From positions 248,001 through 312,000 of the forward strand of contig NZ_BOOQ01000002.1 of the NCBI RefSeq assembly GCF_016863315.1: 64,000 nt of DNA, read 5' to 3'. The notes below the pieces were generated by a model, which was given only the letters and a program-made list of their open reading frames with translations, made no database searches and was not told the DNA's origin. Below are positions 1 to 64,000 of this stretch, piece after piece. Numbering within the stretch: position 1 is the stretch's first letter; every line of letters starts with the position of its first letter. Source of the DNA: Planotetraspora silvatica. GTDB lineage: Bacteria; Actinomycetota; Actinomycetes; Streptosporangiales; Streptosporangiaceae. Made by a program: the position numbers and the translations under genes.

Positions 1-289
1 CCGGCGCGGGGCGATTCGGCCCACATGTCCCATGTCCAGTGGCGCACAGGTCGACGGCCATTCCGTACGGCACGGCGGCCGGCGCCGATTCCGTTTCTCC
101 CGCCTGAGCGATTTTCCTCCCGCCGAGCCACGTGGCGGACATACCTCGCAAGTGCGGCAGAAGACGTATTCATTTCGCCTACACGACGAATGGCGGTCGA
201 TGAGGCCGGAAGAGAGAAGGACAATGCCCCCAATGTCGGAACGGGGATTTCCGGCCTCACCCTGGCGCCGCCCGGCCGTACACGAGGAA
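1..289. other. Non-coding left edge, no supported gene
   Basis: I see no credible gene here. The open frames that cross it have compositions typical of chance frames in GC-rich DNA, and they run through the terminator and into the antisense of the phosphofructokinase gene. The segment may hold the 3' or 5' flank of a gene beyond the window edge. Confidence 0.4.
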
Positions 290-326
290 ACGGGCCCGTC
301 TGGACATGACGTCCGGGCGGGCCCGT
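290..326 (-). terminator. Hairpin terminator of the phosphofructokinase gene
   Basis: A 16-base arm at 290-305 (begins ACGGGCCCG) pairs with 311-326 across a 5-base loop with two mismatches. It lies 19 bases past the stop codon of the leftward gene ending at 345. No clear U-tract follows, as is common in actinomycetes. Confidence 0.7.
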
Positions 327-344
327 CAGGAAGGAACGGGTCGA

Positions 345-1370
345 TCAGCCGAAGAAGACCTCGGCCTCCTCGTAGCGGGAGGCGGGCACGGTCTTCAGCT
401 CGGAGGTCGCCTCATCGAGGCTCACCCGGACGATGTCGGTGGCCTTGAGGCCGATCATCTTGCCGAAGTCGCCTTCGTGGACGGCGTCGATCGCGCCGAG
501 GCCGAAGCGGGTGGCCAGCACGCGGTCGTACGCCGTCGGGGTGCCGCCGCGCTGGATGTGACCGAGGACGGTCGTGCGGGCCTCCTTGCCCGTGCGCTTC
601 TCGATCTCCTGGGCGAGCAGCTCGCCGATCCCGCCGAGCCGTACGTGGCCGAAGGCGTCGAGTTCGCCGGCCTGCAGGGCCATCTGGCCCTCGATCGGGT
701 GGGCGCCCTCGGCGACGACGATGATCGGCGCGTAGCGGGTCTTGAAGCGCGACTCGACGTAGGAGCAGACCTTGTCGATGTCGAACGGCTTCTCCGGGAT
801 CAGGATGACGTTGGCCCCGGCGGCCATGCCGGCGTGCAGCGCGATCCAGCCCGCGTGGCGGCCCATGACCTCGCAGATGAGCGCGCGGTGGTGGGACTCC
901 GCCGTGGTGTGAAGCCGGTCGATGGCCTCCATCGCGATGTTCACCGCGGTGTCGAAGCCGAACGTGTAGTCGGTCGCGTTGAGGTCGTTGTCGATCGTCT
1001 TGGGCACGCCGACGACCTTCACGCCTCGGTCGTAGAGCTGCTTGGCCACGCCGAGGGTGTCCTCGCCGCCGATGGCGATCAACGCGTCGACGCCGTGCGT
1101 GACCAGGTTCTCCTTGATCCGCTCGACGCCACCCTCGATCTTGATGGGGTTGGTCCGGGAGGAGCCGAGAATGGTGCCGCCGCGCGGGAGGATGCCCCGG
1201 ACGGCCTGGATGTCCAACGGCATGGTCTCGCCCTCGAGCGGGCCACGCCAGCCGTCGCGGAAGCCGACGAACTCGTGCCCGTAAACGCCCACGCCCTTGC
1301 GGACGACGGCGCGGATCACGGCGTTGAGCCCGGGGCAGTCGCCGCCTCCGGTGAGCACTCCGATACGCAT
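345..1370 (-). CDS. pfkA: 6-phosphofructokinase, PPi-type active-site signature
   Basis: This 341-residue enzyme phosphorylates fructose 6-phosphate at the committed step of glycolysis. The family motifs are present: GGGDCPGLNAVIR near the N terminus, GSSRTNP, PKTIDNDL, TFGFDTA, and MGRHAGWIALHAG in the substrate site. By direct count residue 104 is Asp (GGEDTLG) and residue 124 is Lys (PKTID). In this family Asp104/Lys124 marks pyrophosphate-dependent enzymes such as that of Amycolatopsis methanolica, while Gly104 marks ATP-dependent ones, so the phosphoryl donor may be PPi. The start at MRIGVLTGGG is chosen because GGAGG precedes it; longer in-frame starts add no conserved sequence. A DasR-type palindrome lies about 100 bases upstream. 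Confidence 0.95.
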   Translation of the reverse strand: MRIGVLTGGGDCPGLNAVIRAVVRKGVGVYGHEFVGFRDGWRGPLEGETMPLDIQAVRGILPRGGTILGSSRTNPIKIEGGVERIKENLVTHGVDALIAIGGEDTLGVAKQLYDRGVKVVGVPKTIDNDLNATDYTFGFDTAVNIAMEAIDRLHTTAESHHRALICEVMGRHAGWIALHAGMAAGANVILIPEKPFDIDKVCSYVESRFKTRYAPIIVVAEGAHPIEGQMALQAGELDAFGHVRLGGIGELLAQEIEKRTGKEARTTVLGHIQRGGTPTAYDRVLATRFGLGAIDAVHEGDFGKMIGLKATDIVRVSLDEATSELKTVPASRYEEAEVFFG

Positions 1371-1471
1371 GGCGGGATCCTCCACATGAGTTACGCGCAT
1401 ATGAGATAGGCGGCCAGACTGGTGCAAACGCCACCGCGTCGCCGGAACGCATTCTGCCCCAGCCGCCAACA

Positions 1472-1485
1472 ATGGTCTAGACCAT
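1472..1485. promoter_or_regulatory. DasR-type (dre) palindrome upstream of pfkA
   Basis: ATGGTCTAGACCAT is a perfect 14-bp palindrome containing TGGTCTAGACCA, the core of the published GntR-family DasR responsive element (dre). It sits 102 bases upstream of the pfkA start, in the divergent region between pfkA and the MarR-GNAT gene, so amino-sugar control of glycolysis is plausible. The match is seen directly; the regulator's identity is inferred. Confidence 0.7.
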
Positions 1486-1603
1486 CAGTGAGGCTACGCG
1501 ACGGAACCGGCCCCAACAACACAGGGCACGCCCAGGTGAACCACCATTCGAAACCGGCAGGTGGGCCACCGGGGGATTCCCAGTCTCCCACTCCCGCACG
1601 CAC

Positions 1604-1656
1604 TTCACGTACGACTCGCGTTCCAATATAATTGACTGAGTCAACAAGTTAGTTGA
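1604..1656 (+). promoter_or_regulatory. Promoter and overlapping operator of the MarR-GNAT gene
   Basis: TTCACG at 1604-1609 and TATAAT at 1627-1632 are separated by 17 bases, a near-consensus vegetative promoter. TTGACTGAGTCAA (1632-1644) is a perfect dyad that starts at the last base of the -10. A second dyad, TCAAC-N6-GTTGA (1641-1656), overlaps it and reaches the ribosome binding site. Binding here would block transcription start, as expected for MarR autorepression. Confidence 0.72.
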
Positions 1657-1664
1657 GGTGGGCA

Positions 1665-2573
1665 ATGGATATGGTGGCCGAGGTCAGAGCGTTCAATCGT
1701 TTCTATACAGAGGTGATCGGCGTCCTCCAGGCGGGACTCCTGGACACCCCCTACTCCCTGACGGAGGCCCGGGTGCTCTTCGAACTGGGAACCCGGGACG
1801 CCGCCGAGGCCTCCGCCCTCCGCGACCTGCTCGATCTCGATCCCGGCTACCTCAGCCGGATCCTCACGCGGTTCGAGGCCGATGGGCTGATCTTCCGTGA
1901 GCGGTCCCCCGAGGACGGCCGCCGCCAGGTCGTGCGGCTCACGGACGCCGGCGCGCAGGCGTACGGCATCCTCGACGACCGCTCGGCCGCCGAGGTGCGG
2001 ACCATGCTCGCCGCACTGACCGACGAGGACCGCCGCCGGTTGGTCACGAGCATGGCGACCATCCGGGGCCTGCTGGACGCCGACGACAGGCGGGAGCCGT
2101 ACGTCATCAGACCGCCGCGGCCGGGAGACCTCGGCTGGGTGGTGCACCGGCACGGCGTCGTCTACAGCCAGGAATACGGCTGGGGAACGGGCTTCGAGGC
2201 CCTCGTCGCCCGGATCCTCGCCGACTACGCCGACGGCCACGACCCGCGACGCGAGGCCGGGTGGATCGCTGAGGTGGACGGCGCACCCGCCGGCTGCGTG
2301 TTCTGCGTGCGGAAGGACGACGAGACGGCACAACTCCGCCTGCTGCTGGTCGAGCCGTCCGCGCGCGGAATGGGGATGGGCAGACGGCTCGTCGAGGAGT
2401 GCCTGGCGTTCGCCCGGCACGCGGGCTACCGGCGGATCATGCTCTGGACCAGGGAGAACCTGACGAGCGCCCGGCGCATCTACCAGAGCGCGGGCTTCGT
2501 CCTCGCCGAGCGGCACGACGGAGAGGAGTCCGGCGAGGCGGTCGTCGATGAGATCTGGACCCGCGACCTGTAG
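1665..2573 (+). CDS. MarR-family regulator fused to a GNAT acetyltransferase
   Basis: Residues 1-145 form a MarR-type winged helix (SLTEARVLFEL, YLSRILTRFEADGLI, RSPEDGRRQVVRLT). Residues from about 150 form a GNAT N-acetyltransferase with the acetyl-CoA-binding segment ARGMGMGRRLVEECL and the C-terminal YQSAGFVLAERHD. Such fusions probably act as self-regulated acyl transferases; the substrate cannot be read from sequence. ATG 1665 is chosen over TTG 1653 because GAGGTG lies 4 bases upstream; ATG 1671 is also possible. The gene is divergent from pfkA and carries its own strong promoter and palindromic operator. About 302 residues, intact. Confidence 0.88.
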   Translation: MDMVAEVRAFNRFYTEVIGVLQAGLLDTPYSLTEARVLFELGTRDAAEASALRDLLDLDPGYLSRILTRFEADGLIFRERSPEDGRRQVVRLTDAGAQAYGILDDRSAAEVRTMLAALTDEDRRRLVTSMATIRGLLDADDRREPYVIRPPRPGDLGWVVHRHGVVYSQEYGWGTGFEALVARILADYADGHDPRREAGWIAEVDGAPAGCVFCVRKDDETAQLRLLLVEPSARGMGMGRRLVEECLAFARHAGYRRIMLWTRENLTSARRIYQSAGFVLAERHDGEESGEAVVDEIWTRDL

Positions 2574-2664
2574 ATGGTCCCCGCCTCCTCTCGCCGAAGG
2601 CCGGGCGACCGCACTCAGCAGTGTCCGGCCATATTCAACCGTGGTCAGGCGCGTTCAGCCGTGG

Positions 2665-3918
2665 TCAGCCGCGGAACGGGCCGGACACCTCGTAGGTGAT
2701 CCCGCCCACGCCCTCCCCGCCCCACTGGGAGGAGAAGTACAGCCTGCTCCCGTCAGGGGAGAAGGCCAGCCCTGTGATCTGGGACCTCTCGTGGCCCTCG
2801 ACGCGGAGGAAGCGCTCGGCCACGCCGCCGGGACTGATGACCGTGATCTCCATGACGCCCTCGTCCTCGGCGACGTACGCGTCCCCCCACCTCACCACCG
2901 TGTCGTGCTCCGAGTCGCACTCCATGTCGTGCTTCGTGCCGTGCTCCGGGCCGCTCGTGGTGCCGCCCGGCGCGGCGTCGCGGATCCGGCCCTCCGGCCC
3001 GTACGGCTCCGCGCACCCGTCGTAGAGGACCGTGATCCGGTCGTTGGCGGCGTCGTAGGCCCACATGCGGCTGTCGCCCCTGGTCGTGAAGTAGCAGAAA
3101 CCCTCCGAATAGTGGCAGTCCTCGCCACCGTTGAAGCGTCTCGCGCCGGCGACCTGCTCACGGACGGGCTCGAACATCGCCACAGGATTCGGCACGCGCT
3201 TCCAGGTCACGGCCGCACGGTCCGGAGACCCGGCCATCACCTCGAGCGTGCCGGTCGTGAGATCGCCCCAGTCATCCGGCCGGAACCGGTAGAAGCAGCC
3301 GTCGGGCTCGTCCTCGGTGAGGTAGACGACTCCCCTGTCGGGGTCACAGGTGGCTCCCTCGTGCCTGAACTGCCCCATGGCCAGGCGTGGCATCGCGGCG
3401 CGCTGCCCGTACGGATCGCACTCGAAGAGCCGGCCGTGCGAGGTCGTCTCGCCCGACAACCAGGTCTGCCACGGCGTCGCGCCGCCCGCGCCGTTCAGGT
3501 CGGTTCCGGACAGGATCCGGTAACCGCTGCCGATCGTCCCGTCCGGTTCGAACCGTACGGCCGAAACCCCGCCGAGCAGCGGCACGGCCGAGTTGGAGAC
3601 GTAGATCCACCCGTCTCCGTCAGGGAAACACCCGCCGCCGCCGGGCGCGGCATGCCACGTGACGCCGCCGACGCGGTGGCCGGACCGGCCGACGACCCTG
3701 CTGGTGAAGCCCTGGGCGAGCGCGAGACCGTTGGCGTCCGGTGCCCGGAGATCGCCGTACGGCACCGCCCGCTCGCCGGGGACCGCCTCAGGTGTCGTGC
3801 TCCCAGATCCCGGGCCTGCGGCCCGTGGCGCCCGGGGAGCCGTCGCCGTACACGCCGAGCGCCAGAGCGAACCCGACAGGACGGCCAGCGCCCTGGATCG
3901 GACGAACGTACGGCTCAC
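2665..3918 (-). CDS. Secreted PhoX-like (DUF839) phosphatase-family protein
   Basis: The 417-residue protein resembles the PhoX/DUF839 beta-propeller family, calcium-dependent secreted alkaline phosphatases. Family-like segments are WQTWLSGETTSHGRLFECDP, YLTEDEPDGCFYRFRP and GLAFSPDGSRLYFSSQ. The GTG start has GGAGGG six bases upstream. The N terminus (SRTFVRSRALAVLSGSLW, then SAC) is a weak export signal: it looks like a Tat leader that lost its twin arginine, and SAC is a poor lipobox because Arg is at -3. Export is therefore likely but not certain. The gene stands alone between the MarR-GNAT gene and a tnpB remnant. Phosphatase activity is a family inference. Confidence 0.75.
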   Translation of the reverse strand: MSRTFVRSRALAVLSGSLWRSACTATAPRAPRAAGPGSGSTTPEAVPGERAVPYGDLRAPDANGLALAQGFTSRVVGRSGHRVGGVTWHAAPGGGGCFPDGDGWIYVSNSAVPLLGGVSAVRFEPDGTIGSGYRILSGTDLNGAGGATPWQTWLSGETTSHGRLFECDPYGQRAAMPRLAMGQFRHEGATCDPDRGVVYLTEDEPDGCFYRFRPDDWGDLTTGTLEVMAGSPDRAAVTWKRVPNPVAMFEPVREQVAGARRFNGGEDCHYSEGFCYFTTRGDSRMWAYDAANDRITVLYDGCAEPYGPEGRIRDAAPGGTTSGPEHGTKHDMECDSEHDTVVRWGDAYVAEDEGVMEITVISPGGVAERFLRVEGHERSQITGLAFSPDGSRLYFSSQWGGEGVGGITYEVSGPFRG

Positions 3919-4429
3919 CGTGATCCCTCCTCCATCTGCGCGTTTCCTCTGCGTATGCGTCTGTGATCTGCGGGCCCGGGAAAGTCCGCAGGCCCGGGAA
4001 TGGGTGCGTCGCCGGCGCCGGGCATCTGGATGTGCGCCATGCCGGAGGCTCCCGTCTCCGGATACGCGGGTCTCGCGTGCGTGTGCGTCGCCTGAGCACC
4101 CGCAGGCCGCTCCGCCGGGTCGCGCCGCCTGTGGTCAGACGGCGCGGCGCCGCCGGCGGTCCGACGTCGTGGTGCGACGTCCTGATGCGACGTTGTGCGT
4201 GCGCCCTTGTGATGTGACGTTGTGCTGTGACCTGGTGCCTGCCGCCGGGGGCGTGAAGCCGCCCGTACGGTGGCCCCGTCCTCGAGTGTCGGCGCGCGAT
4301 GCGCCGGCTCTTCGTCCACTATCGCGCCTTCCAGCAGGTCAAGCGGCCTCAGCCTCGGTCCAGTGGACCGGAAGGCGGTGAACGCGGCGGGAAGCCACGT
4401 CCTTCCGGCGGCCAAACTTTGCGCTAACC
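3919..4429. other. About 500 bp without a supported gene
   Basis: No coding frame here has a plausible start, ribosome site or family resemblance; the longest minus-strand frame (3915-4415) is low-complexity and overlaps the PhoX start. Around 4160-4235 there are loose GACGT/TGTGACGTTGTG repeats about 18-20 bp apart. The segment may be flanking debris of the tnpB element. Confidence 0.5.
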
Positions 4430-4540
4430 GTGACTCCTCCGCTCCCTGACGGGAGCGGCTTCACGCTAAGCCGCTTGCGCAGCCTCACGAAGGGCAAGCC
4501 CTGCCCTGAGAATGTTGATCGCCGCTCACGTCGGCGTGCG
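4430..4540 (-). ncRNA. Candidate omega-RNA (reRNA) scaffold and right end of the tnpB element
   Basis: Read leftward, the tnpB 3' end runs into a perfect 8-bp hairpin, CCGCTCCC-N4-GGGAGCGG (4439-4458), followed by GGAGGAGTCAC ending at 4430. TnpB systems transcribe a scaffold RNA from the gene's 3' end to the element's right end, with the guide just beyond. By analogy the guide would start at 4429. The 5' boundary given here is arbitrary. Confidence 0.45.
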
Positions 4541-5644
4541 CCTGATGGCCGCACGCCGTACATCGGAACTCGGCCTGGGTGGCGCGGTTCTCCTTCGCAC
4601 AGTGCCCGCACTGCGAGCAGGTGCGGGAGGTGTTGGCAGGGTTCACCGCGATCAGCTCTCGACCGGCGCTTTCAGCCTTGCGCGACAGGATCGCCAAGAA
4701 CACCCCCCAACTCGCATCCAGGATGCTTCGGTTGAGTCCGGACTTGGCGGCGACGTTTTCCCTGGCTGCTCGATCGTGCCGGACGCCGAGCGGGTCATGT
4801 TCGCGATCCGCAGGTCCTCATGCGCAATCACGTCGTAGCCGACCACCAAGGCGAGCGCGGCCTTGTGCGCTCCGTCCAGGCGCTGACGCCGCACCTTGGC
4901 ATGCAGCGCGGCGACCCGCGCCACGGCTTTGCGGCGGCGCTTGCTTCCTCGCTTCTTGCGGGCAAGGTCCCGCTGAGCAATCGCGAGCCGGTCGGCGGAC
5001 GCGGCCAGATGACGCGGATTGGCCACCCGCTCACCGCCGCTGGTGGTGACCAGCGACGCCACACCCAGGTCGATCCCGGCCACCCCGCCCGCCGCCGGCA
5101 GCGGCTCAGCCGGCACCTCATCGCAGGCGAGGATCACATACCAGCGGGACCCTTCCCGCTTGACGCTGATCGTCTTCACGCGGCCCTTGACCGGGCGATG
5201 CTGGTGCACCCGCACGTGCCCGATGCCCTGAAGGCGGACCCGGGTCACCGCATCGTCGGGGGTGGAGTTCCACCGGGCACCATCGCCGTCCTTGGGCCAC
5301 TCGACGGTGTCGAACCAGCCGCGTCCCTTGAACCGCGGGTAGCCCGGCTTGTCTCGGGCTTTGACGCGGCGGAAGAACGCCGCGAACGCCCGGTCCAGGC
5401 GGCGGAGCGTGGCCTGCTGGGAGGAAAATGACCATCGCCCCTGCCCGCCGGGGTCGTCGGCGCGGATGTCCTTCAACTCGGCCGACTGGTCGCCATACCG
5501 GACCGTCACCCCCGCCTTCCGGTAGGCGGTACGCCGATGCTCCACGGCCGCGTTGTACAACTGCCGGTGGTCCTCCACACATTGCGCAAGCGCGACCGCC
5601 TGGCCGGCGGTGGGACGCAGCAGGAACTTATATGACCTGCGCAC
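4466..5644 (-). pseudogene. Decayed IS200/IS605-type tnpB (RNA-guided nuclease family)
   Basis: The product starts at GTG 5644 (VRRSYKFLLRPT) and keeps the TnpB landmarks: RuvC-I Asp in GIDLGVASLV, RuvC-II Glu in HEDLRIANM, a CSQCGH...CTACGH zinc finger and RuvC-III Asp in HADV. The frame is broken twice. One base is missing from an A-run near 4756-4759, so the original frame runs out at 4652. Two more bases are missing near 4525 (GACGTGAGCGGC for an expected GACGTGAACGCGGC), after which AAINILRAGL restores the normal end at 4466. The deletions total three bases but the stretch between them is out of frame. No tnpA is present, so this is a tnpB-only element. Confidence 0.85.
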
Positions 5645-5807
5645 ACTGCCACCCCCACACACGCGCACTCACACTCGGTATAGATGAGCTCACGCTACGG
5701 GCAACCACCGACAAAACTTGGACGGAGGCAAGCGCGGATCCCGCCGCCAGCTCAAGCAGGCGGTCCCCTCCGCGCGATCTGATGGCGGTTGGAGTGGTGA
5801 TCCATAT

Positions 5808-5832
5808 TGACAGTGTCATCGTGACAGTGTCA
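5808..5832 (+). promoter_or_regulatory. Two identical palindromes before the MerR gene
   Basis: TGACAGTGTCA occurs at 5808-5818 and again at 5822-5832, 14 bp apart, ending 10 bases before the ATG at 5843. The first copy supplies a TTGACA hexamer at 5807-5812 that could be a -35 box. Exact duplication at this position points to an operator, probably for the adjacent MerR protein. Confidence 0.68.
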
Positions 5833-5842
5833 TTCTGAGGCC

Positions 5843-6739
5843 ATGCGAGAGACCTGGACCATCAGCGAGCTGGCGGAGCGGGCGGCGAGCCTGCTCGACT
5901 CGGCCGGCCCTGTCAACGGCCGGGTCCGCGAGGTGCCCAACGAACGCCTCATCCGGTGGTACACGACGATCGGCCTGCTCGATCCGCCCCTCGCCCGCCG
6001 GGGCAGGGTCGCCCTCTACGGGCGGCGTCACCTGCTCCAGCTCGTCGCCGTCAAGCGCCGGCAGGCGGACGGACTGTCGATCGCCGCCATCCAGGCCGAG
6101 CTGACCGGCGCGACCGACGCCATGCTCCTGCAGGCGGCTCACCTTTCCGGCCTGCCGGACGTCTGGGGACCGACGGACGTCGGCGCGCCCGCGGACGGTT
6201 CCACGAACCACTCCGGCGTCACGGTCACCGGCGAGGACGACCCGGGCCGCGAGCGGTTCTGGACGCGGCCGGCGCCCGCTCCCCCGACCCTCCCCGTTCG
6301 AACTCCGCCACCCGCTCCCGCACCCGCGGGCGCGCCGCTGTCCGCACCCACCTCCGGCTCCCCCGCCGTGCCACCGCCCGCACGCACCTCCGGCTCCCCC
6401 GCGGTGTCGCCGCCCGCACCCGCCGCCGCGTCGCCGCGACGGGGTCCGGCACCTGACCAGAGCGTGGTCTTCGGGGGCGCGGCCGAACCGCTCACGACCG
6501 GCGCCGACGTGGTCCGCCACACGTCGGACCGCGCGGTCTCGTTCGAACCGGCGCCCGCCGACGTCGTCTACGGCGTGCGGCTCGCGCCCGGCGTGACCGT
6601 GACGGTGGAAGCCGCGGGCCGGCCCGTCACCTCCGCCGAGGCGCGGGCACTGCGCCAGGCCGCAGAACCACTGCTGTCCATGCTGGCCAGGCTCGGGCTC
6701 ACGGACCGGTCCGACCACCCTGAAGGGATGACGCCATGA
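5843..6739 (+). CDS. MerR-family regulator with proline-rich linker and extra C-terminal domain
   Basis: Residues 1-95 form a MerR winged helix (TWTISELAERAA, NERLIRWYTTIGLLDPPLARRG, RVALYGRRHLLQLVAVKR). A linker of about 75 residues rich in Pro/Ala/Ser and Thr-Ser-Gly-Ser-Pro repeats follows, then a C-terminal domain (about 215-298) with the segment VVYGVRLAPGVTVTVEA. MerR proteins bind spaced dyads and twist the promoter; the C-terminal domain may sense a partner or ligand. The stop codon overlaps the start of the VIT/VWA gene (ATGA at 6736-6739), so the two are translationally coupled. The Shine-Dalgarno is weak (GAGG). Confidence 0.85.
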   Translation: MRETWTISELAERAASLLDSAGPVNGRVREVPNERLIRWYTTIGLLDPPLARRGRVALYGRRHLLQLVAVKRRQADGLSIAAIQAELTGATDAMLLQAAHLSGLPDVWGPTDVGAPADGSTNHSGVTVTGEDDPGRERFWTRPAPAPPTLPVRTPPPAPAPAGAPLSAPTSGSPAVPPPARTSGSPAVSPPAPAAASPRRGPAPDQSVVFGGAAEPLTTGADVVRHTSDRAVSFEPAPADVVYGVRLAPGVTVTVEAAGRPVTSAEARALRQAAEPLLSMLARLGLTDRSDHPEGMTP

Positions 6740-9309
6740 CCGTTCCCATCACGCCGCTGAGGCCAGAGGAATGCCGTCCCGCTCCGGACGCCGGGCTGGG
6801 AGCGCTCGAAACAGGAAGGGGGAACCTGCCGCTCGAGAGCCTCGACGTCGCGGCGCACATCACCGGACTCGTGGCCGGAGTCGAGGTGGTCCAGGGATTC
6901 CGCAACCCGTTCGACGTGTCGCTCGAGGCGACGTACGTCTTCCCGTTGCCGCCGAGAGCCGCCGTCACCGCGTTCCGGATGGAGGCCGACGACCGGGTGA
7001 TCGAGGGCGTGCTCAAGGAGCGCGGCCAGGCGCGCGCGGACTACGACCGCGCCATGGCGGAGGGCAGGCGGGCGGCCATCGCGGAGGAGGACCGTCCCGA
7101 CGTCTTCACCATCCGGGTGGGCAACATCGTGCCCGGAGAGCACGTCAAGGTACGGCTCAGCCTCAGTCAGCCGCTCCCCTACGAGGACGGCGCGGCCGAG
7201 TTCCGCTTCCCCCTGGTGGTGGCCCCCCGGTACATCCCCGGCGCCCCGTTGGGGGGACCGCCGGCGGGCGCCGGCGTGGTCCCGGACACCGATGCCGTGC
7301 CTGACGCGTCGCGGATCACCCCTCCCGTGCTGCTCCCCGGGTTCCCCGATCCCGTACGGCTCTCGCTGACGGCGACCATCGACGGGGCGGGTCTCGACCT
7401 GCGGGAGATCCGCTCCAGCCTGCACGAGGTCTCCCAGGAGGGTGACACGATCAGCCTCCGGCCCGGTGAGCGTCTCGATCGGGACTTCATCCTCCGGCTG
7501 CCGTTCGAGGCCTCGGCATCACTGGCTCTGGCGCCGGACGAGAACCCTGCCGGATCCGGCGGTGAAGGGACGTTCACGCTCAGCGTGATTCCGCCTTCAG
7601 ACACCGTGGCCGCATCGGCCGCACGCGACGTGGTGCTCCTTCTCGACCGGTCGGGCAGCATGACCGGGTGGAAGATGGTCGCCGCCCGGCGGGCCGCCGC
7701 CCGGATCGTCGACACGCTCACCACGCGCGACCGGTTCGCCGTCCTGTCCTTCGACTCGGTGATCGAGCACGCCTTCCCCGACGGGCTCGTCGGGGCCACC
7801 GACCGCAACCGCTATCGGGCGGTGGAGCATCTCGCGAGGCTGGACGCACGGGGCGGCACCGAGATCCTCGCCCCCATGGAGGAGGCGCTTCGCCTGCTCT
7901 CCGAGTCCGCCGAGGGCGGTCCCACCACGGCGTCCGGCGACCGCGCCTCGGCCGGGCGCGACGGGGAGCCGGCCGGACCCGGCGAGGCCGCGGCCGACGG
8001 TGCCCGAGACCGCGTGCTCGTGCTCGTCACCGACGGGCAGGTGGGCAACGAGGACCAGATTCTGGAACGGACCGCGGCACGGATCAGCGGCATCCGGGTC
8101 CACACGGTCGGCATCGACCAGGCGGTGAACGCCGGATTCCTCGGCAGGCTGGCCCTGCTCGGATCGGGCCGGTGCGAGCTGGTCGAGTCTGAGGATCGCC
8201 TCGATGAGGCGATGGAGCACATCCACCGCAGGATCGGGTCTCCGCTCGTGACCGACATCGCGGTGAAGCCGGAAGGACTCGACATCATCGCGGAGACCGT
8301 CACCCACGTGGGCAGCCTCTACCCGGGCGTGCCGCTCTCCGTCTCGGGGCGCTATCGGGGGGCGCCGTCCGGAGCCGTGGCCGTGCGCGGGCTCACCTCG
8401 GACGGCAAGCCGTGGGAGACAGGCGTCACCGGCCAGGTCGTGCAGGACACCGCCGCGCGTTCGCTGTGGGCGCGGGCGTATTTGAGGCGCCTGGAGGACC
8501 GGTATCTGTCCGGCGACCGTTCACTCGAGCAACGGATCATCGACACATCGCTCACCTTCGGCGTGCTCTGCAGGTTCACCGCCTTCGTCGCCGTGGACAC
8601 GCGGGTCGTCGCCGAGGGCGGGCCGGAACACCGCGTGATCCAGCCTGTCGAGATGCCCAGCGGCTGGGACGCGCCTGTCGCCGCAGCACCGCTGATGGCT
8701 TCCGGCGCTCCGATGGCGAAGATGGCCGCCTTCAGCACGACCGAGTCCATCGCCTGGACGGCTGACGAGGCACGTCGCCTGCCCGAGAGCCGAGCATTCC
8801 CACCGCCTTCCGGTGCGTACACCGACCCTGCGGTAGCCGGTGCCCCGCGCGAGGCCGTCCCGCCGGTCGTTCCCCGAAGCCCCGGCGGACGCGGCTTCTC
8901 GGTGAGTGCGCGCATGCCGCAGCCGCGCGGGAGAGCCCCGGAGACCGACCTCGACGGTGTACGCCCCCTGTTGTCAGAGGAGCTTGTCCGGCTCCGTTCG
9001 GCGGAGTCCCTGCCGGAGCGGGACAGACGGCGCTACCTCGCGGATCTGGCCAGCCGTCTCAAGGTGATCGACCAGATGGTCGGCGGTCAGCCGGACCTGG
9101 CCGCCCTGGCCGCAGAGCTCGAAACCGCCGAAAGGGCGTCGGCGAACCTGGACGCGCTCTGGCACCGAGCTGTCGACGTCCTGACCGCGATCACGACGGG
9201 CTCCGGCTCAGCTGGGCCTGAATCAACGCCCCCTGGCTCGCATGGGTCCGCAGCCCAGGGGCCTGAGCAGCAGGGGACGCGCCGCAGAGACTTCTGGAAG
9301 CGCGGCTGA
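6736..9309 (+). CDS. VIT and von Willebrand A domain protein
   Basis: This 857-residue protein has a VIT domain (about residues 25-165, with GVEVVQGFRNPFDVSLEATY) and a VWA domain (about 290-460). The VWA metal-ion-dependent adhesion motif is intact (LLLDRSGSMTGWKM), and the later Thr/Asp positions appear in DARGGTE and LVLVTDGQVGNED. No signal peptide or membrane segment is visible, so it is probably cytoplasmic. VIT-VWA proteins resemble inter-alpha-trypsin inhibitor heavy chains and are thought to mediate protein-protein contacts; the bacterial role is unknown. Coupled translation with the MerR gene suggests that the regulator and this protein form one unit. Confidence 0.88.
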   Translation: MTVPITPLRPEECRPAPDAGLGALETGRGNLPLESLDVAAHITGLVAGVEVVQGFRNPFDVSLEATYVFPLPPRAAVTAFRMEADDRVIEGVLKERGQARADYDRAMAEGRRAAIAEEDRPDVFTIRVGNIVPGEHVKVRLSLSQPLPYEDGAAEFRFPLVVAPRYIPGAPLGGPPAGAGVVPDTDAVPDASRITPPVLLPGFPDPVRLSLTATIDGAGLDLREIRSSLHEVSQEGDTISLRPGERLDRDFILRLPFEASASLALAPDENPAGSGGEGTFTLSVIPPSDTVAASAARDVVLLLDRSGSMTGWKMVAARRAAARIVDTLTTRDRFAVLSFDSVIEHAFPDGLVGATDRNRYRAVEHLARLDARGGTEILAPMEEALRLLSESAEGGPTTASGDRASAGRDGEPAGPGEAAADGARDRVLVLVTDGQVGNEDQILERTAARISGIRVHTVGIDQAVNAGFLGRLALLGSGRCELVESEDRLDEAMEHIHRRIGSPLVTDIAVKPEGLDIIAETVTHVGSLYPGVPLSVSGRYRGAPSGAVAVRGLTSDGKPWETGVTGQVVQDTAARSLWARAYLRRLEDRYLSGDRSLEQRIIDTSLTFGVLCRFTAFVAVDTRVVAEGGPEHRVIQPVEMPSGWDAPVAAAPLMASGAPMAKMAAFSTTESIAWTADEARRLPESRAFPPPSGAYTDPAVAGAPREAVPPVVPRSPGGRGFSVSARMPQPRGRAPETDLDGVRPLLSEELVRLRSAESLPERDRRRYLADLASRLKVIDQMVGGQPDLAALAAELETAERASANLDALWHRAVDVLTAITTGSGSAGPESTPPGSHGSAAQGPEQQGTRRRDFWKRG

Positions 9310-9432
9310 CGCCCAGGCCGGACTCCGCGGCTGACGCCCGGCTGGACAGCGGCTGATGGCCGGCTGAACTCCATGGCTGGACTCCGCGGCTGATGCCCGG
9401 CTGGACTCCATGACTGGGCTCCGCGGCTGATC
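9301..9432 (+). repeat. Degenerate tandem repeats at the 3' end of the VIT/VWA gene
   Basis: Units starting CGCGGCTGA(C/T)GCCCGGC begin near 9301, 9326, 9348, 9384 and 9422, each about 22-38 bp, several ending in GGACTC(CATG). The first unit contains the gene's own stop codon, so the array looks like repeated duplication of the gene's tail. Confidence 0.7.
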
Positions 9433-9844
9433 TGCGAGTGATCGAAGCGGTCGAGCCCGGGCACGTCACCGGGCCCTCCACCGGTCGCTTAACCAGGCGA
9501 TTCATCGGGGCGCTGCTCCGAACCGGGCACCGGGCGGGCCGACGCCCGGTGCCCGGCGCCCGCCGGTCAGCCCGGATCCGCCAGACAGATCACTGGGGAT
9601 CCGACAAGCCCGATCGACGTCGGATCAGGCAGGCCGATCGCGGGGATCCGGAGGGCGGATCAGCTCGGTTCTGGTAGGCGGATGACATCGGATGGTGGGG
9701 TGGAAACGGGTCGCCGAGGCTCCCGCACACCTCCTGTGTCGGGTCGATCATCACGTCCGCCTGCGGGGACGCGTGAACGACGGCGTAGTACGCGGTTAAT
9801 GAGCCCTTTAAGCCCCATGCACGGAGAACGCATAGGGTTGTTGA
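9433..9844. other. Intergenic stretch before mmuM
   Basis: No gene is supported. GATCCG-rich short repeats occur at 9568-9665. TAGGGT at 9833-9838 is a -10 element 7 bases before the GTG at 9845, consistent with a leaderless mmuM transcript. Confidence 0.5.
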
Positions 9845-10699
9845 GTGAGTTCCCTGGTTCTCGACGGCGGTCTTGCCACCCACCTGGAGGCACTCGGCTG
9901 CGATCTGAGCGACGAGTTGTGGTCGGCGAAGTTGCTGATGGAGGATCCCGACGTGATCCGCCGGGCACATCTCGACTACTTCACGGCCGGCGCCGACGTG
10001 GCGACGACCGCCAGTTATCAGGCCAGCATCCCGGGGTTCGTCCGGCATGGCCTGACGCCCGGCCAGGCCCGTGACCTCATCAGACTGTCGGTGACGCTGG
10101 CCGTGCAGGCCCGGGACGCCGCGGGACACGGCATGGTCGCCGCCAGCGTCGGACCGTACGGCGCGTACCTGGCCAACGGCGCCGAGTACACCGGAGACTA
10201 CGACCTGGACGAGGGCGGCCTCCTCGACTGGCACAGGGATCGGTTCGAGATCCTCGCCACGTCAGGCGCCGACGTGCTGGCCTGCGAGACCATTCCCTCG
10301 TTCCACGAGGCCCGGGCCCTGGCGGTGCTGCTGCGTGAGACGCCGTCCGTGCAGGCGTGGGTGAGCTTCTCCTGCCGCGACGGCGAACACATCAGTGACG
10401 GGACGGCCTTCAAGGACTCCGCAGCGTTGTTCGAGGACCTGTCCAATGTGACCGCCGTCGGCGTGAACTGCACCGCGCCACGGTTCATCCCCAGCCTCAT
10501 CAGCCAGGGGGCGACGGTCGTCTACCCCAACTCCGGCGAGACGTGGGACGCCGCGGCGCAGCGCTGGACGGGTCTCACCGACCCCATCGAGTACGGCGAG
10601 GCGGCGGCCGAATGGCACGCGCTGGGTGCCACGCACATCGGCGGTTGCTGCCGGACCACCCCGGCGCACATCCGCGAGATCAGGTCACACCTCGCCTGA
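9845..10699 (+). CDS. mmuM: Homocysteine S-methyltransferase
   Basis: MmuM transfers a methyl group from S-methylmethionine (or S-adenosylmethionine) to homocysteine, giving methionine. The 284-residue protein has the three zinc-binding cysteines of the family: VGVNCTAPR and the C-terminal GGCCRTTPAHI. The N terminus VLDGGLATHLE and the segment KLLMEDPDVIRRAHLDYF are typical. GTG 9845 is chosen because it directly follows a TAGGGT -10 element, implying leaderless translation. The gene is monocistronic and convergent with an MFS exporter. Confidence 0.92.
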   Translation: MSSLVLDGGLATHLEALGCDLSDELWSAKLLMEDPDVIRRAHLDYFTAGADVATTASYQASIPGFVRHGLTPGQARDLIRLSVTLAVQARDAAGHGMVAASVGPYGAYLANGAEYTGDYDLDEGGLLDWHRDRFEILATSGADVLACETIPSFHEARALAVLLRETPSVQAWVSFSCRDGEHISDGTAFKDSAALFEDLSNVTAVGVNCTAPRFIPSLISQGATVVYPNSGETWDAAAQRWTGLTDPIEYGEAAAEWHALGATHIGGCCRTTPAHIREIRSHLA

Positions 10700-10719
10700 A
10701 AGCCCCGTGGCCGGAAAGC

Positions 10720-10785
10720 GGACCGGCCCGAACCCGCGAACCGGCCCGACTACGGACTGGCCCGAACCGCGAACCGGCCCGAAAG
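10720..10785. repeat. Four short tandem repeats at a convergent junction
   Basis: Units of about 16-18 bp with the consensus GAACCGGCCCGAACCGC follow one another between the mmuM and MFS stop codons. The third unit differs (GACTGGCCCG). Slippage or recombination repeats are likely; no stable hairpin is evident. Confidence 0.6.
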
Positions 10786-10792
10786 GAGTCCG

Positions 10793-12331
10793 TCAGCCGC
10801 CCATGGCGACGGGCTCGTCCCCCCGGCTCGCCAGCGGGATCTCCTTGAGGAAGAACCCCACCACCAGGGCGAAGGCCACGAACGGAATGCTGACCAGGAA
10901 CACATCGTCGATCGCGCTCGTGAACGCCACCAGCACGTGCTCCTTGACGGGTGGCGGCAGTTGCTGGATGGCCTGGACGTTGTTGTAGTCCACCCCGCCC
11001 GCGGGAGCCCGCCCGCCGAACTCCACGGCGAGGTAGTGCGTGAGCCGGGTCGTGAGGACCGAGCCCATGATCGCGGTGCCGATGGCCGCGCCCATCATCC
11101 GGAAGAACGTGGTCGAACTGGTCGCGGTACCCATGTCCGCGCGGTCGACCGCGTTCTGGACCGCGGTGACGATCGTCTGCATGGTGAAGCCGAGGCCCGC
11201 GCCGAACAGATAGGCGTAGATCGCGACCTGCCAGTACGGCGTGCCCACGCGGATGGTGGACAACAACGCCAGCGCCACGATGAGCACGATCGCCCCGATG
11301 ATCGGGTAGATCTTGTACCGGCCCGTCCTGGACATCAGCTGCCCCGAGGTCATCGCCGTGGAGAAGATGCCGAAGACGGCCGGCAGCAACGCCAGCCCCG
11401 ACATGGTGGGCGACATGCCCTGGACGGCCTGCAGGTAGACCGGCAGGAAGATCAGCCCGCCGAACATGGCGAGACCGGCGAGGAAGGTGTAGGCGTTGCC
11501 CACGCTGTAGATCCCGTTGCGGAACAGCCGCATGGGGATGATCGGCTCGGCTGCCCGCAACTCGACGAGCACGAACAGCGCCGCGAGCGCGACGAACCCC
11601 GCGATGAGCGCGAGCGACCCCGGCGCCAACCAGCCGAACTCGCTGCCCGCCCAGTCGAGGTAGAGCAGCAGGCAGGAGACGCCTGCGACGATGATCGAGG
11701 CACCCAAGTAGTCGATCTTGTGGGGGCGGCGCACCACGGGGATCTTCAGCGCGACCGAGGTCACGATCAGCGAGATCACGCCGACCGGCAGGTTGATCCA
11801 GAAGATCCACCGCCAGCCGGGACCGTCGGTGAAGAAGCCGCCGAGCAGAGGCCCCGCGACGCTCGACGTCCCGAACACCGCGCCGAAGTATCCCTGGTAG
11901 CGGCCGCGCTCCCGGGGCGGGATGACGTCACCGATGATGCTGAACGCCAGCGCCATCAGCCCGCCGCCGCCCAGCCCCTGGATCGCGCGGAACGTGATGA
12001 GCTGACCGATGTTCTGGCTCAGCCCGGCCAGCGCCGAGCCGACGAGGAAGATGCCGATGGCCGCCTGGAAGATGACGCGCCTGCCGTACAGGTCGGAGAT
12101 CTTGCCCCAGAGCGGAGTCGCGGCGGTCGAGGTCAGCAGGTAGGCCGTGACCACCCAGGAGAGCTTGTCCAGCCCTCCGAGCTCGGAGACGATGCGCGGC
12201 AGGGCCGTGCCGACGATGCTCTGGTCGAGCGCGGCGAGCAACATTCCGGCCGCCACACCGGTGAGCACGATCATGATCTGCCGGTGCGGAAGGTATCCGG
12301 AGACGGTTTCCTGTTCCTCGCGAACGCTCAT
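10793..12331 (-). CDS. MFS drug:proton antiporter, DHA2 (EmrB/QacA) type
   Basis: The 512-residue protein has about 14 predicted membrane helices. Family motifs are LDQSIVGTALPRI at the end of helix 1, WVVTAYLLTSTAATPLWGKISDLYGRR (motif A region) and RAIQGLGGGGLMAL. Transporters of this type export drugs or antibiotic-like compounds using the proton gradient; the substrate is unknown. It lies downstream of the acyltransferase gene on the same strand but has its own promoter region with a perfect 14-bp palindrome over the -10/start site. That suggests repression by a TetR- or MarR-type protein encoded elsewhere. Confidence 0.88.
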   Translation of the reverse strand: MSVREEQETVSGYLPHRQIMIVLTGVAAGMLLAALDQSIVGTALPRIVSELGGLDKLSWVVTAYLLTSTAATPLWGKISDLYGRRVIFQAAIGIFLVGSALAGLSQNIGQLITFRAIQGLGGGGLMALAFSIIGDVIPPRERGRYQGYFGAVFGTSSVAGPLLGGFFTDGPGWRWIFWINLPVGVISLIVTSVALKIPVVRRPHKIDYLGASIIVAGVSCLLLYLDWAGSEFGWLAPGSLALIAGFVALAALFVLVELRAAEPIIPMRLFRNGIYSVGNAYTFLAGLAMFGGLIFLPVYLQAVQGMSPTMSGLALLPAVFGIFSTAMTSGQLMSRTGRYKIYPIIGAIVLIVALALLSTIRVGTPYWQVAIYAYLFGAGLGFTMQTIVTAVQNAVDRADMGTATSSTTFFRMMGAAIGTAIMGSVLTTRLTHYLAVEFGGRAPAGGVDYNNVQAIQQLPPPVKEHVLVAFTSAIDDVFLVSIPFVAFALVVGFFLKEIPLASRGDEPVAMGG

Positions 12332-12358
12332 GCGGCTTTCCGTTCTGGGGTACGAGGG

Positions 12359-12372
12359 GTGACCTAGGTCAC
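12359..12372 (-). promoter_or_regulatory. Palindromic operator of the MFS exporter
   Basis: GTGACCTAGGTCAC is a perfect 14-bp palindrome 27 bases before the exporter's start. On the minus strand TAGCGT (12376-12371) is a -10 candidate, which places the dyad on the transcription start site. Repressor control of a drug exporter is the usual arrangement. Confidence 0.6.
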
Positions 12373-12400
12373 GCTACTCCCTCACCCTGACGGTTTTCCG

Positions 12401-13099
12401 CTAGGAATTCTCCCGTGCGGCCCGCAACATCTCGACCTTGGCACTCGTCGCGTACTTGTCGACGTACTCCTGCGCGCCCAGTTCCATGAGGGCGTACATG
12501 ATCTCGTCGGTGACCGCCCGGAGGACGAGGCGGTCGTTCTCCATGCCGTAATAGCGGGAGAAGTCCAGCGGCTTGCCGTACCGCACGCCGGGGCGGATGC
12601 CGAGCTTGGGCAGAGGATGGCCCGGCGGCATCATCTCGAACGTGTTGACCATCGCCCAGGGGATCACGGGGGCGCGGGACTCCAGCGCGAGACGCGCCAC
12701 CCCGGTCTTGCCCTTGTACAGCCGGCCGTCCGGTGAGCGGGTGCCCTCGGGGTAGATGCCGAGCACCTGCTCGTCCTTCAGGATGCGAAGACCCGTGCGC
12801 AGGGCGGCCTCACTGGCCTTGCCGCCCGACCGGTCGATCGGAACGGTGCCGACGCCGGAGAAGAACAACCTGCTGAACATGCCCTTGAGGCCGCGGCCGG
12901 TGAAGTACTCGGCCTTCCCGAGCGAGATGACCTTACGCGGCAGCGGCAGCGCGCCGAAGAAGTGGTCGGCGAACGACAGATGGTTGCCCGCGAGGATGAC
13001 CGGCCCCTCCTTGGGCACATTGTCCACACCTTCCGCCCACGGGCGGAACATGAAGTGGAGGATCGGCCAGAGGATGGCCTTCAATACCCAGTAGAACAC
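12401..13099 (-). CDS. 1-acyl-sn-glycerol-3-phosphate acyltransferase (PlsC family)
   Basis: This 232-residue enzyme would acylate lysophosphatidate at position 2 in phospholipid synthesis at the membrane. The HX4D catalytic motif is present in GNHLSFADHFFG and the phosphate-binding motif in YPEGTRSPDG. A hydrophobic N terminus (YWVLKAILWPILHFMF) provides membrane attachment. Actinomycetes carry several paralogues, so acceptor specificity is uncertain. The gene is divergent from an alpha/beta hydrolase gene. Confidence 0.9.
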   Translation of the reverse strand: MFYWVLKAILWPILHFMFRPWAEGVDNVPKEGPVILAGNHLSFADHFFGALPLPRKVISLGKAEYFTGRGLKGMFSRLFFSGVGTVPIDRSGGKASEAALRTGLRILKDEQVLGIYPEGTRSPDGRLYKGKTGVARLALESRAPVIPWAMVNTFEMMPPGHPLPKLGIRPGVRYGKPLDFSRYYGMENDRLVLRAVTDEIMYALMELGAQEYVDKYATSAKVEMLRAARENS

Positions 13100-13225
13100 T
13101 CAGGCACCTCCTCGGTCGGACGTGAAGTCATCTTCGCACGGCTCACCCTCTCGCACTAACGACGACTTACATGCGACTATCGGGCGAAACAGCCGGGTTT
13201 TCGGCCCTGCTACGCGGAGGTATCC

Positions 13226-13990
13226 ATGCCAGTGCTCCCGGGCGCGGAGCCGTACCACCACGACGGCGGGACGGTCGGCGTCCTGCTGTGTCACGGGTTC
13301 ACCGGGTCCCCTCAGTCGCTGCGCCCGTGGGGCGAGCATCTCGCGCGCGCCGGTCTCACCGTTTCACTCCCCCGGCTGCCCGGTCACGGCACCACGTGGC
13401 AGGAGATGAGCAGAACCCGGTGGGAGGACTGGTACGCCTCACTGGACAAGGCCCTCGCGGACCTGCGCGGACGCTGCTCCGAGACCTTCGTCATGGGGTT
13501 GTCGCTCGGCGGCTGCATGGCGCTGCGCCTGGCCGAGATCCACGGCGCCGCCGTCCAGGGAGTCGTGGCGGTGAACCCGTCCATCGTGAACGACACACCC
13601 ATCCTGCGGCTCGCTCCGGTGCTGAAGTGGATGTTGCCGTCGGTGCCCGGCGTCGCGGGTGACATCAAGATGGACGGCGTGACCGAACTCGGCTACGCCA
13701 GAACCCCCGTCAGGGCGGCCGCCACGCTTCCGCGGCTGTGGAAGCTCGTCCAGACCGACCTCGACAAGATCACCCAGCCGGTGCTGGTCTTCCACAGCCG
13801 GGATGACCATGTTGTCAAACCCGCGAGTACGGCGTTCCTCAGAGCCAGGATGGGGGACAACCTTGAGATCAGAGAACTTCTCGACAGCTATCACGTCGCA
13901 ACCCTCGACAACGACGCAACCGCGATCTTCGAGGGTAGCCTCGACTTCATCCGCTCTCACGCCTCTGTACCCTTGACGAAGGACTTGTGA
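13226..13990 (+). CDS. Alpha/beta hydrolase (carboxylesterase-like)
   Basis: The 254-residue serine hydrolase has the oxyanion segment LLCHGFTGSPQSL, the nucleophile elbow GLSLGG (Ser), Asp in FHSRDDHVV and His in DSYHVATLDND. This layout matches monoacylglycerol-lipase/carboxylesterase Est30-type enzymes. ATG 13226 is preceded by GGAGG. No signal peptide is seen, so it acts in the cytoplasm. The next gene begins 12 bases after its stop, so the two are likely co-transcribed. The substrate is unknown, probably a short acyl ester. Confidence 0.88.
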   Translation: MPVLPGAEPYHHDGGTVGVLLCHGFTGSPQSLRPWGEHLARAGLTVSLPRLPGHGTTWQEMSRTRWEDWYASLDKALADLRGRCSETFVMGLSLGGCMALRLAEIHGAAVQGVVAVNPSIVNDTPILRLAPVLKWMLPSVPGVAGDIKMDGVTELGYARTPVRAAATLPRLWKLVQTDLDKITQPVLVFHSRDDHVVKPASTAFLRARMGDNLEIRELLDSYHVATLDNDATAIFEGSLDFIRSHASVPLTKDL

Positions 13991-14002
13991 CCCGGGATCG
14001 AA

Positions 14003-14467
14003 GTGACGCCGCAAAGTGACGAGGACGAGGTCTGGCGTCAGATCGTCGCCTCATTCAACGAAAAGGCCGAGGACGCCTCGGCCGATCAGCCATGGCCTGA
14101 CCGCGAGAACGTCGCCGTCGAGGCCGGCCCCGAGGACGACGACGCGCGCGAGCCCGGAGACGAGCCTCAGGACGAGGCCGACGAGGAGCCGGAAGGCTCC
14201 GTGGAGCGCGCCGACGACGAGGGTCACTACGTGCCTCCGCCTCCGCCGCCGCTCCCCCATGGCGACGCCCTCAGCAGGCTCTCCTGGGTGGCGCTGTTCG
14301 GCGGACCGGCCTACCTGTTACTCGCCGCCCTGCTGGACTGGCCCATGGAGGGCTGGATCGTCTTCACCGCCGTGGCCGCGTTCATCGGCGGGTTCGTGAC
14401 GCTGGTGGTCCGCATGGGCGACGGCCCGCCTCCCGACTCCGGCTGGGACGACGGCGCCGTCATCTGA
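14003..14467 (+). CDS. Conserved actinobacterial membrane protein, two C-terminal helices
   Basis: The 154-residue protein begins with a very acidic segment (residues 5-75, rich in Glu/Asp, e.g. VWRQIVASFNEKAEDAS) followed by a proline run (VPPPPPPLPHG). Two membrane helices follow (LSWVALFGGPAYLLLAALL and WIVFTAVAAFIGGFVTLVV) and a short acidic tail. I do not recognise a characterised family. Its position directly behind the hydrolase suggests a shared transcript. The GTG start overlaps the sequence right after the hydrolase stop. Confidence 0.75.
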   Translation: MTPQSDEDEVWRQIVASFNEKAEDASADQPWPDRENVAVEAGPEDDDAREPGDEPQDEADEEPEGSVERADDEGHYVPPPPPPLPHGDALSRLSWVALFGGPAYLLLAALLDWPMEGWIVFTAVAAFIGGFVTLVVRMGDGPPPDSGWDDGAVI

Positions 14468-14494
14468 GCGGACGCCGTCGACTGCGGGCGCGGG

Positions 14495-15673
14495 TCACCC
14501 GGCGGCGGACCCCTCCTGTCCATCCGGGGGCCCGAACCGCTCGATGAGATCGGTGTAGTGGTCGTCGGCGTCGAGCACGTGGCCGACCGCCATGGTGAGA
14601 CCCGCGACGTGGGCGACGGCCTGGAGCCGTACCGTCCGGTCGTCCGCCGCCGCACGGCCCCGTATCGTCGTCCACTTGGATCCGTCGTATCGGAGCAGGA
14701 AACCCTCGGCCCCATGGCCCGGGTCGTATCCCGACACCCAGTAGGTGCCGTCGCCGTCGCCGGTCACGCCGTACAACTCGGCCTGCTTCACCGGGGGGTC
14801 GTTCCGGGTCCAGTGCTTCCCATCCCATCGCAGGACCAATGGGGCGATCTTGCCGCTGCTCCGGAAGACGCCGCCGACGGCGATCGCGTGCTTGCGGTCG
14901 TCCACGTACACGTCCCGGAGGAAGCCGCCCTTGATGGAGGGCAGGTGCACGCTCTTCCACCCGGTGCCGGACAACCGCATGATCAGCGGTTGCCTCCCGT
15001 CGTCTCCCACGGCCCAGCCGTCGGACTTGCCGGTGACCGCCACGCCGTACAGGACGCCTTGCGGACCCAGTGCCGTGGTCCACGTGGCGCCCTTGGGCGA
15101 CCCGCTGGTCGCGGCCATGAAGGTCCGGTCGTCCCTGGTGCCCACCGCGACGACCCGGCCGGCCGAGGCCGTCACGCCGCCCAGCCAGTCGCCCGCGCGG
15201 AACTGCGGCACGCTGACGCGGTCGAACCCGTCGCGCGAACCCTTCGCCACGTACGGCAGGCCGTCGTGGCCTTCGCCGACCGCCCAGACCTCGTCGGTCG
15301 AGGACACCGCGACCGAGCGCAGGTGGCCCGCTCCCGTCGTGTCCCCCTTGATCCCCACTTCGGTCCACGAGGTGCCGTTCCAGTGCGTGATCACACCGCG
15401 GTTCATCCAGATGTCCCAGACGCTCTGCTGGCCGACGGCCCAGATGTTGCTGGGAGATGATCCGGCCACGTCGGACAACGATCCGTCGGGCTGCAACCTG
15501 GCCGATGAGGCGCCCTGGGCGACCTCCGGCTGAGCCGTCTTCCGGTCCGCCTTCTGGCGGCCCGGGTCTGCGAGCGCGTGGGCCACCGATGTGGCGCGCA
15601 GGAGATAGCCGGCCATGAGTCCGACGAACAGCACACACATCGGTACCGCACGCCGTACCGGGCGGCGGGTCAT
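14495..15673 (-). CDS. Secreted or membrane-anchored beta-propeller-like protein
   Basis: The N terminus has two basic clusters and a hydrophobic helix (VPMCVLFVGLMAGYLL), so it is exported or anchored. The remaining ~330 residues hold at least six repeats of the type W-A-V-G following short beta strands (NIWAVGQQS, EVWAVGEGH, GWAVGDDG, AIAVGGVF, YWVSGYDPG, TMAVGHVL), often with W(D/N)G-KW or HWNGTSW. This is characteristic of propeller repeats of unknown specificity. No catalytic residues are recognised. It is convergent with the preceding membrane-protein gene. Confidence 0.75.
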   Translation of the reverse strand: MTRRPVRRAVPMCVLFVGLMAGYLLRATSVAHALADPGRQKADRKTAQPEVAQGASSARLQPDGSLSDVAGSSPSNIWAVGQQSVWDIWMNRGVITHWNGTSWTEVGIKGDTTGAGHLRSVAVSSTDEVWAVGEGHDGLPYVAKGSRDGFDRVSVPQFRAGDWLGGVTASAGRVVAVGTRDDRTFMAATSGSPKGATWTTALGPQGVLYGVAVTGKSDGWAVGDDGRQPLIMRLSGTGWKSVHLPSIKGGFLRDVYVDDRKHAIAVGGVFRSSGKIAPLVLRWDGKHWTRNDPPVKQAELYGVTGDGDGTYWVSGYDPGHGAEGFLLRYDGSKWTTIRGRAAADDRTVRLQAVAHVAGLTMAVGHVLDADDHYTDLIERFGPPDGQEGSAAG

Positions 15674-15777
15674 GAATTGATCGTACGGGGGCCGGGGAGC
15701 GCGTCGGCCAAGAGGTCACGATTCCGCACCCGAAGCGATGCGGGGGCGCGACCTGCGCGGAGGGTCTCCGGATGCCT

Positions 15778-16467
15778 CTAAGCAGGGGCGATGTCGGCGA
15801 CCACGGGGAGGTGGTCACTGGCGTCACACAGATCCTGCCGGGCGGCCTCCGCGCCGCCGCAGGCGAGGACGGCCAGCCCGGGATCCACGAAGATCGCGTC
15901 GATGCGCATGGTGGGGTTCCGCGCCGGAAACGTCCGGCCCTCCCCCCGCGGCGACCTGGTGTGGGCGTCGGCGTACCGGTCCGCCAGATACGTCCACACC
16001 GGCTGGCCCGGCCGCTCGTTCACGTCCACGGCCAGTACGGCTCTCGCGCCGGACGTCCGCGCCGCGTCGTCCAGGATCTCGACGATCTGCGCGGCGTGCC
16101 TGAGCCTGGCTCTGGGGACGAGATCGAGGTGGGCCGACCCGACGGCGAACCGGGCGCCCTGCTTCTCGACGACCGCGAGGGCCAGCGCCCGCCACTCCAG
16201 GCCGGGGATCCAGCGCAGCCGGTCCCCCTGCCCGCGGACGACCCGCACATCGGGGCCGGCGAGGACGGACACCCCTCCGACCCGGCCGCCCGCGGCGACG
16301 GTCATCCCGGCGTCGTGGGCGAGCGCCTCCCGTCTGCGCCTCCAGGCGGGTCCCCGCGGGGCCTCCTGCAGGCACAACACGTCGGGCCTGATCGCCCGGA
16401 CGACGCGGACCAGTGCGTGGCGGTCGTCACGCAGCGACCGGATGTTGTAGGCGGCGACTCTCAGCAT
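15778..16467 (-). CDS. Endonuclease/exonuclease/phosphatase family protein
   Basis: The 229-residue protein has the EEP fold motifs: N-terminal AAYNIRSL (Asn), PDVLCLQEAP (metal-binding Glu), SAHLDLVPRA (catalytic His), AVDVNERPG (Asp-x-Asn) and C-terminal DASDHLPVVADI (Ser-Asp-His). Members include DNA repair nucleases, sphingomyelinases and phosphoinositide phosphatases; which applies here is not decidable. It sits 28 bases downstream of glucokinase on the same strand and is probably co-transcribed. Confidence 0.88.
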   Translation of the reverse strand: MLRVAAYNIRSLRDDRHALVRVVRAIRPDVLCLQEAPRGPAWRRRREALAHDAGMTVAAGGRVGGVSVLAGPDVRVVRGQGDRLRWIPGLEWRALALAVVEKQGARFAVGSAHLDLVPRARLRHAAQIVEILDDAARTSGARAVLAVDVNERPGQPVWTYLADRYADAHTRSPRGEGRTFPARNPTMRIDAIFVDPGLAVLACGGAEAARQDLCDASDHLPVVADIAPA

Positions 16468-16495
16468 GTCGGATGCGCGCGGGCCCGGGCGGAGG

Positions 16496-17437
16496 TCAGC
16501 GCTGCCTGGCCAGGTCCGCGGCGCCGACCAGTCCCGCCGAGGGGCCGAGCTCGGCCACCCGGATCTCGGCGAGGGGACGGTGCCCGCGGCCGGTCAGCCG
16601 TTCGGCGTAGGCCGCGCGGACCTTGTCCATGAACAGGTCGGCGGCGGCGGAGACGCCCCCGCCGATGATGTACCGCCCGGGGTCGAGGATCGCGGCCAGG
16701 TCGGCCAGTCCCTGCGCGAGCCATGCGGCGAGCGAGTCGAACGCGTCCAGGGCCGCCCGATCGCCCTTCCTGGCCGCCTCCGTCACGTGCTCGCCCCGCA
16801 GGACGTCGACGGAACCGGCCAGCTCGAGCAGGTGGACGGCCGACGAGGGGTCGGCCTCCGCGCTCGCCCGGGCGTCGATGAGCAGGGAGCTCCCGCTGGC
16901 GTACTTCTCCCAGCAGCCGCGGTGGCCGCAGCCGCAGGCCCGCCCGTCGGGGATCACCTGCATGTGACCCCACTCGGCGCCCATTCCCCAGCGCCCGCGG
17001 TAGAGGTCGCCGCCGAAGACGGCGCCGCCGCCGATGCCGGTGCCGACGGTGACGCAGACCACGTGGGTCTCATCGCGGCCCGCGCCGAAGCGGTACTCGC
17101 CCCAGGCCATGGCGTTGGCGTCGTTCTCGACCACGACGGGCAGGCCGACGAGCTCGCTGACCTTCTTCTGCAGCGGCTCCTCGCGCCAGGCGAGGTTGGG
17201 CGCGAACCTGACGATCGAGCGCGTCTCGTCCACGAATCCGGCGGCGCCCACGCCGACGGCCTCGACCTCGTGCCGTGCGGCCAGTTCCGACACCGCGTCG
17301 GCGATCGTCACGGCGACCTTCTCCGGGTTGTCCGCCGGAGTGTGCCTGAGGCTCCGCTCGAGGATCCGCCCGTCGTCGTCCACGACTCCAGAAGCGATCT
17401 TGGTGCCGCCTACGTCCACGCCGATGGTCAGCGCCAT
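16496..17437 (-). CDS. glk: ROK-family glucokinase
   Basis: The 313-residue kinase phosphorylates glucose with ATP. It has the phosphate loop GVDVGGTKIASGVVD, the ROK signature region VTVGTGIGGGAV, the substrate-binding EWGHMQV and the zinc motif CGCGHRGCWEKYASG. No DNA-binding domain precedes it, so it is an enzyme and not a ROK repressor. In Streptomyces the equivalent glucokinase mediates glucose repression, which may hold here. The short overlapping operon with the EEP protein gene follows it. Confidence 0.93.
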   Translation of the reverse strand: MALTIGVDVGGTKIASGVVDDDGRILERSLRHTPADNPEKVAVTIADAVSELAARHEVEAVGVGAAGFVDETRSIVRFAPNLAWREEPLQKKVSELVGLPVVVENDANAMAWGEYRFGAGRDETHVVCVTVGTGIGGGAVFGGDLYRGRWGMGAEWGHMQVIPDGRACGCGHRGCWEKYASGSSLLIDARASAEADPSSAVHLLELAGSVDVLRGEHVTEAARKGDRAALDAFDSLAAWLAQGLADLAAILDPGRYIIGGGVSAAADLFMDKVRAAYAERLTGRGHRPLAEIRVAELGPSAGLVGAADLARQR

Positions 17438-17515
17438 GGTGTCTTCCTCTCGCCCTCAGGCGTCCGGCTCACGGCACGGACCGGCACGGGCCTTGGAGAC
17501 ACCGTGCGGGCCCGC

Positions 17516-17532
17516 GCGAGGACTGTCCTCGC
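17516..17532. terminator. Perfect inverted repeat between glucokinase and the DUF5304 gene
   Basis: GCGAGGAC-T-GTCCTCGC forms an 8-bp stem. It lies downstream of the leftward DUF5304 gene (ends 17598) and upstream of glk (starts 17437), so it could be the terminator of the former or an operator of the latter. Confidence 0.45.
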
Positions 17533-17597
17533 CACGAGACCGCACCGCCGGAACCGACCGAAGCCACGCCCGGTCAAATCTGATCGAGCCGATCCAA

Positions 17598-18080
17598 TCA
17601 GCCGAGGTCGATGTGTTCCACTCGGGGCTCCCCTTGCCGGGGGCCCGGCGACCCGGAAGACGACCCCGGCGACGCCGAGGACGACCCGGACGACGGCCGC
17701 TGCAGCGCGTCGAACGCCTGCCGTACCGCCGCGAACAGCTCTCCGCCCGCCGCGATCAGGTGGTCGGCGACGTCGCCGCCCGACTCCTTCCGTGCGGCGA
17801 TCACCCGGCACACCGGGCAGGCGCGGCAGATGTACTCATCGCCGTGCGGCTCCGACACCGCCTCGCCCCACACGTCGTGCTCCCGGTCCCGCTTGTCGCC
17901 GCCGAAGCTGATCCCGAACCCGTTGGCGCCGCCCTTCACGACGCCCTTGCCGAACTCGCGGCCCATGCGCTGCTGAAGCGCGTCGAGCAGCTTCATCGCC
18001 TCTTCCGCGGCCGAGCCGAGCGGGTCCTGCCGCCGGCCGCCACCGCTGTCGGCGCCGCTGCCGTCCTTGCCATCTGTCAT
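17598..18080 (-). CDS. DUF5304 family protein
   Basis: The 160-residue protein begins MTDGKDGSGADSG and has two CxxC-like cysteines in EYICRACPVCRVIAA (a possible metal site), a helical segment (EAMKLLDALQQRM) and a Ser/Gly/Pro-rich tail. The family is conserved beside ArsA-like ATPases in actinomycetes but has no known function. The start codon overlaps the ATPase stop codon (ATGA), so the two are translationally coupled. Confidence 0.82.
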   Translation of the reverse strand: MTDGKDGSGADSGGGRRQDPLGSAAEEAMKLLDALQQRMGREFGKGVVKGGANGFGISFGGDKRDREHDVWGEAVSEPHGDEYICRACPVCRVIAARKESGGDVADHLIAAGGELFAAVRQAFDALQRPSSGSSSASPGSSSGSPGPRQGEPRVEHIDLG

Positions 18081-19237
18081 TTCGCCCCTCCTGCCTCGAA
18101 CCGTACCCGGAGGCGGCCGTCGGAGAGCGTCGCGGAGGAGATACCCCGGCGAGCGAGGGCCAAAGGCAGGGCGATCACGCGCCGGTAGGGGCCGGCCGTG
18201 ACGATCAGCTCGTCGCCCTTGCGGGCCAGGTCGACGTCGGCCTTGTCGGCGAGCGGCAGGTCGAGCACCAGTTCGTCGGCCGTCAGGCGCAGCGGCGGCT
18301 CGGCGTCGGGCCGGGCGAACGGGTCGGCGGAGCCGTACAGCTCCTCGGCGACCTCCGCGAGGGCGGCGGGGCCGACCGGCTCCGCCGCGAGGTACGGCAC
18401 GGTGCGGACCGGCAGCGGCGCGAACGACTCGTGCACCTCGGTGAGCTGCCTGGCCTGCGCCTCCACCCACCCCTTGCGCCACTCGTCGGCGCCTTCGGCG
18501 GGGAAGACCCGGTTGGCGATCACGGTGTCGACGCGGTAGCCGTACAGGCTGAGCGAGGTCAGCGTGCGGCGGGCCTCGGCGACCACGACCGCCTCGGGGG
18601 TGAGCACGAGCCGGACGGAGGCGTCGCCGCCGGTCAGCAACTCGCGGATGTCCAGCAGGGCGCGGTGCAGGCGCTCCCCCGCCGAGATGACCTCTCCCTG
18701 TGGCACGCTCACCTTCGCGACGTGCCGCAACATCGGGGAGACCGCTTTGAGCACGCGCCGGCCGACCGGGAGAAGGCGGTTGACGTGCCAGTCGAACGCC
18801 TCTGGTAGGGCGAGCAGTCGCAGCGTCTCCGCCGTCGGCGCGCAGTCGACCACGATGACGTCCCACGTGCCCGTGCGCGCCTGCTCGCGCAGTTCGAGCA
18901 GGGCGATGATCTCCTCTGCCCCGGGCAGGACCGTGATCTCCTCGGAGGTGATCTCGTCGAGTCCGAGCTCGCCGAACAGGTTCCTGATGTAGTCCCGCAG
19001 CTCGCCCCAGTGGCGTTCGAGCGACTTCTGCGTGTCGACCTGCTGGAGGAAGAGGCCGGGAGCGGCCTCGGCGGGCTCCTCTGACGGGGTGACGGCGAGG
19101 GCGTCGGCCAGCGAATGGGCCGTGTCGGTCGACACGACCAGCGTCTTCAGGCCGCGCGCCGCGGCGAGGGTCGCGGTGGCGGCGGCGACGGTGGTCTTGC
19201 CGACACCCCCCTTCCCCGTGAAGAGGAGGATCCTCAT
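18077..19237 (-). CDS. ArsA/GET3-like ATPase
   Basis: The 386-residue P-loop ATPase starts MRILLFTGKGGVGKTT (deviant Walker A), with the switch I segment STDTAHSLADAL and Asp in VIVVDCAPTAETLRLL (Walker B). Unlike ArsA pumps it has a single ATPase half, and its C-terminal ~90 residues look like a small beta-rich domain (LVLDLPLADKADVDLARKG). Actinobacterial ArsA-like pairs are implicated in cell-envelope or hydrophobic-substrate handling; arsenite export is unlikely because no ArsB or ArsR is nearby. Both ends overlap neighbours by four bases. Confidence 0.88.
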   Translation of the reverse strand: MRILLFTGKGGVGKTTVAAATATLAAARGLKTLVVSTDTAHSLADALAVTPSEEPAEAAPGLFLQQVDTQKSLERHWGELRDYIRNLFGELGLDEITSEEITVLPGAEEIIALLELREQARTGTWDVIVVDCAPTAETLRLLALPEAFDWHVNRLLPVGRRVLKAVSPMLRHVAKVSVPQGEVISAGERLHRALLDIRELLTGGDASVRLVLTPEAVVVAEARRTLTSLSLYGYRVDTVIANRVFPAEGADEWRKGWVEAQARQLTEVHESFAPLPVRTVPYLAAEPVGPAALAEVAEELYGSADPFARPDAEPPLRLTADELVLDLPLADKADVDLARKGDELIVTAGPYRRVIALPLALARRGISSATLSDGRLRVRFEAGGAK

Positions 19238-19671
19238 AGGCTCTCGACGCGCTTCTTGAGCCCGTTCAGCGCCGTGTCGACGAGGACCTTCTCCGCCTTG
19301 CGCTTGATCATGCCGATCATGGGGACCTTGAGCTCCACGGCCAGCTCGTACGTCACCTCGGCGCCGTCGCCCGCGTCGGCGAGGCGGTAGCTGCCGCTCA
19401 GGCGGGAGAGCATCCGGCCCGCTTCCGCGATCTCCCAGCTGACGACCGTGTCGTCGAGCCAGTCGTAGGCCAGGACGTACTGGTCGCTGATCACGCCGGC
19501 GTCGATGACGAACCGGACCTTGGACGGCCTGCCGTCCTCCCCGACCTCCAGGATGTCCGCCGTCTTCACCTGGCCCGCCCACTCGGGGTAGGCGGGGAAG
19601 TCCGCGATCACGGCCATGATCGCCGATCGGTCGGCGCGGATGGTGACACTGGAGGTGGTGCGATCAGCCAT
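19234..19671 (-). CDS. SRPBCC (START-like) family protein
   Basis: The 145-residue protein fits the SRPBCC/polyketide cyclase-like fold, a hydrophobic-ligand pocket. Segments are SVTIRADRSAIMAVIADFPAY, YPEWAGQVKTADIL and a C-terminal helix KAEKVLVDTALNGLKKRVE. Its stop codon overlaps the ATPase start (ATGA at 19237-19234). A ligand binder next to an ArsA-like ATPase suggests lipid or hydrophobic cargo delivery; this is inference. Confidence 0.88.
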   Translation of the reverse strand: MADRTTSSVTIRADRSAIMAVIADFPAYPEWAGQVKTADILEVGEDGRPSKVRFVIDAGVISDQYVLAYDWLDDTVVSWEIAEAGRMLSRLSGSYRLADAGDGAEVTYELAVELKVPMIGMIKRKAEKVLVDTALNGLKKRVESL

Positions 19672-19685
19672 GGGCTAACCGTACT

Positions 19686-20453
19686 TCACCATTCCAGGGC
19701 GAAAGGCGTGCCACGGCCGCGGAAATGGCCGACGTTGACGCACTCGGTCCTGCCGATGCGCGTCCTGCTCACCAGGGGCTGGTGGACGTGCCCGAACAGG
19801 GCGTATTTGGGCTGGGTGGCCCTGATCGCCTCGAGCGTGGCCTCGCTGCCCCGCTCGAAGCGGCGCGCCACCACGTCGTACAACAACTCCGGGACGGCCG
19901 GCGGGATGTGGCAGCACAACACGTCGACCTGGCCGACCGCCTCCACCTTCCGCGCGTAGTCCTCGTCGTCGATCTCGTACGGCGTGCGGTAGCGCGTGCG
20001 CAGGCCGCCGCCCACGAAGCCGAAGGTCAGGCCGCCGATCTCGACCTTCGCGCCGTCGAGCACCTGGTGGCCCGACCGGAGGTAGTCCTTCCAGAGGAGC
20101 GGCAGGTCGACGTTGCCATAGGTGAGGAACGCGGGCTCGGGCATCGCGGCGAAGATCTGCTCGTACTGCCGCCGGACCGCCGACTCGATGTGCCCGCGCG
20201 GGTCGCCGCCGAGGGCGGACCACAACTCGGCCGACATGGCCCTGGCGGCGTCGAACCGGCCGGCCGTGCGCAGGCCGATGAACTCGGTGGCCTTCTCCGG
20301 GCCGAAGAGGTCGGCGAAGATCCCCTGGGAGTGGTCCTGGTAGTCGACGAAGAGGATCAGGTCGCCCAGGCAGACGAGCGCGTCGGCCCCGTCTCCCGCG
20401 CGGGCCAGAGCGTCGACCCGGCCGTGGACGTCGCTGACGACATGTACCCGCAT
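19686..20453 (-). CDS. Metallophosphoesterase
   Basis: The 255-residue calcineurin-like phosphoesterase shows the metal motifs VVSDVHGRVD, CLGDLI, TYGNVDLP (GNxD replaces GNH[DE]), CCHIPP and FGHVHQPL. Substrates may be phosphodiesters or phosphomonoesters. It lies 14 bases upstream of the SRPBCC gene on the same strand and is probably the first gene of the 20453-to-17598 operon. Confidence 0.88.
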   Translation of the reverse strand: MRVHVVSDVHGRVDALARAGDGADALVCLGDLILFVDYQDHSQGIFADLFGPEKATEFIGLRTAGRFDAARAMSAELWSALGGDPRGHIESAVRRQYEQIFAAMPEPAFLTYGNVDLPLLWKDYLRSGHQVLDGAKVEIGGLTFGFVGGGLRTRYRTPYEIDDEDYARKVEAVGQVDVLCCHIPPAVPELLYDVVARRFERGSEATLEAIRATQPKYALFGHVHQPLVSRTRIGRTECVNVGHFRGRGTPFALEW

Positions 20454-20495
20454 GGCGACATCGTAGTACCGCTTCCCGGCGCCCTACCAAGCGCT

Positions 20496-20533
20496 TGACC
20501 GCCGGTCAGACGATTGTCTCCACCCCGTCTGAC
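20496..20533. promoter_or_regulatory. Nested inverted repeats upstream of the acyl-CoA ligase
   Basis: TGACCGCCGGTCA (20496-20508) is a 13-bp dyad. Overlapping it, GTCAGAC (20505-20511) pairs with GTCTGAC (20527-20533) across 15 bases. These lie in the divergent promoter region between the metallophosphoesterase and ligase genes and could be a TetR-type (fatty-acid regulator) operator. Confidence 0.45.
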
Positions 20534-20691
20534 TGACACTGGTAGCGTGCGCTTGACCCGGGATAACGCCTATATGACGGATCTACCGGTCCGTAACTTT
20601 GCGCGGTAACGTCCGGGGAGATCTCAGGGATGACGTCCGCGACGCCGTTCCGGCCTCGCGGAGACCGCCGGTGCGTGACAGAGGAGTGACC

Positions 20692-22476
20692 GTGCGCGAG
20701 TTCAGTGTTCCCGTGCTGGTGGACGTGCCCCCGTCCGCGAACTGCACCGATGTGGTGTTCCAGCGCGCGGTGGACGAGCCTGCAACCGTCGTGATCCGCC
20801 GCAAGGACGGCACCGCTGCGGACTCCCCCTGGAACCCGATCACGGCCGCCGGGTTCCGCGCCGACGTGGCCGCGGTCGCCAAGGGCCTGATCGCCGCCGG
20901 TGTGGAGTCCGGCGACCGGGTCGGCCTCATGTCCCGGACCCGCTACGAGTGGACCGTCACCGACTACGCCATCTGGGCGGCCGGCGCCGTCGGCGTGCCG
21001 ATCTACGAGACCTCCTCCCCCGACCAGGTGAAGTGGATCCTGTCCGACAGCGGCGCCAAGGCCGTCGTCGTCGAACTGAAGGGCCACGAGGAGACGGTGC
21101 GGGAGGCCCTGCCGGAGTTCCCGCTGGTCTGGCGGATCGACGACGGCGGACTCGACGAGCTGAAGACGCTCGGGTCCGGCGTCACCGACGACGTCCTCGC
21201 CGAGCGGCGGGCGAGCAGGGGCGGCCACGACCTCGCCACGATTATCTACACGTCCGGCACCACGGGCATGCCGAAGGGCTGCCGGATCACGCACGACAAC
21301 CTGCTCTTCACCGCGCGCAACGTCTCCCGCGGCCCCCTGGAGGCGATGTTCGACGTGGACGACCGGGCGGCGCTGCTGTTCCTGCCCCTCGCCCACAGTT
21401 TCGCCCGGATCATCGAGGTGGTGCTGATCGAGACCGGCACGGTCCTCGCGCACACCCCCAACATGAAGAACGTCGCCCCCGACCTGCAGGGGTTCAAGCC
21501 CACGTTCCTGCTCGGCGTGCCCCGCGTGTTCGAGAAGGTCTACAACGCCGCCGAGCAGAAGGCCGTGGCCGACGGCAAGGGCAAGATCTTCCACGCCGCC
21601 GTGCGCGCCGCCATCGACTGGAGCCGCGCGGAGAGCGCGGGCGGCGCGGGGTTCGGCGTCCGGGCCAGGCACGCGGTGTTCGACAAGCTCGTGTACGGCA
21701 AGCTGCGCGCGGCGACCGGTGGAGCCCTGAACACGGCGGTCTCCGGCGGGTCGGCTCTCGGCGAGCGGCTCGGGCACTTCTTCCGCGGCGTCGGCATCGA
21801 GGTGCTCGAGGGCTGGGGCCTCACCGAGACGAGCGCTCCGTCGACGGTCAACATCCCGGGCGCCAACAAGATCGGGACGGTCGGCAAGCCGTTCCCCGGT
21901 GTGAGCATCAGGATCGGCGACGACGGCGAGGTCCTCGTCAAGGGACGCCACGTCTTCGACGGCTACTGGAACAACGAGCGCGCCACCAAGGAGGCCATCG
22001 ACCCCGAGGGCTGGTTCCACACCGGTGACGTGGGCGAGATCGACGGCGACGGCTACCTGAGGATCACCGGCCGCAAGAAGGAGATCCTCGTGACCGCGGG
22101 CGGCAAGAACGTCGCCCCCGCGCCGCTCGAGGACGCCATCCGCGCGCACCGGCTGATCAGCCAGGTCATGGTGGTCGGCGACGACCGGCCGTTCATCGCC
22201 GCGCTCATCACGCTCGATCCCGAGGCGATGGAGCAGTGGAAGCAGGCCAACGGCAAGGCCGAGGTCTCGACGGCCGACCCGGCCCTTCTGGCCGAGGTGC
22301 AGGGCGCCGTGGACGTCGCCAACCGCATGGTGTCCAAGGCCGAGCAGATCAAGAAGTTCGTCATTCTCGAGAACGACCTGACCGAGGAGACCGGCCACCT
22401 CACGCCGTCGCTGAAGGTCAAGCGTGCGCTCGTGATGCGCGACTACGCCAAGCAGGTCGACGAGCTCTACGGCTGA
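20692..22476 (+). CDS. Long-chain fatty acid-CoA ligase (AMP-forming)
   Basis: The 594-residue adenylate-forming enzyme activates fatty acids to acyl-CoA with ATP. Motifs: the P-loop A3 IIYTSGTTGMPKGC, A5 GWGLTETSAPS, A7 GWFHTGDVG, A8 YLRITGRKKEILVTAGG and the final catalytic Lys region HLTPSLKVKR. GTG 20692 is chosen since GAGGAG lies 6 bases upstream; the in-frame extension upstream has no conserved content. It is convergent with pimB, with only 9 bases between stop codons. Substrate chain length cannot be told from sequence. Confidence 0.92.
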   Translation: MREFSVPVLVDVPPSANCTDVVFQRAVDEPATVVIRRKDGTAADSPWNPITAAGFRADVAAVAKGLIAAGVESGDRVGLMSRTRYEWTVTDYAIWAAGAVGVPIYETSSPDQVKWILSDSGAKAVVVELKGHEETVREALPEFPLVWRIDDGGLDELKTLGSGVTDDVLAERRASRGGHDLATIIYTSGTTGMPKGCRITHDNLLFTARNVSRGPLEAMFDVDDRAALLFLPLAHSFARIIEVVLIETGTVLAHTPNMKNVAPDLQGFKPTFLLGVPRVFEKVYNAAEQKAVADGKGKIFHAAVRAAIDWSRAESAGGAGFGVRARHAVFDKLVYGKLRAATGGALNTAVSGGSALGERLGHFFRGVGIEVLEGWGLTETSAPSTVNIPGANKIGTVGKPFPGVSIRIGDDGEVLVKGRHVFDGYWNNERATKEAIDPEGWFHTGDVGEIDGDGYLRITGRKKEILVTAGGKNVAPAPLEDAIRAHRLISQVMVVGDDRPFIAALITLDPEAMEQWKQANGKAEVSTADPALLAEVQGAVDVANRMVSKAEQIKKFVILENDLTEETGHLTPSLKVKRALVMRDYAKQVDELYG

Positions 22477-22485
22477 GCCCCGCCT

Positions 22486-23634
22486 TCACCGCCACTCCGC
22501 GGCGGGCTCCGTTCCCGTCGCGGTCGCCGTGAGGATGCCGGAGAAGCGGGCGGCGACCCGGTCCCAGCCCCACTCCCCCTCGATCCAGGCCCGGCCCCGC
22601 TCCCCCATCGCGCGGGCACGGGCCGGGTCGGACAGCAGACCGGTCAGGGCTCCGGCGATCTCCGCCTCAGACGTGCCGTCGACGACCAGGCCCGTCTCGC
22701 CGTGCCGTACGGCGTCCGGGGCGCCGCCCGACGAGCCCGCGACGACGGGGAGCCCGCTGGCCGACGCCTCCAGATAGACGATGCCGAGGCCTTCGATGTC
22801 GAGCCCGGCCAGGCGGGTGCGGCACGGCATGGCGAACACGTCGCCCGCGTCGTAGTGCGCGGGAAGCGTCGCCCACGGCACCGACCCGGTGAACACGACC
22901 GAACCCCTCGCGACGTGGCCGGCCGCCGCCCGTTCGAGCGCGTTGCGGGACGGGCCGCCGCCGACCAGGAGCAGCACGGCGTCGGGGACCTCGCGCAACA
23001 CCCGCGGCCAGGACCGGATCAGCATGTCCTGGCCCTTGCGCGGCACCAGGCGGGAGACGCACACGACCACCGGCCTGTCCTCCAGGCCCAGCGACTTGCG
23101 GACGCCGGCGCCGCCCGCGCCCGGATGGAAGGCCGAGGTGTCCACTCCGGGCGCCAGCCTCACCAGCTTGGACTCCGGGATCACCGATGCGAGCCTGCGC
23201 CGCGTGTAGTCGCCGAGGTAGGTCACCACGTCGGCGCCCTGGCCGATGCGGCGGAGCATGTCACGGGCGACGGGCAGCCGGGCCCACGACGCCTCGTGCC
23301 CGTGGGTGAGCATCACGACCCGGCCCACACCGGCCGAGCGCAGGCCGGGCGCGAGCATCCCCAGGGGGGCCGCGGCGCCGAAGACCACGGTGTCGCAGCC
23401 CTTGGCCAGCTCCGCCGCCCTCCGGGCGACGCCGGGCGTGGGAAGCATGAGGGTTCCCGGATGCCTGACCACCTCGTACGGCTGCCGCCGGTCGAAGGAG
23501 TCCGATCCCCTCCACTTGGGCGCGTAGACGACCACGGAGTCCGCCGGCCGCCGCGAGGCGAGCCCATGGACGAACGCCTGGATCCCCCCGGCCCGCGGCG
23601 GAAAGTCATTGGTGACGATCAGTGTCCTCCCCAT
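22486..23634 (-). CDS. pimB: GT4 glycosyltransferase, PimB-like phosphatidylinositol mannoside mannosyltransferase
   Basis: The 382-residue GT-B enzyme has the N-terminal donor/acceptor segment TNDFPPRAGGIQAFVHGLA, the central SRLVPRKGQDMLI and the EX7E-type nucleotide-sugar motif in DIEGLGIVYLEASASGLPVV. This closely follows actinobacterial PimB, which adds the second mannose from GDP-mannose to PIM1 at the cytoplasmic membrane face. The MGRTLIV start is preferred over an upstream ATG in a non-conserved extension. A 53-bp repeat array starts 19 bases upstream of the start codon. Confidence 0.87.
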   Translation of the reverse strand: MGRTLIVTNDFPPRAGGIQAFVHGLASRRPADSVVVYAPKWRGSDSFDRRQPYEVVRHPGTLMLPTPGVARRAAELAKGCDTVVFGAAAPLGMLAPGLRSAGVGRVVMLTHGHEASWARLPVARDMLRRIGQGADVVTYLGDYTRRRLASVIPESKLVRLAPGVDTSAFHPGAGGAGVRKSLGLEDRPVVVCVSRLVPRKGQDMLIRSWPRVLREVPDAVLLLVGGGPSRNALERAAAGHVARGSVVFTGSVPWATLPAHYDAGDVFAMPCRTRLAGLDIEGLGIVYLEASASGLPVVAGSSGGAPDAVRHGETGLVVDGTSEAEIAGALTGLLSDPARARAMGERGRAWIEGEWGWDRVAARFSGILTATATGTEPAAEWR

Positions 23635-23652
23635 CGCCACCTCCCCTTCCCC

Positions 23653-23887
23653 GTGATCATGCACACATTCGGGATTGCCACCTCTGACCGGCCCTTTCCT
23701 CTCGCGTGATCATGCACGGATTCGGGAATCCCCCCATCCACCTGCGCGAACACGTCGCGTGATCATGCACACTTTCGGCAGCACACCCGCCCACCTGGGC
23801 GAACCCGCGACGCGATCATGCGCGGGTTCGGCGGGCGGCCCGCCCATCAGGGCGAACCCCTCACGTGATCACGCACGCATCCGGGCC
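23653..23887 (+). repeat. 53-bp tandem repeat array A
   Basis: Five units begin at 23653, 23706, 23759, 23812 and 23865, exactly 53 bp apart. Each starts with GTGATCATGCAC or a one- to two-base variant (GCGATCATGCGC, GTGATCACGCAC), continues into TTCGG and ends with a semi-conserved CC(A/C)CCTG(C/G)GCGAAC block. The TTCG and CGAA parts can pair within a unit; the fourth unit has long GGGTTCG/CGAACCC arms. The array fills the gap between pimB (start) and the metallopeptidase gene (stop). Confidence 0.9.
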
Positions 23888-23908
23888 GGGCACGCCGCGA
23901 CCGCGCGC

Positions 23909-24769
23909 TCACGAGCCGGCCACAGGACCGAGCTGCCGCACCACATAATCCCGCCACCCCTCGGTCAGGCCGGGAAGGGTCATGCCCAGCGTGTCCCTGA
24001 GGGCCGCCGTGACACCGGACCGCAGGGAGGCACGGTACAGGCCCACCAGCTCGGGTTCGCCGAACCGCTCGGCGATGTAGCGGCACATCAGCCACGCCTC
24101 CTCGTACGCCTGCGCGAGCCGTACCGACCCGGACTGGAACTCGGCGCGCCCGGGCAGCTCGCGCGGCGGAGTCCCGGCACGCACCTCCTCGGCGAGCTCG
24201 GCCGCGACGGTGCGCACGGGCAGGCCGGCGTCCAGATATCCGACGTAGTCGGCGAAACCCTCCACCAGCCAGGCCGGCATGTCTCCCGTGAGCGCCGCAC
24301 CTGTAGCGACATGGGTGAGTTCGTGAGTGAGCACCACCTGACGGCCGGTCCGGCTGAGCCGCCCGAAGCCGGACGGGTCGACGATGACGCGGCCCACCCC
24401 CGCGAACGCCGCGAATCCCTCGACGTGCGCGGGCGCCGCCAGCTCCGCGGCCTGCGCCTCCGTCGCGGGCACCAGCACGACCGCGTCGACCGGCCCCCAG
24501 ACCCTCGCGACCGTACGGCCGGCCCGGTCGGCGACCGCGGCGATCTCGGCGGCCTGCCGCGCCGAGCGGCCGATGACGATGGTGCGCTCTCCCCTGGCCA
24601 CGACCGCCTGCGCCCACATGCCGGGATGTTCCCGCACGATCGCCCGCGCCGTCGGCAACAGGGTGTCGGGCGCCGCGGCGGACGTCGGCCCCGCCACGGC
24701 GAACGCCACCAGGACGGCCGCCGGCACGAGTGCCGTCCTCGACCGTGCGTGAGCACGCATGCCGAGCAT
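23909..24769 (-). CDS. Secreted gluzincin-type metallopeptidase
   Basis: The 286-residue protein starts with a signal peptide (HARSRTALVPAAVLVAFAVAG, cut near TSAAA). The zinc motif HELTHVATGA is followed by WLVEGFADYVGY, where Glu in E-G-x-A-D is the third zinc ligand of gluzincins (M1/M61-like and basic secretory proteases). No C-terminal anchor is seen. The start at 24769 is the first Met; a second Met three codons later (24760) is equally possible. It is divergent from the MFS gene. The substrate is unknown. Confidence 0.82.
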   Translation of the reverse strand: MLGMRAHARSRTALVPAAVLVAFAVAGPTSAAAPDTLLPTARAIVREHPGMWAQAVVARGERTIVIGRSARQAAEIAAVADRAGRTVARVWGPVDAVVLVPATEAQAAELAAPAHVEGFAAFAGVGRVIVDPSGFGRLSRTGRQVVLTHELTHVATGAALTGDMPAWLVEGFADYVGYLDAGLPVRTVAAELAEEVRAGTPPRELPGRAEFQSGSVRLAQAYEEAWLMCRYIAERFGEPELVGLYRASLRSGVTAALRDTLGMTLPGLTEGWRDYVVRQLGPVAGS

Positions 24770-24956
24770 GGTATTGCCCCTGCCTGAGGGTTCACCGCCG
24801 TCCCGCGGCGGACGAGACGGCCGTCCGGCCCGGTACCCTTGATCCGTAAGGTGCGGCGAGCCACGTTCGGCGTGGTCTCGTGTCGGGATTTCCGGCCGGC
24901 ACGACGTCACCGCGATCGGTGGCGTCAAGTCTCTCGTCATAAGAGAGTTCTTCGCC

Positions 24957-26357
24957 ATGCCCGAAATCGGCACCTTTGTCCGCACCTCCCTCAGGTGGTG
25001 GATCTTCACCGTCATCCTGGTCGCGGACGTCCTCGATCTGCTGAGCACGACGGTCACCAACATCGTCGTGCCCTCCATCCTGCGCGACCTGCACGCTCCG
25101 CAGTCTCTGACGCCCTGGCTGGGGTCGGCGTACTCCCTGACGCTCGGCTCCGTCCTGGTGATCGGAGGCAGGATCGGCGACAGGTACGGCTACCGCAGGT
25201 CGTTCCTCATCGGCGGTGCGGGGTTCGCCGCCGCCTCGCTGCTGTGCGCGCTCGCCTGGAATCCGGCGTCCATCGTGGCCGCACGTCTCCTGCAGGGCGT
25301 GTTCGGCGCCCTGCTGATCCCGCAGGGCTTCAGCATCCTGCTTCGCGCCTTCCCCCGTGCGGAACTCGGCCGCGTCTTCGGCCTCTTCGGCCCGCTCATG
25401 GCCGTGGGCTCGATCAGCGGCCCGGTCGTCGCCGGCCTGCTGATCCAGGCGGACCCGCTCGGGCTCGGCTGGCGGGGCGTCTTCGTCGCCAACGCCGTGC
25501 TAGGTATCGCCGTGTTCCTCGCCGGCGCACGGGTCCTGCCTCGCGACCCGGGACGCCGGGCGGCGGTGATCGATCCGCTGGCGTCCGTCCTGCTGATGCT
25601 GGGAGTCCTCGGCGTGCTCGGTGGCCTCGTCCAGAGCGCGGGCCACGGATGGGACGCGCAACCGGTGCTCGCGCTCATCCTGGGCGTCGCGGGGCTGGCC
25701 CTGTTCACCCTGCACCAGCTTCGCAGCGACGACCCGCTGCTCGCCCCCTCGCTGTTCCGCGACCGGGGCTTCGTCACGGGTGTCCTGCTCGGCGCGCTGT
25801 TCTCCGCGGTCGTCGCGGGGCTGCTCTACGTCACCTCCCTGTATCTGCAGGACGGCCGGGGGCTGGCGCCGTCGCAGACCGCGGAGACGATGGCGCCCCT
25901 GTCCGTCGGCATCATCATCGCCTCGTTCTCGGCACGAGGGCTCATCGCGAGGCACGGCCGCCGGGTGGTGGCGGCAGGCCTCGCCCTGATCGGCGCGGGA
26001 GTGCTCTGCTACCTGACCCTTGTCGGCGCGGACGGGCGATCGATCTGGCCGCTGACCGCGCCGCTGTTCCTGTGCGGACTCGGAATGGGCTGCTGCTTCG
26101 GTTCGATCTTCGCCGTCGCACTCGGCGACGTCGGCGCGGAGCAGTCCGGCAGCGCCAGCGGGACGCTCAACGCCGTCCAGCAACTGTCCAACGCCGTCGG
26201 CGCGGCGGGCGTATCGACGATCTTTCTCGCCGTCGGCGCCGCCCACGGCATGCGTGCCGGCGTGTTCACCGTCCTGCTCGCCGTACTGGGCGTGATCGTC
26301 CTGTGCGGCCTGTGCCTGCCGCTACTCCCCCGCACCGCGGCGGCGGATCGGCACTGA
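24957..26357 (+). CDS. MFS exporter, EmrB/QacA-like
   Basis: The 466-residue transporter has about 14 helices. Motif A is seen in GGRIGDRYGYRRSFL and the motif C region in PLMAVGSISGPVVAGLLI; the N terminus WIFTVILVADVLDLLSTTVTNIVVP is typical of this group. The ATG is preceded by AAGAGAG. The substrate is unknown. A LysR gene follows 48 bases later on the same strand, so the two may share a transcript, and the LysR protein may also control this exporter. Confidence 0.87.
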   Translation: MPEIGTFVRTSLRWWIFTVILVADVLDLLSTTVTNIVVPSILRDLHAPQSLTPWLGSAYSLTLGSVLVIGGRIGDRYGYRRSFLIGGAGFAAASLLCALAWNPASIVAARLLQGVFGALLIPQGFSILLRAFPRAELGRVFGLFGPLMAVGSISGPVVAGLLIQADPLGLGWRGVFVANAVLGIAVFLAGARVLPRDPGRRAAVIDPLASVLLMLGVLGVLGGLVQSAGHGWDAQPVLALILGVAGLALFTLHQLRSDDPLLAPSLFRDRGFVTGVLLGALFSAVVAGLLYVTSLYLQDGRGLAPSQTAETMAPLSVGIIIASFSARGLIARHGRRVVAAGLALIGAGVLCYLTLVGADGRSIWPLTAPLFLCGLGMGCCFGSIFAVALGDVGAEQSGSASGTLNAVQQLSNAVGAAGVSTIFLAVGAAHGMRAGVFTVLLAVLGVIVLCGLCLPLLPRTAAADRH

Positions 26358-26405
26358 GTACGGAATGACCTAGACGCGGCGGCGGCGGACAGGCGATCCT
26401 GTGGC

Positions 26406-27374
26406 GTGTTGTTGCGCCAGTTGGAATATCTGGTCGCCCTGGCGAGGGAGCGGCACTTCGCCCGTGCCGCCGCCGCCTGCCATGTCTCGCAGCCGTCGTT
26501 GTCGGCCGCCATCCGCAAGCTCGAGCGCGAACTCGGCGTGCCTCTCGTACGGCGGGGCAGGCGGTTCGCCGGGCTCACCCCCGAAGGCGACCGCGTCCTG
26601 CTGTGGGCCCACCGCATCCTCGCCGAGTGCGACGGGCTGCGGGACGACCTGTCCATGATGCGCGAGAGCCTGTCGGGCACGCTGCGCATGGGCGCGATAC
26701 CGACGGCGCTGACGGCGGCCTCGCTGCTGACGACGCCGTTCTGCGAGCGCCACCCGCACGCCAGGGTCTCGTTGTCGTCGTTGTCCTCCCGGGAGATCAA
26801 CAGGCAGCTGACCGAGTTCGAGATCGACGTGGCGATGACGTACCTCGACGACGACGAACTCGGCGGCGTGCGCGCGAGCCCGCTGTACGAGGAGCGCTAC
26901 CTGCTGCTCACCCCGGACGACGGCGCGCTGGCCGGCCGGGACGTCGTCCGCTGGGCGGAGGTCGCCGCGCTGCCGCTGTGCCTGCTCGCCCCCGAGATGC
27001 GCAACAGGCGCATCCTGGACGGCATCTTCCACACCGCCGGTGCGGTGGCGGTGCCCGCCATCGAGACCGACACCGTCTCGGCCCTGTACGCCCATGTGGC
27101 CACGCACCGGTGGTCGAGTGTCATCGCGCACGCCTGGTTGCACATGTTCGGCGTGCCTGACGGCATGCGCGTCGTCCGGATGGAACAGCCGGTCCAGGCG
27201 CCACGGGTCGGGCTGGTGGTCGCGGACCGGAGCCCGGAACCGGTCCTCGCCACGGCGCTGCTGGACGTCACCCGCGGCCTCGACCTGCGCGACACCCTGG
27301 ATCGGCTGTTGCGCGACCACCTCACGCCGCTCCCGGTGGCCGTACCGCCGCAGGGACGCACGGAGAACTCATAG
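26406..27374 (+). CDS. LysR-family regulator adjacent to formate dehydrogenase
   Basis: The 322-residue protein has an N-terminal winged helix (LRQLEYLVALARERHFARAA, VSQPSLSAAIRKLERELGV) and a C-terminal periplasmic-binding-like effector domain (about 90-300). It starts at GTG 26406. LysR regulators usually bind dyads near the gene they control; a perfect 7-bp inverted repeat lies just past its stop codon, in front of formate dehydrogenase. This makes it the likely activator of that gene. The inducer may be formate or a one-carbon precursor, by inference. Confidence 0.88.
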   Translation: MLLRQLEYLVALARERHFARAAAACHVSQPSLSAAIRKLERELGVPLVRRGRRFAGLTPEGDRVLLWAHRILAECDGLRDDLSMMRESLSGTLRMGAIPTALTAASLLTTPFCERHPHARVSLSSLSSREINRQLTEFEIDVAMTYLDDDELGGVRASPLYEERYLLLTPDDGALAGRDVVRWAEVAALPLCLLAPEMRNRRILDGIFHTAGAVAVPAIETDTVSALYAHVATHRWSSVIAHAWLHMFGVPDGMRVVRMEQPVQAPRVGLVVADRSPEPVLATALLDVTRGLDLRDTLDRLLRDHLTPLPVAVPPQGRTENS

Positions 27375-27379
27375 AAGCG

Positions 27380-27397
27380 TCCTATCTCGCGATAGGA
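27380..27397 (+). promoter_or_regulatory. LysR-type operator before formate dehydrogenase
   Basis: TCCTATC-N4-GATAGGA is a perfect inverted repeat, 80 bases before the fdh ATG. The inner CTATC/GATAG has the LysR ATC...GAT character. TTGACG at 27407-27412 could be the -35 box, with GATGGT near 27431 as a weak -10. Confidence 0.6.
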
Positions 27398-27476
27398 ACT
27401 TTCGCTTTGACGTGCGGATATGCCCGCGCGGATGGTGGAGGCATCTGCCCCCCGTCCTCAATGAGGAGTCGACACC

Positions 27477-30177
<2,701 letters not shown>

Positions 30178-30194
30178 CCGGGCACGACGGAGAT

Positions 30195-30224
30195 CGCGTG
30201 CGGTGCCGGCCGGCCCCGCACGCG
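30195..30224 (+). terminator. Hairpin terminator of argG
   Basis: CGCGTGCGG (30195-30203) pairs with CCGCACGCG (30216-30224) around a 12-base loop, starting 17 bases after the argG stop. Confidence 0.6.
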
Positions 30225-30309
30225 AACCCGCGGGTGCCGCTCTTCAGGTCAAACAGGCTCATATCCCCCTATAGATGGAAATTATCCACTCAAGGGTAGA
30301 AATTCGCCC

Positions 30310-30381
30310 ATGATGGATGGAATCCACCAACCAGGCACGGCCCTTCTCGTCCGCACGCTCGCGGAACCGGTGATCCCATGA
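30310..30381 (+). CDS. Possible 23-residue leader peptide of the molybdo-enzyme gene
   Basis: A short frame starting ATGATGGATGG at 30310 encodes 23 residues (MMDGIHQPGTALLVRTLAE, then PVIP) and ends in a TGA that overlaps the next gene's ATG (ATGA at 30378-30381). No ribosome site is evident. It could be a coupled leader, or the tail of a lost upstream subunit gene, or chance. Confidence 0.25.
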   Translation: MMDGIHQPGTALLVRTLAEPVIP

Positions 30382-32462
30382 CACTCACGGGCACGCAGGC
30401 GGTCGGAGCGACCTTGACCCGGATCGAGGGGAGGGAGAAGGTCACCGGGACGGCCCGCTACGCGTTCGAGAACGCCCAGGACCGCGACACCGCCTACACC
30501 GTGCCGGTGCAGGCGGCCATCGCCCGGGGCTCGGTCGTCGCCGTCGACACCGACGCGGCGCTCACCCTGCCGGGCGTCATCGCGGTGATCTGGTACGGCA
30601 ACGCGCCCCGCCTGGGCCCTTCCGACGACCCCGAACTCGCCCTGTTCCAGTCGAACACGGTGGCGTACCGAGGACAGATCGTGGCGGCGGTGGTCGCGGA
30701 GACGATCGAGACGGCCCGCGAGGCGGCCGGCCAGGTGCGGATCGAGTACGCGCAGGAGCGGCACGACGTGGTCCTGCGGGTCGACGACCCCAAGATGTAC
30801 AAACCGTCGAAGGTGGCCCCCAACTACCCGACCGACACCGAGCTGGGCGACCCGGACTCGGCGCTGCGGGAGGCCGCCGTCAGCGTCGACCTGACGTACA
30901 CCACGCCTGCCCAGCACAACAACCCGATGGAGCCGCACGCGACGGTGGCCGTCTGGGAGAACGACGGCCTCACGCTGTACGACTCCAACCAGGGATCATC
31001 GGCGGTCCGCGACGTACTGGCCAGGCTGTTCGGGCTGCCCCCCGACCGGGTGCGCGTGATCGCACCCCACGTCGGCGGCGGCTTCGGCTCCAAGCTGGCG
31101 CCGCATCCGCCGGTGGTCCTCGCCGCCGTCGCCGCGAAGGTGAGCGGCCGGGCGGTGAAGGTCGCCATGACGCGGCAGCAGATGTTCTCCCTGGTGGGCT
31201 ACCGCACGCCGATCATCCAGCGGGTCCGCCTGGGCGCCGGCGGCGACGGCGGGCTGACGGCCGTCATCCACGACGCCTTCGAGCAGACCTCGACCGTCAG
31301 GGAGTTCGCCGAGCAGACGACGACCCCGACCCGCGTCATGTACGCGGCGCCCAACCGCCGGACGACTCACCGGCTGACGGCCCTCGACGTGCCCACCCCG
31401 ACCTTCATGCGAGCGCCCGGCGAGTGCCCGGGGATGTTCGCCCTGGAGTCGGCGATGGACGAACTGGCCATCGCCTGCGGGATGGACCCGATCGAGTTGC
31501 GCATCCGCAACGAACCCGCGACGGACCCGGAGAGTGGCCTGCCGTTCAGCTCGCGCAATCTCGTCGCCTGTCTGCGCGAGGGAGCGAGGCGGTTCGGGTG
31601 GGCGGACCGCGATCCTGCCCCCGGCGTGCGCAGAGACGGCCGCAGGCTGGTCGGGACCGGTGTGGCCGCCTCGACCTACCCCACCATCCGCCGCCCGTCC
31701 GAGGCCACGGCGCGTGCGGAGATCGACGGCCGTTTCACGGTGGGCGTCGCCGCCGCCGACATCGGCACGGGCGCTCGCACGGTGCTGACCCAGATCGCCG
31801 CCGACGCGCTACGCGCCCCTCTGGAGAAGGTGCGCGTGGAGGTCGGTGACAGCCGCCTGCCCACCGCGCCGATCGCCGGCGGGTCGATGGGCACCGCGTC
31901 CTGGGGCACGGCCGTCGTGCGGGCCTGCGAGGCCCTGCTGGAGGAGATCGACCGCCGGAACGGCACGCGGCCGATCGAGGTCCGCGTCAACACGGCCGAC
32001 GAGATCGCGGCGCAGCCTCGGCTCTCGCGGCACGCCTTCGGGGCGCAGTTCGCCGAGGCCGAGGTCGACATGGACACCGGTGAGGTACGGGTGTCCCGCC
32101 TGCTCGGCGTCTTCGGCGTCGGCCGGGTGATCAACCCGAAGACGGCGAGATCGCAGTTCATCGGCGGCATGACGATGGGAATCGGCATGGCGTTGATGGA
32201 GGAGAGCGTGATGGACGTGGAGTTCGGCGACTACCTCAACCACGACTTCGCCCAGTACCACATCGCGGCGTGCGCCGACGTGCCCGCCGTCGAGGCGTAC
32301 TGGATCGAGGAGGAGGACACGCGGATCAACCCGATGGGCTCCAAGGGCATCGGCGAGATCGGCATCGTCGGCACGGCCGCGGCCATCGCCAACGCGGTCC
32401 ACCACGCCACCGGCATCCGGGTGCGCGACCTGCCTATCCGCATCGACCGGCTGCTGCACTGA
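30378..32462 (+). CDS. Molybdopterin-binding subunit, xanthine dehydrogenase family (orphan)
   Basis: The 694-residue subunit has the aldehyde oxidase/xanthine dehydrogenase large-subunit layout: N-terminal hammerhead domain (RYAFENAQDRDTAY), molybdopterin-binding HVGGGFGSKLAPHP, the FMRAPGECPGMFALE segment and the active-site Glu in MGSKGIGEIGIVG. It resembles the YagR-type aldehyde/xanthine dehydrogenases; the CO dehydrogenase loop with Cys-Ser-Phe-Arg is absent. These enzymes need 2Fe-2S and FAD subunits, normally encoded directly upstream, but neither lies on either side. Either the partners are elsewhere or the enzyme is disabled. Only GGTGA precedes the ATG, consistent with former translational coupling. 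Confidence 0.88.
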   Translation: MTLTGTQAVGATLTRIEGREKVTGTARYAFENAQDRDTAYTVPVQAAIARGSVVAVDTDAALTLPGVIAVIWYGNAPRLGPSDDPELALFQSNTVAYRGQIVAAVVAETIETAREAAGQVRIEYAQERHDVVLRVDDPKMYKPSKVAPNYPTDTELGDPDSALREAAVSVDLTYTTPAQHNNPMEPHATVAVWENDGLTLYDSNQGSSAVRDVLARLFGLPPDRVRVIAPHVGGGFGSKLAPHPPVVLAAVAAKVSGRAVKVAMTRQQMFSLVGYRTPIIQRVRLGAGGDGGLTAVIHDAFEQTSTVREFAEQTTTPTRVMYAAPNRRTTHRLTALDVPTPTFMRAPGECPGMFALESAMDELAIACGMDPIELRIRNEPATDPESGLPFSSRNLVACLREGARRFGWADRDPAPGVRRDGRRLVGTGVAASTYPTIRRPSEATARAEIDGRFTVGVAAADIGTGARTVLTQIAADALRAPLEKVRVEVGDSRLPTAPIAGGSMGTASWGTAVVRACEALLEEIDRRNGTRPIEVRVNTADEIAAQPRLSRHAFGAQFAEAEVDMDTGEVRVSRLLGVFGVGRVINPKTARSQFIGGMTMGIGMALMEESVMDVEFGDYLNHDFAQYHIAACADVPAVEAYWIEEEDTRINPMGSKGIGEIGIVGTAAAIANAVHHATGIRVRDLPIRIDRLLH

Positions 32463-32490
32463 ACCGCCGGTGCGCCTCGGGGTCGACCTT

Positions 32491-32544
32491 TCTCAGTGGA
32501 GATGCCCCTCTCAGTGGAGATGCCCCGGGGACACCTCCGCTGAG
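32491..32544. terminator. Hairpin element with duplicated left arm at a convergent junction
   Basis: TCTCAGTGGAGATGCCCC occurs twice in tandem (32491-32508, 32509-32526) and is followed by the complementary GGGGACACCTCCGCTGAG (32527-32544). It sits between the stop codons of the molybdo-enzyme and DUF5997 genes and should terminate both. A sibling lies at 33755-33806. Confidence 0.75.
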
Positions 32545-32564
32545 GACGTGCAGGACGCATCTGT

Positions 32565-32936
32565 CTAGGGTTGCTTGAGGCGGAGCGCTTCCTTGCGGGC
32601 CTCGGCCTGGATGGACCGCTCGCGCTCCAGCCACGCCGGGTCCTCCGCCTTCAGCGCATCGATCTCAGCGGTGGTGAGCGGACCGGTGATCCCGCCTCTG
32701 ATCAGGCCGGAAGTGGAGATCCTGAGCTTCGCGGCGATGACCTGCTTGGGGTGCGGGCCGTTGCGACGCAGGTCGGCGAGCCAGGCGGGCGGCGTCGACT
32801 GCAACTCGTTCAGCTCGTCCCTGGAGACGACACCCTCCTGGAACTCGGCGGGAGTGGCCGAGAGGAGGACACCCAGCTTCTTGGCCGCGGTCGCGGGCTT
32901 CATCGTCTGGATGGTCTTTGGTTTGGGCGAACTCAT
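32565..32936 (-). CDS. DUF5997 family protein
   Basis: The 123-residue protein belongs to a small actinobacterial family of unknown function. It has a basic N terminus (PKPKTIQTMKPATAAKKLGV), a middle SRDELNELQSTPPAWLADLRRNG and a segment HPKQVIAAKLRISTSGLIRG that could be a helix-turn-helix-like recognition unit (my reading, untested). It is divergent from the HTH-less LysR-type gene with only 55 bases between start codons. TACTCT lies 7 bases before its ATG, implying a leaderless message. Confidence 0.85.
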   Translation of the reverse strand: MSSPKPKTIQTMKPATAAKKLGVLLSATPAEFQEGVVSRDELNELQSTPPAWLADLRRNGPHPKQVIAAKLRISTSGLIRGGITGPLTTAEIDALKAEDPAWLERERSIQAEARKEALRLKQP

Positions 32937-32979
32937 GGCGCCAAGAGTAGTCAGTCGGAACGGGATCCCCTGACATCGC

Positions 32980-32985
32980 TACCCT
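32980..32985 (+). promoter_or_regulatory. -10 element of the LysR-effector-domain gene
   Basis: TACCCT ends 6 bases before the GTG at 32992, placing transcription start on the start codon. A matching TACTCT (32949-32944, minus strand) serves DUF5997, so both divergent genes appear leaderless. Confidence 0.5.
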
Positions 32986-32991
32986 GAGGCG

Positions 32992-33720
32992 GTGACTGAT
33001 GGAGAGACCGGCAGGGTGTTTCGGCTGGCGTACGTGCCCGGGGTGACACCCGCGAAATGGGTCAGCACCTGGACCGAGAGGATGCCCGGCGTGCCGGTCA
33101 CCCTCGTCGCGGTTCCCGCCGCCGAGGTGGTGGGACTCCTGCGGAACGGCGGCGCCGACGCCGGATTCGTCAGGCTGCCGGTCGACCGGGACGGGCTCAG
33201 CGTGATCCCCCTCTACGTGGAGACCACGGTGGTCGTGGTGCCCAAGGACCATGCGGCGGCCGCGGCCGACGAGGTGGCCGTCGCCGACCTCATCGACGAG
33301 GAGGTGTTCCATCCTCTGGACGACACCATCGAGTGGACGGTCCGGCCCGGGGTGCCCGCGTTCACCCGCCCGGCGACAACGGCGGACGCGGTCGAACTGG
33401 TGGCGACCGGCGCTGGGGTTCTCCTGGTTCCGCAGTCGCTGGCGCGCCTCCACCACCGCAGGAGTCTCACTTACCGGCCGGTGCCGGACGCGCCGCAGTC
33501 TCAGGTCGCGCTGACCTGGCCAACGGACGCGACGACTGACCTGGTGGAAGAATTCATCGGCATCGTCCGCGGCCGGACAGTGAACAGCTCGCGGGGCCGT
33601 ACCCCCGCCGCCCCTGCGGAGAAACCGGCACAGCGGCAGGCACAGAAACCCGCACAGATCAGCTCCGGTCGCCGGGCCGCGCCGGCCGGCCGTAAAAGCA
33701 AGGGCCGCCGGCCTCGGTGA
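32992..33720 (+). CDS. LysR effector-binding domain protein without DNA-binding domain
   Basis: The 242-residue protein consists of a periplasmic-binding-like LysR substrate domain (residues 8-190: FRLAYVPGVTPAKWVSTWTE, GGADAGFVRLPVDRDGLSV, VVVPKDHAAA, GAGVLLVPQSLARLHHR) and a basic disordered tail (about 195-242, many Lys/Arg/Ala/Pro). The N-terminal winged helix of true LysR regulators is absent and no fragment of it lies upstream. The protein probably senses a small ligand and acts through a partner; the divergent DUF5997 protein is the natural candidate. The basic tail may bind nucleic acid. Confidence 0.85.
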   Translation: MTDGETGRVFRLAYVPGVTPAKWVSTWTERMPGVPVTLVAVPAAEVVGLLRNGGADAGFVRLPVDRDGLSVIPLYVETTVVVVPKDHAAAAADEVAVADLIDEEVFHPLDDTIEWTVRPGVPAFTRPATTADAVELVATGAGVLLVPQSLARLHHRRSLTYRPVPDAPQSQVALTWPTDATTDLVEEFIGIVRGRTVNSSRGRTPAAPAEKPAQRQAQKPAQISSGRRAAPAGRKSKGRRPR

Positions 33721-33754
33721 GCCGCTCTCGGACATCCGTCACGAACGGGTCCCC

Positions 33755-33806
33755 TTTCTCAGTGGAGATGTCCAGAAGGACAAGCCGCGGACACCTCCAC
33801 TGAGAA
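33755..33806. terminator. Long hairpin related to the one at 32491, convergent junction
   Basis: TTCTCAGTGGAGATGTCC (ends 33773) pairs with GGACACCTCCACTGAGAA (33789-33806) with one mismatch and a 15-base loop. It lies between the LysR-effector gene and the NlpC/P60 gene, whose stop codons face each other, and likely terminates both. Confidence 0.82.
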
Positions 33807-33835
33807 GAGGTCATCTTTTCTGAGCACCTACAGGT

Positions 33836-34354
33836 CTACAGACCCGGCCGAACCGCTCCCACGAACGTCTGCTTGCGGTAGGAGTTCAGCTTGTCGATCC
33901 GGACCCGCGAACCGGAGTGCGGCGAGTGGATCATCTTGCCGTGCCCGACGTACATGCCCACGTGGCCGCCGCCGCTGGTGAAGATCAGGTCACCGATCTT
34001 GAAGTGTCCCCAGGAGACCTTCTTCTTGACGGCCTTGCGCATGGAGTAGGTCGTACGCGGCAGTTTCACGCCCGCCTTGCGCCAGGCGTATTTCACCAGA
34101 CCCGAGCAGTCGAACGCGTGAGGTCCGGCGGCTCCCCAGCGGTACGGGTCGCCGATGTGCTTCTTCGCGGTTGAGATGGCCCGCCTGGCCTTGGACTGCT
34201 GCAGGGCGGCCCTGCTCAGCTTCTTCTTGACGGTCTTCGTGGAGGCCGTGGTGGCGGTCGTCGTGACCGTCGCCGTGGCCACCTTCGCGGCCGTCGCCGT
34301 CTGGGCCGACGCCGGTTGTACGGAGAAGGCTCCGACGGAGGCTGTCAGCGCCAC
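33836..34354 (-). CDS. Secreted NlpC/P60 peptidoglycan hydrolase
   Basis: The catalytic domain (last ~120 residues) has HAFDCSGLVKYAW (Cys nucleophile), GGGHVGMYVG (His) and HSPHSG, the gamma-D-Glu-diamino-acid endopeptidase triad pattern that cuts stem peptides of peptidoglycan. A Thr/Ala/Lys-rich linker precedes it. From GTG 34354 the export signal is short (LTASVGAFSVQPASA). Upstream in frame, at 34408-34355, lies LSRRALVSLGGVA with a Ser-Arg-Arg motif that completes a Tat-like signal, preceded by AGGAG and a CTG codon; the true start may be there. The gene follows a c-di-AMP riboswitch. Confidence 0.9.
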   Translation of the reverse strand: MALTASVGAFSVQPASAQTATAAKVATATVTTTATTASTKTVKKKLSRAALQQSKARRAISTAKKHIGDPYRWGAAGPHAFDCSGLVKYAWRKAGVKLPRTTYSMRKAVKKKVSWGHFKIGDLIFTSGGGHVGMYVGHGKMIHSPHSGSRVRIDKLNSYRKQTFVGAVRPGL

Positions 34355-34432
34355 GCCCCCGAGGGAGACGAGGGCACGACGGGACAGACGTACGGGGGTG
34401 CTGGACAGGATCTCTCCTACGGTCTTCCACTT

Positions 34433-34570
34433 GCGCCTACCGGGTTAGCTGACGGATTCGGGCAGGGAAGTCGCCCTACGGCGCAAATCGCGCCGATTCA
34501 CCCCGGACCTTCATCGAAGGTCGAATGGTTCCCCGGCTCCGTGCCTCCTGACTGCACGGACTCGGCAGGT
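34433..34570 (-). ncRNA. ydaO/yuaA-type c-di-AMP riboswitch
   Basis: On the minus strand the leader contains the conserved blocks GCCGGGGAACCA (34527-34538 region), GGGGTGAATCGG (about 34493-34504), GTAGGGCGACTTCCC and CAGCTAACCCGGTAGGCG (ends near 34433). Their order and spacing match the actinobacterial ydaO class, which binds cyclic di-AMP and turns off cell-wall hydrolase genes such as rpfA. It ends about 25 bases before the NlpC/P60 ribosome site. Exact ends are approximate. Confidence 0.88.
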
Positions 34571-34689
34571 CACCGCCGCCGGCGGGCCCCGCAGGGCCCA
34601 GGCGTGATTCAGTCGATGGCGACGGCGACGCATGGATGGCTGTTCCGGAATCGGCTCACCGATCCCGGCGACGTGCATGGCGTGCTCGT

Positions 34690-34830
34690 CGCGACGCCAG
34701 AAGCTATCCATTGATCGCGCGATTCGGCAAAGCGAACACAAGAAAATGGAGATCGACTTTTACTGATCACGAAAGTAAAACTGCTGGATATCTAATGGAT
34801 ATCTACGCTAAATGTGACTCTGCTCACACT
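34690..34830 (-). promoter_or_regulatory. AT-rich control region with a CRP-type site upstream of the riboswitch
   Basis: TGTGACTCTGCTCACA at 34813-34828 is a perfect TGTGA-N6-TCACA site for the cAMP receptor protein family. The surrounding 34700-34860 is much richer in A+T than its neighbours and includes a direct repeat of GGATATCTA at 34786 and 34796. It is the probable promoter zone of the riboswitch-controlled hydrolase. Half sites GTCACA/GTCACACC follow at 34855-34880. Confidence 0.6.
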
Positions 34831-35197
34831 TAATAAAACAAATGCTGAACGACGTCACATCAGTAACATTGGTCACACCAGTTAGCGATCTTCAACGGCC
34901 GTCCGGGTTCGGTCGAGCCGGCCGGGCGACCCCAGTCGAGGACCGGTCGGGGCCCGGCGGCGAAGCGCTCCAACCCACGACGACGGGCGACGGCAGCGAG
35001 ACGGCTCCGGTCAGCCCATACCTAAGCGGCATACATGCCCGTACGGCATGCCCGGCCACGAGGAGGACCGGTGGACGTGCAACGCGCGTGGCACGTACCG
35101 GGCCCCGGACAGCCGAATCGCGCCGAGGACGCCCTCGACGCGATTCCCTGGTCACCATCGGCGTACGGCCCGCCGCACCGCACGCGGAACGAGTCCC

Positions 35198-35368
35198 GTG
35201 CATGATCACAAGAGGCGAACACCCTGGTCGCGGGCGCTACCCGCGAACGTGCGCATGATCACGGTTGGCGAAACCGCAGCCCACGGGCCGCATCTCCGAA
35301 CCTGTGCATGATCACGCTCGACGGGAGGCCGGTTCAGGGATGCCTTCCACGAAGGTGTGCATGATCAC
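35198..35368 (-). repeat. 53-bp tandem repeat array B
   Basis: The complement of the core, GTGCATGATCAC, begins at 35198, 35251 (GCGCATGATCAC), 35304 and 35357, exactly 53 bp apart, so the core reads on the minus strand. Each core is followed (minus strand) by A-C/G-G/C-TTCG. A degenerate fifth position may exist near 35145. The array ends 20 bases past the stop codon of the NlpC/P60 coiled-coil gene. The rest of 34870-35190 shows no gene. Confidence 0.9.
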
Positions 35369-35387
35369 GCGGGAGGGGGCGGGGGGG

Positions 35388-36353
35388 TCAGGGGCGGACC
35401 GCGCCGGCGAGGCTGCCATAGGCGGAGAGGCTGACGACCTTCACGACGTCGCCCGTCTGGGGCGCGTGCACGACCTTGCCGCCGCCCGCGTAGATGCCGA
35501 CGTGACCGAAGCCGGGGTGGAAGAGCAGGTCGCCGGGCTGGAGCTTGCTGGTCGACACCCGGCGGTTCGCTCCCCACGACCACATCTCGTAGGTCGTCCG
35601 CGGCAGGCTCACCCCGGCGGCCCTCCAGGCCGCCTGTACGAGGCCTGAGCAGTCCCACGAGCCCGGGCCGGTGGCGCCGTACTGGTAGGGCTTGCCGACC
35701 TGCTTGTACGCGAACTGAAGGGCGGTCAGGGCGTTGCCCGACGCCGAGCCGGTGTAGGTGATGCCGGCGCTCTTGGTGTTGCCGACGTTGTAGGCGCCGA
35801 GCCTCTTCAGCAGCGCCTTCTGGTCCTTGACGAGCTTCTCCGCGTCCGCCTTCTTCTTCGCGAGGTCGGACTTGGTCTGGTTGGCCTCGTCGTAGGCCGC
35901 CTTCTGCTGGTCCCTCTTGTTCTTGAGCCCCTGGATCGCGGCCTCGTACTCCGCGAGTTGCTTCGCCCGGCCCTGCGACAGCTGGTCGAGCGCGGCCATG
36001 CCGCTGAGCGCCGACTCGGGGTCGGAGCCGTAGAAGACGCCTCCCAGCATCGAGACGTCGCCCGTCTGGTAGGTGTTCACGGCGATCGAGACGACCGTCT
36101 GCCGGAGCACGTCGACCTGGGAGTACTGCTTCTGGTAGTCGTCGTTGACGCTGTCGTACTTCTTCCTGGCCTTCTTCCACTTCTCGTTGGCCGCGTTGTA
36201 GTCGTCAACGATCTTGTCGGCCTTGGAGTTCAGCGTCTTCAGCTTGGCCTGAGCCTGAGCGATTGTGGGTTTTGGATCCGCCTGCGCACTTGTCATCGGC
36301 AACAGCAGGACCGCGGCGGCCAATCCAGTGGCCACCGGTACACGCCCTCGCAT
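35388..36353 (-). CDS. Secreted coiled-coil NlpC/P60 endopeptidase (RipA-like)
   Basis: The 321-residue protein has a signal peptide (VPVATGLAAAVLLLPMTSAQA), a long coiled-coil region (residues 30-195, heptad-rich, e.g. KLKTLNSKADKIVDDYNAA) and a C-terminal NlpC/P60 domain with WDCSGLVQAAW (Cys), GFGHVGIYAGGG (His) and HAPQTG. Proteins of this plan cleave peptidoglycan stem peptides during division; the coiled coil often regulates access. A TAGGGT -10 (minus strand, 36378-36373) and GAGGGAG precede the start. Its own leader lacks the c-di-AMP riboswitch seen upstream of the neighbouring hydrolase. Confidence 0.92.
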   Translation of the reverse strand: MRGRVPVATGLAAAVLLLPMTSAQADPKPTIAQAQAKLKTLNSKADKIVDDYNAANEKWKKARKKYDSVNDDYQKQYSQVDVLRQTVVSIAVNTYQTGDVSMLGGVFYGSDPESALSGMAALDQLSQGRAKQLAEYEAAIQGLKNKRDQQKAAYDEANQTKSDLAKKKADAEKLVKDQKALLKRLGAYNVGNTKSAGITYTGSASGNALTALQFAYKQVGKPYQYGATGPGSWDCSGLVQAAWRAAGVSLPRTTYEMWSWGANRRVSTSKLQPGDLLFHPGFGHVGIYAGGGKVVHAPQTGDVVKVVSLSAYGSLAGAVRP

Positions 36354-36560
36354 CGAGGCTCCCTCGGGATAGACCCTAACCGGCGGGCGCGACTCTACTG
36401 GGGCGATCTTGGAGCTTCAACCTATTCGCAGCTATTCACGGCAATCGTCACTGATTGCGACATAAATCGTCCGAAGGGTGACCAGCGGCACGGTCCAATC
36501 CCGCGCGCCCTCCCAGAGGGGCCCGATCAGGTCCGATCGGGCCCTCTCCCGGGCGGCCGA

Positions 36561-37877
36561 TCAGGTCCGGCCGAGACGGCGCAGCAGGAGGGTCGACGGT
36601 ACGGGACGGGCACCCATCCGCCGCACGGACTCGGCCACCTCGCGGTCGGACGACACGACCGCGATCGCCCTCCCCGAGGGCTCGGCGCGCACCAGGCGCC
36701 GGATGAGATCGTCGGCGATCTCTCCCGGCGCGCTGAACATCACCCGGACGCCACGCGGCGCGGAGACATGGACGGGGCCGTTCAGCTCGGCGCCGTCGAA
36801 GACGCATGTCACCTCGACCCGCGCCTGCACGGCGAGGCCGCCGAGCCCGGTGAGTATCCGGGACCGCTGGTCGGCCAGGGTGAGCGACGGGTACCCCGTC
36901 TTGGTCACGTTGTAGCCGTCGATGATCAGATGCAGGTTGGGTATCGCCAGCAACTGGTCGAGCAGCTGGGGGTCGTCGTTGGCCAGCGCCCTGGCGGGGA
37001 CCGCGCCCACCCCCGGCTCGCCGGGCTTCACCCCGGTGACGTAGTCGGCCGGCCGGGTGATCGAGGTGGGCAGGGCGAGCTCCTTGCGCAACCCGGCGGC
37101 CGCGTCCTGGAGAGCGTCCATGAGCACGCGGATGCGGGTGTCCTCGACACTGCGGCCCTCGCGCGCCGCACGCCGGCCCTCCTCGAGGTGGCTCTCCGCC
37201 TCCGCGAGACGCTCCTTCAGCCTGCGCAGCTCGGTCTCGGCCGCGCCGCTCGCGCCGGCGGCCCTGCTCGTCGCCTCGGCGGTCTCCGCCTGCAGCTCGG
37301 CAGCCCTGGCCTCGGCGGCCCTGACGCGCTCGCGGGCGTCGTGCAGCTTGCGCCGCAGCTCCGCGTTCTCGGACCGGGCGGACCTGAGCTGCTCGCGGAC
37401 CCGCTCGATCTCTTCCTTGGCCGTCGCCCGGTGGGCCGCGAGCTGCTCGCGCAGCCGCACCTCCGCCTGCTCCCGCTGGGACCCGGCGGCCGCCGCCTGC
37501 TCGAGGTCGGCCCGCGCCAGCTCCACCAGGTCGGGCCAGCCCGGCGGCCGGGTCAGATAGGCCGCGGCCGCCACCATCACCGGCTCGGCCGCGGGCGGCA
37601 CCGTCCCCTCGGCGAGGGCGGCCACCAGCTCGGGCCAGGCCTCCTGGAGCGTCTCCGCGACCAGCTCGCGGAACTCCTTGTCGTTCTCCAACTGCGCGGC
37701 GATCGGGGCGCTGCCGAGCCGGGCGCGCTTGCGCGGGTCGAACTTGGCGATCCCCCGCAACGGTCCCGGAACCGTGGCCGCGGACATGGAGCCGAGCACC
37801 TGGGCCGCGAGCTCCACCACCTGTAACCGGACCTGTTCAGGCAACGGACGAGACAGGCCCTCTCCGGCTGAACTCAT
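36561..37877 (-). CDS. NYN-domain (YacP-like) RNA-associated protein with coiled coil
   Basis: The 438-residue protein has an N-terminal helical region, a coiled coil of about 130 residues (150-280, e.g. REQLRSARSENAELRRKL) and a C-terminal NYN/PIN-like nuclease domain (about 310-435). The PIN acidic residues are present in LIIDGYNVTKTG, TCVFDGAEL, GEIADDLIRRLV and VSSDREVAE. YacP (Rae1) in Bacillus is a ribosome-associated mRNase, so an RNase role is a family-level inference. The gene stands alone; upstream lies a short IR-flanked segment. Confidence 0.87.
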   Translation of the reverse strand: MSSAGEGLSRPLPEQVRLQVVELAAQVLGSMSAATVPGPLRGIAKFDPRKRARLGSAPIAAQLENDKEFRELVAETLQEAWPELVAALAEGTVPPAAEPVMVAAAAYLTRPPGWPDLVELARADLEQAAAAGSQREQAEVRLREQLAAHRATAKEEIERVREQLRSARSENAELRRKLHDARERVRAAEARAAELQAETAEATSRAAGASGAAETELRRLKERLAEAESHLEEGRRAAREGRSVEDTRIRVLMDALQDAAAGLRKELALPTSITRPADYVTGVKPGEPGVGAVPARALANDDPQLLDQLLAIPNLHLIIDGYNVTKTGYPSLTLADQRSRILTGLGGLAVQARVEVTCVFDGAELNGPVHVSAPRGVRVMFSAPGEIADDLIRRLVRAEPSGRAIAVVSSDREVAESVRRMGARPVPSTLLLRRLGRT

Positions 37878-38008
37878 CCTGCCGCTCCTTGTACTTGTCC
37901 TTTCGTCAAGGGTACGGCTGACGCGCCCCTGTCCGAGTCGCCTCGTCGAGTCGGCCCGCCCGCGACCGCCACCTCCTCCCCGGCCGCGAAGCGCACTAAT
38001 CTACGTTG

Positions 38009-38240
38009 TTCAAGTAGGAAATATATGGATATGCTGCATCAATCGAGCCGGGCATATCGCCCGTACGATGGATCTCAAGGAACAAGACGACATAGCATGC
38101 GACCTACCTCGACGTCGTCCGCCAGCGCCGCCGCGAGGTCGTCCGCCACGGCGAGCCGGCGGGTCGTGCCCGCGGACCACTCGGTGAAAGTGGGCGTCAT
38201 CGTCAGAGATCTTCCGTAAAGTTCCTAATTCCTACCTGAA
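38009..38240. repeat. Segment bounded by 12-bp inverted repeats
   Basis: TTCAAGTAGGAA (38009-38020) faces TTCCTACCTGAA (38229-38240) with one mismatch. They enclose 208 bases carrying a 41-codon minus-strand frame. TAGGAA is repeated (TAGGAATTAGGAA on the minus strand), so the arms may be paired protein-binding sites, or the ends of a small inserted element. Confidence 0.45.
38075..38200 (-). CDS. Possible 41-residue hypothetical protein (or truncated gene)
   Basis: An ATG at 38200 opens a frame of 41 codons with coding-like composition: FTEWSAGTTRRLAVADDLAA, then LADDVEVGRMLCRLVP. GGAAG precedes the start by about 10 bases. It lies inside the IR-bounded segment. I recognise no family; it could be the surviving 5' end of a longer gene. 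Confidence 0.35.
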   Translation of the reverse strand: MTPTFTEWSAGTTRRLAVADDLAAALADDVEVGRMLCRLVP

Positions 38241-38334
38241 TGCCGCAAATATAGCGGTGTCGCATTCGCGGGGGCTGTGGCGCCTTCCCCGGGCGGGGCG
38301 GGCGCGCCAATTGTCGGTCGGAGTCCCTAAGGTC

Positions 38335-40065
38335 ATGGCCGTGGACGCGGTACAGGGCACCCTGGACGAGCTCGGCACTCCCCTGCGAGAGGTCACGTTC
38401 GTGGTCTTCGACCTGGAGACCACGGGCGGGTCGGCCGCCGAGCACGCGATCACCGAGATCGGCGCGGTCAAGGTGCGCGGCGGCGAGGTGGTGGGCGAGT
38501 TCGCGACCCTCGTCGACCCGGGCGGCCCGATCCCCCCGTTCATCTCCGTGCTCACGGGCATCACCGACGCGATGGTGCTGGCCGCCCCGCCGTTCTCCCA
38601 GGTCCTGCCGAGCTTTCTGGAGTTCGCCAAAGGGGCGGCGCTGGTCGCCCACAACGCGCCCTTCGACATGTCGTTCATCCGCGCCGCCTGCGCGACCGGC
38701 GGATACCCGCCGCCGGCCAACCCGATCGTCGACACCGCCGACCTCGCGCGGCGTGTGCTGACCCGCGACGAGACGCCCAACTGCAAGCTGGGCACGCTGG
38801 CCCGGCTGTTCCGCAGCACCACCGAGCCGTGCCACCGGGCGCTCGCCGACGCCAAGGCCACCGTCGACGTCCTGCACGGGCTCATCGCCCGGGTCGGCTC
38901 GCTCGGGGTTCACACGCTGGAGGAGCTGCGGAGCTTCGCCAGGACCCCCACGCCCGAGCAGCAACGCAAGCGCCACCTCGCCGAGGGGGTTCCCAGCGCC
39001 CCGGGCGTGTACGTCTTCGAGGACACGCGGGGCGAGGCCCTCTACATCGGCAAGAGCTCCAACCTGCGCAACCGCGTCCGCAGCTACTTCACGGCGAGCG
39101 AGACGCGTTCCCGGATCCGCGAGATGGTCGGCATCGCCGAGCGGGTCAGGACGATCGTGTGCGCCACGGGGCTGGAGGCCGAGATCCGCGAGCTGAGGAT
39201 GATCGGCTCCACCAAGCCCCGCTACAACAAGAGATCCCGTTTCCCCGAGCGCGCGGTGTGGCTCAAACTCACCAACGAGCCGTTTCCCCGGCTCAGCATC
39301 GTGCGGGAGGTCAAGGACGACGGCGCCACCTATCTCGGGCCGTTCGGGAGCAGCCGCGCCGCCGACGACGCCAGGACGGCCATGCACGAGGCGCTGCCGC
39401 TGCGCCAGTGCACCGAGCGGCTCTCCTCCCGGATCCGGCGCAGCGCCTGCACGCTCGCCGAGCTCGGCCGGTGTGGAGCCCCGTGCGAGGGCCGCGAGAG
39501 TGAGGACGCCTACGCGCGGCACGTCCGCGGCGCCAAGAAGGCCATGGAGCACGACTCGGAGGCGGTCTTCTCCGCGCTGGAGGCCCGCATGCGGCGCCTG
39601 TCCACCGAGCAGCGATACGAGGAGGCCGCCGTCGACCGGGACCGGCTCGCGGTCTACATCAGGACGGCGGCGCGCATGCAGCGGCTGAGATCGCTCACGG
39701 CCATCTCCCAGATGGTGGCGGCGAGCCCGGCCTTCGACGGCGGCTGGGACATCCACGTGATCCGGTACGGCAGGCTCGCCGCCGCCGGGGTGATGCCGCG
39801 GGGCGCGCATCCCACGCCCTATGTGGACGCGCTGGTGGCCACCGCGGAGACGGTCACGCCCGGGCCGGGGCCCACCCCCGCCGCCAGCGCGGAGGAGACC
39901 GAGTGCGTCCTGCGCTGGCTGGACTCCCCCGGCGTCAGGCTGGTCCAGGTCGACGGCACCTGGAGCGTCCCCGCGTACGGCGCGGGCCGGCTCAGGGACC
40001 GGATCGAGCGCGCCTACCAGGGACTGCATCCACACCAGCCACGTGAGGGCAGGCCGCTGCGATGA
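38335..40065 (+). CDS. DnaQ-like DEDDh exonuclease fused to UvrC-type GIY-YIG domain
   Basis: Residues ~15-190 form a DEDDh 3'-5' exonuclease (VFDLETTGGSAAEHAITEIGAV, LVAHNAPFDMSF, HRALADAKATVDVL). Residues ~215-300 form a UvrC-like GIY-YIG nuclease (GVYVFEDTRGEALYIGKSSNLRNRV; the second Tyr is in the YIG), followed by ARCGAPCEG-like cysteines (LAELGRCGAPCEG) and a UVR-type helix (YEEAAVDRDRLAVYI). The UvrC C-terminal endonuclease and HhH modules are missing. The fusion is known in actinobacteria and is presumed to act in DNA repair. ATG 38335 (AAGG upstream) is preferred over an in-frame ATG at 38257. 576 residues. Confidence 0.9.
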   Translation: MAVDAVQGTLDELGTPLREVTFVVFDLETTGGSAAEHAITEIGAVKVRGGEVVGEFATLVDPGGPIPPFISVLTGITDAMVLAAPPFSQVLPSFLEFAKGAALVAHNAPFDMSFIRAACATGGYPPPANPIVDTADLARRVLTRDETPNCKLGTLARLFRSTTEPCHRALADAKATVDVLHGLIARVGSLGVHTLEELRSFARTPTPEQQRKRHLAEGVPSAPGVYVFEDTRGEALYIGKSSNLRNRVRSYFTASETRSRIREMVGIAERVRTIVCATGLEAEIRELRMIGSTKPRYNKRSRFPERAVWLKLTNEPFPRLSIVREVKDDGATYLGPFGSSRAADDARTAMHEALPLRQCTERLSSRIRRSACTLAELGRCGAPCEGRESEDAYARHVRGAKKAMEHDSEAVFSALEARMRRLSTEQRYEEAAVDRDRLAVYIRTAARMQRLRSLTAISQMVAASPAFDGGWDIHVIRYGRLAAAGVMPRGAHPTPYVDALVATAETVTPGPGPTPAASAEETECVLRWLDSPGVRLVQVDGTWSVPAYGAGRLRDRIERAYQGLHPHQPREGRPLR

Positions 40066-40116
40066 CGCTAGGGTCGGGGGCATAGCCGTACTCGCCACAA
40101 AGCAGGAGAGACCCGA

Positions 40117-40404
40117 ATGGTCACCGCGATCGTGCACATCAAGGCCGATGTCCACCGGATCCCCGAGGTCGCCCAGACCATCGCCGAGATCGATGGTGTC
40201 AGCGAGGTCTATTCGATCACCGGCGAGTTCGACCTGCTGGCCATGGTCCGGGTCGAGCGGTACGAGGAGATCGCCGAGGTGATCCCCGGCCGGGTCAACA
40301 AGGTGCCCGGCGTGACCCACACCGAGACGCACATCGCCTTCCGGACGTACTCCCGTCACGACCTGGAGGCCGCCTTCGCCATCGGCCTAGGCGAATCCGA
40401 CTGA
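40117..40404 (+). CDS. Lrp/AsnC ligand-binding (RAM) domain protein lacking DNA-binding domain
   Basis: The 95-residue protein covers only the RAM effector domain: IVHIKADVHRIPEVAQTIAE, VSEVYSITGEFDLLAMVRV and VNKVPGVTHTETHIAF. Without the winged helix it should form oligomers and bind amino acids, possibly tuning full-length Lrp/AsnC proteins. AGGAGAG lies 6-7 bases before the ATG, and TAGGGT at 40069-40074 is a -10 candidate. A 53-bp repeat array begins 24 bases after the stop. Confidence 0.9.
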   Translation: MVTAIVHIKADVHRIPEVAQTIAEIDGVSEVYSITGEFDLLAMVRVERYEEIAEVIPGRVNKVPGVTHTETHIAFRTYSRHDLEAAFAIGLGESD

Positions 40405-40427
40405 CCCCCCCAAAAAACCCCTCCAGC

Positions 40428-40673
40428 GTGATCATGCACAGGTTCGGCGGCACCCCCGCCGACCTGCGCCTCCGCATGCCGTGATCATGCACAGGTTCGC
40501 CGACATGCCTCTGACCTGCACCTTCTCGTGGCGTGATCATGCACAGACTCGACAGCGGGCCCGCCGACCTGCGCGGACATTGTCCGTGATCATGCACAGA
40601 CTCGACCGCAGGCCCACCGACCTGCATGAACGCCATTTGTGATCATGCACGCCCAGATCATGTGATCATGCGC
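40428..40673 (+). repeat. 53-bp tandem repeat array C
   Basis: GTGATCATGCAC begins at 40428, 40481, 40533, 40586 and 40639 (spacing 53, 52, 53, 53); a truncated sixth core GTGATCATGCGC follows at 40662. The first four units share GTGATCATGCACAG(G/A)(T/C)TCG and a middle CCG(C/A)CGACCTGC block; unit five is cut after 23 bp. The array lies between the convergent RAM-domain and trpD genes. Confidence 0.92.
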
Positions 40674-40753
40674 GCCGGGCGAGCCTGGCGGTCCGGCCGG
40701 ACGACCTGAAATACGGCGCACGGGAGGGATCCGGGACTTCGGAAAGGCGACCA

Positions 40754-40861
40754 CGGCGAACACGCCGCGGTGATCCTCAAGCGCGGCAGCCGCCGCGCTC
40801 CAGGCGATCGACGACCAGGCACAGGGCGCAGAAGGCCGATCCGAGGCGCCGAACGCCTCGG
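40754..40861 (-). terminator. Three hairpins downstream of trpD
   Basis: CCGAGGCG-N5-CGCCTCGG (40841-40861) begins 6 bases past the trpD stop and is the likely terminator. AGCGCGGC-N4-GCCGCGCT (40780-40799) and CGGCG-N4-CGCCG (40754-40767) follow. All stems are perfect. Confidence 0.72.
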
Positions 40862-40866
40862 ACGAT

Positions 40867-41910
40867 CTACGGGGCCAGGGACCGGCTGACCTCGACCCAC
40901 CGGTCGAGCGTCGTCGCGGCCCTGCCGGAGTCGACCGCGTCGGCGGCCCGCACGAAGGCCGCGCCGAGCGCCGGCGCCAGGTCGCCGTCCGGCTGGTCGA
41001 GCGCGACCAGCGCGGCGGCCGCGTTCAGGAGCACCGCGTCACGCACGGGCCCGGTCTTCCCGTTCACCAGGTCGCGTACGGCCGCCGCGTTGAACTCCAC
41101 GTCACCACCCCGGAGATCTCCCGGCTGCGAGCGGGGGACACCGATCTCGGCGGGGTCGAACAGGGTCTGGGTGGCGGTGCCGTCCCTGACCACGAAGACG
41201 GTGGACGGCGCCGCGGTCGACAACTCGTCGAGGCCGTCCTCCCCGCGGAAGACCAGAGCGGAGACCCCGCGCTCGGCGAACACACCGGCGATCACCGGCA
41301 ACATCCGCGCGTCGTAGACGCCGATCGCCTGGGCCGACGGCCGGGCCGGGTTGGTCAGCGGCCCGAGGAAATTGAAGATCGTCGGGACGCCGAGCTCCTT
41401 GCGGGCCGGGCCGGCGAACCGCAACGCGGGGTGGTAGACCGGCGCGAAGCAGAACGCGATGCCCGCCTCCACGGCGACCCGGGCGGTCACCTCAGGGGGC
41501 AGATCGAGGATGATCCCCAGATGTTCCAGCACGTCGGCCGCGCCACACAGGGACGAGGCGGCCCGGTTTCCGTGCTTGACCACACGGGCTCCGGCGGCCG
41601 CCGCGACGATCGCGGCCATCGTGGACACGTTGACGGTGTGCGCCCGGTCGCCGCCCGTGCCGACCACGTCGACGACCGGCCCCTCCACCGAGAGCGGGGT
41701 GGCCCGGTCGAGCATCGTCCGCGCCAGGCCCGTCACCTCGGCCACCGTCTCGCCCTTGGCACGCAGCGCGACCACGAAGGCGGCGATCTGCACCGAGGTC
41801 GCCTTCCCCGAAAAGATCTCCCCCATGGCCCACGACGTCTCGTCGGACGTCAGGTTCTCGCCGGAGAGCAGGGCGGTCAGCAGCGAGGGCCAAGTGGTGC
41901 GCGTGTCCAT
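40867..41910 (-). CDS. trpD: Anthranilate phosphoribosyltransferase
   Basis: The 347-residue enzyme joins anthranilate and PRPP in tryptophan biosynthesis. The PRPP loop [16 protein letters not shown], the anthranilate-site [18 protein letters not shown] and [22 protein letters not shown] are intact. It is separated from other trp genes, a common arrangement for this locus, where it neighbours the respiratory chain genes. The receiver-like gene ends 23 bases upstream on the same strand, so the two may be co-transcribed. Confidence 0.94.
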
Positions 41911-41933
41911 GGCGGGCTCCGCGGTCTCAGGTG

Positions 41934-42341
41934 TCAGACGGAATGATTGGAATTGCCGGAGAGGCTGAGGCGGCTGCGCATGAGGCCGGCGACCGTCTCC
42001 GCGAGGATCACGGGGTCGATCGGCTGGGCGACCACGGCATCGGCCCGGGACCAGTTCGCGAGCCAGCGGTCGTCGCGGCGCGCGATGAGCAGCAGGACCG
42101 GCGGGCAGTTGTGGACCTCGTCCTTCGCCTGCCTGCTGACGCCCATCCCCCCGGCGGGGACGGCCTCGCCGTCGAGGATCGCGACGCCGATGTCACCGGC
42201 GTCAAGCAGCTTGATCACAGCCGGCTGCGTCGCGCACTCGACGATCTCGACCAGTGGCACGTCCGCGGCGGGACGCCGCCCGATGGCCAGCCGCACCTTC
42301 TCTCGGGTGCCGGCGTCGTCGCTGTAGACGAGAACCCTCAT
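41934..42341 (-). CDS. Response-regulator receiver-like protein
   Basis: The 135-residue protein has a CheY-like outline: N-terminal [19 protein letters not shown] (acidic pair), [19 protein letters not shown] (Asp at the phosphoacceptor position), [19 protein letters not shown] and [21 protein letters not shown]. There is no output domain and no kinase nearby. It is conserved next to trpD and the cytochrome genes in actinomycetes, with unknown role. Divergent from ctaE. Confidence 0.78.
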
Positions 42342-42512
42342 GTCACGCTCACTGTCGAATCGCGGGGTATGGTCATCGTGATGCTACCGGCGTGGCCGCC
42401 AGGCGCGTAGCCCCGGGGTTATTGCTGTGCAATGCCCGTTTTAGACGCCGGATGAGCCCCTAACGGGGGGTCGTGCGGCGACCCGGCCCGAAGAACCGCA
42501 ATAATGGCGCCC

Positions 42513-43121
42513 GTGGCGACAGCATCCGCAACTACTACGACGACGAGACCGCACTCGTACAACCGGCCGAACCTGGTTCAGGTCGGAACGATCGTGTGGC
42601 TGTCCTCTGAGCTCATGTTCTTCGCGGCGCTGTTCGCGATGTACTTCACCATCCGGTCGGTCAGCCTCGGGGAGCACAGTCCCTGGCCTGAGGCGCACCT
42701 CAACATCCCGTTCGCGACGTTCAACACGACCGTCCTGGTCCTGTCGAGTGTGACCTGCCAGCTTGGCGTGTGGGCAGTGGAGCGGGGTGACGTCAAGAAG
42801 CTGCGTTTCTGGTACCTCATCAGCTTCCTGATGGGTGCCTTCTTCGTGGGCGGTCAGCTGTACGAGTACGCGAACCTCGCGCGGGAGCACCACACTCTTT
42901 CGCACTCGCCGTACGACTCGGTGTTCTACCTGACCACGGGTTTCCACGGCATGCACGTGACGGGTGGCCTGATCGCGTTCCTGTTCCTGCTGGGACGCAC
43001 GTACGCCGCGAAGCGCCTGACCACTGAGCAGAAGACCGCCGCGATCGTCGTGTCCTACTACTGGCACTTCGTGGACGTGGTCTGGATCGGCCTTTTCGCG
43101 ACCATCTACATCATCAAATGA
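42513..43121 (+). CDS. ctaE: Cytochrome c oxidase subunit III
   Basis: The ~202-residue membrane protein has five helices and the heme-copper oxidase subunit III pattern ([49 protein letters not shown]). It is part of the aa3 oxidase in the bc1-aa3 supercomplex. GTG 42513 ([11 protein letters not shown]) is chosen because AATAAT at 42500-42505 sits 7 bases before it as a -10; ATG 42504 would lie inside that element. First gene of the ctaE-qcrC-qcrA-qcrB operon, overlapping qcrC by four bases. Confidence 0.93.
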
Positions 43122-43951
43122 TCGGAACGGGAAATTCGGTGAACTCCATCACCGCCCGACGGCGCCATCCTCTCGCACGATATGCCGTCGTGGCGCTCGC
43201 ACTCGGCCTGCTCGGCGGCGGTTACGCCGTGGCCGCGCCGGGAGGCAGCAGCGCGGACGCGGCGATCGCGTCGGGCAAGGCCGACGACGTGGCGCAGGGC
43301 AAGAGCCTGTTCGTGGCCCATTGCGCCAGCTGCCACGGCCTCAACGCCGAGGGCACCGCCAAGGCTCCCACCTTGGTGGGCGTGGGCGCGGCCGCCGTGG
43401 ACTTCCAGGTCAGCACCGGCCGGATGCCGGCCGCGGACGCAGGCCCGCAGGCCCCCCGCAAGCCTCTCGGCGAGTGGGTCACCCCGCAGGCCATCGACGA
43501 CCTCGCGGCGTACGTCCAGTCGCTGGGCGGCGGCCCGGCCCGGCCGGCCGCGGAGCAGGTCGACCCCGCCAAGGGCGACCCGGCCAAGGGCGGTGAGCTC
43601 TTCCGGGCGAACTGCATCCAGTGTCACAACTTCGTCGGGGCGGGCGGCGCGCTGACCTACGGCAAGTACGCTCCGCCGCTGAACCCGGCCACGCCGACGC
43701 AGATCTACGAGGCGATGGCCACGGGCCCGCAGGCGATGCCGGTCTTCAACGACTCGACGATCACTCCCGACCAGAAGCGGGACATGATCGCCTACATCAC
43801 CCACGTGCGCCAGCAGGTCGACCCGGGAGGCTCCGGTCTCGGCCGGATCGGCCCCGTGACCGAAGGCCTTGTAGCGTGGATCGTTGGTCTCAGCCTTCTC
43901 ATCCTGGCCGCCATCTGGATCACGGCGAAGAAGCGACGGACGCACGCATGA
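43118..43951 (+). CDS. qcrC: Diheme cytochrome c subunit of the bc1 complex
   Basis: The 277-residue protein is anchored at both ends: an N-terminal helix ([19 protein letters not shown]) and a C-terminal helix ([19 protein letters not shown]). Between them lie two cytochrome c folds with CASCH and CIQCH heme sites. In actinobacteria this diheme protein replaces soluble cytochrome c and links bc1 directly to the aa3 oxidase. The start and stop codons overlap ctaE and qcrA (ATGA). Confidence 0.95.
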
Positions 43952-45027
43952 CAGACAACATCAACGATCAGCCTGAGGGTCGCGTGCCAGCGCGCGTCAT
44001 CGGCACCCCGCCCTCCAACGGCCCCATCCTCGGGGACGAGATCGTCCACGAGGCGAAGGGCGTGCCCGGCGTCATTCCCGCCGATCCGGCCGTCGCCAAG
44101 CGGGCGGAGCGGATCGTCGCACTGCTGTTCACGATCACCTTCCTGGCGGGCGCGGCGTTCATCGCGTCCTACGTGATCTTCCAGGTCGGCACGATCGACA
44201 GGACGGCCGCCTCCAACTACGCGCTGGGCAGCTCGCTCAGCATCGCGCTGCTCTCGCTGGCGGCCGGCATCGTGGTGTGGGTCCGCCAGATCATGCCGAA
44301 GTACAACCTCGTGCAGGAGCGCCACCCGATGGCCTCCGAGGCCGACACCAAGGAGTACGTCGAGGAGACGTTCCTCCAGGGTGCGAACGAGAGCGGCTTC
44401 GTCAAGCACAAGATGCTGCGCAGGACGCTGCTGCTGGCCGCGGCGCCGCTGGGCCTGGCCCCGCTGGTGCTGCTCAAGGACATGGGCCCGCTGCCCGGCA
44501 CCGCGCTGCGGCACACGGTGTGGGGCACCCCGACCAAGGACGGCAAGCCCCGCCGCCTCGTGGTCGAGGGCACGGGCCAGCCGATCCGCGCGGCCGACTT
44601 CAACTCCCCCGGCGGCATCCTCTCGGTGATCCCCGAAGGCTACGAGGAGGATCTGAACGCGCTGGCCAAGGCCACGCTGATCCTGCTCAAGTTCCGCCCG
44701 GACGAGATCAAGTCCGGCACCAACCTGAACTGGACGCACGACGGCATCGTCGCGTACTCCAAGATCTGCACCCACGTGGGCTGCCCCGCCGCCCTCTACG
44801 AGCAGACGACGCACCACATCCTCTGCCCGTGCCACCAGTCGACTTTCGACGCGGCCGACGGCGCGAAGGTCATCTTCGGTCCCGCGGCCAGGCCGCTGCC
44901 TCAGCTGCCCATCGCGATCGACAGCGAGGGCTACCTCGTCGCCAAGTCCGACTTCAACGTCCCCGTCGGCCCCAGCTTCTGGGAGCGCGGCGACGCCGAG
45001 GCGGAAGCAAGGGAGCAGAAGGCGTGA
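43948..45027 (+). CDS. qcrA: Rieske iron-sulfur subunit of the bc1 complex
   Basis: The 359-residue protein has three membrane helices (two near residues 50-115, one at 150-170) and a C-terminal Rieske domain with CTHVGC...CPCHQS, the Cys-His/Cys-His ligands of the 2Fe-2S cluster. The three-helix actinobacterial form is expected. The start overlaps the qcrC stop (ATGA), and its stop overlaps the qcrB ATG by one base. Confidence 0.95.
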   Translation: MTDNINDQPEGRVPARVIGTPPSNGPILGDEIVHEAKGVPGVIPADPAVAKRAERIVALLFTITFLAGAAFIASYVIFQVGTIDRTAASNYALGSSLSIALLSLAAGIVVWVRQIMPKYNLVQERHPMASEADTKEYVEETFLQGANESGFVKHKMLRRTLLLAAAPLGLAPLVLLKDMGPLPGTALRHTVWGTPTKDGKPRRLVVEGTGQPIRAADFNSPGGILSVIPEGYEEDLNALAKATLILLKFRPDEIKSGTNLNWTHDGIVAYSKICTHVGCPAALYEQTTHHILCPCHQSTFDAADGAKVIFGPAARPLPQLPIAIDSEGYLVAKSDFNVPVGPSFWERGDAEAEAREQKA

Positions 45028-46658
45028 TGGACACTACTCCCAAGGCCATCTCAGGGGTCTCCACCTTCCTCGACGACCGCATCGGTGCCGGCAGCTTCCT
45101 CAAGCGCAACATGAGGAAGATCTTCCCTGACCACTGGTCGTTCCTGCTGGGCGAGATCGCGCTGTACTCGTTCATCATCCTGCTGCTGACCGGCACGTTC
45201 CTGACGTTCTGGTTCAAGCCGAGCATGGGCGAAGTCGTGTACTCCGGCTCCTACCAGCCTCTGGTGGGCGTGAAGATGTCCGAGGCCTACGCCTCGGCTC
45301 TGAACATCAGCTTCGACGTCCGCGGCGGTCTGCTGATCCGGCAGATCCACCACTGGGCGGCGCTGCTGTTCATCGCGGGCATGATGGTCCACATGCTGCG
45401 GGTGTTCTTCACCGGCGCGTACCGCAAGCCGCGTGAGCTGAACTGGCTCATCGGCGTCGGACTGCTCTCGCTCGCGCTGCTGGAGGGCCTGACCGGCTAC
45501 TCCCTCCCCGACGACCTGCTCTCCGGCGCCGGTCTGCGGATCACCGAGGGTGTCATGCTGGGCATCCCCGTGGTGGGCACCTACCTCACGTTCCTGCTGT
45601 TCGGAGGCGAGTACCCCGGGCACGATGTGATCTCGCGGTTCTTCACGATTCACATCCTGCTGATCCCGGGCATCCTGCTGGCGCTGATCTCGGCCCACAT
45701 GGTCCTCATGTGGGTGCAGAAGCACACGCAGATGCCGGGCACCGGCAGGACCGAGAAGAACGTGGTGGGCGCGCCGTTCTACCCGACCTTCATGGCCAAG
45801 GCGGGCGCGTTCACCCTGTTCACCTTCGGCGTCATCGCGCTGCTGGGGACCTTCGCCCAGATCAACCCGATCTGGCTGTTCGGTCCCTACACGCCGGCGG
45901 ACATCTCAGCGGGCAGCCAGCCCGACTTCTACATGGGATTCCTGGAGGGCTCGCTGCGGTTGATGCCCTCCTGGGAGATCAACTTCCTGGATCACACGGT
46001 GTCGCTGAGCGTGCTGATCCCCGCACTGGTGCCGTTGGGCATCGTCATGACCGGTCTGGCGCTGTATCCGTTCATCGAGCAGTGGGTCACAGGCGACCGG
46101 CGGGAGCACCACACCGCCGACCGTCCCCGCAACAACCCGCACCGCACCGCGATCGGCTTCACCGGGATCGCGTTCTACGGCGTGTTGTGGCTGCTCGGAG
46201 CGAATGACGAGATCTCGGCCAACTTCCACATCAGCCTGTACGAGACGACGATCTTCGGGCGCTTCGCGATCTTCCTGGTCCCGGCGCTCGCCTACTTCGT
46301 CGCGTACCGGATCTGCATCGGCCTCCAGCGCAAGGACGCCGAGGTGCTGTCCCACGGCGTTGAGTCGGGCGTCATCAAGCGCCTGCCGAACGGTGAGTAC
46401 ATCGAGGTCCACACCCCGGCGGCGCAGGACATCGCCGACCACATCCGGGGCAAGAAGGAGATCCCGATCATCGAGAGCGGCGTGGACGGCGACGGCATCC
46501 CGCCGAAGGGGGCACGCACCGCCATCGGGCGGCTGCGCGCGAAGGCCAGTGAGGCCTACGGTACGGACCACGTCCCGCTCGACGAGGGACACGGCCACGA
46601 CGAGCACGCGGCCATCGGCGCCGGTGACCACTCCGACGGTCACCGCGACGGGCACTGA
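45027..46658 (+). CDS. qcrB: Cytochrome b subunit of the bc1 complex
   Basis: The 543-residue protein oxidises menaquinol at the membrane. It has the two heme b-binding helices with HHWAALLFIAGMMVHMLRVF and FFTIHILLIPGILLALISAHMVL, and the GQ-site-like DIS, PDW-equivalent region. A long hydrophilic, His-rich tail (HGHDEHAAIGAGDHSDGHRDGH-type) ends the protein. ATG 45027 is chosen, with GGGAG 10 bases upstream, and overlaps qcrA by one base. QcrB is the target of anti-mycobacterial imidazopyridines. Ends at a strong terminator. Confidence 0.95.
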   Translation: MDTTPKAISGVSTFLDDRIGAGSFLKRNMRKIFPDHWSFLLGEIALYSFIILLLTGTFLTFWFKPSMGEVVYSGSYQPLVGVKMSEAYASALNISFDVRGGLLIRQIHHWAALLFIAGMMVHMLRVFFTGAYRKPRELNWLIGVGLLSLALLEGLTGYSLPDDLLSGAGLRITEGVMLGIPVVGTYLTFLLFGGEYPGHDVISRFFTIHILLIPGILLALISAHMVLMWVQKHTQMPGTGRTEKNVVGAPFYPTFMAKAGAFTLFTFGVIALLGTFAQINPIWLFGPYTPADISAGSQPDFYMGFLEGSLRLMPSWEINFLDHTVSLSVLIPALVPLGIVMTGLALYPFIEQWVTGDRREHHTADRPRNNPHRTAIGFTGIAFYGVLWLLGANDEISANFHISLYETTIFGRFAIFLVPALAYFVAYRICIGLQRKDAEVLSHGVESGVIKRLPNGEYIEVHTPAAQDIADHIRGKKEIPIIESGVDGDGIPPKGARTAIGRLRAKASEAYGTDHVPLDEGHGHDEHAAIGAGDHSDGHRDGH

Positions 46659-46687
46659 GAACAGAGGCGGTCGGCACGACCGCCCGC

Positions 46688-46734
46688 ACGTGAAACGGCC
46701 CGGGTGGGGATTCCCCACCCGGGCCGTTTCACGT
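46688..46734. terminator. Bidirectional terminator between qcrB and the L,D-transpeptidase gene
   Basis: A 23-bp perfect stem, 46688-46710 with 46712-46734 (core GGCCCGGGTGGGG/CCCCACCCGGGCC), sits between converging genes. Confidence 0.9.
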
Positions 46735-46748
46735 TTCCGGCGGCCGCC

Positions 46749-47924
46749 CTATGACGTCAGCGGGCTCGTCATGTCGGCCCGCAGGCGGCTCCACTTGAGC
46801 CAGTCGCCCCAGGACTCCTGCCAGTGGCCCCAGCCGTTGGTCGCCTCGAGCTTCCGCGGCGTGCCTTCGACCACGACGGGATCCCCGATCAGGGTGTTCT
46901 TGATGAACCACTTCGCGTTCTCCGGGCTGACGTTGATGCAGCCGTGGCTGACGTTGGAGTTGCCCTGGTCCCCCACCGACCACGGCGCCGAGTGGACGTA
47001 CTCGCCGCTGTTGGAGATCCGGACGGTGTCGTAGACGGTCGTCTGGTAGTAGCCGGACTGGCCGGGACCGGCGTCCGGCGAGGTCATCACGGTGACGTCC
47101 TCGCGGGACATCGCCAGATGGATGCCGCTGGTCGTGTAGTGCCTCATGACGCCGCCCATGCCCGCGCTGATGGGGAAGTTCTTGATCTGCTTCCCGTCGC
47201 GGTCGATCTTCATGTGGTGCGTCTGGGTGTTGGCGACGCTGATCTGGGACCTGCCGATGGTGAAGTCCCGGGCGTAGTCCTGCTTGCCGTACATCCCGTC
47301 GGCCCCGCGCACGCCCTGGAGGCGGGCGACGAACCGCACCTTGGTGTGGGCCGGCCAGTAGTGCTTGGGCCGGAAGACGACGTTCTTGTTGTCGAACCAG
47401 TGCCAGGCCCCCTCGACGGGGTTGGACGCCTGCACGAAGAGGTTGCGCTCGATCGACACCCGGTCGGTGACCGGCTTGTCGAAGGTGAGCATGATCGGCA
47501 TGCCGACGCCGACGGTGAGACCTGTGTCGCTCTTGCTCGGGAGCAGCGTCTGGATCCCGAAGGTCGTGGCCGCCTTGGCCGTGGAGAACGTGCTGGTCCG
47601 CTCGACGGTCCCGCCGCCGGGATCCGCGGCCACCGCCGTGACGCTGTAGGAGAGCCCAGGAGACATCGGGCGCTCGCTGCGCCACTGAGTCCTGTCGGCG
47701 CTGTACACGCCCGCCACAGGCTGTCCTCCGGCCCGTACGGTGACGTTCTTCAACGATCCGGCGGTGGTGCCCACCATGATGGGCAGTTCCGGAGCCAGTC
47801 CCTGCATCCCGTTGAGCGGGGTGATGCTGATCGCCGTCTTCGGTCCGGACGACGCACCTTCCTGAACCGCGGCGGAACAACCGGTCGCCATCAGTAGGGC
47901 CAGCGCCCCTGCACCAGCGCGCAC
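46749..47924 (-). CDS. L,D-transpeptidase lipoprotein (Ig-like plus YkuD)
   Basis: The 391-residue protein has a lipobox (LLMATGC) and so is attached to the outer membrane leaflet. Two Ig-like domains (about 30-250) precede a YkuD catalytic domain with SHGCINVSPENAKWF, the nucleophile Cys and the His. LdtMt2-type enzymes make 3-3 meso-DAP crosslinks in peptidoglycan and resist most penicillins. A Trp-rich C-terminal tail (WGHWQESWGDWLKWS) is typical of the actinobacterial group. Single gene. Confidence 0.93.
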   Translation of the reverse strand: MRAGAGALALLMATGCSAAVQEGASSGPKTAISITPLNGMQGLAPELPIMVGTTAGSLKNVTVRAGGQPVAGVYSADRTQWRSERPMSPGLSYSVTAVAADPGGGTVERTSTFSTAKAATTFGIQTLLPSKSDTGLTVGVGMPIMLTFDKPVTDRVSIERNLFVQASNPVEGAWHWFDNKNVVFRPKHYWPAHTKVRFVARLQGVRGADGMYGKQDYARDFTIGRSQISVANTQTHHMKIDRDGKQIKNFPISAGMGGVMRHYTTSGIHLAMSREDVTVMTSPDAGPGQSGYYQTTVYDTVRISNSGEYVHSAPWSVGDQGNSNVSHGCINVSPENAKWFIKNTLIGDPVVVEGTPRKLEATNGWGHWQESWGDWLKWSRLRADMTSPLTS

Positions 47925-48020
47925 GTCGATCTCCCCCCGGCCGTGATCAGTTTTCCCGGGGGTTATTCCCTGAGCATGTTCAGGACGTGCACCGGGCAGT
48001 CCTGATTCCCGGCAAAAAAG

Positions 48021-48062
48021 ACGTCGCGGCCGGTCGACGCGATGGTCGACCGGCCGCGACGT
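48021..48062 (-). terminator. Intrinsic terminator of ctaC-ctaD-ctaF
   Basis: An 18-bp perfect stem (ACGTCGCGGCCGGTCGAC and its complement) with a 6-base loop is followed on the minus strand by CTTTTTTGCC (48020-48011), a real U-tract. Confidence 0.92.
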
Positions 48063-48077
48063 GTGGCCTCACCGGGA

Positions 48078-48473
48078 TCAGTGGGAGAAGTTGCCCCGGT
48101 AGTACTGGAACACGAAACCGATGGCGCTCATGATCGTCGCGAACAGGCCGATGAAGAACAGCCACCAGCCGATCGCGAAGCCGAAGAACGTCAGCGCGGC
48201 CGAGAGGCACACGAACAGCGGCCACCAGCTGTGCGGGCTGAAGAAGCCCAGCTCGCCGGCGCCGTCGCTGATCTCGGCCTCCTTGTTGTCCTCCGGCTGG
48301 TCGCCGATGCGGCGAGCCGTGAACAGCAGGTAGTACCCGATCATGAAGGCGAGCCCGACGGAGATCGCCATGGCCGTGGTGCCGGTCGGCTCCTTGGACC
48401 AGAACCAGTACACGACGTCGGCCGCGGCGAAGAAGACGCCGCAGAGCAGGAACATCCAGCCCTGGATCTTCAT
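48078..48473 (-). CDS. ctaF: Cytochrome c oxidase subunit IV (actinobacterial)
   Basis: The 131-residue protein has four membrane helices in two pairs ([37 protein letters not shown], then [40 protein letters not shown]). It fits the CtaF/subunit IV family specific to actinobacterial aa3 oxidase. Its start overlaps the ctaD stop (ATGA), so it is translated with ctaD. Confidence 0.93.
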
Positions 48474-50134
48474 CGGACATCCTCCAGCTCAGACTTGTTC
48501 GCCGCGAGGTGCGGGTACTTGAGGTCGAACGCGGGACGCTCGGACCTGATCCGCGGCAGCGAGGTGAAGTTGTGCCGCGGGGGCGGGCATGAGGTGGCCC
48601 ACTCCAGCGAGCCGCCGAAGCCCCACGGGTCGTCGACCATGACCTTGGGCGCGGTCTTCCAGGTACGCCACACGTTGTAGAGGAACGGCAGCGTCGAGGC
48701 GCCCAGCAGGAACGCGCCCACCGAGGAGATCATGTTCAGGTCGGTGAAGCCGTCGGCCGCCGAGTAGTCGGCGTAGCGCCGCGGGAAGCCGATGACGCCC
48801 AGCCAGTGCTGCACCAGGAACGTCAGGTGGAAGCCGAAGAACAGCGTCCAGAAGTGGAACTTGCCCAGCTTGTCGTTGAGCATCTTGCCGGTGAACTTGG
48901 GCCACCAGAAGTAGAAGCCCGAGAACATGGCGAACACGACGGTGCCGAAGACCACGTAGTGGAAGTGGGCGACGACGAAGTAGCTGTCGCTGATCTGGAA
49001 GTCCAGCGGCGGCGAGGCCAGGATGACGCCGGTCAGCCCGCCGAACAGGAAGGTGACCAGGAAGCCGACGGCGAACAACATCGGCGTGTGGAAGACCAGA
49101 TGGCCTCGCCACATCGTGCCGATCCAGTTGAAGAACTTCACCCCGGTGGGCACCGCGATGAGGAACGTCATGAAGGAGAAGAACGGCAGCAGCACCTGTC
49201 CGGTGACGAACATGTGGTGCGCCCAGACCGTGACGGACAGGCCGGCGATCGCGATCGTCGCACCGACCAGGCCGACGTAGCCGAAGACGGGCTTGCGGCT
49301 GAAGACCGGCAAAACCTCGGTGATGATGCCGAAGAACGGCAACGCGATGATGTAGACCTCGGGATGGCCGAAGAACCAGAACAGGTGCTGCCACAACATC
49401 GGACCGCCGGTCGGCGAGTCGAAGATGTGCGCACCGAGCTTCCTGTCGGCCTCCAGCGCGAGCAGCGCGGCGGCCAGGACCGGGAAGGCCAGCAGCACCA
49501 GGATGCTGGTGAGCAGGATGTTCCAGGTGAAGATCGGCATCCGGAACATCGTCATGCCGGGAGCCCGCATGGTGATGATCGTGGTGATGAAGTTGACGGC
49601 GCCGAGGATCGTGCCGAGACCCGACAGGGCCAGGCCGAGGACCCAGAGGTCACCGCCGAGGCCGGGCGAGGTCACCGCGTTCGACAGCGGCGCGTACGCC
49701 GTCCAGCCGAAGGCCGCCGCGCCGCCCGGGGTGAAGAAGCCGCTCACCGCGATCGTGCTGCCGAACAGGTAGAGCCAGTAGCTCACCATGTTCAGCCGCG
49801 GGAACGCCACGTCGGGCGCGCCGATCTGCAGCGGCATGAGCTCGTTGGCGAAGCCCGCGAACAGCGGCGTCGCGAACATCAGCAGCATGATCGTGCCGTG
49901 CATCGTGAACAGCTGGTTGAACTGCTCGTTCGACACGAACTGCAGGCCCGGCTGGGCGAGCTCGGCCCGCATGACCAGCGCCATGACGCCGCCGATCAGG
50001 AAGAACACGAACGATGTGATCAGGTAGAGGTGCCCGATCACCTTGTGGTCCGTCGAGGACAGCCACTTGGCGACGACCGTGCCCTTGGTGTACGGCCTCG
50101 CGGCTACGCGAACCGGTTCCTGAATGGCGGTCAC
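48470..50134 (-). CDS. ctaD: Cytochrome c oxidase subunit I
   Basis: The 554-residue subunit has 12 helices and carries heme a, heme a3 and CuB. Ligand motifs: [11 protein letters not shown] (heme a His), [19 protein letters not shown] (CuB His and cross-linked Tyr), HHMF (CuB His pair) and HFHYVVFG (heme a3/a His). The GTG start at 50134 (VTAIQEPV) overlaps the ctaC stop (GTGA), so the mRNA is ctaC-ctaD-ctaF. Confidence 0.96.
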
Positions 50135-50961
50135 TGCGCACTCCCCGCCTGGGTCTTGATGTACTGGGCGAATTCGGCCTGCGGCACGAGCTTCACGGAG
50201 AACAGCATCCTGCTGTGATCGACACCGCAGAGCTCGGCGCATCGGCCGAAGAAGACGCCCGTTCGGTTGAGCGTCGTGATTTCGAACTTGTTGTGCACGT
50301 TCCCCGGGAACACGTCCTGCTTGAAGAGGAAGGCCGGCACCCAGAAGGAGTGGATGACGTCCGGCGAGTGCAGGTCGAACTGGATCTTGGTGTCGACCGG
50401 CAGCACGAGCTGCGGCCCCTGCGGGGTCTGCAGGCTCTGCTTGCTCAGGTCCACGGGGACACCGGCGGTGACCGCCTTCTGGCCCTGGAAGTCCGTGGTG
50501 AAGCGCCAGCTCCACTGGTAGCCCTCGACGGCCACCTTGACCGGGGCGTTGCCGTCGACCTTGGTGATCGCCGTCTCGTCGCGCGCCGTGAAGAAGAAGA
50601 ACACCGCGACCATGATCACCGGTACGACGGTGTAAAGGATCTCGATCGGCAGGTTGTACCGCACCTGCGGGGGCAGCTGATCGATCGAGTTCTTCTTCTT
50701 ACGGTGGAACGCCGCCGCCCACAGGATCAGGCCCCAGACGACGATGCCGGTGGCGAGTGCCGCGATCCAGGCGCCGTTCCACAACGTCTGGACGATGGTC
50801 GCCTGCTTGGTGATGCCTTCCGGCATCCCTCCGCGGCTCCACTGGTCAACGGCATCACTGCTGCACGCCGTAGCGGTCGCCAGAAGCAGCGCCACGGCGA
50901 CGCCGCCGGTCAACCGGCGGCGGGCCAACGGTCGCCGTGTCGTACGGCGGGTCGGACTCAC
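50131..50961 (-). CDS. ctaC: Cytochrome c oxidase subunit II
   Basis: The subunit holds the CuA centre, which takes electrons from QcrC. It has a lipobox-like LATATACSS, two membrane helices ([20 protein letters not shown] and [19 protein letters not shown]), [10 protein letters not shown] and the CuA site [15 protein letters not shown] 50961 ([11 protein letters not shown]) is chosen as the start; an in-frame TTG at 50979 has no ribosome site. 276 residues, first gene of ctaC-ctaD-ctaF, divergent from the cysteine desulfurase gene. Confidence 0.94.
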
Positions 50962-51148
50962 GGATCGCCTACCCCACAAATGAAGCCCAAGAGTCCTTCT
51001 CCTGGGCGGTTTTTCACATTTTGCGCTTCAAGGACGACCGGCGCTGTCCTGCCGCCGGTCCCCCCTTTACTTGGTCACTTCACGCTGGGGGACACATTAG
51101 CGCGGACCGGCCATGCCCCTCCGAGCAGCCCCCGTTAGTGTCCTAACC

Positions 51149-52282
51149 GTGGCCTATCTGGACGCGGCTTCCACCGAACCCCTGCACCCGGCGGCCCGTG
51201 AGGCGCTGATGACCGCCCTGGACGCCGGCTGGGCGGACCCCGCCCGTCTGTACGGCACGGCCCGCCGGGCCCAGATGTTACTGGATCAGGCGAGGGCCGA
51301 GGTGGCCGAGATCATCGGTGCGCGAGCCGACGAGGTCTCGTTCACGTCCTCGGGAACCCAGGCCGTTCATTCAGGCGTCCTCGGGACCCTGCGCGGCCGC
51401 CGCCGGGCGGGCCATCGGCTGGTGGTGAACGCCGTCGAGCATTCCAGTGTCCTGAACGCCGCCTCGGTGCACGAGCGCGACGGCGGCGAGGTCGAGACCG
51501 TCGGCGTGGACCTCACCGGCCGGGCGGACGCCGCCGCCTTCGCCGAGGCGGTCTCCCGCCCCGGCACGGCACTGGCCTGTCTCCAGACCGCCAACCACGA
51601 GGTCGGCACCCTCCAGCCGGTCGAGGAGGTGGCCGGCGCGTGCGCGGCGGCGGGCGTGCCGCTCCTGGTGGACGCCGCCCAGTCGGCGGGCCGGCTCCCG
51701 ATCCCCCGGGGCTGGTCCGTGCTGACGGCCAGCGCGCACAAGTGGGGAGGCCCGGCCGGCGTCGGCGTGCTGGCGGTCCGCAAGGGCACCCGCTGGCGCT
51801 CGCCGTACCCGGAGGACGAGCGGGAGCGGCGCAGGGTGCCCGGGTTCGAGAACGTCCCCGCGATCGTCGCCGCGGCCGCGGCGCTGCGTGCCAGGGCCGC
51901 CGAGGAGGCCGAGGAGGGGCCCCGGCTGTCCGCGCTGGTGGACAGGATCCGCCGCGAGGTCCCCCGCCTCGTGCCCGATGTTGAGGTCATCGGCGACGCG
52001 GTGGCGCGCCTGCCCCACATCGTGACGTTCTCCTGCCTCTACGTGGAGGGTGAGGCGCTCCTGACAGAGCTGGACAAGGCGGGGTTCGCGATCTCGTCCG
52101 GAAGTTCTTGTACGGCGAGTACGCTTCGCCCATCGCATGTTCTGGAGGCAATGGGAGTGCTTACACACGGGAACGTCCGGGTATCGCTGCCCCGTGGCGT
52201 GTCCGAAGGCGACGTCGATCGCTTTCTCGCCGTGCTTCCGGACATCGTGCGGCGGATCCGGGCGAGCTTGGGGGTTCACTGA
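51149..52282 (+). CDS. Cysteine desulfurase-type aminotransferase (class V)
   Basis: The 377-residue PLP enzyme is NifS/IscS-like: it takes sulfur from cysteine and passes it on as persulfide. PLP features: NHEVGTLQPVEEV, VDAAQSAGRL, and the Lys in LTASAHKWGGPAG. The C-terminal ISSGSSCTASTLRPSHVL holds the catalytic Cys loop. GTG 51149 (VAYLDAASTEP) is chosen; TAGTGT at 51136-51141 is the -10, giving a leaderless message. The stop overlaps the next start (TGATG), so the TusA-like protein is the likely acceptor of its sulfur. Confidence 0.9.
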   Translation: MAYLDAASTEPLHPAAREALMTALDAGWADPARLYGTARRAQMLLDQARAEVAEIIGARADEVSFTSSGTQAVHSGVLGTLRGRRRAGHRLVVNAVEHSSVLNAASVHERDGGEVETVGVDLTGRADAAAFAEAVSRPGTALACLQTANHEVGTLQPVEEVAGACAAAGVPLLVDAAQSAGRLPIPRGWSVLTASAHKWGGPAGVGVLAVRKGTRWRSPYPEDERERRRVPGFENVPAIVAAAAALRARAAEEAEEGPRLSALVDRIRREVPRLVPDVEVIGDAVARLPHIVTFSCLYVEGEALLTELDKAGFAISSGSSCTASTLRPSHVLEAMGVLTHGNVRVSLPRGVSEGDVDRFLAVLPDIVRRIRASLGVH

Positions 52283-52605
52283 TGTGGCGCAGGCGGTCGA
52301 ATGGCGGCGCGAGCGCCTCCGAGACCCGTGAGGCCCCCGAGGCCCGGGAGGCGCAGCAGACGCCGGCGGAGCCCCAGTCGGACCTGACGATCGACGCGCT
52401 GGGCCGCAAGTGCCCCATCCCGATCATCATGCTCGCCGAGCAGATCAACGTGGTGCCGCTGGGCGGCGTGGTCGCCGTGCACGCCGACGACCCCGCCGCG
52501 TTCACCGACATCCCGGCCTGGTGCCGGCTCAAGTCGCACGGCCACGTGGCCACCTATGACCTGCCGCGCGGCGGATGGTCGATCCACGTGCGCCGCAACT
52601 ACTGA
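52282..52605 (+). CDS. TusA-like sulfur carrier
   Basis: The 107-residue protein has a TusA domain (about 40-107) with the diagnostic CPIP motif (LGRKCPIPIIMLAEQ), whose Cys carries the persulfide, and HADDPAAFTDIPAWC, a second possible sulfur site. An N-terminal ~38-residue disordered segment is extra. It is translationally coupled with the desulfurase. Targets may be tRNA thiolation, molybdenum cofactor or Fe-S cluster assembly; the sequence does not decide. Confidence 0.9.
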   Translation: MWRRRSNGGASASETREAPEAREAQQTPAEPQSDLTIDALGRKCPIPIIMLAEQINVVPLGGVVAVHADDPAAFTDIPAWCRLKSHGHVATYDLPRGGWSIHVRRNY

Positions 52606-52666
52606 TCGAGCCACCCGGCCGGGCGCGGCCCCTGAACGGGGGCGCGCCCGGACCCGCGGACTCCTG

Positions 52667-53653
52667 TCAGGCGTAGTGGCAGCGGGCGTGGGCGGCGACC
52701 TCGTCCGCCGCGGCCTGGCCGTACGCCGCCGCGAGACGCTCGACGAAGACCTTCTGGCCGAGCTCGTACTCCTGGCCGCCGACCTGCTCGAGGACGTGTG
52801 TGGCCGTCAGATTGCCGACCTGGCCGCAGCGCTCCAGCGACAGGCCCCAGGCGAGGGCCGACAGGAATCCCGCGCGGAAGGCGTCGCCGACGCCCGTCGG
52901 GTCGGCCTTGCCCAACTCGGGGGCCGGCGAAATGTGCAGGGACGGCTCGCCCCTGCGGTCGATCCTGACGCCCTTGGGGCCGAGGGTGGTGACGCGGACG
53001 CCGACCCGCTCGAGGATCTCTTCGTCCGACCAGCCGGTCTTCTGCGCGATCAGCCCGAGTTCGTAGTCGTTGCTGAACAGGTAGGCCGCGCCGTCGACCA
53101 GCCGGCGGATCTCCTCACCCGGCATCCGCGCGAGCTGCTGCGACGGGTCGGCCGCGAAGGGGATCCCGCGCGTGCGCGCCTCGTCGGTGTGCCGGAGCAT
53201 CGCGGCCGGGTCGTTGGGGCTCACCAGGACCAGGTCGAGCTCGCCGGCACGCTCGGCGATCGGGCGGAGCTCGATCTCGCGGGCCTCGGCCATCGCTCCC
53301 GTGTAGAACGACGCGATCTGGTTGTGGTCCTCGTCGGTCGTGCAGAGGAACCGGGCCGTGTGGTGCACCTCGGAGATGTGCACGGAATCACAGTCGACGC
53401 CGTGCCGCTCCAGCCAGGACCGGTAGTCGGCGAAGTCGGTGCCCACGGCGCCCACGAGGATCGGGGTCAGGCCGAGACAGCCCATTCCGAAGGCGATGTT
53501 CGCGGCGCACCCGCCACGTCGGATCTGCAACTCGTCCACGAGGAACGACAGCGAAACCCGGTCGAGCTGCTCGGCGATGAGCTGGTCGCCGAAACGCCCG
53601 GGGAAGGTCATCAGATGGTCGGTAGCGATGGAGCCGGTGATGGCGATGCGCAC
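52667..53653 (-). CDS. PfkB-family carbohydrate/nucleoside kinase
   Basis: The 328-residue kinase has the PfkB motifs RRGGCAANIAFGMGCLG (signature 1 region) and DPTGVGDAFRAGFLSAL (signature 2, catalytic Asp). The closest match by eye is the adenosine kinase-like group. The GTG at 53653 (VRIAITGSIATD) has GAGGAG 9 bases upstream. Substrate (ribose, fructose or adenosine) is unresolved. It is convergent with the TusA-like gene. Confidence 0.88.
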   Translation of the reverse strand: MRIAITGSIATDHLMTFPGRFGDQLIAEQLDRVSLSFLVDELQIRRGGCAANIAFGMGCLGLTPILVGAVGTDFADYRSWLERHGVDCDSVHISEVHHTARFLCTTDEDHNQIASFYTGAMAEAREIELRPIAERAGELDLVLVSPNDPAAMLRHTDEARTRGIPFAADPSQQLARMPGEEIRRLVDGAAYLFSNDYELGLIAQKTGWSDEEILERVGVRVTTLGPKGVRIDRRGEPSLHISPAPELGKADPTGVGDAFRAGFLSALAWGLSLERCGQVGNLTATHVLEQVGGQEYELGQKVFVERLAAAYGQAAADEVAAHARCHYA

Positions 53654-53739
53654 GGGGTCGTTCTCCTCGTTGTCAGCATCTTGGGGATAGGAAGGCAATC
53701 TTGCCGAACCTGTCGAGCGTACCCTGTCACAATGACGAC

Positions 53740-53767
53740 GGCCCCGTACGGGAAGCCGTACGAGGCC
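53740..53767 (-). terminator. Terminator of the Fe-S carrier gene
   Basis: GGCCCCGTACGG (53740-53751) and CCGTACGAGGCC (53756-53767) pair with one mismatch over a 4-base loop, about 75 bases past the leftward stop at 53844. Confidence 0.7.
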
Positions 53768-53843
53768 GGTCACACGAGCTCAGGTGCGCTCTGCCGAGCT
53801 CCCTCGCTCCAGTAGGTCTCTCTTGTCGTCCAGGCGATGCGTT

Positions 53844-54197
53844 CTAGCTGAACGAGTCGCCGCAGGCGCAGGAGCCCGTCGCGTTGGGGTTGTCGATCGT
53901 GAAGCCCTGCTTCTCGATCGTGTCGACGAAGTCGACCTTCGCGCCGACGAGGTACGGCGCGCTCATGCGGTCGGTCACGACGCCCACGCCGCCGAAGTCC
54001 GAGACGACGTCCCCGTCCATGGACCGGTCGTCGAAGAAGAGCTGGTAGCGGAGCCCCGAACAGCCGCCCGGCTGGACCGCGACGCGCAGCTGCAGCCCTT
54101 CCTCGCCCTGCTGCTCCAGCAGGCTCTTGACCTTGGCGGCGGCCGCGTCAGTCAGCAGGATGCCCTGCTGCGTGGTCTCGCTGCTCTCAATCGTCAT
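53844..54197 (-). CDS. A-type iron-sulfur carrier (HesB/IscA/ErpA family)
   Basis: The 117-residue protein delivers Fe-S clusters. The three conserved cysteines are in QPGGCSGLRYQLFF and GSCACGDSF. ATG 54197 (MTIESSETTQQG) is chosen over an upstream in-frame ATG (54230). It is divergent from nadA, whose product (quinolinate synthase) needs a 4Fe-4S cluster, which makes a shared supply plausible. Confidence 0.93.
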   Translation of the reverse strand: MTIESSETTQQGILLTDAAAAKVKSLLEQQGEEGLQLRVAVQPGGCSGLRYQLFFDDRSMDGDVVSDFGGVGVVTDRMSAPYLVGAKVDFVDTIEKQGFTIDNPNATGSCACGDSFS

Positions 54198-54377
54198 GTG
54201 CTGACTCCCGCGTCTGCCCCAACCGCCCACCCGGAGCGGTCGATTGATTCCGACGTCCTACTTAGACGCTACCAACACCCGCCGATCGATACACATTCCT
54301 GCCCGGGCCCCCTGACTTCGGCACGACCCCCCTTCGGCCCCCTTCCTCCACCCCGGATGGAGGCTGCCCGAGGCATG

Positions 54378-54408
54378 TGTAATGCTTAGTCGTCAGTTCG
54401 ACGATAAG
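54378..54408 (+). promoter_or_regulatory. nadA promoter with NrtR-like operator
   Basis: TGTAAT (54378-54383) is the -10. CTTA-G-TCGTC-AGTTC-GACGA-TAAG (54385-54408) is a bulged dyad at the start site. Its layout resembles NrtR operators, which repress NAD synthesis genes. Assignment is tentative. Confidence 0.5.
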
Positions 54409-54429
54409 TCCCCGAAGGGGGTGTTGTCC

Positions 54430-55584
54430 GTGACGATCGCTGAGACCGGACTTCCGCTGTTCGTCCTGGGCCAGGGCACCGACCCGCACAGCGAGCGTGG
54501 CGTGGACTGCCCGGGTGATCTCCCGTCCGCGTCCGATCCGGCTCTGGTGGAACGCGCTCGCGTGGCCAGGGAACGGCTCGGCGACCGCGTGTTCGTGCTT
54601 GGGCACCACTATCAGCGCGACGAGGTCATCCAGTTCGCGGATGTGACCGGAGACTCGTTCAAACTCGCCCGTGACGCGGCCGCGCGCCCCGGCGCGGAGT
54701 ACATCGTGTTCTGCGGCGTGCACTTCATGGCCGAGTCGGCGGACATCCTGACCGGCGACGCGCAGAAGGTCGTCCTCCCCGATCTGGCCGCGGGCTGCTC
54801 GATGGCCGACATGGCGACCTTCACCCAGGTCGAGGACTGCTGGGACGCGCTGGAGGACGCCGGGATCGCCGAGCGGGTGGTCCCGATCACCTACATGAAC
54901 TCCAGCGCGGACATCAAAGCCTTCTGCGGACGGCACGGGGGCGCCGTGTGCACCTCCTCCAACGCCAGGCGGGCGCTGGAATGGGCCTTCGAGCAGGGTG
55001 AGAAGGTCCTCTTCCTGCCCGACCAGCATCTCGGGCGCAACACCGCCGTGCTGGAGATGGGGCTCTCCCTGGACGACTGCGTCGTCTACAACCCCCACCG
55101 CCCCAACGGCGGGCTCACCCGGGAGCAGCTCGAGAACGCCAAGATGATCCTGTGGAAGGGCCACTGCTCGGTCCACGGCAGGTTCACGGCCGACTGCGTC
55201 GACGAGGTGCGCGCCCGCATCCCGGGCGTCAACGTGCTCGTGCACCCCGAGTGCCGCCACGAGGTCGTGACGAAGGCCGACTACGTGGGGTCGACGGAGT
55301 ACATCATCCGGACGCTGCAGGAGGCCCCGGCCGGTTCCTCGTGGGCCGTCGGCACCGAGCTGAACCTGGTCAAGCGCCTCGGCCAGATGTTCCCGGACAA
55401 GACGGTCACCTTCCTCGACCGGACCGTGTGTTACTGCTCGACCATGAACCGGATCGACCTGCCTCACCTGGTCTGGGCGCTGGAGTCACTGGCCGCCGGG
55501 GAGGTCGTCAACCAGATCACCGTCGACCCCGACACCACGCACTGGGCGAAGGTCGCGCTCGACCGGATGCTGGCACTTCCGTAA
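54430..55584 (+). CDS. nadA: Quinolinate synthase
   Basis: The 384-residue enzyme condenses iminoaspartate and DHAP to quinolinate in NAD synthesis. It has the long-form NadA pattern with cluster cysteines in IVFCGVHFMAESAD, KGHCSVHGRF and TVCYCSTMNR, plus VLGHHYQRDEVIQ and VHPECRHEV. GTG 54430 (VTIAETG) follows AAGGGGG; an in-frame GTG at 54421 and ATG 54382 are less likely. Monocistronic; no nadB or nadC nearby. Confidence 0.92.
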   Translation: MTIAETGLPLFVLGQGTDPHSERGVDCPGDLPSASDPALVERARVARERLGDRVFVLGHHYQRDEVIQFADVTGDSFKLARDAAARPGAEYIVFCGVHFMAESADILTGDAQKVVLPDLAAGCSMADMATFTQVEDCWDALEDAGIAERVVPITYMNSSADIKAFCGRHGGAVCTSSNARRALEWAFEQGEKVLFLPDQHLGRNTAVLEMGLSLDDCVVYNPHRPNGGLTREQLENAKMILWKGHCSVHGRFTADCVDEVRARIPGVNVLVHPECRHEVVTKADYVGSTEYIIRTLQEAPAGSSWAVGTELNLVKRLGQMFPDKTVTFLDRTVCYCSTMNRIDLPHLVWALESLAAGEVVNQITVDPDTTHWAKVALDRMLALP

Positions 55585-55598
55585 GGATCGGCCGGCCT

Positions 55599-55626
55599 CG
55601 CCGTACGGGGACGTCCCCGTACGGCG
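55599..55626. terminator. Bidirectional palindrome between nadA and pspAB
   Basis: A 28-bp perfect palindrome (half site CGCCGTACGGGGAC) sits between converging genes and should terminate both. Confidence 0.8.
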
Positions 55627-55634
55627 GGGCGGGG

Positions 55635-56183
55635 TCACAGGCCGGGGGCGCCCCAGACGGGGAACCAGCGGGACAGGTCGGACTCGATCTTGAGCTCGCC
55701 GGCCAGGACGCCGCGCACCTGCAGCTCCAGGGCGTTGTCACGCTGCGTGCCGCGCGCCGGGGCGAAGGGGTAGAAGGTGCCCTGCTTGTAGAGGTACACG
55801 ATCGCGAGCGTGCGGTCCGACGGGTCCGAGAACGTCACGATCGAGCACAACAACGACGGCCCGAAGCCCGCGGACTCCAGCGACGAGTTGACGCCGTGAA
55901 GATCGGTGACCAGGGCGGAGACGTCGGGGTTGCGCACCAGGAGCCAGGTGTACCCGTAGGTGTCCTGGGACACCTCGACCTTGCCCAGCAGTGCCTCGAC
56001 GTCCTTCTCCAGCTGCGCGAACGCGCCGCCCTCCGCGGCGCGGAACGCCACGGAACCGGCCCCTGTGGGCGTGAAGCCCGTGGCGGCCTCCAGTGTCACG
56101 GCGGCCGACGGAAGCGCGAACAGGGCGTCGAGATCCGGCTTGGCGGGCTTGGAGCGTCCGAGCAGCGTGTCGAGCCAGCCCAT
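55635..56183 (-). CDS. pspAB: PspA-associated protein PspAB
   Basis: The 182-residue protein starts MGWLDTLLGRSKPAKPDLDA and matches the PspAB family, found with PspA in actinobacteria and some other groups. Its function is unknown; a role in the envelope stress response is inferred from the operon. The start overlaps the HtpX stop by one base. Last gene of pspA-pspAA-htpX-pspAB. Confidence 0.88.
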   Translation of the reverse strand: MGWLDTLLGRSKPAKPDLDALFALPSAAVTLEAATGFTPTGAGSVAFRAAEGGAFAQLEKDVEALLGKVEVSQDTYGYTWLLVRNPDVSALVTDLHGVNSSLESAGFGPSLLCSIVTFSDPSDRTLAIVYLYKQGTFYPFAPARGTQRDNALELQVRGVLAGELKIESDLSRWFPVWGAPGL

Positions 56184-57076
56184 CAGCGACCCAGAGCGGC
56201 GGAGATCTTCGCCAGCTGGTCCAGCCGGCGCTCCAGCGACGGGTGGGTGGAGAACAGCGACGCGACGCTCTGACCAGACAGCGCGGGGGTGAAGTAGAAC
56301 GCGTTGAACGGCTGGGCCTCACGCAGGTCCCGCGTGGGGATGCGGGCGATGTCCCCACTGACCTTCACCAGAGCGCTCGCGAGGGCCGACGGACGCTGGG
56401 TGAGGTACGCCCCGGCCCGGTCGGCGGCGAGCTCGCGGTAACGGGACAGGGCCCGCGTCAGCAGGAAGCTGACGGCGTAGACGAGCGCGGACACCAGGAA
56501 GATGATCAGCCCGATGGGCGGTCCGTTGTTGCTGTCCCGGCGACCCCCGAGGCCGGTGTACAGCGCGAATCGCGTCATGAGCCCGGCCACGATGCCGAGG
56601 AACGAGGCGATGGTCATCACCGCGACGTCACGGTGGGCGACGTGCGACATCTCGTGGGCGAGAACGCCTTCGAGCTCCTGCGCGTCCAGCCTGCGCATGA
56701 TCCCCGTGGTCACGCAGACGACCGCGTTCTTCTGGTTGCGCCCGGTGGCGAAGGCGTTGGGCATGTCGGAGTCCGCGATCGCCACCCGGGGCTTGGGCAT
56801 GTCGGCCATCGCCGTGAGCCGGTCGATGATGCCGTGGAGCTCCGGCGCCTCCTGCGGGGAGACCTCCCGCCCGTGCATCGCGAACAAGGCGATCTTGTCC
56901 GAGAAGAAGTACTGCACGAGCAGGAAGCCGGCGGCGATCACCAGGACCACCACGGCCTGAACGCCGACGGCGATCAGGATGGCCATGAAGGCCACGTAGA
57001 GCAGGCCGAGCAGGAACATCGTCACGGTCATCCGCACGGACAGACCGCGGTCAGGCGCGAATCTGGTGCCGGCCAT
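56183..57076 (-). CDS. htpX: Membrane zinc metalloprotease HtpX (M48)
   Basis: The 297-residue protease has about four membrane helices and the zinc motif LAHEMSHVAHRDV plus YRELAADRAGAY (Glu as third ligand). HtpX degrades misfolded membrane proteins. Here it sits inside the Psp operon, between pspAA and pspAB, with one-base overlaps at both ends. That suggests envelope quality control jointly with PspA. Confidence 0.93.
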   Translation of the reverse strand: MAGTRFAPDRGLSVRMTVTMFLLGLLYVAFMAILIAVGVQAVVVLVIAAGFLLVQYFFSDKIALFAMHGREVSPQEAPELHGIIDRLTAMADMPKPRVAIADSDMPNAFATGRNQKNAVVCVTTGIMRRLDAQELEGVLAHEMSHVAHRDVAVMTIASFLGIVAGLMTRFALYTGLGGRRDSNNGPPIGLIIFLVSALVYAVSFLLTRALSRYRELAADRAGAYLTQRPSALASALVKVSGDIARIPTRDLREAQPFNAFYFTPALSGQSVASLFSTHPSLERRLDQLAKISAALGR

Positions 57077-57354
57077 CAGCCAGGGATGAGCCCGGTGTCA
57101 CCGAGCATCTCCCGCACCTCCTCGATCGAAGCGTCGGCGGGAGGCAGGATCAGCTCGGACGGCTCGAGCGACTCGTCAGGGAGGGCCTTGCCCACCTGAC
57201 GGACCTTCTCCAGCAGCGCGTGCAGCTTGGTCCGGAAGACTTCCTCGTCATCGGACTCGATGGCCGCCTCGAGCTCCACGTCAAGGGTGTTCAGGACGTC
57301 GATGTCGGCCGCGCCGATCTCGACCTGTCCCTCCCCCATGATGCGAACGATCAC
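57076..57354 (-). CDS. pspAA: PspA-associated protein PspAA
   Basis: The 92-residue acidic protein (VRIMGEGQVEIGAADIDVLN, DEEVFRTKLHALLEKVRQVG) matches the PspAA family. It is predicted to bind PspA and modulate it. The start overlaps the pspA stop by four bases and its stop meets htpX, all in one operon. Confidence 0.88.
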   Translation of the reverse strand: MIVRIMGEGQVEIGAADIDVLNTLDVELEAAIESDDEEVFRTKLHALLEKVRQVGKALPDESLEPSELILPPADASIEEVREMLGDTGLIPG

Positions 57355-58151
57355 AGCCCCTCCCCCTGCTGGTACTGCTGGGTCGGCTGCTGCTGCGCCG
57401 GCTGCCCGGCCTGACCCGGCTGACCGGCCTCGATCGCGCTCTTCGGCGCCGGGCCCTGGCCGAGCTCGGCCTTCATCTTGGCGATCTCGAGCTCGACGTC
57501 GGAGCCGCCGCCCATGCGGTCGAGCTCGGCCTGGATGTCGTCGCGCTGGCCGGTGAAGTCCTCGAGGGCTCCGCTGGCGAGCAGTTCGTCGATCGCACCC
57601 GCGCGCGCCTGCATCTGAGCGGTCTTGTCCTCGGCCCGCTGAATCGCCAGACCGACGTCGCCCATCTCCTCGGAGATGCCGGAGAACGCCTCGTTGATCC
57701 GCGTCTGCGCCTCGGCCGCCGTGTAGGTGGCCTTGATGGTCTCCTTCTTCGTGCGGAAGGAGTCCACCTTGGTCTGCAGCCGCTGGCTGGCGAGGGTGAG
57801 CTTCTCCTCCTCGCCCTGGAGGTTGCCGTACTGGATCCGGAGGTCGGCGATCTGCGTGTTCACGCCGTTGCGGCGGTTGAGCGCCTCGCGCGCCAGGTCC
57901 TCGCGGCCGGCCGACAGCGCCTGCCTGCCCTGGTTCTCCAGCTTGTTGGCCTGACCTTCCAGCTGGTTGATCTGCAACTCCACCCGCTTGCGGCTGGTGG
58001 CGACGTCCGCGACACCCCGACGCACCTTCTGGAGCAACTCCAGCTGCCGCTGGTAGGAGTAGTCAAGGGTTTCCCGCGGATCTTCCATCTTGTCCAAAGC
58101 CTTATTGGCCTTGGACTTGAAGATCATGGAAAGTCTCTTCATCACGCTCAT
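57351..58151 (-). CDS. pspA: Phage-shock protein PspA/IM30 family
   Basis: The ~266-residue protein is mostly coiled coil (KRLSMIFKSKANKALDKMED at the amphipathic N terminus, then long heptads to about 220). PspA binds stressed membranes and assembles into large rings. The C-terminal tail is Gln/Pro/Gly-rich. ATG 58151 (MSVMKRLSM) is taken as start, with ATG 58142 possible. Its first ~25 upstream frame residues are not conserved. First gene of the operon, divergent from DUF3043. Confidence 0.92.
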   Translation of the reverse strand: MSVMKRLSMIFKSKANKALDKMEDPRETLDYSYQRQLELLQKVRRGVADVATSRKRVELQINQLEGQANKLENQGRQALSAGREDLAREALNRRNGVNTQIADLRIQYGNLQGEEEKLTLASQRLQTKVDSFRTKKETIKATYTAAEAQTRINEAFSGISEEMGDVGLAIQRAEDKTAQMQARAGAIDELLASGALEDFTGQRDDIQAELDRMGGGSDVELEIAKMKAELGQGPAPKSAIEAGQPGQAGQPAQQQPTQQYQQGEGL

Positions 58152-58296
58152 GCGCGTCGGCCGTCCCCTTCTCAAGGTTGTGCGTGGGTGACCCCAGCCG
58201 TTCCAGCCATCCGATAAGCGGTCCAACCGCCTGGGTTCACCCTACGCATAACGCGCGAGGGCGTCACTAAGTTGCACTCCCGGTAGGCTGGGCGGC

Positions 58297-58911
58297 GTGT
58301 TCCGACGCCGTATCCAGATGCCTACGGACGACTCCCCCGTCCCTGTAGCTGATCCTAAACCCCACACGACTCCGAGCAAGGGGCGTCCCACCCCCAAGCG
58401 AAGTGAGTCACAGGGCCGACGCCGCGTGCCCATGACGGCTCCGACCAACCGCAAGGAGGCCTACCGCCTCCAGCGCGAGCGGGACAAGACGTCACGTGTC
58501 CGCGAGCGGGAGGGCCGGCTGCGTGGGGACGAGCGGTACCTTCAGCCCCGCGACCGCGGTCCGGTGCGGAAGTTCGCCCGTGACTGGGTGGATTCGCGCC
58601 GGGTCCCCTGGGCCTACGCCCTGCCGGCGATCCTCGCGCTGCTGATCCTGACGGTGATCCCGTTCCCCACGCCGATCAGGGCCTTCTTCTTCTACATCTA
58701 CAACTACTCGGTACCCGTGATGATCCTCCTGCTGCCGCTGTCGTACTTCATGGCGCTGCGGGTCAAGAAGGCGGCCGCCGAGAAGTTCCCCGACGAGAAC
58801 CTCAAGGGCATCGGCTTCTACGCCGCCATGCGGGCGCTCCAGATGCGCCCACTGCGGTACCCGAAGCCCACCGTCCGTCCCGGCGGCGTCCCCGTCCCAC
58901 CCAAGGCCTGA
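58297..58911 (+). CDS. DUF3043 family membrane protein
   Basis: The 204-residue protein has a basic, Pro/Arg-rich N-terminal half, the segment PTNRKEAYRLQRERDKTSRV, two membrane helices (WAYALPAILALLILTVIPF and SVPVMILLLPLSYFMALRV) and a basic C terminus. DUF3043 is an actinobacterial family of unknown function, often beside pspA. GTG 58297 sits 8 bases past TAGGCT (58284-58289), suggesting leaderless translation. Confidence 0.85.
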   Translation: MFRRRIQMPTDDSPVPVADPKPHTTPSKGRPTPKRSESQGRRRVPMTAPTNRKEAYRLQRERDKTSRVREREGRLRGDERYLQPRDRGPVRKFARDWVDSRRVPWAYALPAILALLILTVIPFPTPIRAFFFYIYNYSVPVMILLLPLSYFMALRVKKAAAEKFPDENLKGIGFYAAMRALQMRPLRYPKPTVRPGGVPVPPKA

Positions 58912-58975
58912 TTCCGTACGGCGGAGCACGCACTTTCTGCCACGGCACTCCTGCCACGGCTTTCCCGATCACGGC

Positions 58976-59010
58976 ACGGCGCCGGCGGCCTCCACGGCCA
59001 CCGGCGCCGT
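58976..59010 (+). terminator. Terminator of the DUF3043 gene
   Basis: ACGGCGCCGG (58976-58985) pairs with CCGGCGCCGT (59001-59010); the loop can form a nested GGCC stem. The remaining interval to 59262 shows no gene. Confidence 0.65.
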
Positions 59011-59262
59011 CGTCGTATCTGGGGCGAACCGGACCAGGCGTGATCCGACGCCGCCGTTGGCCACAAGGCGGACGTCCCCCCGCGAACCCCATCGGACCGG
59101 CCGGGTTCCATCGGCCCGAACCCCCGGGCGGGCCAAGGTGCGATCAAGTTCAGCCCTCTCCCGTGGCGTTTCACGATGATCTTCGAAGTCCCCGCCACTA
59201 CGCTCCAGGATTTGCCGTCGGATCGCTGGGGGGCGAAACGATCTCGACAAGGGGCTGAAGCA

Positions 59263-61266
59263 TTGGACACCAGCAGGCGGAAGTTCTTCGGGCTCGCGAC
59301 GGCCGTCGCCGTGGCGGGCGCCACGGCGCCGGCGACGGCCGCGAACGCGGGGCGGGCCACAGGAGTCTCCGGGACACCGGTCCCGTCCGGGACACCGGAG
59401 CCGCCCGTCGCATCCGGGACGCCCGGAGAGCCGGGAGCCGGTGAGGGGCGGGCCGGACCGGGCGGAGGGGGCCGGGACCTCGCGGGCGCGGACCGGCCGG
59501 TGACGGCCACTCTGACACCGTTCGCCGACCCCCTGTACGTCCCTCCCATGATCAGACCGGCCGGCGAGGAACTGACGATCGAGATGCGGGCCGTGGCCAA
59601 GCGCCTGCACTCGCAGCTTCCGCCGACCCGGCTGTGGACGTACGAGGGCTGCTTCCCCGGCCCGACGATCGAGGTGCGCCGCGAGCAGCGTCTGCGGGTC
59701 GCCTGGACGAACCGGATCGAGAACGAGACCGTCCCGGTGACGGCGGTGCAGGCGTTCGCCGAGGTCGGCAAGCCCACATTGCCGAACACGCTGCCCGGGA
59801 GCGGCGGCGCCGTGCCACGGGACGATGTCGCGGGGATCCCGCCCTGGCTGGTGGTCCACCTGCACGGCGCGATCACCGGGGGCGGCCAGGACGGCTGGTC
59901 GGAGAACGGGCACCTGGCGGGCGAGGTGCAGTACTCGGAGTACCTGAACAAGCAGCCCTCCGCGGCCCTGTGGTACCACGACCACGCGATGCACACCTCG
60001 ACCTGGACGTTGTTCGCCGGCCTGTTCGGCATGTACTGGATCAGGGACGAGGAGGAGGACGCGCTCGGGCTGCCGAGGGACGCGCATGAGATGCCTCTCG
60101 TCCTGTGCGACCGGAACCTGGAGACCGACTCCGCGGGCCTGCTCACCGGCCGGCTCCTGCACAAGGTGACGTTCAGGAACGAGATCCAGCGGGTCACCCG
60201 GCCGTTCGAGGGGCCGTACACGCTGGTGAACGGGATCATCTGGCCCCATCTGGACGTCGAGCCCCGCTGGTACCGGTTCCGCGTGCTGAACGCGGCCAAC
60301 TCCAGGACCTTCCGGCTGGCGCTGATCGACGAGACGACCGGCAAGCCCGTCACCGGCGCGATCAAGCAGATCGGCACCGACGGCGGCCTGCTTCACTCGC
60401 CCGTGCCGATCGAGCCCTTCCTGTCACTCGCCTCGGGCGAGCGCGCCGACGTGCTGATCGACTTCAGCGCGTACCAGGGGAAGCGCCTGCGCCTGGTCAA
60501 CACCCTCGCCGGTACGACGCCGGGCGATCCGGCGGCGGGCATCCCGTACCCGGAGGTCATGCAGTTCCGGGTCGGCCGGCCGGCCGCGGGGCGCAACCGT
60601 GAACAGGAGGGACACGGCGGCGACACCTTCGAACTGCCGCGGGTCGTCTCCCCCGGCTTCGTCCGGACCACTCACGACAGCCTCCCGGTCGACCGTACGC
60701 ACCGGATCGTGCTCACCAAGGTGGGCGGGGGCAAGCATTCGGAGATGTGGGAGATGGAGAAGGTGAACGCCGACTCCGTCGACCTCGGGACCGACGGGAT
60801 CGTCCAGCTCAAGACCGCGGACGGCAACGTCCTCACCTACAGGCGCATCGCCAACGGGCCGGACGACGTCGTCAACTACTTCGCGATGGAGGGCGCCTGG
60901 GAGCTCTGGACGTTCATCAACGCCACCGATTTCCCGCACCCGATGCACATCCACCTGATGCGCTTCCAAGCCCTTTCTCGGGATATTTACGACATCAGTG
61001 GATTCGACGCGACGATGGGCGCCACGACCAAGCCCATCGCGTACAAGCAGCCCGGGGTGCTGGAGGAGGGCGAGAAGGGCCTCAAGGACGTCATCCAGGT
61101 CGGCGTGAACGAGGTCGTCACCATCGCCGGCCGGTTCGAGGGGGCGACCGGGCGCTTCGCCTACCACTGCCACCTGCTGGAACACCAGGACGAGGGCATG
61201 ATGCGCCCGCTCGTCGTCTTCCCGCACGCGGTCATGGCGATGCGAGCAGGACACGGTCACATGTGA
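59263..61266 (+). CDS. Tat-exported multicopper oxidase (bilirubin oxidase/CotA-like)
   Basis: The enzyme oxidises phenolic or metal substrates with reduction of O2 to water. All copper motifs are present: HLHGA, WYHDHAMHTS, HPMHIHLMRF and HCHLLEHQDEGMM (type 1 Cu with Met). The N terminus TSRRKFFGLATAVAVAG is a Tat signal, followed by a ~60-residue Gly/Pro/Thr-rich linker. TTG 59263 is chosen since AAGGGG lies about 9 bases upstream; ATG 59176 would add 29 residues before the twin arginine. About 667 residues. The next gene starts 26 bases after its stop. Confidence 0.88.
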   Translation: MDTSRRKFFGLATAVAVAGATAPATAANAGRATGVSGTPVPSGTPEPPVASGTPGEPGAGEGRAGPGGGGRDLAGADRPVTATLTPFADPLYVPPMIRPAGEELTIEMRAVAKRLHSQLPPTRLWTYEGCFPGPTIEVRREQRLRVAWTNRIENETVPVTAVQAFAEVGKPTLPNTLPGSGGAVPRDDVAGIPPWLVVHLHGAITGGGQDGWSENGHLAGEVQYSEYLNKQPSAALWYHDHAMHTSTWTLFAGLFGMYWIRDEEEDALGLPRDAHEMPLVLCDRNLETDSAGLLTGRLLHKVTFRNEIQRVTRPFEGPYTLVNGIIWPHLDVEPRWYRFRVLNAANSRTFRLALIDETTGKPVTGAIKQIGTDGGLLHSPVPIEPFLSLASGERADVLIDFSAYQGKRLRLVNTLAGTTPGDPAAGIPYPEVMQFRVGRPAAGRNREQEGHGGDTFELPRVVSPGFVRTTHDSLPVDRTHRIVLTKVGGGKHSEMWEMEKVNADSVDLGTDGIVQLKTADGNVLTYRRIANGPDDVVNYFAMEGAWELWTFINATDFPHPMHIHLMRFQALSRDIYDISGFDATMGATTKPIAYKQPGVLEEGEKGLKDVIQVGVNEVVTIAGRFEGATGRFAYHCHLLEHQDEGMMRPLVVFPHAVMAMRAGHGHM

Positions 61267-61292
61267 CGGCGTTTGATCTAATGTGTCGGATC

Positions 61293-62294
61293 ATGGAACA
61301 CCGCCATCTCGGCCGCAGCGGTCTCATGGTCAGCGAGATCAGCTACGGCAACTGGATCACCCATGGCTCTCAGGTCGAGGAGGACGCGGCGCGCGCGTGC
61401 GTGCAGGCGGCGCTCGACGAGGGCATCACCACGTTCGACACAGCCGACGTCTACGCGGGGACGAAGGCCGAGGAGGTTCTCGGGCGGGCGCTGAAGGGCG
61501 TGCGCCGCGAATCGCTGGAGATCTTCACCAAGGTCTACTGGCCGACCGGTTCCGGCCGCAACGACCGGGGCCTGTCCCGCAAGCACATCACCGAGTCGAT
61601 CCACGGGTCGCTCCGGCGACTGCAGACCGACTACGTGGACCTCTACCAGGCCCACCGCTACGACGTCGAGACGCCTCTCGAGGAGACCCTCAAGACCTTC
61701 GACGACCTCGTACGGCAGGGCAAGATGCTGTACGTCGGGGTCAGCGAGTGGTCGGCCGAGCAGATCGCCCGGGCCGTCAAGATCGCCGATGAGATGGGCT
61801 TCGACCGGATCGTCTCCAACCAGCCGCAGTACTCCATGTTGTGGCGGGTCATCGAGGCCGAGGTCGTCCCCCTGTCCGAGAAGGAGGGGATCGGCCAGGT
61901 CGTCTTCTCGCCGATCGCGCAGGGTGTGCTCACGGGCAAGTACCAGCCCGGCCAGCCGCCGCCCGCGGGATCGCGCGCGACCGACGAGTCCGGCGGGGCC
62001 AACTTCATCAGCCGCCTGCTCCACGACGACGTGCTCGCCCGGGTCCAGGACCTCCAGCCCATCGCCGCGGACCACGGCCTCACGATGGCCCAGCTCGCCG
62101 TCGCCTGGGTGCTGCAGAACCCCAACGTCTCGTCGGCCATCGTGGGCGCGAGCCGCCCCGAGCAGGTCCGGGACAACGTCAAGGCGTCGGGCGTCACGCT
62201 CGACGCGGACGCCATGAAGAAGATCGACGAGGTCCTCGGCTCCGTGGTGGAACGCGATCCCGCCAAGACCGTGAGCCCCGCCCGGCGTCCGTAA
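61293..62294 (+). CDS. Aldo/keto reductase (Kv-beta-like)
   Basis: The 333-residue TIM-barrel oxidoreductase uses NADPH. Catalytic residues: Asp and Tyr in FDTADVYAGTKAEE, Lys in EIFTKVYWP and His in YQAHRYD. SRPEQVRDNVKASG binds the 2'-phosphate. ATG 61293 has a TAATGT -10 (61279-61284) 8 bases upstream, so it is probably leaderless and independent of the oxidase gene. The substrate is unknown. Confidence 0.9.
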   Translation: MEHRHLGRSGLMVSEISYGNWITHGSQVEEDAARACVQAALDEGITTFDTADVYAGTKAEEVLGRALKGVRRESLEIFTKVYWPTGSGRNDRGLSRKHITESIHGSLRRLQTDYVDLYQAHRYDVETPLEETLKTFDDLVRQGKMLYVGVSEWSAEQIARAVKIADEMGFDRIVSNQPQYSMLWRVIEAEVVPLSEKEGIGQVVFSPIAQGVLTGKYQPGQPPPAGSRATDESGGANFISRLLHDDVLARVQDLQPIAADHGLTMAQLAVAWVLQNPNVSSAIVGASRPEQVRDNVKASGVTLDADAMKKIDEVLGSVVERDPAKTVSPARRP

Positions 62295-62299
62295 CCCCG

Positions 62300-62506
62300 T
62301 CAGGCCTGGCGCAGGGACATCCCCGCATATTCGACGCGCTCGTCCTCCATGAGCGTGACCTGCTCGACACCGGTCTCGAGCAGGTCGCGCCAGGTCTCTC
62401 CCAGCCACGACTCGGCGTCGGCCTGGCTGGGGAAGATCTCACGCGGCAGCGGGCGGTCCGTCAGCTCGCCGCCCTTAGCGTCCTCGTAACGCCAACGCCA
62501 TGTCAT
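62300..62506 (-). CDS. Small conserved hypothetical protein, 68 residues
   Basis: The acidic, Trp-rich small protein (MTWRWRYEDAKGGELTD, DAESWLGETWRDLLETGVEQ, VTLMEDERVEYAGMSLRQA) is convergent with the aldo/keto reductase gene. Its composition and ordered pattern suggest a real, folded actinobacterial protein; function unknown. Confidence 0.78.
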   Translation of the reverse strand: MTWRWRYEDAKGGELTDRPLPREIFPSQADAESWLGETWRDLLETGVEQVTLMEDERVEYAGMSLRQA

Positions 62507-62665
62507 GCCCGCACGCCCTTTCCGGCCGTCCTCACCACGTGGGTCTCCCCCCGCGGGATGCAGCCGACCCTATATCGGCGTGGGCTCGGCGGGGGGCGAG
62601 GCGCGTGCCGGGAACGTCGGTGCGCGGCGCTAAGGTCGGGCACCTCGTGAGGAACCGGAGGTCGC

Positions 62666-63727
62666 GTGGAGGTCTATCTGGAGGGCACGGCCGGGCCCGA
62701 GGGCTGGCCCGCTCCCGGCTGCGGATGCGCGTCCTGCGGACGCCTGGCCCCCGGGCACCGCGGACCGGCGTCGATCCTCCTCGACGGTCATCCATGGCTT
62801 CCCGGTCAGGCGCCGCCCGAGGGTTACGCGGTGAGGCGGGGTCCCGACGGCGACGAGATCATCGCGCCCGACGGAGGGCGCCTCCTCCATTCCACCGCCT
62901 CCCGGCGGCCCGGCTCGCGGCCGCACGCGCCCGAGCCCTTCGATCTGGTGCTCATCGACCTCCTCGACCGGCCGGAACGCCTCGGCGACCTGCGCCGTCG
63001 CGGGCTGGTGTCCCCTCACACACAGGTGGTCGCCGTGGGCGTCGACCATCGCGTCACCTCGGAGGCCGAGCTGGCCAGGAGGCTCGCGTTCTGGGACGCG
63101 AGAGCCGTACCCGACGGAACCTCGCTCGGCGTCGTCGCCCATGGCCCGCCGGACGAGACTCCTCCCCGCCCCCGTGGCCGCACGCTGCTGCTCGGCGGCT
63201 CCCGTTCGGGCAAGTCGGCGGAGGCCGAGTTACGCGTGGCCGCCGACCCCGACGTGACCTATGTCGCGACGGGGCCATCGGGCGGCGACGACCCGTCCTG
63301 GCTGGCCCGGGTGAAGGCCCATCGGGAGCGCCGGCCCGCGCATTGGCGGACGGTGGAGACCATCGACCTCGCCCCCCTGCTCGCGGACCCGCCGGGCACG
63401 CTCCTGATCGACGGGCTCGGGACCTGGCTGGCGGCGGTCTTCGACGAGTGCGGCGCGTGGCCCGGACAGCCCGGCTCCGCGGACGAGTCCGAGGTTCCCG
63501 CGGCCGACCGAGTCGCCCGGCGTTGCGACGATCTCGTGGCGGCCTGGCGGCGGGCGCCCGGCCGGGTGGTGGCGGTGAGCGACGAGGTCGGGCTCGGGGT
63601 GATCCCCGCCACCGCGAGCGGCCGGCTGTTCCGCGACGCGCTCGGCCGGCTCAACCAGCGGCTCGCGCAGGAATCGGAGGACGTGGCTCTGGTCGTCGCG
63701 GGACGGGTGCTGTCGCTGCCGCTCTGA
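62666..63727 (+). CDS. cobU: CobU fusion: adenosylcobinamide kinase/guanylyltransferase
   Basis: The C-terminal half (about residues 170-353) is CobU: P-loop LLLGGSRSGKSAEAEL, YVATGPSGGDDPSWLARVKAHRERRPAHW and SDEVGLGVIPATASGRLFRDALGRLNQ. It phosphorylates adenosylcobinamide and attaches GMP in cobalamin assembly. The N-terminal ~165 residues (CGCASCGRLAPGHRGPASIL) look like a truncated metallo-beta-lactamase-fold segment, a known actinobacterial arrangement of unknown role. GTG 62666 has CGGAGG 5 bases upstream. First gene of a cobU-cobS run; its 3' end is tandemly duplicated. Confidence 0.9.
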   Translation: MEVYLEGTAGPEGWPAPGCGCASCGRLAPGHRGPASILLDGHPWLPGQAPPEGYAVRRGPDGDEIIAPDGGRLLHSTASRRPGSRPHAPEPFDLVLIDLLDRPERLGDLRRRGLVSPHTQVVAVGVDHRVTSEAELARRLAFWDARAVPDGTSLGVVAHGPPDETPPRPRGRTLLLGGSRSGKSAEAELRVAADPDVTYVATGPSGGDDPSWLARVKAHRERRPAHWRTVETIDLAPLLADPPGTLLIDGLGTWLAAVFDECGAWPGQPGSADESEVPAADRVARRCDDLVAAWRRAPGRVVAVSDEVGLGVIPATASGRLFRDALGRLNQRLAQESEDVALVVAGRVLSLPL

Positions 63728-63790
63728 ACCGGGCCGTCACGGTCGGTAGGACGGGTGCTGCCGCCCTGAACCGGGCCGTCCCGGTCAGTA
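63701..63790 (+). repeat. Tandem duplication of the cobU 3' end
   Basis: 63701-63748 (GGACGGGTGCTG...GGTCGGTA) is repeated as 63749-63790, with six bases missing and a few substitutions. The first copy spans the cobU stop codon; the second abuts the cobS promoter (TACGAT at 63789-63794). Confidence 0.85.
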
Positions 63791-63802
63791 CGATCGTCTG
63801 TT

Positions 63803-64000
63803 GTGTCCGGAACGCCGCAACAGCCTGGTCTTCTTTCCGCATGGCGGTTCACGCTCGGCATGCTGACCGTGTTCCCGGTGCGCTTCGGGACCGTCGACCG
63901 GGCGGTCGCCGGCCGTGGCATGACACTGGCGCCCTTCGCCGGCATGTCCCTGGGTCTCGTGGCGGCGGGGGTCCTCCTCGTCGTGCAGTACCTGTCGGGG
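63803..64000 (+). CDS. cobS: Adenosylcobinamide-GDP ribazoletransferase, 5' part
   Basis: The 66 visible codons match the start of CobS: WRFTLGMLTVFPVRFGTVD, then GRGMTLAPFAGMSLGLVAAG, a membrane helix. CobS joins the product of CobU with alpha-ribazole to complete adenosylcobalamin. GTG 63803 follows TACGAT by 8 bases (leaderless). The gene is cut by the window end. Confidence 0.88.
   Translation, partial: MSGTPQQPGLLSAWRFTLGMLTVFPVRFGTVDRAVAGRGMTLAPFAGMSLGLVAAGVLLVVQYLSG

What the first reader, a model, noticed from the sequence alone, without database searches (positions are those of the whole stretch)
23653..40673. Three intergenic arrays of a phased 53-bp repeat with core GTGATCATGCAC
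I counted 15 cores in three places (five at 23653, four at 35198, six at 40428). Within arrays the spacing is exactly 53 bp in ten of eleven full steps (one is 52). The core is almost invariant; the next bases (A-N-N-TTCG) and a CC-N-CCTGCGCGAAC block are semi-conserved, and the rest varies. TTCG/CGAA and, in one unit, GGGTTCG/CGAACCC can form a hairpin. The arrays sit next to gene ends, and in arrays B and C the core reads in the direction of the upstream gene from 20-24 bases past its stop. A phased, spaced palindrome-bearing array suggests cooperative protein binding, a structured RNA, or a self-propagating element.
Basis: seen in the sequence. Interest (0 to 1): 0.88.

Follow-up and report, generated by a model that had tools for sequence, protein, structure and literature searches.

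The report
Nuclease-linked phased repeat arrays
The window holds three arrays of a 53-bp DNA repeat that is scattered through this soil bacterium's genome, and the same repeats also flank a gene for a likely DNA-cutting enzyme that probably maintains them, a repeat-and-enzyme partnership of which I found no earlier description.

Summary
The window genome (a Planotetraspora) has 698 exact GTGATCATGCAC cores; in 708 kb examined they form 33 arms of at least three units (102 of 108 steps are 53 bp, six 52). Neighbouring opposed arms converge (11 of 11). The unit shows no RNA covariation. Following the core led to a probable enzyme: an AbiEi-type DNA-binding domain fused to a Vsr/EDxHD (homing-endonuclease-like) nuclease. 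All 13 strong homologues in 23 chosen genomes, from four actinobacterial families, lie between copies of the core. Of 15 sampled Microbispora, three have the gene and the most arrays, two have few arrays and no gene, ten have neither. In a Planotetraspora lacking the gene, 12 orthologous loci hold 20 cores against 63 here; in a gene-bearing sister 13 loci hold 81 against 81. Of 34 other homologues, 13 are flanked by a different inverted word of 14 bp or more; one such repeat has 25 and 13 genome-wide copies in two species. I read this as a REPtron-like system made of unrelated parts. Binding, cutting and copying are inferred. Against strict dependence: six array-bearing genomes (16-370 tandem pairs) have no intact associated gene that I found.

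The parts
23653..23876 (+). Array A: five cores at 53-bp steps (mismatches 0,0,0,2,1 in order), between two minus-strand genes (glycosyltransferase 22486-23640 and a Peptidase_MA_2 protein 23909-24727)
   Evidence: an array is present at the orthologous place in P. mira and G003 has two cores with at most one mismatch there against four here
35198..35368 (-). Array B: four cores at 53-bp steps, first core 19 bp after the stop of an NlpC/P60 gene (35388-36323, minus strand)
   Evidence: P. mira four cores, G003 two
40428..40673 (+). Array C: six cores (53, 52, 53, 53, 23 bp steps), first core 23 bp after the stop of an Lrp/AsnC-type gene (40117-40404), between convergent genes (the other is 40867-41910, minus strand)
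   Evidence: P. mira four cores, G003 none

Best explanation
The arrays are the dispersed sites of a REPtron-like system whose enzyme is not a transposase but an AbiEi-winged-helix + Vsr/EDxHD-type nuclease, called here the array nuclease (in this genome at about G000:C26:7771-8739, outside the window). SHOWN by comparison: the gene lies between arrays of the same repeat; it keeps invariant nuclease-type residues; it is inherited in place within Planotetraspora and Microbispora; arrays are shorter and fewer in the Planotetraspora that lacks it. INFERRED: the AbiEi domain binds CGTGATCATGCAC plus a lineage-specific tail, cooperatively and on one face of the helix (53 bp is about 5 turns, 41 bp about 4); the nuclease domain nicks or cuts at or beside bound units; repair from neighbouring or opposite-arm units then copies the motif, so that arrays are kept up and grow mainly at their gene-proximal end; arrays beside the gene may also set its expression. 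Elsewhere arrays are tolerated, or useful, in gene ends and other gaps that are not divergent promoters.
For: Association: a profile of three seed proteins (A1, chosen because they lie between core arrays) searched in 23 chosen genomes (18 with cores or arrays, 5 Microbispora without) gave 13 hits at E <= 1e-75; 13 of 13 have cores on both sides, 10 of 10 without the three seeds. Of the other 16 loci, 15 have no array (L260 has one stray one-mismatch core) and one, G086 with a truncated gene, has arrays on both sides. Chance: 0 of 642 genes called in 708 kb of this genome lie between opposed arms. Dialect: in 160 kb of G278, 25 of 25 exact cores (six of them beside the gene) are within two mismatches of GTGATCATGCAATCCCGCCAC; in G396, G337 and Microbispora the tail at the gene recurs at the other copies listed, in G484 only partly. 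Presence/absence: 15 of 15 Microbispora (genus g65) of the family sample were tested at E <= 1e-15: gene and arrays 3 (112, 37, 27 pairs), arrays without gene 2 (16 and 3 pairs), neither 10, gene without arrays 0; Fisher p 0.022. Loss: the junction that holds the gene in four Planotetraspora has in G003 no gene and a single one-mismatch core; 12 orthologous array loci in G003 hold 20 cores (up to 1 mismatch) against 63 here, whereas gene-bearing P. mira holds 81 against 81 at 13 loci. Nuclease: E192, D224, E235, D237, H242, D251, R254, R255 in 13 of 13; PF18741 Vsr-type REase matched by 13 of 13 and AbiEi_1 by 9 of 13 at E <= 0.1; AF2 model pLDDT 88.4, whose only Foldseek matches at E <= 0.001 are two chains of AbiEi 6y8q (best 1.2e-6); the I-Bth0305I catalytic domain 3r3p (TM 0.75 by target length, E 0.13) and Vsr 1cw0 (E 0.18) follow weakly. 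Polarity: outermost core perfect in 30 of 33 arms, innermost in 12 of 33, permutation p 2e-4; spacers of 65% identity or more are commoner within a locus. Inheritance in place: neighbouring DNA shared between Planotetraspora and Microbispora on both sides of the gene.
Against: No experiment shows binding or cutting. Array-bearing genomes without an intact associated gene found: G062 (370 pairs; its P450 junction carries one perfect core and an IS4/5-type transposase fragment), G086 (114; gene truncated), G054 (102), G003 (94), G037 (25), G193 (16). Recent loss or assembly gaps may explain some, but a strict need is not shown. In one search, 10 of 16 genomes had up to 25 first-look candidates left unscored, so absences there are a little less certain; two profiles (A1, A2) were used. 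G028 has a strong homologue (2e-111) with one core pair on one side only and six exact cores in the genome. G003 is more distant from this genome than P. mira (flank identity 78-96% against 84-99%), so part of its core loss is plain divergence; the control with G001 (26 exact cores against 28 here and 7 in G003 at eight loci) pairs loci by order and offset in a listing, not by alignment. Polarity is not uniform: in the three alignments printed (of 13), one locus has extra P. mira units at the outer ends, but at another the unit absent from P. mira is at the inner end. No array was gained or lost at 13 loci, so copying to new places was not seen. Core conservation can also come from host selection.
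Confidence: 0.7

Rival explanations
1. Host-selected binding array: the protein is a domesticated DNA-binding factor and the arrays end or insulate transcription (or organise the chromosome). Core conservation is purifying selection on each site, and nuclease activity is irrelevant or lost.
For: 22 array regions: 10 in convergent, 11 in co-directional, 1 in a divergent gap, against 40, 152 and 80 of the 272 gaps of 100 bp or more; strict phasing; core identity 98.5% against 83.4% in spacers between orthologous units.
Against: Nuclease-type residues invariant in 13 of 13; arrays absent from 10 of 15 sampled Microbispora, odd for a needed host function; in co-directional gaps arms occur in either orientation; in G003 the array loci are mostly shorter, not only mutated.
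Confidence: 0.2
2. Sink or addiction module: the nuclease is a toxin-like enzyme and the many sites titrate it or protect the cell, so that cells losing sites suffer.
For: AbiEi antitoxins bind inverted repeats at their own promoter (abstract of PMC7319586); three PADLOC AbiEi models match 13 of 13 members; arrays lie upstream of the gene too.
Against: Genomes with arrays and no gene exist, and G028 has the gene with few sites; I saw no further gene between the nuclease and its neighbours in four Planotetraspora loci, other genomes not examined for this.
Confidence: 0.05
3. Structured RNA or transcription-terminator hairpins.
For: In families f28, f30, f31 and f40 the core forms palindromes; of 15 such loci read, 9 lie within 30 bp of a called gene end or start and 7 lie between convergent called genes, by a rough gene filter. 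AGGT and ACCT blocks of the unit consensus could pair.
Against: No long-range pairing covariation in 258 units; single-arm arrays (11 of 22 regions) cannot form the two-arm hairpin; no Rfam match at the arrays at gathering thresholds.
Confidence: 0.04
4. Local chance expansions without function.
For: Some neighbouring units are much alike (3.0% of adjacent pairs at 65% spacer identity or more).
Against: 698 exact copies, 53-bp phase, association with one enzyme family across four families of bacteria.
Confidence: 0.01

Closest known systems
REPtrons: RAYT (TnpA-REP) genes with REP/REPIN repeats; also TIRtrons
   Same: A vertically inherited single-copy enzyme gene flanked by its own repeats; many dispersed intergenic copies, mainly in convergent and co-directional gaps; repeat-specific enzymes; repeats commoner where the gene is present (passages read in PMC8049555, and PMC3733652; abstract of PMC8266576).
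   Different: The enzyme is an AbiEi + Vsr/EDxHD nuclease, not a HUH tyrosine transposase; no GTAG or CGTC tag; in Planotetraspora the repeat is a non-palindromic unit in a 53-bp phased tandem array.
AbiE type IV toxin-antitoxin systems
   Same: About the first 200 residues have the AbiEi fold; AbiEi proteins bind inverted repeats at their own promoter (abstract of PMC7319586).
   Different: Fused to a nuclease; no AbiEii toxin gene noticed beside it in four Planotetraspora (no family search on neighbours); sites are genome-wide.
EDxHD (Vsr-like) homing endonucleases such as I-Bth0305I
   Same: C-terminal fold, by a weak Foldseek match; I-Bth0305I is reported to dimerise on a target of nearly 60 bp (passage in PMC3943268), close to the 53-bp unit.
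   Different: Not in an intron or phage; the gene keeps its place in the genomes compared and hundreds of sites carry no gene.
DNA uptake sequences (DUS/USS)
   Same: Short invariant word with lineage dialects, often as inverted pairs at gene ends (recalled, no call).
   Different: In 708 kb of this genome every exact copy lies in a cluster of at least three, and there is a cognate gene flanked by copies.

Membership tests
REPtron (RAYT-REP) | Enzyme is a HUH/Y1 tyrosine transposase | tested here: not met
   Pfam scan of 13 members at E <= 0.1: MTES_1575, AbiEi and DUF559 families and three one-member chance-like matches, no transposase family
REPtron (RAYT-REP) | Repeat carries a GTAG or CGTC tag and a stem-loop | tested here: not met
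   Unit begins C-GTGATCATGCAC and shows no pairing covariation; palindromes exist in other families but start with the same core, not the tag
REPtron (RAYT-REP) | Enzyme gene flanked by its own repeats on both sides | tested here: met
   13 of 13 strong homologues: opposed arms in 11, inverted pairs on each side in the two Actinomadura
REPtron (RAYT-REP) | Gene single-copy and inherited vertically | tested here: met
   One array-flanked copy in each of 13 genomes; shared neighbours in Planotetraspora and Microbispora
REPtron (RAYT-REP) | Repeats fewer where the gene is missing | tested here: inconclusive
   Holds in G003 and in 15 Microbispora; does not hold in G062, G054 and G086, which keep 370, 102 and 114 pairs
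AbiE type IV toxin-antitoxin | AbiEi antitoxin fold | tested here: met
   Foldseek 6y8q E 1.2e-6; three PADLOC AbiEi models match 13 of 13 members
AbiE type IV toxin-antitoxin | Adjacent AbiEii (DUF1814) toxin gene | tested here: inconclusive
   In four Planotetraspora the neighbours read as a GDP-mannose-dehydratase-like and a P450-like gene (my reading, no family search on them); other genomes not examined
EDxHD / Vsr nuclease | Vsr-type REase domain with conserved acidic residues and histidine | tested here: met
   PF18741 matched by 13 of 13 (above the curated cut-off for the first member, below it for P0001 and P0002); residues invariant; assignment of these residues to the EDxHD motif is my inference
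EDxHD / Vsr nuclease | DNA nicking or cutting | not testable with these tools
   needs an enzyme assay
Homing endonuclease gene | Gene copies itself into cut target sites | tested here: inconclusive
   One flanked copy per genome in 13 genomes and 0 of 642 genes in 708 kb between opposed arms speak against it; mobility itself was not tested

The most novel reading that the evidence does not exclude
AbiEi + Vsr/EDxHD nucleases of Actinobacteria are a general class of repeat-keeping enzymes. Many paralogs own a repeat that flanks their gene and, in some, is spread over the genome, and they maintain and homogenise that repeat by cutting and repair-copying. The 53-bp phased arrays of Planotetraspora are the most elaborate case seen here.
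Probability: 0.5. Interest if true: 0.95.

Novelty: categorically new. Interest (0 to 1): 0.88.

Why it matters
As far as the papers seen here and my recall go, short bacterial repeats with a dedicated enzyme are known for tyrosine (HUH) transposases. An unrelated nuclease in the same role would mean that such partnerships arose more than once, would give a function to part of a large uncharacterised actinobacterial family (DUF559/MTES_1575 with AbiEi), and offers natural gene-loss cases (G003, G062, Microbispora) that make the question of how bacterial repeat populations persist directly testable. A protein that reads a site of about 20 bp at 53-bp phase would also be a useful DNA-binding tool.

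Tried and rejected
RNA structure in the unit: rejected on 258 units. Phage origin: six viral-contig stretches matched the tandem pattern; the five I read are unrelated repeats of lower GC (L094 was not read), and a palindrome scan of viral contigs found nothing. Arms as ends of a transposon with cargo: the reading frames between separated arms that I read were diverse (a translation-factor-type GTPase, dehydrogenase-like and others, my reading); one of them, in P. thailandica, was the nuclease. ArgR: one predicted S. coelicolor ArgR site contains the 12-mer (PMC5839063, one passage); judged coincidence. The Myxococcales contig L115, with a near-perfect 43-bp tandem repeat, and the Lapidilactobacillus contig L178 (listed, not read) were set aside as unrelated. 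The phylum search (346 genomes, E <= 1e-45) scored six candidates per genome and added no new array-flanked gene.

Paralog repeats, results against: the words of two Mycobacteriaceae paralogs were found only at the gene (G379, 100 kb) or not at all in the 120 kb scanned (G388); of 15 loci other than those of G000 and G278, 7 have no inverted word of 10 bp or more and 3 have one of 14 or more. For G053 and G092 a scan with up to 5 mismatches did not exceed scrambled controls, though G053 has two copies with at most one mismatch away from the gene there, and five places at up to 2 mismatches in 102 kb for a shorter word. No shuffled control was run, and the 12 loci were picked for their long words.

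Literature: the core string was found in no relevant paper beyond the ArgR table (of 56 papers, 40 were listed, judged by title), and nothing joining these nuclease families to palindromic repeats was noticed in the listings (listings were capped). Papers seen: passages of PMC5839063, PMC3710099, PMC8049555, PMC3943268 and PMC3733652; abstract and outline of PMC7319586 and PMC8266576. The library holds open-licence PMC only, so I do not claim that it is not in print.
Full report
WHAT IS THERE. The three arrays are as described. The genome that holds the window, G000, has 8.66 Mb in 117 contigs and 698 exact cores. Its genus is Planotetraspora, inferred because same-genus genomes match named contigs; by elimination the species may be P. 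silvatica, a name I recall and no call gives. I examined contig 2 (628 kb) and 80 kb of contig 1: 33 arms in 22 regions, each of at least three units, 102 steps of 53 bp and six of 52 (cores closer than 45 bp to the last one were skipped). Where exact cores of opposite strand follow each other within 400 bp they face each other in 11 of 11 cases. The unit reads C-GTGATCATGCAC-AGGTTCGG ... CTGACCTGCGC ... AC-CC.

WHERE THE ARRAYS SIT. Ten regions lie in convergent, eleven in co-directional and one in a divergent gap; all gaps of 100 bp or more number 40, 152 and 80. The nearest gene outside the first core is on the same strand in 24 of 33 arms and on the opposite strand in 9, so direction of transcription is not the rule. 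Genes were called with my own script.

CONSTRAINT. Between this genome and P. mira (G002), 13 of 13 array regions with anchors are shared both ways; nine regions of this genome had no anchor in the stretch compared. In orthologous units the core (-1 to 9) is 98.5% identical and the spacers 83.4% (position by position). 258 non-redundant units show no long-range pairing covariation, which points to DNA recognition and not to a folded RNA. The outermost core is perfect in 30 of 33 arms and the innermost in 12 of 33. Spacer identity of 65% or more occurs in 3.0% of adjacent pairs, 5.2% of opposite-arm pairs and 0.2% of pairs from different loci. This suggests local copying with the inner units the oldest, though of three alignments printed one shows unit gain at the outer ends and another a unit difference at the inner end.

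OUTSIDE THE GENUS. With the exact core, 167 of 250 family genomes match, mostly with 0-6 copies. With a degenerate tandem pattern 19 of 250 match, in nine of 68 genera: five Planotetraspora, G062, five of 15 Microbispora, two of genus g34, G054 (41-bp steps, word GTGATCTTGCA or GTGATCATGCA), two of g50, and three single matches that look like chance. In class-wide samples the exact 53-bp pair is found in G337 and G396 besides G000 (3 of 394), and palindromes with a family-specific stem in 7 of 296 genomes, G000 included. Of 15 palindrome loci outside the window's family, 9 lie within 30 bp of a called gene and 7 lie between convergent genes, by a rough filter. Total exact 11-mers: G278 413, G337 328, G484 106, G396 90.

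THE ENZYME. In G396 and G484, four and three plus-strand cores and three and two minus-strand cores enclose one gene, at places with different neighbours. A 35-36% identical protein lies between the arms in P. thailandica. A profile of the three found 13 strong homologues in 23 chosen genomes; 13 of 13 have cores on both sides. In this genome it lies at about G000:C26:7771-8739, with four + cores on one side and three - cores on the other at 53-bp steps. The protein has AbiEi and Vsr-type nuclease domains, with eight candidate active-site residues invariant in the 13. A second search of 16 genomes added G319 (2.6e-43, cores on both sides) and G028 (2e-111, one core pair on one side).

NATURAL LOSSES. 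Four of four Planotetraspora examined carry the gene between a GDP-mannose-dehydratase-like and a P450-like gene (my reading); the three Microbispora with the gene have matching DNA on both sides. At that junction G003 has no gene and one one-mismatch core; at the P450 side G062 has one perfect core and a DUF4096 transposase fragment. In G003, 12 orthologous array loci hold 20 cores (up to 1 mismatch) against 63 here; ten other regions had no anchor in the 400 kb fetched and were dropped. In P. mira 13 loci hold 81 against 81. In Microbispora 15 of 15 sampled genomes were tested: 3 gene and arrays, 2 few arrays and no gene, 10 neither. Results against: G062, G086, G054, G003, G037 and G193 have 370, 114, 102, 94, 25 and 16 tandem pairs without an intact associated gene found.

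PARALOGS. Among 34 distinct homologue loci without core arrays, 13 have a word of 14 bp or more on one side that recurs inverted on the other (no shuffled control). Of 12 of these read closely, six have inverted pairs on both sides, one has opposed 21-bp tandem arrays, four have single inverted copies on each side, and one (L265) is unconvincing. CAGAGAAGTGGGGCA, shared by paralogs of G396 and G484, occurs 25 and 13 times there at up to one mismatch (four of them beside each gene), 18 and 12 of these in inverted pairs 31 bp apart; it is absent from four other genomes and occurs twice in G000, equal to its control. A G278 paralog repeat has four further copies in 160 kb at up to 3 mismatches, scrambled controls 0. 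Of 15 loci from the phylum search, probably Mycobacteriaceae, 7 have no inverted word of 10 bp or more, so the rule is not universal.

HOW IT PROBABLY WORKS. AbiEi antitoxins bind inverted repeats at promoters (PMC7319586, abstract) and I-Bth0305I dimerises on nearly 60 bp (PMC3943268, passage). A fusion of the two that binds a site of about 20 bp at whole-turn spacing, cuts nearby and lets repair copy units would account for phasing, local copying and shrinkage after loss. Binding, cutting and copying are inference. A role in ending transcription at gene ends may be why hosts tolerate or keep the arrays.

COMPARISON. The architecture is that of REPtrons, but the defining enzyme and repeat tag were tested and not met. 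It works like a REPtron and is not a member of that family; I found no shared component, hence the novelty grade, with the reservation that the literature searched is partial.

CHANGES ON CHECKING. 

Noticed in passing
window 34419-34577, minus strand: A c-di-AMP (ydaO/yuaA) riboswitch, 82 bits against a gathering score of 38, about 65 bp upstream of an NlpC/P60 gene at 33836-34354.
   Followed up: no
L315 about 9990-10300 and L318 about 14810-15060 (G278): The GTGATCATGCA family and the repeat of another nuclease of the family (AGAATGCTGGGTTG) lie mixed in the same short stretches, as if repeats attract one another.
   Followed up: no
L289 1434-1476 and 2441-2504 (G379): A paralogous nuclease gene is flanked by opposed 21-bp tandem arrays of CCCAAACCGTTGACCGTGCGT, about two helical turns per unit; no copies elsewhere in about 100 kb of that genome.
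   Followed up: partly
L245 and L250: Beside the array nuclease, G484 and G278, which belong to different families, share about 790 bp of DNA at 81.5% identity (a clpX-like gene by my reading), suggesting a very old common position.
   Followed up: no
L259/L278 (G086): The array nuclease matches only over its N-terminal part, with arrays still on both sides and 114 tandem pairs in the genome.
   Followed up: partly
L254, L255, L080, L082 (Actinomadura): Here cores alternate in orientation (about 30 and 57 bp apart), reminiscent of mosaic elements of REPs (BIMEs, recalled), and do not form phased tandem arms.
   Followed up: no
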